From: a virus
DNA: 25,106 bases
Direction: 5' to 3' (one strand)
IMG/VR virus record: IMGVR_UViG_3300025889_000882
Coordinates: 1 to 25,106 of that record
The notes under the pieces were generated by a model, which made no database searches, was not told where the DNA came from, and was given only the letters and a program-made list of their open reading frames with translations. A program made the position numbers and the translations under genes. The number at the start of each line of letters is the position of its first letter. The first letter of the stretch is position 1. This document shows, piece by piece, positions 1 through 25,106 of the stretch.

Positions 1-38
1 TAGTTATAACTTATATCATGTATACATATTAATAATAC

Positions 39-66
39 AAAAGAGCTTGACCGTAGCCAAGCTCTC
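39..66 (-). terminator. Rho-independent terminator after the tail tube gene
   Basis: On the minus strand, 25 bases past the tail tube stop codon, an 8-bp perfect inverted repeat (AGAGCTTG at 42-49 against CAAGCTCT at 58-65) forms a stem with an 8-base loop. It is followed on the minus strand by a T-rich run (TTTTGTATTATT). The T-tract is on the minus-strand exit side only, so it most likely ends the sheath/tube transcript. Confidence 0.8.
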
Positions 67-90
67 TTAAAAAATAATTGACAGAATTTA

Positions 91-579
91 TTAGAAGTTC
101 AATACCGCGTAATCCATTGCGATTGTTAAGTTAATGCTTTGAGCTGTACCTTCATCCGACCAGCTGTAACCGTCGAATGCAGCATCTTTAATATAAGCAC
201 CCTTAATAATCCACTCAGAAACTACATCCCCTACAGGACCTAATACATTAATAGTTAAGTCTTTCTTGTAAAAATCACTATAACCATCACGACCTGTTAC
301 TGATTCGTGGTGTAAACGTACCCATTCCATAGTTGCTTGAGCACCTGAAGGAGTGATTGGGTCGTAAAGTTTCATAGTCAAATCTGACCATTTTGATTTA
401 CCTTTTACTTTACGTTGAACGTTAATGTGGTTAAGAACTACTTCACCATTTTCAACTTTCAATTCACCAATTTCTTGAATCATGTAAGCTGGGATTCCAT
501 CTACGTACATGATGAATCTATTTTTCTGTTTCGGTTCGAAAGCGGTGAAAAATATTTCGTTAGGATCTAATACTGCCAT
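91..579 (-). CDS. 19: Tail tube protein, T4 gp19-like
   Basis: Forms the inner tube of the contractile tail by stacking hexameric rings inside the sheath; DNA passes through it at infection. The 162-residue product is almost the same length as T4 gp19 (163). It has the family's layout: an N-terminal segment ending near FIMYVDGIPAYMI (residues 22-34), a central region with KWSDLTMKLYDP, and a C-terminal strand ending NLTIAMDYAVLNF. It directly follows the sheath gene, the canonical 18-19 order. The start is supported by the end of the sheath gene 49 bases upstream and by an A-rich leader with no clear Shine-Dalgarno sequence. An ATATTTATA element lies 25 bases before the start, and a strong terminator follows the gene. 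Function is assigned from family resemblance and synteny; I am very sure. Confidence 0.95.
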   Translation of the reverse strand: MAVLDPNEIFFTAFEPKQKNRFIMYVDGIPAYMIQEIGELKVENGEVVLNHINVQRKVKGKSKWSDLTMKLYDPITPSGAQATMEWVRLHHESVTGRDGYSDFYKKDLTINVLGPVGDVVSEWIIKGAYIKDAAFDGYSWSDEGTAQSINLTIAMDYAVLNF

Positions 580-604
580 TTTGCTTTTTATTTATTTGTT
601 TTAT

Positions 605-613
605 TATAAATAT
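605..613 (-). promoter_or_regulatory. ATATTTATA element upstream of tail tube gene
   Basis: Coding strand reads ATATTTATA, 25 bases before the gp19-like start, in the 49-base gap after the sheath gene. The same 9-mer precedes three other structural genes in this window and a one-base variant precedes the sheath gene. It is a candidate late promoter or leader element. On the opposite strand it reads TATAAATAT, which resembles the T4 late promoter but in the wrong orientation for these genes. Confidence 0.45.
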
Positions 614-628
614 TCAATTTCTAAATTC

Positions 629-2740
629 TTACGCTGGGAAAGTAGCTCCTGTAGGTAAAATGTTGAAATCTAAGTAAATGAATTCAGCAGTTTTAGTAGG
701 TTGAATATAAATTGCACCAACCATTTGATTTCTATCAATCACATCTGCTGTATTGTTACTGTCATCCATTACTACCTTAAAGGCATACAAACCTTGACGT
801 TGTTGAACACTTTCTAAGTATGGGTTAACTTGGCTCAAGAATTGGTTTCTTGTAGCTGCTGTGTTTTGTTCAAATACTAAGTTATCTGCTACTTGAGAAA
901 TGTAAGACTTAAGTTCAATTAACAATCTTCTTACATTTACACGGTCAAGTGCTGATGCTTGAGTTTGAAGCGTTTTCTGACCAAATACTACAACACCTTT
1001 ACCAGGGAATGTAGCGATTGGGTTTACTTTACCAGTGTATAACGTATCTCTATTAGCTTGAGTTAATTTACGTTCTGCTTGTCTTACAGTTCCTAAACCA
1101 CCTCTATTAATACCTGCAGGAGCAAACCATGCTTCAGAAGACTTATCATTGAAAGCATAAACTCCAGGAATCATTGTTGAAGCAGGAACCCAAACTAATT
1201 GTTGAGAATCAGGATCTGTAACTTGTAACCAAGGCCAGTAAGTAGCTGCGTATGAGCTATCTAAACTAGCTGCTGTAGTTGTAGCACCTACTACTGTTGA
1301 ACCGTAGTTTTTAAGATCCATTACAATAATTGCATCTCCTCTATTTTCAGTATTTGAAATTAAAGTGTTTAATGGAGTTGCATGGGTAGCATTTTCGTAA
1401 ACCAAACCAGGAGCTGTGATTATATTGTATCTATAATCGTCTTTATTTGCTAACAAATTAAAGGCATCGGTGTAATCATCACCTGCAATACCTTGAGTAT
1501 CTACGTTACTAATTGCATCGTAGAATAAATCACCACTTCCTACAATAGCTCCTTGAGCATCACCAAATGAACCACTACTTGCTACTGGAATTGAGCTTGT
1601 GTAAGCATCTTTAGCAATACCACTATTATCAAAATAATCAGGAGTTTTAGTATTTACAGCTTTAACTCTTACAAATCTTGAAGCGTTAGGATAAGAACCA
1701 GTTACTTGTAAATATGGATCTGAAGTTCCAGCACCCATCAAAGTAGTGGTTTGATCACCAATTACTTTAGCAATATAGTTTGAAGATTTAGGATCAAGAG
1801 AAACGTTAGTAAATGTTTCTAATACTGATTTAGATTTAGTATTATCGTTACCTTGTCTAATTACTACACTAAATACACCACTTCCGGTATTTGGGTTAAC
1901 AATTTCCCATCTAATGTTATCTTTAGTACCATTAGTTAAGGCACCTGTTGAAGACTCAACACCATCACTATTTTGAATAACACCTTCAGCTAATGTTTCT
2001 AATACAAAAGCGTTTCCGTTTCCAGTACCATTAACACCACCACCTAATATAAAGGCAGTACCAAAGTCAGCAACTGAACCAGTTTGAACTACTACTCCGT
2101 TAAGATCTGAAGCTGATACTGAAGAAGAAATTGCTAATACTGAAGAACCTTCATCAGAGGCATCTACTAAAGAACCTAATACTGAATCAATTTTAGTAGC
2201 TAATTGACCTACGTAGTTTGCTGAGGTTGAACCTGTAGCTACAAAGTATAATGGAGCTTGATCTTCAGGTAAACCACCACTTCCTGGGTCAGCGGCTACG
2301 AATCTGTAAGTAGTTCCATTGTAAGCAAATCTTAACTCGTCATCAACAATAGTACCAAAGTTTGCAGTTTCACTTAAATCGTTACTACCGGTTGCTTTTG
2401 CACCACCAACAACTGTTTCATTGTTTGTAATTTGTGAGCTGGTAGCAGGTGTAAATGAACCTGAAGCTACTCTAGTTACTAATAAAGAAGTACCTCCATT
2501 TTGGAAGTAATTATAAGCTGATATAGAAGTTAAAAAACTATAAGTATCTGAACCACTTGTAAAAGTACTACCAAAAGCAGCTAAGTATTCACTGTAGCTT
2601 GTTACTAATGTAGGGATTCCTTTTTTACCTTTTACGGTAGGACCTACAATCGCAGCACCGGCCTGTACAGGTTGTGAGGTGATTTGAGACTGATCATTTT
2701 CTCTTGCTAATACCCCTGGGGAAATTAATGTTTCTGCCAT
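629..2740 (-). CDS. 18: Tail sheath protein, T4 gp18-like
   Basis: Contractile sheath subunit surrounding the tail tube. The product is 703 residues (T4 gp18 has 659). It has the family's conserved N-terminal start (SPGVLARE, residues 7-14, then AAIVGPTVKGKKGIP near 29-43), a long variable middle rich in Ser/Gly/Thr (roughly 100-400), and the strongly conserved C-terminal domain from about 430. That domain includes RYNIITAPG, YWPWLQV, a VWVPASTMIPGVYA segment, QAERKLTQANRD (about 550-562) and KGVVVFGQKT (about 580). The gene lies between a small coiled-coil gene and the tail tube gene, as expected for the 18-19 pair. A variant of the AT-rich leader element lies 17 bases before the start. The extra length is in the middle, surface-exposed part, which commonly varies in T4-like sheaths. 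Assignment is secure. Confidence 0.96.
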   Translation of the reverse strand: MAETLISPGVLARENDQSQITSQPVQAGAAIVGPTVKGKKGIPTLVTSYSEYLAAFGSTFTSGSDTYSFLTSISAYNYFQNGGTSLLVTRVASGSFTPATSSQITNNETVVGGAKATGSNDLSETANFGTIVDDELRFAYNGTTYRFVAADPGSGGLPEDQAPLYFVATGSTSANYVGQLATKIDSVLGSLVDASDEGSSVLAISSSVSASDLNGVVVQTGSVADFGTAFILGGGVNGTGNGNAFVLETLAEGVIQNSDGVESSTGALTNGTKDNIRWEIVNPNTGSGVFSVVIRQGNDNTKSKSVLETFTNVSLDPKSSNYIAKVIGDQTTTLMGAGTSDPYLQVTGSYPNASRFVRVKAVNTKTPDYFDNSGIAKDAYTSSIPVASSGSFGDAQGAIVGSGDLFYDAISNVDTQGIAGDDYTDAFNLLANKDDYRYNIITAPGLVYENATHATPLNTLISNTENRGDAIIVMDLKNYGSTVVGATTTAASLDSSYAATYWPWLQVTDPDSQQLVWVPASTMIPGVYAFNDKSSEAWFAPAGINRGGLGTVRQAERKLTQANRDTLYTGKVNPIATFPGKGVVVFGQKTLQTQASALDRVNVRRLLIELKSYISQVADNLVFEQNTAATRNQFLSQVNPYLESVQQRQGLYAFKVVMDDSNNTADVIDRNQMVGAIYIQPTKTAEFIYLDFNILPTGATFPA

Positions 2741-2757
2741 TTTGTGTTATTTTTTAT

Positions 2758-2766
2758 GATAAATAT
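2758..2766 (-). promoter_or_regulatory. ATATTTATC element upstream of tail sheath gene
   Basis: One-base variant (ATATTTATC on the coding strand) of the ATATTTATA element, 17 bases before the sheath start, inside the 45-base gap between this gene and the coiled-coil gene. With its flanks it reads TATATTTAT, seven of eight positions compatible with the Bacteroidota -7 pattern TAnnTTTG. Function is not shown. Confidence 0.35.
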
Positions 2767-2785
2767 ATTAAACTCTCTTAAAAGT

Positions 2786-3037
2786 CTATTTTCTCGGCAA
2801 AAACTCACCAGATTCCAAAGAAATGGTTCCTTCACCATATTTGTCCTCTAATTCTTTAGCTAAAACTAATTCTTGTTGTTGTATTTGTTGTAAATTAAAT
2901 TTTAATTGTTCTTTTTTAATTTGAAGATTCATAATTTGAACCTCAGTATTTCCTATAACATCAGTAAGATCTTTAAATTGTTGTTTTAATTCTTTGATAT
3001 TATTGATTTCTTCTTCTGTTAAAACTTGTTTTTCCAT
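2786..3037 (-). CDS. Small coiled-coil protein, function unknown
   Basis: An 83-residue, highly charged protein. Residues 7-67 are almost free of Gly and Pro and show a heptad-like pattern (EEEINNIKELKQQFKDL, then repeats of I/L with K/Q/E), so a long helix or dimeric coiled coil is likely. It ends in a short segment with a DKYGEG turn and ESGEF near residues 66-79. Similar small helical proteins with such a C-terminal turn are, from memory, common among tailed-phage virion genes, but I cannot name a family. It lies between a fibre-like gene and the tail sheath, with an ATATTTATA element only 5 bases before the start codon. It could be a minor virion component, assembly chaperone or regulator; the sequence does not decide. 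Confidence 0.75.
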   Translation of the reverse strand: MEKQVLTEEEINNIKELKQQFKDLTDVIGNTEVQIMNLQIKKEQLKFNLQQIQQQELVLAKELEDKYGEGTISLESGEFLPRK

Positions 3038-3042
3038 TCGGG

Positions 3043-3051
3043 TATAAATAT
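3043..3051 (-). promoter_or_regulatory. ATATTTATA element upstream of coiled-coil gene
   Basis: Exact copy of the 9-mer on the coding strand, separated from the ATG by only 5 bases (ACCCGA-like spacer region). If it served as a -10-type element the transcript would begin at or inside the start codon, so here it may instead be a translation or RNA-level element. Confidence 0.4.
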
Positions 3052-3070
3052 TAAATTATTTTTCAAAAAA

Positions 3071-3751
3071 TTATGAGAAAACCACATAGGAAACCACAGC
3101 ATTACTATTTCCAGCAGGATCCGATATTGCTACACGACCTTGACCTAAGGCAGTAGTTATACTAGCTTCAAAACCTTCACCAGGGTTCATACCACTAGCG
3201 GCTGTAAGCATAATATAACAATCATTGCCATTAACCAAATTAGCAAGAACTGGGGTTGCAGAGCCACTTCCTATACCACTAGATAGTAAAACACTTCCTA
3301 CAGCTAATATACTACCTTTTTGGGTAATGGCAACACCACCATTTGGGTCTTTAAATATAGGACCTACTTGGGATGCAATACTAACAATGCCATCAACACT
3401 TGAAGCAGTTATATATGAAGCAGTTTGGGCTGTTTCTATAAATGAAGCTGTATCAGCATTCACTACATTATTTACTGTAAGATCGAATTCCGAAGCATCA
3501 CCTTTAGTAAATGTAATTCTATCATTTGAAATAGAAGCTGTGATTAATAGTGAACCTGTATCAACAGTACCACCCCCACCACCATTTTCAGCATACGAAG
3601 CGGTTAAAGCATATGAAGCACTTGCTACATTACCTGCTATTGAAATATTATCGTATGTAGCAGCTCCTGTAAAGACATCATATAATGCTGTAATATGGGA
3701 TGCTTCGATAGTACTACCATTAGCTATACTAGAAGAAGTTAAATTTGCCAT
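3071..3751 (-). CDS. Fibre-like virion structural protein
   Basis: A 226-residue Ala/Ser/Thr-rich protein with no recognised enzymatic motif. An N-terminal segment (1-43) is followed by an ASY repeat and glycine linker (SASYALTASYAENGGGGG, residues 44-61). A beta-rich middle follows, containing a second ASF/ASY stretch (102-114), and then a compact, probably beta C-terminal domain (about 130-226) with one Cys at 178. Such ASYALTASYA segments with poly-Gly linkers are, from memory, frequent in fibre proteins of environmental tailed phages. It is small for a receptor-binding fibre and may be a cap, a baseplate or sheath decoration, or a short fibre. It lies just downstream of the glycosyltransferase operon and has its own ATATTTATA element 11 bases before the start. 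An open frame on the opposite strand is a shadow of this gene. Confidence 0.75.
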   Translation of the reverse strand: MANLTSSSIANGSTIEASHITALYDVFTGAATYDNISIAGNVASASYALTASYAENGGGGGTVDTGSLLITASISNDRITFTKGDASEFDLTVNNVVNADTASFIETAQTASYITASSVDGIVSIASQVGPIFKDPNGGVAITQKGSILAVGSVLLSSGIGSGSATPVLANLVNGNDCYIMLTAASGMNPGEGFEASITTALGQGRVAISDPAGNSNAVVSYVVFS

Positions 3752-3762
3752 TTAATTTTTGT

Positions 3763-3771
3763 TATAAATAT
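3763..3771 (-). promoter_or_regulatory. ATATTTATA element upstream of fibre-like gene
   Basis: Exact copy of the 9-mer on the coding strand, 11 bases before the start; the leader continues ATAACAAAAATTAA to the ATG. It touches the stop codon of the upstream glycosyltransferase gene, so it would let the fibre gene be expressed separately from the glycosyltransferase operon. Confidence 0.45.
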
Positions 3772-4973
3772 CAAGAGTTCCTTACTCTTTCAATGGCTTC
3801 AGTTACTTGAGAAGGTAAAATAGTTTTAGTACATTCAAAATGTCTATCTGTTCCTTTATGGAAAGGACACCATTCCCAATCCCCAGCATCTAATCTTGTT
3901 TTATTATAACAGCTATTACACGCACTTGGAGAACCAGTAAATACTCGTTCACAATCTTGGAATTCACTAAATGGGGCACTAAACCCTGATATTAAAATTG
4001 TTTTAGTTCCTAATGCCCAACTTAACCAACTTAAACCACTACCTACACCAATAAAAAATTCAGCACCCATAATATCTGTGGCTCTGTCTTTTAATGGATA
4101 ATCTCCGGTTTTATCAATTACTCCTGTTAGGGTTCCTCCTAATTTAGAATCATGCCATTCATCACCTAAAGGTTCTTGAGTAATCATTACTACTTTATAA
4201 CCTTGATCATTTAAATAATCAATTATAGTTTGCCAACCCCCAGGATAATTCCAATATTTAGCATGTGCTGAAGCATGAGGAGCAATTACTACATATTTAC
4301 CTTCAATAGGATCTATTTGTATTGTTTTTCTAAATGAGAGTTTAGGTTTAATTTCTTTATAATCAATTCCTAAAATATCAGCACTACATTCTTGTAAGCT
4401 ATATTTTCTAAAATCATTTGGATTATAATTAGTATTTACTTCATTATCTTCATTATAATGCCAACCAATACTATACATAGCATATAGATCGTTTGCTGGA
4501 GTTCCAGGTTTAATAAATTCAATTTCAGGATATTCTGATTCAAACCATTGGTTGTGGAATGAAGAACAAACTACTTGACAATTGTGTTTTTTTCTAAATT
4601 CATCTACATAAGGGAACCAAGCTAGTGTATCTCCAATAGCTTTTGAATCTAAATGAATATAAACCCTTTTATTTTCGGCATTATACTTATGTTCAAATAT
4701 TTCTCCAGTACTTAAATTAGTTACTTTAACAAGAAAATTTAAATAATATTGAATTGAGGTTTTAGACCACATATTATTTGTAATTTCTGTTTCATGTACT
4801 AATCTATTATTATCCTGATTAATAAATTCAATTTTAAATTTAGCAGGTTTATCTCCTATAATTTCAACAAAAGCTCCTTCAATAAAGTGAAAATTAACAG
4901 TATAAGAACCTTCTTTAGGTTCTATATTTAACTTTTTTAAGTTATTATACTCTTTTATTAAAACTTCTTTCAT
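3771..4973 (-). CDS. TibC/BAHT-like protein O-heptosyltransferase (GT9-related)
   Basis: Predicted protein O-glycosyltransferase of the bacterial autotransporter heptosyltransferase family, whose members (TibC, Aah) transfer heptose from a nucleotide sugar to Ser of repetitive adhesins. The 400 residues match the family length and layout. An N-terminal beta domain (about 22-104) has YTVNFHFIEGAFVEI and NNMWS. The catalytic start is HLDSKAIGDTLAWFPYVDEF (107-126), with Asp109 in the position I recall for the TibC catalytic base. A GT-B C-terminal part contains GVGSGLSWLSWALGTKTILI (309-328). The metal finger is formed by Cys352, Cys355, Cys369 and Cys381 (CxxC-x13-C-x11-C). The start overlaps the stop of the GT4 gene by 4 bases (ATGA). 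Family assignment is by remembered motifs; the sugar and acceptor are unknown. The adjacent Ser/Thr-rich giant fibre is the obvious candidate acceptor. Confidence 0.82.
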   Translation of the reverse strand: MKEVLIKEYNNLKKLNIEPKEGSYTVNFHFIEGAFVEIIGDKPAKFKIEFINQDNNRLVHETEITNNMWSKTSIQYYLNFLVKVTNLSTGEIFEHKYNAENKRVYIHLDSKAIGDTLAWFPYVDEFRKKHNCQVVCSSFHNQWFESEYPEIEFIKPGTPANDLYAMYSIGWHYNEDNEVNTNYNPNDFRKYSLQECSADILGIDYKEIKPKLSFRKTIQIDPIEGKYVVIAPHASAHAKYWNYPGGWQTIIDYLNDQGYKVVMITQEPLGDEWHDSKLGGTLTGVIDKTGDYPLKDRATDIMGAEFFIGVGSGLSWLSWALGTKTILISGFSAPFSEFQDCERVFTGSPSACNSCYNKTRLDAGDWEWCPFHKGTDRHFECTKTILPSQVTEAIERVRNS

Positions 4974-5914
4974 ATAAATTGTTGATAAATTTCTAAAATA
5001 TCTTTACTTCTATTAAACCATGATAATCCTTTAGCAGTATTTAAAGAACTATTAACATACCAATCCCATCTTTCCATAATATCATGATAACCCATCTTCA
5101 TAGTCAAAATATCACGTGGAGATCTCCAAGCACCATGAAAATCAGTCTCCATTTCCCAATTAGCAATAATAGGCATCCCACAAGCAGCGGCCTCAATCAT
5201 TGTTAAATTAGGATGTCCTGCTTCTAACATGGTAGGGTGGACAAATATTTCATGAGTGTGATATAATTCTCTAACTTTTTCTGGGGAAGGGTCAAAATTA
5301 AAAGTTACTAAAGGACAAGTAAGTACCCAAGGATTAGCATTTAACCAATGTCTATTATTAAAAGGACCTGCTATAGTAATTTTTTTACCTAACAATGAAG
5401 CTAGACCAACACCAAAATTAAATCCTTTTCTATCAAAAGAAGGATCACCTGCTAAACCATTATTAGCAACCATTAAAAAAGTACTAGATTTTGGGGCATC
5501 TAAATTAGGATAATAAAAATCTGTATTAACACCATGAGCAAAGTACATACATTTAGGGTGATCAAAATAATCAACTAAAAACCTAGCAGGCATTAATGAT
5601 ATCAATGATCCTTCTACTGCTTTATAATTTTCTTTAAATACATAAGAATCTTTTCCGTAATGATATGCATGATGATCATGTAATTGGTAAATATAAGGAA
5701 TACCATTTTGTTGTAATGTTTCACATAAGTTAGCTACGTGACAATGTACAACATCAAATTCACCAGGACGGATATCCGATGCCATTCTAATATGAACTTC
5801 ATGTCCTAACTTTTCTAAATTAGTTTTAAACTCCCATACAATTTTTTCAATGGCACCCCATGAAGGTGGAGGAATTGGAATACCACAACCCGGATCTACT
5901 TGACAAATTTTCAT
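4970..5914 (-). CDS. GT4-family glycosyltransferase
   Basis: Predicted retaining GT-B glycosyltransferase. The 314 residues have an N-terminal Rossmann half starting MKICQVDPGCG with a Pro-rich loop (GIPIPPPSWGAIEKIVWEF, 11-29), a DVVHCHV strand (54-60) and YIYQLHDHH (74-82). The C-terminal half carries FLMVANNGL (146-154), the FVHPTMLEAGHPNLTMIEAA stretch (224-243) and CGMPIIA (245-251). Glu231 and Glu241 resemble the family's paired acidic motif, although the spacing is nine residues rather than the usual seven. At 314 residues it is shorter than many GT4 enzymes. The start overlaps the end of the upstream 891-residue glycosyltransferase by 4 bases, and its own end overlaps the next glycosyltransferase by 4 bases, so the three are translationally coupled. 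Donor sugar and acceptor cannot be read from the sequence. It probably extends a glycan primed by a partner enzyme. Confidence 0.85.
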   Translation of the reverse strand: MKICQVDPGCGIPIPPPSWGAIEKIVWEFKTNLEKLGHEVHIRMASDIRPGEFDVVHCHVANLCETLQQNGIPYIYQLHDHHAYHYGKDSYVFKENYKAVEGSLISLMPARFLVDYFDHPKCMYFAHGVNTDFYYPNLDAPKSSTFLMVANNGLAGDPSFDRKGFNFGVGLASLLGKKITIAGPFNNRHWLNANPWVLTCPLVTFNFDPSPEKVRELYHTHEIFVHPTMLEAGHPNLTMIEAAACGMPIIANWEMETDFHGAWRSPRDILTMKMGYHDIMERWDWYVNSSLNTAKGLSWFNRSKDILEIYQQFI

Positions 5915-8586
5915 TCTTTAGCGTATATTTCAGGACTATTTTCGTCCATTCCTTTAAATTCTTGTTCAATAATACTAAATCCTGGGAGGTGTTTAGTATA
6001 AATTTTTTCAGCTGTACCTACTTTCAGTTGAGCAACATTACATACCCACATATCAAAAGCATCCCAAGGAAGTTCTTGGAATAAGTATTGAAACTTTGAT
6101 ATCCATTCTTTATTGATCAAGTATGATTGAGCCGGGATGAATGGTGTCACATCGGTATAAATGTCTTCAATTTTAGGTCCGTTCAAGTTACGATTATTAA
6201 ATGGATTTCCAAACCCAATTAAGTCTTGATTATTTTCTTTTGCTAATCTACTAAAACGTTGTAAACTTTCATATAACTCATTATAATCTGAATCAATAAT
6301 AACATCGCCTTCAAATATTAAAACATAATCATAGTTTTTATTATCTTCACTTATAATAGCATCTCTATGAGCCACAAAACACCCATAATGTCCTGGGGCT
6401 AATTTATAATAACCAGGCACATCTTGAACATCATCTGGGCGGTTACAGGTATCTTTAGGGGGTAATTCGGTCCAAATCCTATTTATACGTTGTTCGTATT
6501 TAATTCCAGTTGATTCACAAAATTTTTTAATATTTTCTACTGATTTTACTTCTTTAGGGTTGTTATGAGGATCAGTAACTAAATGCATTAATTTAATTTT
6601 AGGTTTAGGCATTTCTCCTTTCCACTCAAACATACCATTTTGAGGTAACTTATCAAAATACTCCTGGTCTATTTTAAAGGTTTTGGTTTCTGTAGAGTAT
6701 TCATCTTGGATTTCAAATTTAACTTCATATTCCCCATCAAACTTAAGTAAATCCCAGAATGAATATTTTTGATCTATATTTAAGGTGCGTTCAATAATTA
6801 ACTCATTATCTTTATAAACCTTGTAATAAACAGTTCTACTATCTTTACTATTTGAGATATAAAAATAAGGAGCAAAATGGTTAGGAACGTTTGTAGACAA
6901 AATTGTAAAATATTCTACGCGAGAAAAATCTTTAAAATTAAATATTTCTTTTGTTTTAGATTCAAATACAGACTCTTCTTCCCTGTAGATTGATCCTTCA
7001 TTTTTAAAGATATGGTGGAATAAATTTTCTAAACCATTAGATTCAGAACCATAAATTTCCATTAGCAAATCATATCCTTTTCCTGTTATAATGGGGTATA
7101 ATTTAGAATGGAATACTCTAGGATTAGCTGCAAAGAAGTATGTGTATAAAGCATCCCCTTCAGCAGGATGGTGTTTGCCAAAGTAAAAATCTTTTTTATT
7201 TAAAATTTGAGAAACATTTTGAATTCCTTCTTTATTTTTTAGAATATAATCATAATTGAGGAAATATGCCTTTTCAAATCCTAATTGAGAAGCTAATGCG
7301 GCACCATTGTAATTGTTTGTATAAACTGCAGGACCATGATAAACATCATTTCCTTCACCTCTTAAATTAACAACAGCATTGTATTGATCACTATTCCAAT
7401 AAAAATTTGTGTAAAAAGTATGTTTAGTTAAAACATTGTTTTTATCAACAACACAATAATCTGCTTGTTTTTGTAATACTTCTGGAATAGGGATATGTGA
7501 TGTTAGAATTACCTTATACCCATATTTTTGTATCGCTTTTACGCAGTCTAGTGTTGTATTTACCACGCTATCAGTTGCGGGGTATGTGGATATAACAAAC
7601 ACTTCATCATGTTGTTCTACAACAAGATTATCACTAAGTTGTGATTTAATTAATTCACAATTTTTACCAAAATTATTAAATTCTAAATAACCTATGGTAT
7701 TATACTTGTCAAAATAATTAAGATAAACTGGTAGATTATATAATAATTGTGGAATTTGATATGATAAAGCTTCACGGATAACTAAAGGCATAGTTTCTTT
7801 ATCATTAGCTGTACCACGTGAAGTAAATAAGAATAAATCCATTGCCTGGTAGAATTTATCTACATCAGTACGTTCATTCCACCAAGTTAAATTATCGGGT
7901 TTATCTTTCATTAAAGGTTCCCAATAATGTTTAAAATTATCTGCTTGATTCCCTAAACTATGAAATTGATATTCAGGTAATGCTTTAGCATATTCAAAAA
8001 ATTCAGATTGATTTTTACGAGGTGTAAATAAACCAACATGAAGAATATGCTTTTTATTTGGGTCTAATCCTAACTCTAGTAGTGCCTTAGTTCTATCAGG
8101 ACGATCAACATATTCAATAGGATATTCAACTAATACTTTAGGAATATCTAAATCTTTATATTGGTTAATTTGCCATTGAGAAACAAACATAAACTTATCT
8201 GGGAAGAATCGTTTATTATCTGTGTTAAAAGATGAATCATGAGATGTTTCTACAATATAATAATTGCGATTTGGGTTATAGAGTTTTTGAGCAAGATCTG
8301 CATCCATAAAGAATTCCGGAATTTCCTCTAGATGGACAATATCTGGATTTACCTTATCAATAATGTTTAATAGCTCAAATTTATCTTCTGTTAGAGTATA
8401 AAATTTATCAGGATCAATTAATTTTACAAGTTTATTTCTTGTAACTACTAAAACCCCCCCGGTACAATCTACCCATTCAACAAGATGAATTTCAAAATCT
8501 TGTTTAAGTAATTCTACCTTTTTAGTAAGATATTGAGGTAAACCCCCTGTAGACAAATGTGGAGCTACATAAAGTAGTTTTTTCAT
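5911..8586 (-). CDS. Multidomain glycosyltransferase: GT4 + unassigned + beta domain + GT25
   Basis: An 891-residue protein with at least two recognisable glycosyltransferase modules. Residues 1-320 are GT4/GT-B: MKKLLYVAPHLSTGGLPQYL at the N-terminus, HILHVGLFTPRKN (180-192), and Glu264/Glu272 in KETMPLVIREAL (EX7E spacing). Residues about 325-555 hold a mixed alpha/beta domain beginning EVFVISTYP and containing VVDKNNVL (379-386) and AYFLNYD (440-446). It could be a divergent GT-A domain, unassigned. Residues about 565-640 look like a beta-sandwich. Residues about 664-880 resemble GT25: GCFVAHRDA (735-743) and DYVLIFEGDVIID (753-765), with Glu759-Gly-Asp761 where GT25 enzymes usually have EDD. 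It is the first gene of a coupled three-gene operon; the upstream 52-base gap lacks the ATATTTATA element. Such fusions suggest sequential addition of several sugars. Substrates are unknown. Confidence 0.82.
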   Translation of the reverse strand: MKKLLYVAPHLSTGGLPQYLTKKVELLKQDFEIHLVEWVDCTGGVLVVTRNKLVKLIDPDKFYTLTEDKFELLNIIDKVNPDIVHLEEIPEFFMDADLAQKLYNPNRNYYIVETSHDSSFNTDNKRFFPDKFMFVSQWQINQYKDLDIPKVLVEYPIEYVDRPDRTKALLELGLDPNKKHILHVGLFTPRKNQSEFFEYAKALPEYQFHSLGNQADNFKHYWEPLMKDKPDNLTWWNERTDVDKFYQAMDLFLFTSRGTANDKETMPLVIREALSYQIPQLLYNLPVYLNYFDKYNTIGYLEFNNFGKNCELIKSQLSDNLVVEQHDEVFVISTYPATDSVVNTTLDCVKAIQKYGYKVILTSHIPIPEVLQKQADYCVVDKNNVLTKHTFYTNFYWNSDQYNAVVNLRGEGNDVYHGPAVYTNNYNGAALASQLGFEKAYFLNYDYILKNKEGIQNVSQILNKKDFYFGKHHPAEGDALYTYFFAANPRVFHSKLYPIITGKGYDLLMEIYGSESNGLENLFHHIFKNEGSIYREEESVFESKTKEIFNFKDFSRVEYFTILSTNVPNHFAPYFYISNSKDSRTVYYKVYKDNELIIERTLNIDQKYSFWDLLKFDGEYEVKFEIQDEYSTETKTFKIDQEYFDKLPQNGMFEWKGEMPKPKIKLMHLVTDPHNNPKEVKSVENIKKFCESTGIKYEQRINRIWTELPPKDTCNRPDDVQDVPGYYKLAPGHYGCFVAHRDAIISEDNKNYDYVLIFEGDVIIDSDYNELYESLQRFSRLAKENNQDLIGFGNPFNNRNLNGPKIEDIYTDVTPFIPAQSYLINKEWISKFQYLFQELPWDAFDMWVCNVAQLKVGTAEKIYTKHLPGFSIIEQEFKGMDENSPEIYAKE

Positions 8587-8638
8587 ATAACTTAAGTAAT
8601 TTTATGTAATATAACATTTTATTTTTTAATAACCAAAC
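8587..8638 (-). promoter_or_regulatory. AT-rich leader before the glycosyltransferase operon
   Basis: A 52-base gap that is almost entirely A/T. It precedes the 891-residue glycosyltransferase and contains no exact ATATTTATA copy and no Shine-Dalgarno-like purine run. It may contain a promoter for the three-gene operon, but no specific element can be defended. Confidence 0.2.
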
Positions 8639-9340
8639 TTAAACACCTATTACGTTAGAAATATTTGCTGTAGCTACGGCATTTACTGATGATATGTTAG
8701 AAGAAGTTACCCCATTAACATCATTTCCGTACCCTGGAGGGGTATAAGTTACATCTAATGTATTATTACCATCAGCAAACCTTATTTCAGCAGAATATAC
8801 ATTATACCCAAAAGGAGTAGGATCAATGTCTGAGTAATCATAATCAAATTCTACTAATTGGATAATTAAAAACCCATTAGCATTAGCATCAGCAATAGCT
8901 GTAGCATTTAAAGGTGTAGTAACAATACCTGGGGCATTTACAAAAGTAGAACCATATGCAGGTGGTGGGTCAGAAGGAACAGTAATATCATACTCTCCTA
9001 TTTGTAGGGGGGCACTACCGTTACCACTAAACGCTAAAGTACTTTGAGCTGGTTGGATTTGTAAGGGACTACCTACACCTGTGAGCTCAATATTCATATC
9101 TATAGCTGTAATATTGGGAGCATAGGAAGATAAATCCCAATAAAAATATGCTCTACGAGTTGTGTAATAATCTCCTCCTCTACCAGTCCCATATTCAACA
9201 TAAACACCTGAAGCATTTGTAGGAGTAGAATAGTTATTAGGGGAAGAACCCGCAGGATCAAAACGAGCAGATGGCCAATCTGGGAATTGGGTCCCAAACA
9301 TAAAGGCTTCTCGGGTTGCGTTTACGTTTGCAGTTGCCAT
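8639..9340 (-). CDS. Beta-sandwich virion or carbohydrate-binding-like protein
   Basis: A 233-residue Thr/Ser/Ala/Asn-rich protein without catalytic motifs. A central beta domain (about 45-198) contains RRAYFYWDLSSYAPNITAIDM (62-82), which recalls the 'R-x-h-h-x-F/W-D-L-S' signature of DNRLRE/CBM96-type beta-sandwiches on secreted or fibre proteins. From residue 205 a short repetitive tail shows an 11-residue period: VNGVTSSNISS then VNAVATANISN, ending VIGV. From memory, similar VNGV/ANIS tails occur on phage structural proteins from environmental metagenomes. It lies 3 bases after the methyltransferase and before the glycosyltransferase operon, so it probably shares their transcript. A cap, a receptor-binding domain or a glycan-binding decoration are all possible. 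Fold assignment is tentative. Confidence 0.7.
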   Translation of the reverse strand: MATANVNATREAFMFGTQFPDWPSARFDPAGSSPNNYSTPTNASGVYVEYGTGRGGDYYTTRRAYFYWDLSSYAPNITAIDMNIELTGVGSPLQIQPAQSTLAFSGNGSAPLQIGEYDITVPSDPPPAYGSTFVNAPGIVTTPLNATAIADANANGFLIIQLVEFDYDYSDIDPTPFGYNVYSAEIRFADGNNTLDVTYTPPGYGNDVNGVTSSNISSVNAVATANISNVIGV

Positions 9341-9343
9341 TTT

Positions 9344-9907
9344 TTAAAACTGTTTTTTAGGTAAATAATAATTACTACTATTAAAATAATTATTAGGAGG
9401 TGGGTTAATTGCTATTAATTGATATTTTACATCAGGAATATTAAAAAAGTTAGATGAAGTAGACAAACTATTCCACCAAGTTGCTACTCCTCCTTCTTTT
9501 ACTAATTGGGATAAAGAAGAACTAAAATGTTTGTTATGTTCATCTCCATAAGTATCATAAAAAACTCCATCATAGGTTGATAAAATATCTAAATTATCAT
9601 ACCAACTCCCAGTTACAATAGTTACATTAGGTTTGTCTAATGCCCATTCTAAAGCTTTAGGGATAATATCGGGGTGGTTTTCTACAATGGTATGAGAAGT
9701 AATAGAAGCAGATTGAATATAACCTGCTGAGATTCCCATTCCAAATCCAATTTCTAAAATATCACCTCCATTTTGGGTAACATAAGCTGCAGAAGATGAC
9801 ATTAAGCCATCTTCCCAGTCCATCATTACCTCATGTTGTTGTCCTGATTGGTTAGTAAAATATATTTTATCTTCTTCAAATATTATACTTTGTGATAAAT
9901 AATACAT
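9344..9907 (-). CDS. Class I SAM-dependent methyltransferase, RMT2/GAMT-like
   Basis: Predicted S-adenosylmethionine-dependent methyltransferase, 187 residues. Motifs in order are VMMDWEDGLM (27-36), the SAM-binding loop DILEIGFGMGIS (49-60) with the GxGxG-like glycines, VENHP (75-79) with Glu76 placed to bind the ribose hydroxyls, and YDGVFYDTYGDEH (112-124). The combination of MMDWE before motif I, ENHP after it, and FYDTYGDEH is characteristic of the guanidinoacetate methyltransferase / arginine delta-methyltransferase (RMT2) group, which methylates guanidino nitrogens. It lacks any ankyrin or other targeting domain and is shorter than those enzymes. It lies 19 bases after the giant fibre gene and 3 bases before the beta-sandwich gene. 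The repeat core of the giant fibre contains no Arg, so its substrate is probably another protein or a small guanidino compound. Confidence 0.8.
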   Translation of the reverse strand: MYYLSQSIIFEEDKIYFTNQSGQQHEVMMDWEDGLMSSSAAYVTQNGGDILEIGFGMGISAGYIQSASITSHTIVENHPDIIPKALEWALDKPNVTIVTGSWYDNLDILSTYDGVFYDTYGDEHNKHFSSSLSQLVKEGGVATWWNSLSTSSNFFNIPDVKYQLIAINPPPNNYFNSSNYYLPKKQF

Positions 9908-9926
9908 ACCTTTTATTTCTTTAATA

Positions 9927-12900
9927 TTAAAGTGCTACCCAAGTATTATCAGGATTAAAGTAAATAGTGTTTGTTGCAACTTGATATCCTACTAGTCTAA
10001 CATAATCACCTGCTACAAATCCACTTAAATTAGCAACAAATGCTCCAGCAGTTCTTGATACATAAAGTGGAGCTCCTATAGCAAAACTATATGCTGTAGA
10101 TCTAATATATCCTCTAATTAAAATACCATCTGTTGCCGGAGTACCTCCTAAAGCAACACCTAACATATTAATAGTAGTAGCGTTATCAGCATCTGCTAAA
10201 GCCCATTGTTGTGAAGAGTTTAAATAAACTAAATCATCAAAACCAAATATACCAAATGCTGTACCTACGAAGAATATTTCACCTGTTGCTTTTGTTGCAG
10301 ATGTTGGTAAACCATACTCGACGAAACCACCAGTACTACCTCCAATAATTGTTAAAACATTACTAGTATTATTAGCTGTAACAAAATCCACTGATGATAC
10401 TTGAGTTGCTGAATCAGTTTTAACTAAATAATCTGGGAAGTTTGCAAAAGCACCCCCACTAATACCACTTGTACCGTTAATACTAGTACCTGAGGTTCCT
10501 GGTGCACCTGAAGTACCTGAAGTACCATTTACCCCTGAAGTACCTCCTTTTCCGTCTTGACCTGAAGTACCTGCTGAACCACTAGTGCCACTAATTCCAG
10601 AAATACCATTTTGACCTGAAGTTCCAGCTGAACCGTTTGTACCTGAAGTACCAGCTTTTCCACTTGTGCCTGAAGCACCTAGTTTACCACCAGTACCTGC
10701 AGAGCCATTTGTTCCACTTGTACCAGCTTTACCTGATGTTCCTGAAGCACCTAGTTTACCACTTGTACCTGCTGAACCTGCAGTACCTGAGGTACCTGAT
10801 GTACCATTTTGACCTGAAGTTCCTGAAGCACCTTGTTTACCGTTTGTACCTGCAGATCCATTTGTACCTGATGTACCAGCTTTTCCTGATGTTCCTGAGG
10901 CACCTAGTTTACCACCAGTACCTGCTGAACCATTAGTTCCACTTGTTCCTGATTTTCCACTTGTACCTGAACCCCCATCTGTACCTGAAGTTCCGGCTGA
11001 ACCACTAGTTCCACTAACCCCAGAAATACCATTTTGGCCTGAAGTTCCAGCTGAACCATTAGTTCCACTTGTTCCTGATTTTCCTGAAGTGCCTGAAGCT
11101 CCTAATTTACCATTAGTACCAGCTGAACCATTAGTACCTGATGTACCTGATTTGCCTGATGTACCTGAAGCACCTAAATTACCTGAAGTTCCAGCTGAGC
11201 CATTAGTACCTGATGTACCATTTTTACCTGAAGTACCTGAAGCACCTTGTTGACCATTTGTACCGGCTGAACCATTAGTCCCACTTGTACCAGCTTTACC
11301 TGAAGTTCCACCATTACCATTTTTACCTCCTGTACCTACAGATCCGTTTGTACCTGAAGTACCTGATTTGCCTGATGTTCCTGAATCACCTAGTTTACCA
11401 CTTGTACCTGCTGAACCTGCAGTACCTGAGGTACCTGATGTACCATTTTTACCTGAGGTACCTGAAGCACCCTGTTGACCATTTGTACCGGCTGAACCAT
11501 TAGTTCCACTTGTTCCTGATTTTCCTGAGGTACCTGAAGCACCTAGTTTACCGTTTGTACCTGCTGAACCGTTTGTACCTGAAGTACCTGATTTACCTGA
11601 AGTACCTGAACCTCCATCTGTACCTGAAGTTCCGGCTGAACCACTAGTTCCACTTACCCCTGATATACCATTTTGGCCTGATGTACCTGCAGAACCGTTA
11701 GTACCTGAAGTACCAGCTTTTCCTGATGTTCCTGAAGCGCCTAGTTTACCATTTGTACCTGCTGAACCATTAGTTCCACTTGTACCAGCTTTACCTGAAG
11801 TACCTGAAGCACCTAAATTACCTGAAGTTCCAGCTGAACCATTTGTACCTGAGGTACCTGATGTACCATTTTTACCTGAAGTGCCTGAAGCACCTTGTTT
11901 ACCGTTTGTACCTGCAGAGCCATTTGTACCTGAAGTACCTGCCTTACCTGAAGTACCTGATACTCCTAGTTTACCGTTTGTACCTGCAGAGCCATTTGTA
12001 CCTGAGGTACCTGCCTTACCTGAAGTACCTGAACCTCCGTCTGTACCTGAAGTACCAGATGAACCCGCAGTACCACTTACTCCTGCTATACCATTTTGAC
12101 CTGATGTACCGGCTGAACCATTTGTTCCGCTTGTGCCTGATTTTCCTGAAGTACCTGAAGCACCTAGTTTACCGTTTGTACCTGCTGAACCATTAGTTCC
12201 GCTTGTGCCTGATTTTCCTGAAGTACCTGAAGCGCCTAGTTTACCTGAAGATCCTGCAGAACCGTTAGTACCTGAGGTACCACTATTTCCTGAAGTGCCT
12301 GAAGCACCTAAATTACCTGATGTACCGGCAGAACCGTTAGTACCTGAAGTACCAGCTTTACCTGAAGTACCTGATACTCCTAGTTTACCATTTGTACCTG
12401 CTGAACCATTAGTTCCACTTGTTCCTGATTTTCCACTTGTTCCTGATCCACCATCAGTACCACTAGTACCTGAAGATCCACTTGTACCGCTTATAGCTGC
12501 AACACCACTTTGACCTGCTGTACCTGAAGTTCCATTTGAACCTGAAGTTCCTGATGTACCCGAGGTACCTGAAGTACCTTTTGTAGATGATTTACCACTA
12601 GTACCTGAAGAACCTGAAGTACCTGATGAACCACTTGTTCCTGATGAACCATTAGTTCCACTTGTTCCTGATTTTCCTGAGGTACCTGAAGCACCTAGTT
12701 TACCATTTGTACCTGCAGATCCGTTTGTACCTGAGGTACCAGCTTTACCTGAAGTTCCTCCAGCACCGTTTTTACCCCCAGTACCAACTGAACCGTTGGT
12801 TCCTGAAGTACCGGCTTTACCACTTGTACCTGAACCTCCATCTGTACCACTAGTACCTGAAGAACCTGAAGTACCTGAAATTGCAGCTACACCACTTTGA

Positions 12901-15900
12901 CCAGCAGTACCTGAGGTACCGTTTGAACCTGAAGTACCAGATGTACCTGAAGTACCTGATGTACCTTTTGTAGATGATTTACCTGAGGTACCAGATGAAC
13001 CAGTAGTTCCACTTGTGCCTGAAGTTCCTGATGAACCATTTGTACCTGAGGTGCCTGAGTTACCTGATGTTCCGGAAACGCCTAGTTTACCGTTTGTACC
13101 AGCTGAACCGTTTGTTCCTGAAGTACCAGCTTTGCCTGAAGTTCCCCCAGCGCCATTTTTACCTCCTGTACCCACAGAACCGTTAGTACCTGAAGTACCT
13201 GCCTTACCTGAGGTACCTGAACCTCCGTCTGTACCACTAGTACCTGAAGATCCGCTTGTACCACTTATAGCAGCTATGCCACTTTGACCTGCTGTACCTG
13301 AAGTTCCATTCGAACCTGAAGTACCTGATGTACCTGAAGTACCTGATGTACCTTTTGTAGATGATTTACCTGATGTACCAGATGAACCTGTTGTTCCTGA
13401 AGTACCAGATGTACCTGAAGATCCATTAGTACCGCTTGTACCAGAGTTGCCGGATGTTCCAGAAACACCTAGTTTACCATTTGTACCAGCTGAACCGTTT
13501 GTTCCCGAAGTACCTGCTTTACCTGAAGTTCCTCCAGCACCGTTTTTACCTCCTGTACCTACAGATCCGTTTGTACCGCTTGTACCAGCTTTGCCTGAGG
13601 TGCCTGAACCTCCATCTGTACCTGAAGTACCTGATGAACCTGAGGTGCCTGAAATTGCAGCTACACCACTTTGACCAGCAGTACCTGAAGTTCCATTTGA
13701 ACCACTAGTTCCTGATGTACCTGAAGTACCTGAAGTTCCATTTGTTGATGATTTACCACTAGTTCCTGAAGAACCTGTTGTTCCTGATGTACCTGATGTA
13801 CCAGCAGAACCATTAGTTCCACTTGTACCTGATTTTCCTGAAGTTCCAGAAACACCTAATTTACCATTAGTACCTGCAGAACCATTAGTTCCGCTTGTAC
13901 CTGATTTTCCTGAGGTACCTCCAGCACCGTTTTTACCTCCAGTACCAACTGAACCATTTGTACCTGAAGTACCTGCCTTACCTGAGGTACCTGAACCTCC
14001 ATCTGTACCTGAAGTACCTGATGAACCACTAGTACCACTTATAGCTGCAACACCGCTTTGTCCAGCAGTACCGGATGAACCTGTTGTACCTGAAGTACCT
14101 GAAGTTCCATTTGTTGAAGATTTTCCTGAAGTACCAGATGAACCATTTGTACCACTTGTACCTGAAGTTCCTGATGAACCATTTGTACCTGAGGTACCAC
14201 TATTTCCTGAAGTACCTGAGGCACCTAAATTACCTGATGTACCTACAGAACCATTTGTACCTGAGGTACCAGCTTTACCTGAGGTTCCTGAAGCGCCTAG
14301 TTTACCGTTTGTACCTGCTGAACCATTTGTACCTGAAGTACCAGCTTTACCTGAGGTTCCTGAAGCTCCATCTTGTCCCGAGGTACCTGATGAACCACTA
14401 GTACCGCTTATAGCAGCAACACCGCTTTGTCCAGCAGTACCCGAAGTACCGTTTGAACCCGAAGTTCCTGATGTGCCTGAGGTACCTGAAGTTCCATTTG
14501 TTGAAGATTTTCCTGAGGTACCAGATGAACCTGTTGTTCCTGAAGTACCAGATGTACCTGAAGATCCGTTAGTACCTGAAGTACCACTATTTCCTGAAGT
14601 ACCTGAGGCACCTAAATTACCTGATGTACCCGCAGAACCATTAGTTCCGCTTGTACCGGCTTTGCCTGAAGTTCCTCCAGCACCATTTTTACCTCCTGTA
14701 CCTACAGAACCGTTAGTTCCTGAAGTACCGGCTTTCCCACTTGTGCCTGATCCACCATCAGTACCACTAGTACCTGATGAACCACTAGTACCACTTATAG
14801 CAGCTATACCACTTTGACCTGAAGTACCAGATGAACCTGTTGTTCCTGAAGTACCTGAGGTGCCATTTGTTGATGATTTACCTGATGTACCTGAAGATCC
14901 ATTAGTACCTGAAGTACCGGAAGTTCCTGAAGATCCATTGGTACCTGAAGTTCCTGCTTTACCTGAAGTGCCTGAAGCACCTAAGTTACCTGATGTACCT
15001 GCTGAACCATTGGTTCCGCTTGTACCTGAGTTACCAGATGTTCCAGAAACACCTAATTTACCATTTGTACCAGCCGAACCATTAGTTCCGCTTGTACCAG
15101 CTTTTCCACTTGTGCCTGAAGCACCATCTTGTCCTGAGGTACCAGATGAACCTGAGGTACCTGAGATTGCAGCTACGCCGCTTTGACCTGCTGTACCTGA
15201 GGTACCGTTTGAACCTGAGGTTCCTGAAGTTCCTGATGTACCTGAAGTTCCATTTGTTGAAGATTTACCACTAGTTCCTGATGAACCTGTTGTACCTGAA
15301 GTACCAGATGTACCTGAAGATCCGTTTGTACCTGAAGTTCCTGAATTTCCACTAGTACCTGAATCACCTAAGTTACCTGAAGTACCATTAGATCCATTTG
15401 TACCTGATGTGCCAGCTTTACCTGAAGTTCCTCCAGCGCCATTTTTACCTCCTGTACCAACTGAACCATTTGTACCCGAAGTACCAGCTTTTCCACTTGT
15501 ACCTGAAGCACCATCTTGTCCTGAAGTACCAGATGAACCTGAGGTACCGCTTATAGCAGCTACACCGCTTTGACCGGCAGTACCCGAGGTACCATTCGAA
15601 CCTGAAGTTCCTGATGTACCTGAAGTTCCTGAAGTACCATTTGTAGATGATTCACCTGATGTTCCTGATGAACCTGTTGTACCGCTTGTACCTGATGTAC
15701 CAGCAGAACCATTAGTACCTGAAGTACCTGATTTACCTGATGTACCCGAAGCACCTAAGTTACCTGAAGTTCCCGCTGACCCGTTTGTACCAGAAGTACC
15801 TGATTCGCCTGAAGTTCCTCCAGCGCCATTTTTACCTCCTGTACCTACAGATCCGTTTGTACCGCTTGTACCAGCTTTACCTGAGGTGCCTGAACCTCCA

Positions 15901-18900
15901 TCTGTACCTGAAGTACCTGATGAACCTGAGGTACCACTTATAGCAGCTACACCGCTTTGGCCAGCAGTACCCGAGGTGCCATTTGAACCTGAAGTTCCTG
16001 ATGTACCTGAAGTACCTGAAGTTCCATTTGTTGATGATTTACCACTAGTTCCTGATGAACCTGTTGTTCCTGAAGTGCCTGAAGTACCAGATGAACCGTT
16101 AGTTCCGCTTGTGCCTGATTTTCCTGAGGTACCTGAAGCACCTAAGTTACCTGAAGTTCCTGCTGAACCATTTGTACCTGAAGTACCTGATTCGCCTGAA
16201 GTTCCTCCAGCACCGTTTTTACCTCCAGTACCTACAGACCCATTAGTACCACTTGTACCAGCTTTACCACTTGTACCTGAACCTCCATCTGTACCTGAAG
16301 TACCTGAACTACCTGAGGTACCTGAGATTGCTGCTACACCGCTTTGACCTGCTGTACCTGATGAGCCCGAAGTACCACTTGTACCAGAAGTACCATTTGT
16401 AGATGATTCACCTGAGGTTCCTGATGAACCTGTTGTCCCAGAAGTACCGGATGTACCTGAAGATCCGTTTGTACCTGAAGTACCAGCTTTACCTGAAGTG
16501 CCTGAAGCACCTAAATTACCTGAAGTTCCCGCTGACCCGTTTGTACCTGAGGTACCACTATTTCCTGAAGTGCCCGAAGCACCTAAGTTACCTGATGTAC
16601 CTGCAGAACCGTTAGTTCCACTTGTACCTGCTTTACCTGAAGTACCAGCTGCTCCATCTTGACCTGAAGTACCTGATGAACCTGAGGTACCTGAAATTGC
16701 GGCTACACCACTTTGACCTGCTGTACCTGATGAACCTGTTGTACCACTTGTACCAGAAGTACCATTTGTAGATGATTCACCTGAAGTTCCACTTGAACCT
16801 GTTGTACCGCTTGTACCTGAAGTTCCAGATGAACCATTAGTACCTGAAGTTCCTGCTTTACCTGAGGTGCCTGAAGCACCTAAGTTACCACTTGTACCTT
16901 CGGAACCGTTAGTACCTGAAGTACCACTATTTCCTGAAGTGCCTGAAGCACCTAGGTTACCTGATGTACCTGCTGAACCATTAGTACCTGAAGTACCTGC
17001 TTTTCCGCTTGTACCTGAACCTCCGTCTGTACCTGAAGTACCTGATGAACCTGCAGTACCACTTATCCCTGCTATGCCGGATTGACCTGAAGTACCAGAT
17101 GAACCTGTTGTACCGCTTGTACCCGAAGTACCATTTGTAGATGATTCACCTGAAGACCCGTTTGTACCTGAAGTACCTGAAGTACCAGATGAGCCATTAG
17201 TTCCTGAGGTACCAGCTTTACCTGATGTACCCGAAGCACCTAGGTTACCTGAAGTTCCAGTTGAACCGTTTGTACCAGAAGTACCTGATTCACCTGAAGT
17301 ACCTGAAACACCTAATTTACCATTAGTACCTGCAGAGCCATTAGTACCTGATGTACCGGCTTTACCTGAAGTACCTGAAGCACCATCTTCTCCAGATGTA
17401 CCTGAAGAACCACTTGTACCGCTTATAGCTGAAGCACCACTATTACCTGTAGTACCTGATGTACCATTTGAACCATTAGTTCCTGAAGTGCCTGCTTCGC
17501 CTGAAGTGCCTGAAGCACCTAAATTACCTGATGTACCTACTGAACCATTAGTACCTGAGGTACCAGCTTTACCTGAAGTACCTGATGCACCATCTTGTCC
17601 TGAGGTACCTGAACTACCTGAGGTACCTGAGATTGCGGCTGCTCCACTATCACCTGCTGTACCTGATGTACCAGAACTACCTGAAGTACCTGAGGTACCA
17701 CTTGTTGAGGATTCACCTGAAGTTCCTGATGAACCTGTTGTTCCTGAAGTACCTGAGGTACCTGAAGATCCATTAGTACCTGAAGTACCTGATTTTCCAC
17801 TAGTACCTGAGTCGCCTAAATTACCTGAAGTTCCCGCTGAACCGTTTGTACCAGAAGTACCTGATTCGCCTGAAGTACCTGCAATTCCATTTTGACCTGA
17901 TGTACCTGCAGAACCATTTGTGCCTGAAGTTCCAGCTTTACCTGAAGTACCTGATGCACCGTCTTTTCCAGATGTACCTGAACTACCGGATGTTCCTGAA
18001 ATTCCAGCTATACCGTCTTGACCTGATGTACCATTTGAACCGTTTGTACCTGAGGTACCTGATTCGCCTGATGTGCCTGCTGTACCATTAGCTCCAGATT
18101 CACCGGAAGTTCCTGTTGAACCGTTAGTACCAGAAGTACCTGCTTTACCTGAAGTACCTGAAGCACCATCTTGTCCTGAGGTACCTGATGAACCTGAGGT
18201 ACCACTTATAGCAGCTACACCACTATCACCTGCAGTACCTGATGTACCAGAACTACCTGAAGTACCTGATGTACCTGTAGTTGAAGATTCACCACTAGTT
18301 CCAGATGAACCTGTTGTACCTGATGTACCTGAAGTTCCTGCTGAACCGTTAGTACCAGAAGTACCTGATTTGGCACTTGTTCCTGAGGCACCTGTACCGC
18401 TTGTACCAGTTGAACCACTAGTACCTGAGGTACCTGCTAGTCCTGATGTACCTCCAATTCCGTTTTGACCTCCAGTTCCTGTAGATCCGTTAGTACCTGA
18501 AGTACCAGCTTTTCCACTTGTGCCTGAAGCGCCATCGATACCTGAAGTTCCTGCTGAACCACTTGTACCGCTTATAGCTGAAGCACCACTTGCTCCGGTT
18601 GTACCTGAAGTACCATTTGAACCATTAGTTCCTGATGTACCCGATTCGCCTGAAGTGCCTAATATTCCATTTTGTCCTGATGTACCATTTGAACCATTGG
18701 TTCCAGATGTACCTGCTTTACCTGAAGTACCAGCTGCTCCATCTTGACCTGAAGTACCTGATGAGCCACTAGTACCACTTATGGCTGCAACACCACTATC
18801 ACCGGCAGTACCTGAAGTACCCGATGAACCTGAAGTACCAGATGTACCTGTGGTTGAAGATTCACCTGAGGTTCCTGATGAACCACTAGTTCCAGAAGTA

Positions 18901-21900
18901 CCTGATGTACCTGCAGAACCATTTGTACCTGAGGTACCTGATTGAGCACTTGTTCCTGATGCACCTGTACCACTTGTACCTGTTGAACCTGAAGTACCTG
19001 AGGTACCTGCTAGTCCTGATGTACCTCCAATTCCGTTTTGACCTCCTGTACCTACAGAACCGTTTGTACCTGATGTACCGGCTTTACCTGAAGTACCTGA
19101 AGCTCCATCTTGACCTGAAGTTCCTGAAGAACCACTTGTGCCACTTATAGCTGAAGCACCACTGTTACCTGTAGTACCTGATGTACCATTTGAACCATTA
19201 GTACCAGAAGTACCTGATTCGCCTGATGTTCCTAATATTCCGTTTTGACCTGAAGTTCCAGCTGAACCATTAGTTCCACTTGTACCAGCTTTTCCACTTG
19301 TACCAGCAGCACCATCTTGTCCTGAGGTACCTGAAGATCCGTTTGTTCCACTTATTGCTGATACACCATTAGCACCTGCAGTACCACTTGTACCGGATGA
19401 ACCTGTTGTACCTGAAGTACCATCTTTACCAGATGTACCGCTTTGACCTTCATTACCTGAAGTACCTATTGAACCATTTGTTCCTGAGGTACCAGCTTTA
19501 CCTGAAGTACCTGAAGCGCCATCCTGTCCTGAAGTACCTGATGAACCTGAAGTACCTGAAATTGCGGCTATACCACTATCACCGGCAGTACCTGATGTAC
19601 CAGAACTACCTGAAGTACCGCTTGTACCAGAAGTACCATTTGTAGATGATTCACCTGAGGTTCCTGATGAACCTGAGGTACCTGAAGATCCATTAGTACC
19701 TGAAGTACCTGATTCACCTGAAGTACCTGAAGCGCCTAGGTTACCACTTGTACCTGCAGAACCATTTGTACCTGAAGTACCTGATTCGCCTGAAGTTCCG
19801 GAAGCACCTAAGTTACCTGAAGTTCCTGTTGAACCATTTGTTCCACTTGTACCAGATTTACCTGAAGTGCCAGATGCTCCATCTTGACCTGAAGTTCCTG
19901 AGGATCCGTTTGTTCCACTGATCCCAGAAACACCGTTATCACCTGAAGTTCCTGAAGTACCATTTGAACCATTTGTACCTGAAGTACCTGATTCGCCTGA
20001 AGTACCACTATCACCTAAGTTACCTGAAGTACCTGTTGAACCATTAGTTCCTGAGGTACCAGCTTTTCCACTTGTACCAGAAGCACCATCTTGTCCTGAG
20101 GTACCTGAAGACCCGTTTGTACCACTAACCCCAGAAATACCATTTTGACCTGCAGTACCGGATGAACCTGATGTACCACTTGTACCATCTTGACCTGATG
20201 TACCCGAAGCGCCTGTACCACTTGTACCGGTTGAACCACTAGTACCTGAAGTACCTGCTACTCCTGATGTACCTACGGCTCCATCTTCTCCTGATGTACC
20301 TGATGAACCACTTGTACCGCTTATAGCTGAAGCACCACTTGCTCCGGCTGTACCTGAAGTACCATTTGAACCGTTTGTACCTGAAGTACCTGATTCGCCT
20401 GAAGTACCACTATCTCCTAAATTACCTGATGTACCTACAGAACCGTTTGTACCTGAAGTACCAGCTTTACCTGAAGTACCTGAAGCTCCATCTTGTCCTG
20501 AGGTACCTGAAGAGCCATTTGTCCCACTAATTCCAGAAACACCACTATCACCCGCTGTACCTGATGTACCTGATGAACCTGCTGTTCCTGAAGTACCTGA
20601 GGTGCCGTTTGTTGATGATTCACCACTAGTTCCTGATGAACCTGTTGTTCCTGAAGTGCCTGAAGTACCAGATGAACCATTTGTACCTGAGGTACCTGAT
20701 TCGCCTGAAGTGCCTGAAGCACCTAAATTACCTGATGTACCTGCAGAACCGTTTGTACCTGAAGTACCTGATTCACCTGAAGTACCACTATCACCTAGAT
20801 TACCTGAAGTACCTACAGAACCATTTGTACCTGAAGTACCGGATTGACCACTTGTGCCTGAACCTCCGTCTGCACCTGAAGTACCTGATGAACCATTTGT
20901 ACCACTTATACCGGATATACCATTTTGACCTGCAGTACCGTTTGAACCTGATGTACCGCTTGTTCCATCCTGTCCTGAAGTACCTGATGCACCTGTACCA
21001 CTTGTACCGGTTGAACCTGAAGTACCTGAGGTACCTGCTACTCCTGATGTACCTACAACTCCATCTTCACCTGAAGTACCTGATGAACCAGTTGTTCCAC
21101 TTATACCTGATATACCACTTTGACCAGCAGTACCTGAAGTACCATTTGAACCATTAGTACCTGAGGTACCTGATTCGCCTGAAGTGCCACTATCACCTAA
21201 GTTACCTGAAGTACCAGTAGATCCATTTGTACCTGAGGTACCAGAATTACCTGAAGTACCTGCTGCTCCATCTTGTCCTGATGTTCCTGAAGAACCATTT
21301 GTTCCACTTATTGCTGAGGCACCACTGGCACCTTCAGTACCACTTGTACCTGAAGAACCTGTTGTTCCTGAAGTACCTGATTTAGCACTTGTTCCTGATG
21401 CACCTGTACCACTTGTACCAGTTGATCCACTAGTACCTGAGGTACCTGCTACTCCGGATGTGCCAGCAGCTCCATCTTCTCCTGATGTACCAGCTGAACC
21501 GTTTGTTCCGCTTATACCAGATATACCACTTTGACCAGTAGTACCTGATGTACCATTTGAACCATTAGTACCTGAGGTACCTGATTCGCCGGATGTGCCA
21601 CTATCACCTAAATTACCGCTTGTACCTACTGAACCATTAGTTCCTGAAGTACCACTATTTCCTGAAGTGCCTGAAGCACCGTCTTGTCCAGAAGTACCTG
21701 ATGAACCATTTGTTCCACTTATACCGGATATGCCATTTTGACCTGCAGTACCTGATGAACCGTTTGTACCTGAAGTACCTGATTCACCTGATGTACCACT
21801 GTCACCTAGATTACCTGAAGTACCTATTGAACCATTAGTTCCTGAGGTACCGGATTTTCCTGATGTACCTGAATTACCATCCTCTCCTGAAGTTCCTGAT

Positions 21901-23201
21901 GAACCAGTTGTTCCACTAATTCCAGAAACACCATTATTACCATTAGTACCTGAAGTACCATTTGAACCATTTGTACCTGAGGTACCTGATTCACCACTTG
22001 TTCCTGAAGCGCCTGTACCACTTGTACCGGTTGAACCACTAGTACCTGAAGTACCTGCTACTCCTGATGTACCTACGGCTCCATCTTCTCCTGATGTACC
22101 TGATGAACCTGTTGTACCACTAATTCCAGAAATACCATTTTGACCTGAGGTACCTGATGAACCATTAGTACCTGAAGTACCAGATTCGCCTGATGTACCT
22201 GAATCTCCTAAATTACCACTTGTACCTACTGAACCATTAGTTCCTGAAGTGCCTGATTGGCCTGAAGTACCAGATGCTCCATCTTCTCCAGATGTACCTG
22301 AAGACCCATTTGTACCACTAATTCCAGAAATACCATTTGCTCCTGCAGTACCACTAGTTCCTGAAGAACCTGTTGTACCAGAAGTACCATCTTGACCTGA
22401 AGTACCTGAGGCACCTGCACCGCTTGTACCGGTTGATCCACTAGTACCTGAGGTACCTGCTATTCCTGAAGTACCTGAAGCGCCTGTACCACTTGTACCA
22501 GTTGAACCTGAAGTACCTGAAGTACCATTTACACCTGATGTACCCGAAGCGCCTGTACCACTTGTTCCACTAGAGCCTGAAGTACCTGAGGTACCTGAAG
22601 TACCATCTTGACCTGATGTACCTGATGAACCACTTGTACCTGAAATACCACTTTGACCTGAAGTGCCAGTTGAACCACTTGTGCCTGAAGTGCCATTTGC
22701 ACCTGAAGTACCTGAAGTACCATTTACACCTGAGGTACCTGAAGTACCATCTTGACCAGATGTGCCTGAAATCCCATTTTCACCAGAAGTACCATTTGTA
22801 CCACTTGAACCGGCTGTACCTGAGGTACCTGAAGTACCTGCTGTGCCTGAAGTGCCTGAGGTGCCGGCTGTGCCTGCTCCTCCACTACCACTTCCACCAC
22901 CATTTCCAAGAATTTCTACAAGTACCCCATCAGAACCACTAGGAGTAACTCTAACACCTGAACCTGTAAAGTTAAAGTTAGATATATTTGAGCCAACTAA
23001 TGAACCAGTTTCAAAAACTGAAACAGTGGCTGTGAGAGTACTTAAATCTACACTATGTGAATATGGGAAATTACTTCCAGTAAAATAAAAGTTAAGAGTA
23101 CTACCTACTAGAGAACTAGAGTAATAGAGCGACTGAAAATTGCCGTCTACTTCCGCGAATGTTAATTCGGAACCCTTGTTTAACCTTAGGATAATACTCA
23201 T
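9927..23201 (-). CDS. Giant collagen-like Gly-X-Y fibre protein
   Basis: A single intact 4,424-codon frame. Residues 1-100 form an N-terminal module starting LRLNKGSELTFAEVDGNF, a motif I associate with the virion-attachment end of tail-fibre-like proteins. Residues about 109-4248 are about 1,380 Gly-X-Y triplets dominated by GTS, GTN, GSS and GSA, with one Pro (GAP, near the end) and, as far as I can see, no Arg, Cys, His, Met or aromatic residue. Residues 4249-4424 form a globular C-terminal domain ending YFNPDNTWVAL, likely the trimerisation or tip domain. Register breaks recur at fixed places (GESSTNG, GVAAISG, GTGASG). Acidic X residues dominate early and Lys late. The gene follows the gp15-like neck gene by 24 bases, with an ATATTTATA element 7 bases before the ATG. 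It may be a neck whisker, a head fibre or a tail fibre; collagen triple helix or polyglycine-II bundle are both possible folds. Confidence 0.93.
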   Translation of the reverse strand: MSIILRLNKGSELTFAEVDGNFQSLYYSSSLVGSTLNFYFTGSNFPYSHSVDLSTLTATVSVFETGSLVGSNISNFNFTGSGVRVTPSGSDGVLVEILGNGGGSGSGGAGTAGTSGTSGTAGTSGTSGTAGSSGTNGTSGENGISGTSGQDGTSGTSGVNGTSGTSGANGTSGTSGSTGTSGQSGISGTSGSSGTSGQDGTSGTSGTSGSSGTSGTGASGTSGVNGTSGTSGSTGTSGTGASGTSGIAGTSGTSGSTGTSGAGASGTSGQDGTSGTTGSSGTSGTAGANGISGISGTNGSSGTSGEDGASGTSGQSGTSGTNGSVGTSGNLGDSGTSGESGTSGTNGSSGTSGQNGISGISGTTGSSGTSGEDGAVGTSGVAGTSGTSGSTGTSGTGASGTSGESGTSGTNGSNGTSGTNGNNGVSGISGTTGSSGTSGEDGNSGTSGKSGTSGTNGSIGTSGNLGDSGTSGESGTSGTNGSSGTAGQNGISGISGTNGSSGTSGQDGASGTSGNSGTSGTNGSVGTSGNLGDSGTSGESGTSGTNGSNGTSGTTGQSGISGISGTNGSAGTSGEDGAAGTSGVAGTSGTSGSTGTSGTGASGTSAKSGTSGTTGSSGTSGTEGASGASAISGTNGSSGTSGQDGAAGTSGNSGTSGTNGSTGTSGNLGDSGTSGESGTSGTNGSNGTSGTAGQSGISGISGTTGSSGTSGEDGVVGTSGVAGTSGTSGSTGTSGTGASGTSGQDGTSGTSGSNGTAGQNGISGISGTNGSSGTSGADGGSGTSGQSGTSGTNGSVGTSGNLGDSGTSGESGTSGTNGSAGTSGNLGASGTSGESGTSGTNGSSGTSGTSGTTGSSGTSGESSTNGTSGTSGTAGSSGTSGTAGDSGVSGISGTNGSSGTSGQDGASGTSGKAGTSGTNGSVGTSGNLGDSGTSGESGTSGTNGSNGTSGTAGASGASAISGTSGSSGTSGEDGAVGTSGVAGTSGTSGSTGTSGTGASGTSGQDGTSGTSGSSGTAGQNGISGVSGTNGSSGTSGQDGASGTSGKAGTSGTNGSTGTSGNLGDSGTSGESGTSGTNGSNGTSGTSGDNGVSGISGTNGSSGTSGQDGASGTSGKSGTSGTNGSTGTSGNLGASGTSGESGTSGTNGSAGTSGNLGASGTSGESGTSGTNGSSGTSGSSGTSGESSTNGTSGTSGTSGSSGTSGTAGDSGIAAISGTSGSSGTSGQDGASGTSGKAGTSGTNGSIGTSGNEGQSGTSGKDGTSGTTGSSGTSGTAGANGVSAISGTNGSSGTSGQDGAAGTSGKAGTSGTNGSAGTSGQNGILGTSGESGTSGTNGSNGTSGTTGNSGASAISGTSGSSGTSGQDGASGTSGKAGTSGTNGSVGTGGQNGIGGTSGLAGTSGTSGSTGTSGTGASGTSAQSGTSGTNGSAGTSGTSGTSGSSGTSGESSTTGTSGTSGSSGTSGTAGDSGVAAISGTSGSSGTSGQDGAAGTSGKAGTSGTNGSNGTSGQNGILGTSGESGTSGTNGSNGTSGTTGASGASAISGTSGSAGTSGIDGASGTSGKAGTSGTNGSTGTGGQNGIGGTSGLAGTSGTSGSTGTSGTGASGTSAKSGTSGTNGSAGTSGTSGTTGSSGTSGESSTTGTSGTSGSSGTSGTAGDSGVAAISGTSGSSGTSGQDGASGTSGKAGTSGTNGSTGTSGESGANGTAGTSGESGTSGTNGSNGTSGQDGIAGISGTSGSSGTSGKDGASGTSGKAGTSGTNGSAGTSGQNGIAGTSGESGTSGTNGSAGTSGNLGDSGTSGKSGTSGTNGSSGTSGTSGTTGSSGTSGESSTSGTSGTSGSSGTSGTAGDSGAAAISGTSGSSGTSGQDGASGTSGKAGTSGTNGSVGTSGNLGASGTSGEAGTSGTNGSNGTSGTTGNSGASAISGTSGSSGTSGEDGASGTSGKAGTSGTNGSAGTNGKLGVSGTSGESGTSGTNGSTGTSGNLGASGTSGKAGTSGTNGSSGTSGTSGTNGSSGESSTNGTSGTSGTTGSSGTSGQSGIAGISGTAGSSGTSGTDGGSGTSGKAGTSGTNGSAGTSGNLGASGTSGNSGTSGTNGSEGTSGNLGASGTSGKAGTSGTNGSSGTSGTSGTTGSSGTSGESSTNGTSGTSGTTGSSGTAGQSGVAAISGTSGSSGTSGQDGAAGTSGKAGTSGTNGSAGTSGNLGASGTSGNSGTSGTNGSAGTSGNLGASGTSGKAGTSGTNGSSGTSGTSGTTGSSGTSGESSTNGTSGTSGTSGSSGTAGQSGVAAISGTSGSSGTSGTDGGSGTSGKAGTSGTNGSVGTGGKNGAGGTSGESGTSGTNGSAGTSGNLGASGTSGKSGTSGTNGSSGTSGTSGTTGSSGTSGKSSTNGTSGTSGTSGTSGSNGTSGTAGQSGVAAISGTSGSSGTSGTDGGSGTSGKAGTSGTNGSVGTGGKNGAGGTSGESGTSGTNGSAGTSGNLGASGTSGKSGTSGTNGSAGTSGTSGTTGSSGTSGESSTNGTSGTSGTSGTSGSNGTSGTAGQSGVAAISGTSGSSGTSGQDGASGTSGKAGTSGTNGSVGTGGKNGAGGTSGKAGTSGTNGSNGTSGNLGDSGTSGNSGTSGTNGSSGTSGTSGTTGSSGTSGKSSTNGTSGTSGTSGTSGSNGTSGTAGQSGVAAISGTSGSSGTSGQDGASGTSGKAGTSGTNGSAGTNGKLGVSGTSGNSGTSGTNGSAGTSGNLGASGTSGKAGTSGTNGSSGTSGTSGTNGSSGTSGKSSTNGTSGTSGTTGSSGTSGQSGIAAISGTSGSSGTSGTDGGSGTSGKAGTSGTNGSVGTGGKNGAGGTSGKAGTSGTNGSAGTSGNLGASGTSGNSGTSGTNGSSGTSGTSGTTGSSGTSGKSSTNGTSGTSGTSGTSGSNGTSGTAGQSGVAAISGTSGSSGTSGQDGASGTSGKAGTSGTNGSAGTNGKLGASGTSGKAGTSGTNGSVGTSGNLGASGTSGNSGTSGTNGSSGTSGTSGTNGSSGTSGKSSTNGTSGTSGTTGSSGTAGQSGVAAISGTSGSSGTSGTDGGSGTSGKAGTSGTNGSVGTGGKNGAGGTSGKSGTSGTNGSAGTNGKLGVSGTSGKSGTSGTNGSAGTSGTSGTTGSSGTSGKSSTNGTSGTSGTSGTSGSNGTSGTAGQSGVAAISGTSGSSGTSGTDGGSGTSGKAGTSGTNGSVGTGGKNGAGGTSGKAGTSGTNGSAGTNGKLGVSGTSGNSGTSGTNGSSGTSGTSGTTGSSGTSGKSSTKGTSGTSGTSGTSGSNGTSGTAGQSGIAAISGTSGSSGTSGTDGGSGTSGKAGTSGTNGSVGTGGKNGAGGTSGKAGTSGTNGSAGTNGKLGVSGTSGNSGTSGTNGSSGTSGTSGTTGSSGTSGKSSTKGTSGTSGTSGTSGSNGTSGTAGQSGVAAISGTSGSSGTSGTDGGSGTSGKAGTSGTNGSVGTGGKNGAGGTSGKAGTSGTNGSAGTNGKLGASGTSGKSGTSGTNGSSGTSGSSGTSGSSGTSGKSSTKGTSGTSGTSGTSGSNGTSGTAGQSGVAAISGTSGSSGTSGTDGGSGTSGKSGTSGTNGSAGTNGKLGVSGTSGKAGTSGTNGSAGTSGNLGASGTSGNSGTSGTNGSAGSSGKLGASGTSGKSGTSGTNGSAGTNGKLGASGTSGKSGTSGTNGSAGTSGQNGIAGVSGTAGSSGTSGTDGGSGTSGKAGTSGTNGSAGTNGKLGVSGTSGKAGTSGTNGSAGTNGKQGASGTSGKNGTSGTSGTNGSAGTSGNLGASGTSGKAGTSGTNGSAGTNGKLGASGTSGKAGTSGTNGSAGTSGQNGISGVSGTSGSAGTSGTDGGSGTSGKSGTSGTNGSAGTNGKLGASGTSGKSGTSGTNGSAGTNGQQGASGTSGKNGTSGTSGTAGSAGTSGKLGDSGTSGKSGTSGTNGSVGTGGKNGNGGTSGKAGTSGTNGSAGTNGQQGASGTSGKNGTSGTNGSAGTSGNLGASGTSGKSGTSGTNGSAGTNGKLGASGTSGKSGTSGTNGSAGTSGQNGISGVSGTSGSAGTSGTDGGSGTSGKSGTSGTNGSAGTGGKLGASGTSGKAGTSGTNGSAGTNGKQGASGTSGQNGTSGTSGTAGSAGTSGKLGASGTSGKAGTSGTNGSAGTGGKLGASGTSGKAGTSGTNGSAGTSGQNGISGISGTSGSAGTSGQDGKGGTSGVNGTSGTSGAPGTSGTSINGTSGISGGAFANFPDYLVKTDSATQVSSVDFVTANNTSNVLTIIGGSTGGFVEYGLPTSATKATGEIFFVGTAFGIFGFDDLVYLNSSQQWALADADNATTINMLGVALGGTPATDGILIRGYIRSTAYSFAIGAPLYVSRTAGAFVANLSGFVAGDYVRLVGYQVATNTIYFNPDNTWVAL
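10458..22877 (-). repeat. Gly-X-Y coding repeat tract (9-bp step)
   Basis: About 12.4 kb inside the giant fibre gene in which almost every third codon is Gly. The basic step is 9 bases (GGT ACT TCA and relatives). Ser is written by both TCA/TCT and AGT/AGC codons, and Thr by ACT and ACA mostly, so the DNA is less repetitive than the protein. Short interruptions such as SSTN, AAIS and GTGAS occur repeatedly. In the part nearest the C-terminus (about 10.6-12.4 kb) a 72-base sub-repeat of eight triplets is evident: GKA GTS GTN GSA GTN GKL GVS GTS with variations. Confidence 0.95.
12831..14378 (-). repeat. 387-bp higher-order repeat block
   Basis: Using the conserved landmark encoding GTDGGSG or G(Q/E)DGASG, the same phase recurs at 12831, 13218, 13605 and 13992, exactly 387 bases (43 triplets, 129 residues) apart. 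Further right the landmark continues at 14361, 14748, 15117, 15504, 15891, 16278, 16647 and 17016, giving steps of 387 or 369 bases. From about 17.4 to 20.1 kb the steps become 207 and 360-369 bases. Adjacent 387-base units at 12831 and 13218 encode 129 residues that differ only by one Ile/Val while the DNA differs at about 62 positions by hand count. Confidence 0.85.
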
Positions 23202-23208
23202 TTTTGTT

Positions 23209-23217
23209 TATAAATAT
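23209..23217 (-). promoter_or_regulatory. ATATTTATA element upstream of the giant fibre gene
   Basis: Exact copy of the 9-mer on the coding strand, in the 24-base gap after the gp15-like gene and 7 bases before the ATG; the leader reads AACAAAA up to the start. No Shine-Dalgarno sequence is visible. The shared element suggests co-regulation with sheath, tube and fibre genes. Confidence 0.45.
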
Positions 23218-23225
23218 TAACGAAA

Positions 23226-24164
23226 TTAGTATTGCTCCTTAAAAGATGTAGGACTTGTAGAAGTTTGTATTCCTGTTCTGTCTGGAGTGGGTTGTGGGGT
23301 ATCGTTAATATTTGAAACATTTTCCATATTGAAAATAATTTGAGTTTTTTTATTAAATTTCTTTAAAGCTGTTAATTCTTTTTGTATTGTATCAGGAACA
23401 ATATAACCGTATAATTTTAATTGAAAAGTTGCTTTTACTGTTCTTTCACCACCCTGGATTAATTCAGTTGGTGTAGCAAAGTTGTCTATAGTTGCTCTAA
23501 ATTTAAAGCGTTCGGGGTTACCCCAATATGCGTCAGAAGCATAATTAATTGCTTCTACTACCTTATTAAGTTGTTCAACGTAATATGTTGATACAATAAA
23601 ATCATATGTTATATTTACCCAATCAGGCATAACAACTGCATAATATTGAACATCTGGGGTTTTATTGTTTAAAATATCAAAGTTACTATATGCACTTTTA
23701 TTTGAATATTTTTTTGTAAAAATTTGAACGTTATTAGGGCTATTAGCATCTAATTTTCTTGATAATGTTCTATTTTTTTCAATGTTATTACGTTTAAATG
23801 TAATAAGAGGCATCATAATTTTACCTTTCTTATCTCTGTAATATCCATCTTTTTGAATTTGTTTCCACCTTTCAGGAGACCCATAAATTACAGGAACCTT
23901 TTGTACTACACCATTTTGCTGTACTGTAGGTTTAATAACATTTTCCATATAGTAGAAAATTGCTTCATCAATTTCTTTAAACCCTAAAGTAAATGGTTTA
24001 GTATTATCATCTCTAAATGACACTTGATTACCCCTATTAAATGTAGAAACATCATTAGGATTTCCTGCTGATACTCCAGTTTCAGGGTTAATATAAGGAT
24101 CCTGTTGAGAAATACTAATTTCTCTTTGTGTTTTAGGAGTTGGTATTTTTCCTCTTTCTGCCAT
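23226..24164 (-). CDS. 15: Tail terminator / proximal sheath stabiliser, T4 gp15-like
   Basis: Predicted hexameric protein that caps the finished tail and joins it to the neck. The 312 residues (T4 gp15 has 272) share the family's pattern: an N-terminal helix FKEIDEAIFYYMENVI (62-77), VQKVPVIYGSPERW (87-100) matching the gp15 'VPITYASKEHF' region, a central LITFKRNNIEKNR segment (120-132), and MPDWVNITYDFIVSTYYVEQ (179-198) followed by the C-terminal VKATFQLKLYGYIVPD (243-258). The tail end (280-312) is Ser/Thr/Pro-rich and probably disordered. The start codon overlaps the gp14-like stop by one base (TAATG), supporting translational coupling. The 13-14-15 order matches T4, but genes 16 and 17 do not follow here. 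Confidence 0.83.
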   Translation of the reverse strand: MAERGKIPTPKTQREISISQQDPYINPETGVSAGNPNDVSTFNRGNQVSFRDDNTKPFTLGFKEIDEAIFYYMENVIKPTVQQNGVVQKVPVIYGSPERWKQIQKDGYYRDKKGKIMMPLITFKRNNIEKNRTLSRKLDANSPNNVQIFTKKYSNKSAYSNFDILNNKTPDVQYYAVVMPDWVNITYDFIVSTYYVEQLNKVVEAINYASDAYWGNPERFKFRATIDNFATPTELIQGGERTVKATFQLKLYGYIVPDTIQKELTALKKFNKKTQIIFNMENVSNINDTPQPTPDRTGIQTSTSPTSFKEQY

Positions 24165-24715
24165 TAGATATATCTTTCTTGTGTAATACCTACTTTATCA
24201 GCAGGTACGTAATGGGTTTCACAGATAATTGAAATAGATGAACCAAATTTATCTAATCCAGGATTAAGTGGGTTTGGTGAATTTGGGTAATCAGGATTCT
24301 TACCAGCAAAGTATTGGTTAGAAATAATATTATCTACTTCATAATATCCTTCATTATACATAATAATATCTCCTACTTCTGGAACCAAGTCAGCTCCATA
24401 AATTGCAGTATCTACATTAAAGTCTTTATTTTTATCTAACAAATCGTCACGTAAAAATTTAAATGTAGCACCCCAATTAAAATCTGTACCTAAATCTGTT
24501 TCAGGGTATTCTTGATCTCGTCTTTCTACCAAACAATTTAACAATACAGGACCCATGTAATATTTTTCTTCAGCGGCTTCACCATAAAGATTAATTTTAG
24601 TTTCCTCTATTTTAAATTTGTAAAAAGAACACTGTTGGGTGATTATATCACCCATCAGTTCTCTGTTTATATGCCTAAACAGACTTATATCTCTTTCAGC
24701 GCCAAATAATGCCAT
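24164..24715 (-). CDS. 14: Neck protein, T4 gp14-like
   Basis: Predicted head-to-tail neck component. The 183 residues are shorter than T4 gp14 (256). Recognisable parts are LYGEAAEEKYYMGPVLLNCL (43-62) and a C-terminal VPEVGDIIMYNEGYYEVDNI (111-130) followed by SNQYFAGKNPDYP (132-144), which resembles the gp14 'GDhhY...hFEI..V' region. It starts one base after the stop of the upstream neck gene and ends overlapping the gp15-like start, so the three form one tightly coupled unit. Identification rests on these motifs plus synteny with gp13 and gp15; a different neck or connector protein remains possible. Confidence 0.72.
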   Translation of the reverse strand: MALFGAERDISLFRHINRELMGDIITQQCSFYKFKIEETKINLYGEAAEEKYYMGPVLLNCLVERRDQEYPETDLGTDFNWGATFKFLRDDLLDKNKDFNVDTAIYGADLVPEVGDIIMYNEGYYEVDNIISNQYFAGKNPDYPNSPNPLNPGLDKFGSSISIICETHYVPADKVGITQERYI

Positions 24716-24716
24716 A

Positions 24717-25106
24717 TTATCCTATATAAATTGGAAAGGGAACTTGTTGGAGTTCTTTTTGTCTGTAGTCAGTCTCCAATGATCTTCTTTCCAAAAGTTT
24801 TTCTCTTGAAGTTTCATCAAGATAAGCTCTTAATCTATCAATTAATGCTGTCTTATCTGCAGTAGCGGATGATAATAAATCTGCTTGATTCATAGTTACA
24901 TCGGCTCCAGGAATAGGTACAGTAGTGTATTTACCACGAATGTATCCTAACATTTCTTTACATAAAGCTAAAGCGTATTCAAAAATCCAACTTCTACCAA
25001 CTGAATTAATTTGGGAATAAATTGGATTAGCATAAGGTACATTTGAAACATTTGAAATTGAACCTGAATCTCCTGTAATACTATTAGCTAATCTTTCAGA
25101 TTTAAG
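24717..25106 (-). CDS. 13: Neck protein, T4 gp13-like (C-terminal part, cut by window edge)
   Basis: The frame is open through the right edge, so the first in-window ATG (24951-24953) is internal, not the start; 129 C-terminal residues are visible. The newly readable part includes YSQINSVGRSWIFEYALALC followed by KEMLGYIRGKYTTVPIPGAD. After a Leu/Arg/Glu-rich helix (about DRLRAYLDETSREKLLERRS) it ends VPFPIYIG. An EYALAL-KEMLG-IRGKY-VPIPG segment with a helical C-terminus fits the C-terminal region of T4-superfamily gp13 as I recall it from cyanophage homologues. Position directly before gp14- and gp15-like genes supports this. Confidence 0.68.
   Translation of the reverse strand, partial: LKSERLANSITGDSGSISNVSNVPYANPIYSQINSVGRSWIFEYALALCKEMLGYIRGKYTTVPIPGADVTMNQADLLSSATADKTALIDRLRAYLDETSREKLLERRSLETDYRQKELQQVPFPIYIG

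What the first reader, a model, noticed from the sequence alone, without database searches (positions are those of the whole stretch)
3771..23201. Candidate phage-encoded self-glycosylating collagen-like appendage
A giant Thr/Ser/Gly fibre, a TibC-like protein O-glycosyltransferase, a GT4 enzyme and a multidomain GT4/GT25 enzyme lie in one unidirectional cluster inserted among neck and tail genes. Members of the TibC/BAHT family glycosylate Ser on repetitive adhesins. Collagen-like bacterial proteins rich in Thr, such as BclA of Bacillus spores, are known to be O-glycosylated, and glycosylated Thr can replace hydroxyproline in stabilising triple helices (Riftia cuticle collagen). I infer that the phage enzymes build glycans on the fibre repeats during infection, giving a sugar-coated filament. 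I know of no described phage system of this composition.
Basis: partly seen in the sequence, partly recalled or inferred. Interest (0 to 1): 0.88.

Follow-up and report, generated by a model that had tools for sequence, protein, structure and literature searches.

The report
Phage-encoded glycosylation of collagen-like tail fibre
A T4-like phage of aquatic bacteria carries, right behind the gene for a giant serine- and threonine-rich collagen-like fibre, an operon of sugar-transferring enzymes headed by a relative of the bacterial enzyme that glycosylates serines on adhesins; the same pairing recurs in many other phages, so such fibres are probably made sugar-coated by the phage itself.

Summary
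Window 9927-23201 encodes a 4424-aa fibre with Gly at every third residue (93% periodicity), Thr dominating X, Ser dominating Y and almost no Pro. Behind it, between neck and tail-sheath genes, lies an operon: a three-domain glycosyltransferase (GT4, GT-A, GT25-like), a GT4 enzyme, and a genuine TibC/Aah-family O-glycosyltransferase with its active-site and iron-finger residues. The order fibre-GT-GT-TibC-sheath recurs in dozens of viral contigs. In samples drawn only by fibre sequence, 21 of 50 Ser/Thr-rich Gly-X-Y records carry a TibC homolog, against 0 of 46 found only by a Pro-rich pattern. Related phages whose neck genes adjoin the sheath usually have neither. Best explanation: the phage enzymes glycosylate Ser on the fibre in the infected cell. 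That step is inferred; nothing here shows a sugar on a virion. Two limits: the linkage is not collagen-specific (TibC also pairs with beta-roll tail fibres), and the donor may not be heptose, because 0 of 41 sampled genomes from one possible host's family have the ADP-heptose kinase. New variant of a known kind: virion glycosylation and TibC-type enzymes are known separately; I found no description of this combination.

The parts
9927..23201 (-). Giant fibre, 4424 aa: N-terminal anchor (about aa 1-105), Gly-X-Y repeat (about aa 107-4240), C-terminal tip (about aa 4250-4424)
   Evidence: N-terminal 43 aa match a 'tail fiber protein' of Flavobacterium phage immuto (E 2e-4); homologous fibres have swapped tips, one ending in Peptidase_S74 (L087, E 5e-20)
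9344..9907 (-). Small methyltransferase, guanidinoacetate-methyltransferase-like
   Evidence: PDB 1xcj/1p1b E about 1e-16; follows the fibre also in L049, L053, L133, L155, L427
8639..9340 (-). Unknown protein that follows the methyltransferase, possible accessory structural protein
   Evidence: No Pfam match; relatives at the same place in L004, L005, L049, L053, L133, L155, L427
5911..8586 (-). 891-aa multidomain glycosyltransferase: GT4 (GT-B) aa 1-322, GT-A domain about aa 324-580, beta domain, GT25-like GT-A domain about aa 662-870
   Evidence: Pfam PF00534 E 2e-10, PF01755 E 9e-4; predicted folds: GT-B Z about 20, two GT-A domains Z about 12-13 incl. glycogenin, beta-1,4-galactosyltransferase, Mimivirus R655, PBCV-1 capsid GT, COLGALT1
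4970..5914 (-). GT4-type glycosyltransferase
   Evidence: PHROG 33732 'glycosyltransferase' E 4e-10; Pfam GT4 models just below cut-off; fused to the TibC domain in megaphage LR756501
3771..4973 (-). TibC/Aah-family protein O-glycosyltransferase (GT9 superfamily)
   Evidence: TIGR04414 330.7 bits; PDB 4rap E 2e-58; D115, S235, K239, R297, W316 and Cys 352/355/369/381 invariant in 14 phage homologs
3071..3751 (-). Small structural-type protein right after the TibC gene; alternative substrate
   Evidence: No family match; partial relatives at the same place or between neck and sheath in other contigs
629..2740 (-). Tail sheath (downstream anchor of the locus)
   Evidence: PHROG 23 E 2e-69, Pfam Phage_sheath_1 E 6e-14
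23226..24164 (-). Neck-type protein (upstream anchor of the locus)
   Evidence: Conserved in synteny before fibre or sheath in relatives; no family match, so the name is by position

Best explanation
During late infection the phage makes a very long collagen-like tail or neck fibre together with its own glycosylation enzymes. In the host cytoplasm the TibC-like enzyme puts a first sugar on many Ser residues of the Gly-X-Y repeat (Ser fills 62% of Y positions), and the GT4 and GT4/GT-A/GT25 enzymes lengthen that sugar into a short glycan, giving virions with a sugar-coated filament. Shown here: gene identities, operon structure, intact active site, conserved synteny, and the association of TibC with Ser-rich Gly-X-Y fibres across unrelated phages. 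Inferred: that the fibre is the acceptor, the order of sugar addition, the sugars, and the benefit (most likely solubility and protease resistance of a nearly Pro-free filament, and shielding or tuning of adsorption).
For: (a) True TibC/Aah enzyme with catalytic Asp, donor-site residues and four-Cys iron finger intact (residue roles from PMC4358343). (b) 4-nt overlaps couple the three GT genes. (c) Same order fibre-GT4/GT25-GT4-TibC-sheath in dozens of contigs; 29 of 99 sheath clusters hold both fibre and TibC, and spans complete from neck to sheath give 7 both, 3 TibC only, about 30 neither (p 6e-6 for 7/0/3/30, not corrected for descent). (d) Drawn only by fibre DNA: 21/50 Ser/Thr-rich Gly-X-Y records have TibC, 0/46 Pro-rich-only (p 9e-8); size-matched 13/40 v 0/31, p 3e-4; G+C up to 0.45, 17/44 v 0/22, p 3e-4. 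(e) 15 of those 21 TibC genes lie within 6.2 kb of a Gly-X-Y fibre, 5.4 expected. (f) The two clade members with a Gly-X-Y fibre but no TibC found (G018, L133) have Ser-poor fibres, 2-3%; both contigs are fragments. (g) An isolated phage, Microcystis phage Mel-JY01, has a GTSG-rich open frame beside a GT4-TibC fusion.
Against: No glycan has been shown on any of these virions. TibC also occurs without a Gly-X-Y fibre nearby (L129, L306, L344) and beside beta-roll fibres (L061, L075), and L327 has TibC beside a Ser-poor fibre, so the fibre need not be the substrate everywhere. 29 of 50 Ser-rich records show no TibC, though many are fragments. Within the clade, independent pairs on the tree are too few to be significant (3 pairs, all the same way; p 0.25). 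The donor is unexplained: no complete ADP-heptose pathway was recognised in the phages, and 0/41 genomes of one possible host's family have the kinase.
Confidence: 0.72

Rival explanations
1. The enzymes glycosylate another virion protein, for instance the small structural protein 3071-3751 right behind TibC, and the fibre is only a neighbour.
For: A structural-type gene usually follows TibC; in L117 it is 31% Ser. L129, L306 and L344 have TibC between neck and sheath with no Gly-X-Y fibre there.
Against: Does not explain why TibC tracks Ser-rich and avoids Pro-rich Gly-X-Y fibres across unrelated phages. Relatives of the small protein also occur in contigs with no TibC found, e.g. L206-L218.
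Confidence: 0.1
2. The enzymes alter the host's surface polysaccharide, for example to block superinfection, as proposed for glycosyltransferases in pelagimyophage host-recognition islands (PMC7029224).
For: GT4 and GT25 families serve lipopolysaccharide synthesis; the pelagimyophage authors favour this for their phages.
Against: The TibC branch acts on protein (PMC4358343). The three genes sit in the structural cluster and are coupled to one another. A host-surface role predicts no dependence on the composition of the fibre.
Confidence: 0.1
3. The enzymes hypermodify phage DNA with sugars.
For: T4-like phages glucosylate DNA, and phage glycosyltransferases that add glycans to DNA are known (cited in PMC12619734). 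The GT-B domain of the 891-aa enzyme also aligns with T4 alpha-glucosyltransferase, Z about 19, among many other GT-B folds.
Against: TibC homology, place among late structural genes, and dependence on fibre composition. The fold match is shared by hundreds of GT-B enzymes.
Confidence: 0.03
4. No functional link: neck-to-sheath is a hypervariable cargo site where fibres and glycosyltransferases of common aquatic lineages accumulate together.
For: The site varies widely: no insert, other fibres, 2OG oxygenases, nucleotide-sugar genes. The two fibre samples differ in G+C and record size.
Against: The signal survives size and G+C matching, occurs in phages with other TibC architectures such as GT4 fusions, and TibC lies close to the fibre in records of 30-300 kb.
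Confidence: 0.05

Closest known systems
TibC-TibA and Aah-AIDA-I autotransporter heptosylation (BAHT family; TIGR04414; PMC4358343)
   Same: Same enzyme family over the curated cut-off, same catalytic and iron-finger residues, partner a long Ser-rich repetitive surface fibre.
   Different: Partner is a phage tail-type fibre with Gly-X-Y repeats, no autotransporter gene in the window; extra glycosyltransferases are coupled to it; Gly replaces the stereoselectivity Pro300; donor unproven.
Virion glycosylation in mycobacteriophages (Freeman et al. 2023, Cell Host Microbe; known here only through PMC11256854 and PMC12619734)
   Same: Phage-encoded glycosyltransferases that glycosylate virion proteins.
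   Different: There capsid and tail-tube subunits are modified; here a TibC-type enzyme and a giant fibre. Relatedness of the enzymes was not compared.
Mimivirus collagen glucosylation by L230 (Luther et al. 2011, via PMC4691112)
   Same: A virus encodes the enzyme that glycosylates its own collagen-like protein.
   Different: L230 hydroxylates Lys and glucosylates hydroxylysine; here Ser is the predicted site, no hydroxylase was found in this window, and the virus is a bacteriophage.
Collagen-like phage and prophage fibres (e.g. PMC3368898, PMC10202952)
   Same: Gly-X-Y repeats in phage fibre-type proteins.
   Different: This repeat is nearly Pro-free, Thr/Ser-rich, more than 4000 aa long and paired with protein glycosyltransferases.

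Membership tests
TibC/Aah (BAHT) enzyme family | Match over curated cut-off of TIGR04414 | tested here: met
   330.7 bits against cut-off 200, residues 20-397
TibC/Aah (BAHT) enzyme family | Catalytic Asp110 and sugar-binding Thr226, Lys230, Arg286, Trp305 | tested here: met
   D115, S235 (Thr to Ser), K239, R297, W316 by alignment and invariant in 14 phage homologs
TibC/Aah (BAHT) enzyme family | Iron finger of four Cys (339, 342, 358, 370) | tested here: met
   C352, C355, C369, C381
TibC/Aah (BAHT) enzyme family | ADP-heptose as donor | tested here: inconclusive
   One isolated RfaE-II-like cytidylyltransferase in one of 14 phage records, plus one weak hit; kinase domain in 31/41 genomes of one candidate host family and 0/41 of another
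Aah/AIDA-I-type autotransporter glycosylation system | Partner gene encodes an autotransporter adhesin | tested here: not met
   None of the annotated window genes is an autotransporter; the neighbouring repeat protein is a tail-type fibre
Collagen-like protein | Gly at every third residue over a long stretch | tested here: met
   93% periodicity against 33% in shuffles, with interruptions
Collagen-like protein | Pro-rich X/Y positions | tested here: not met
   1 Pro in 1232 triplets
Collagen-like protein | Triple helix formed | not testable with these tools
   Needs circular dichroism, protease resistance or a structure; a polyglycine-II bundle is a possible alternative
Phage tail fibre | Virion-anchor N-terminus or trimeric tip domain of tail fibres | tested here: met
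   N-terminus matches a tail fiber protein of phage immuto (42% of the query, E 2e-4); homologous fibre L087 ends in Peptidase_S74. This window's own tip has no Pfam match
Phage-encoded virion glycosylation | Glycan covalently bound to a virion protein | not testable with these tools
   Needs mass spectrometry of virions
GT25 (COLGALT / LgtB-type) | GT25 fold and motifs in the C-terminal domain of the 891-aa enzyme | tested here: inconclusive
   Pfam below cut-off (19.6 v 24 bits); predicted GT-A fold, Z 12.3 to a beta-1,4-galactosyltransferase and 12.2 to COLGALT1, the latter spanning two domains at rmsd 22. GT-A folds resemble each other widely

The most novel reading that the evidence does not exclude
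Aquatic phages carry collagen-maturation kits that match the fibre: nearly Pro-free, Ser-rich collagen-like fibres are glycosylated by TibC-type enzymes using a non-heptose donor, and dense Ser-linked glycans replace proline in stabilising the helix, while some Pro-rich collagen-like phage fibres travel with 2OG-Fe(II) oxygenase-type genes (L327; L125 only with DUF6445). This would be a bacterial-virus parallel to animal and mimivirus collagen maturation.
Probability: 0.2. Interest if true: 0.88.

Novelty: new variant of a known kind. Interest (0 to 1): 0.72.

Why it matters
If right, a whole class of abundant aquatic phages builds giant glycoprotein filaments with its own protein O-glycosyltransferases. 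It would extend TibC-type chemistry from bacterial adhesins to virions, offer a testable answer to how nearly Pro-free collagen-like fibres can be stable, supply a phage-borne kit for glycosylating repetitive proteins, and put the usual annotation of phage glycosyltransferases as host-surface or DNA modifiers in doubt for these loci.

Tried and rejected
ADP-heptose genes in the phages: TIGR02199 hits in 2 of 14 records, neither over cut-off; the better one (L426, 137-aa open frame) stands alone, and the Mel-JY01 'cytidylyltransferase' gene near TibC was not hit. 2OG oxygenase PF13640 in the same phages: only in Mel-JY01 and megaphage LR756501, away from the fibre locus, so it is not a general part of this system. 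Bacterial TibC homologs: the Proteobacteria and Selenomonadaceae loci I looked at mostly lack long Gly-X-Y runs; 13 of 79 loci had at least 40 residues of it by a loose test, two being the phage-like L427/L428. Prediction of the whole 891-aa enzyme gave pTM 0.41, so only domain-level matches are used; the C-terminal 570 residues were folded again alone (pTM 0.52). The first-reader idea that Thr is glycosylated was not pursued, because TibC/Aah modify Ser and not Thr (PMC4358343). No paper was found on this combination, but most subscription papers and all preprints are outside the library.

Full report
What is there. The window is a 25,106-base viral contig. The genes discussed here all run on the minus strand. 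In reading order: neck-type genes, a 4424-aa fibre (9927-23201), a small methyltransferase (9344-9907), an unknown protein (8639-9340), an 891-aa glycosyltransferase (5911-8586), a GT4 enzyme (4970-5914), a TibC-like enzyme (3771-4973), a small structural-type protein (3071-3751), tail sheath (629-2740) and tail tube (91-579). The two junctions between the glycosyltransferases overlap by four bases, ATGA, the usual sign of translational coupling.

The fibre. Given a Gly, the chance of Gly three residues on is 0.93 against 0.33 in shuffles. X is Thr in 56% and Y is Ser in 62% of triplets; Pro is almost absent. The repeat is interrupted dozens of times. The first 43 residues match a gene annotated as tail fiber protein in Flavobacterium phage immuto (49%, E 2e-4). 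In relatives the same linker carries different tips: one ends in Peptidase_S74, the chaperone of phage tail fibres (L087, E 5e-20), others share the tip of this window. This supports a tail-type fibre. That it forms a collagen triple helix is not shown.

The enzymes. The 3771-4973 product passes the curated cut-off of the TibC/Aah family (330.7 bits against 200) and aligns with the TibC structure over nearly its whole length. The catalytic Asp, Lys, Arg and Trp and the four Cys of the iron finger described by Yao et al. (PMC4358343) are conserved, Thr226 is Ser, and all are invariant in 14 phage homologs. Pro300, the stereoselectivity residue, is Gly311. Predicted structures show that the 891-aa enzyme has three transferase domains: a GT-B domain (Z about 20), a GT-A domain (best glycogenin, Z 12.9) and a second GT-A domain that resembles GT25 enzymes, including a beta-1,4-galactosyltransferase, Mimivirus R655, the PBCV-1 capsid glycosyltransferase and COLGALT1 (Z about 12). 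The operon therefore offers one initiating protein glycosyltransferase and four further transferase domains.

Synteny and the clade. Relatives of the TibC-like gene were found at 194 places in IMG/VR. Almost every one with room upstream shows the same order and a Gly-X-Y fibre. Contigs seeded with neck and tube genes, which does not select for TibC, show the alternative: neck beside sheath, or other fibres, mostly without TibC. Of 99 sheath clusters, 29 hold both fibre and TibC. Spans complete from neck to sheath give 7 both, 3 TibC only, about 30 neither; L133, whose Ser-poor fibre lies before the neck, was left out of the Fisher test (p 6e-6). On a sheath tree the two traits change 7 and 8 times; independent pairs always agree but are too few for significance. 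The two members with a Gly-X-Y fibre and no TibC found, G018 and L133, have fibres with 2-3% Ser; both contigs are cut.

Test across all viruses. I drew viral contigs by fibre DNA alone. Of 50 records with Ser/Thr-rich Gly-X-Y, 21 have a TibC homolog; of 47 drawn by a Pro-rich pattern one has it, and that record (G070) was drawn by both patterns, so 0 of 46 (p 9e-8). The samples differ in size and G+C; restricting to 24-112 kb gives 13/40 against 0/31 (p 3e-4), restricting G+C to 0.45 or less gives 17/44 against 0/22 (p 3e-4), and the tightest G+C band gives 13/40 against 0/13 (p 0.02). Two records in the Pro sample have Ser of 23-26%. Fifteen of the 21 TibC genes lie within 6.2 kb of a Gly-X-Y fibre, against 5.4 expected; in two of these (G070, G074) the nearest fibre is Pro-rich or mixed. 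Many of these enzymes are fused to other domains, so the pairing is not one inherited locus. The isolated Microcystis phage Mel-JY01 has a GTSG-rich frame beside a GT4-TibC fusion.

Limits. TibC is not tied to collagen-like repeats only: L061 and L075 pair it with beta-roll fibres that end in Peptidase_S74, L129/L306/L344 have it without a Gly-X-Y fibre in the span, and L327 has it beside a Ser-poor fibre together with a GT25 domain and a 2OG oxygenase. The safer rule is that these enzymes travel with long repetitive virion fibres, most often Ser-rich Gly-X-Y ones. The sugar is unknown: the phages lack a recognisable complete ADP-heptose pathway (only TIGR02199 was searched). Phage-like contigs with the full locus sit in two Flavobacteriales MAGs (L427, L428), which suggests hosts but may be binning; one MAG's family has the kinase domain in 31/41 genomes, mostly just under cut-off, the other's in 0/41.

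Mechanism. Most likely the fibre is glycosylated on Ser in the host cytoplasm by the TibC-like enzyme and the glycan is lengthened by the other transferases before assembly. Identity, coupling, synteny and association are shown; acceptor, sugars and function are inferred. The main rivals are another virion protein as acceptor and modification of the host surface.

Known and new. TibC-type glycosylation of adhesins, glycosylated mycobacteriophage virions and a mimivirus collagen glycosyltransferase are known. I found no account of phage TibC enzymes or of their pairing with collagen-like fibres, within a library that lacks most subscription papers. I rate it a new variant of a known kind.

Noticed in passing
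window 9344-9907 (minus strand): The small methyltransferase behind the fibre is closest to guanidinoacetate N-methyltransferase (PDB 1xcj, E 1e-16), an odd gene for a phage; it recurs at this place in several relatives.
   Followed up: partly
L061 1-2293, L075 1-4290: TibC beside fibres made of beta-roll repeats (LbR_Ice_bind) ending in Peptidase_S74 instead of Gly-X-Y repeats.
   Followed up: partly
L327 1-4066; L125 2-3092; L017 1485-2735; L146 2001-2597: 2OG-Fe(II) oxygenase (PF13640: L327, L017, L146) and DUF6445 (PF20043: L125, L017) genes in the same locus; in L327 and L125 they sit by Pro-rich, Ser-poor Gly-X-Y fibres, which hints at proline hydroxylation of phage collagen-like fibres.
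   Followed up: partly
L083 2-3049 (Microcystis phage Mel-JY01, PP395634): The GTSG-rich fibre frame appears unannotated; the record lists two genes on the opposite strand there, probably a misannotation.
   Followed up: no
L759 (record G066, 163,945 bases), about 9545-10579: The TibC homolog is interrupted by 7 in-frame TGA codons, which suggests a phage that reads TGA as an amino acid.
   Followed up: no
L426 (164,118-base relative G025 at 68066-68449): A stand-alone RfaE-II-like cytidylyltransferase, E 3e-30, in a 137-aa open frame; possibly sugar activation.
   Followed up: partly
L427, L428: Phage-like contigs with the full locus are binned in Flavobacteriales MAGs (one of them Winogradskyella), pointing to Flavobacteriales hosts.
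   Followed up: partly
window 10001-23000: The fibre gene has G+C 0.41-0.48 against 0.28-0.36 in the rest of the window, as expected from its Gly codons.
   Followed up: no
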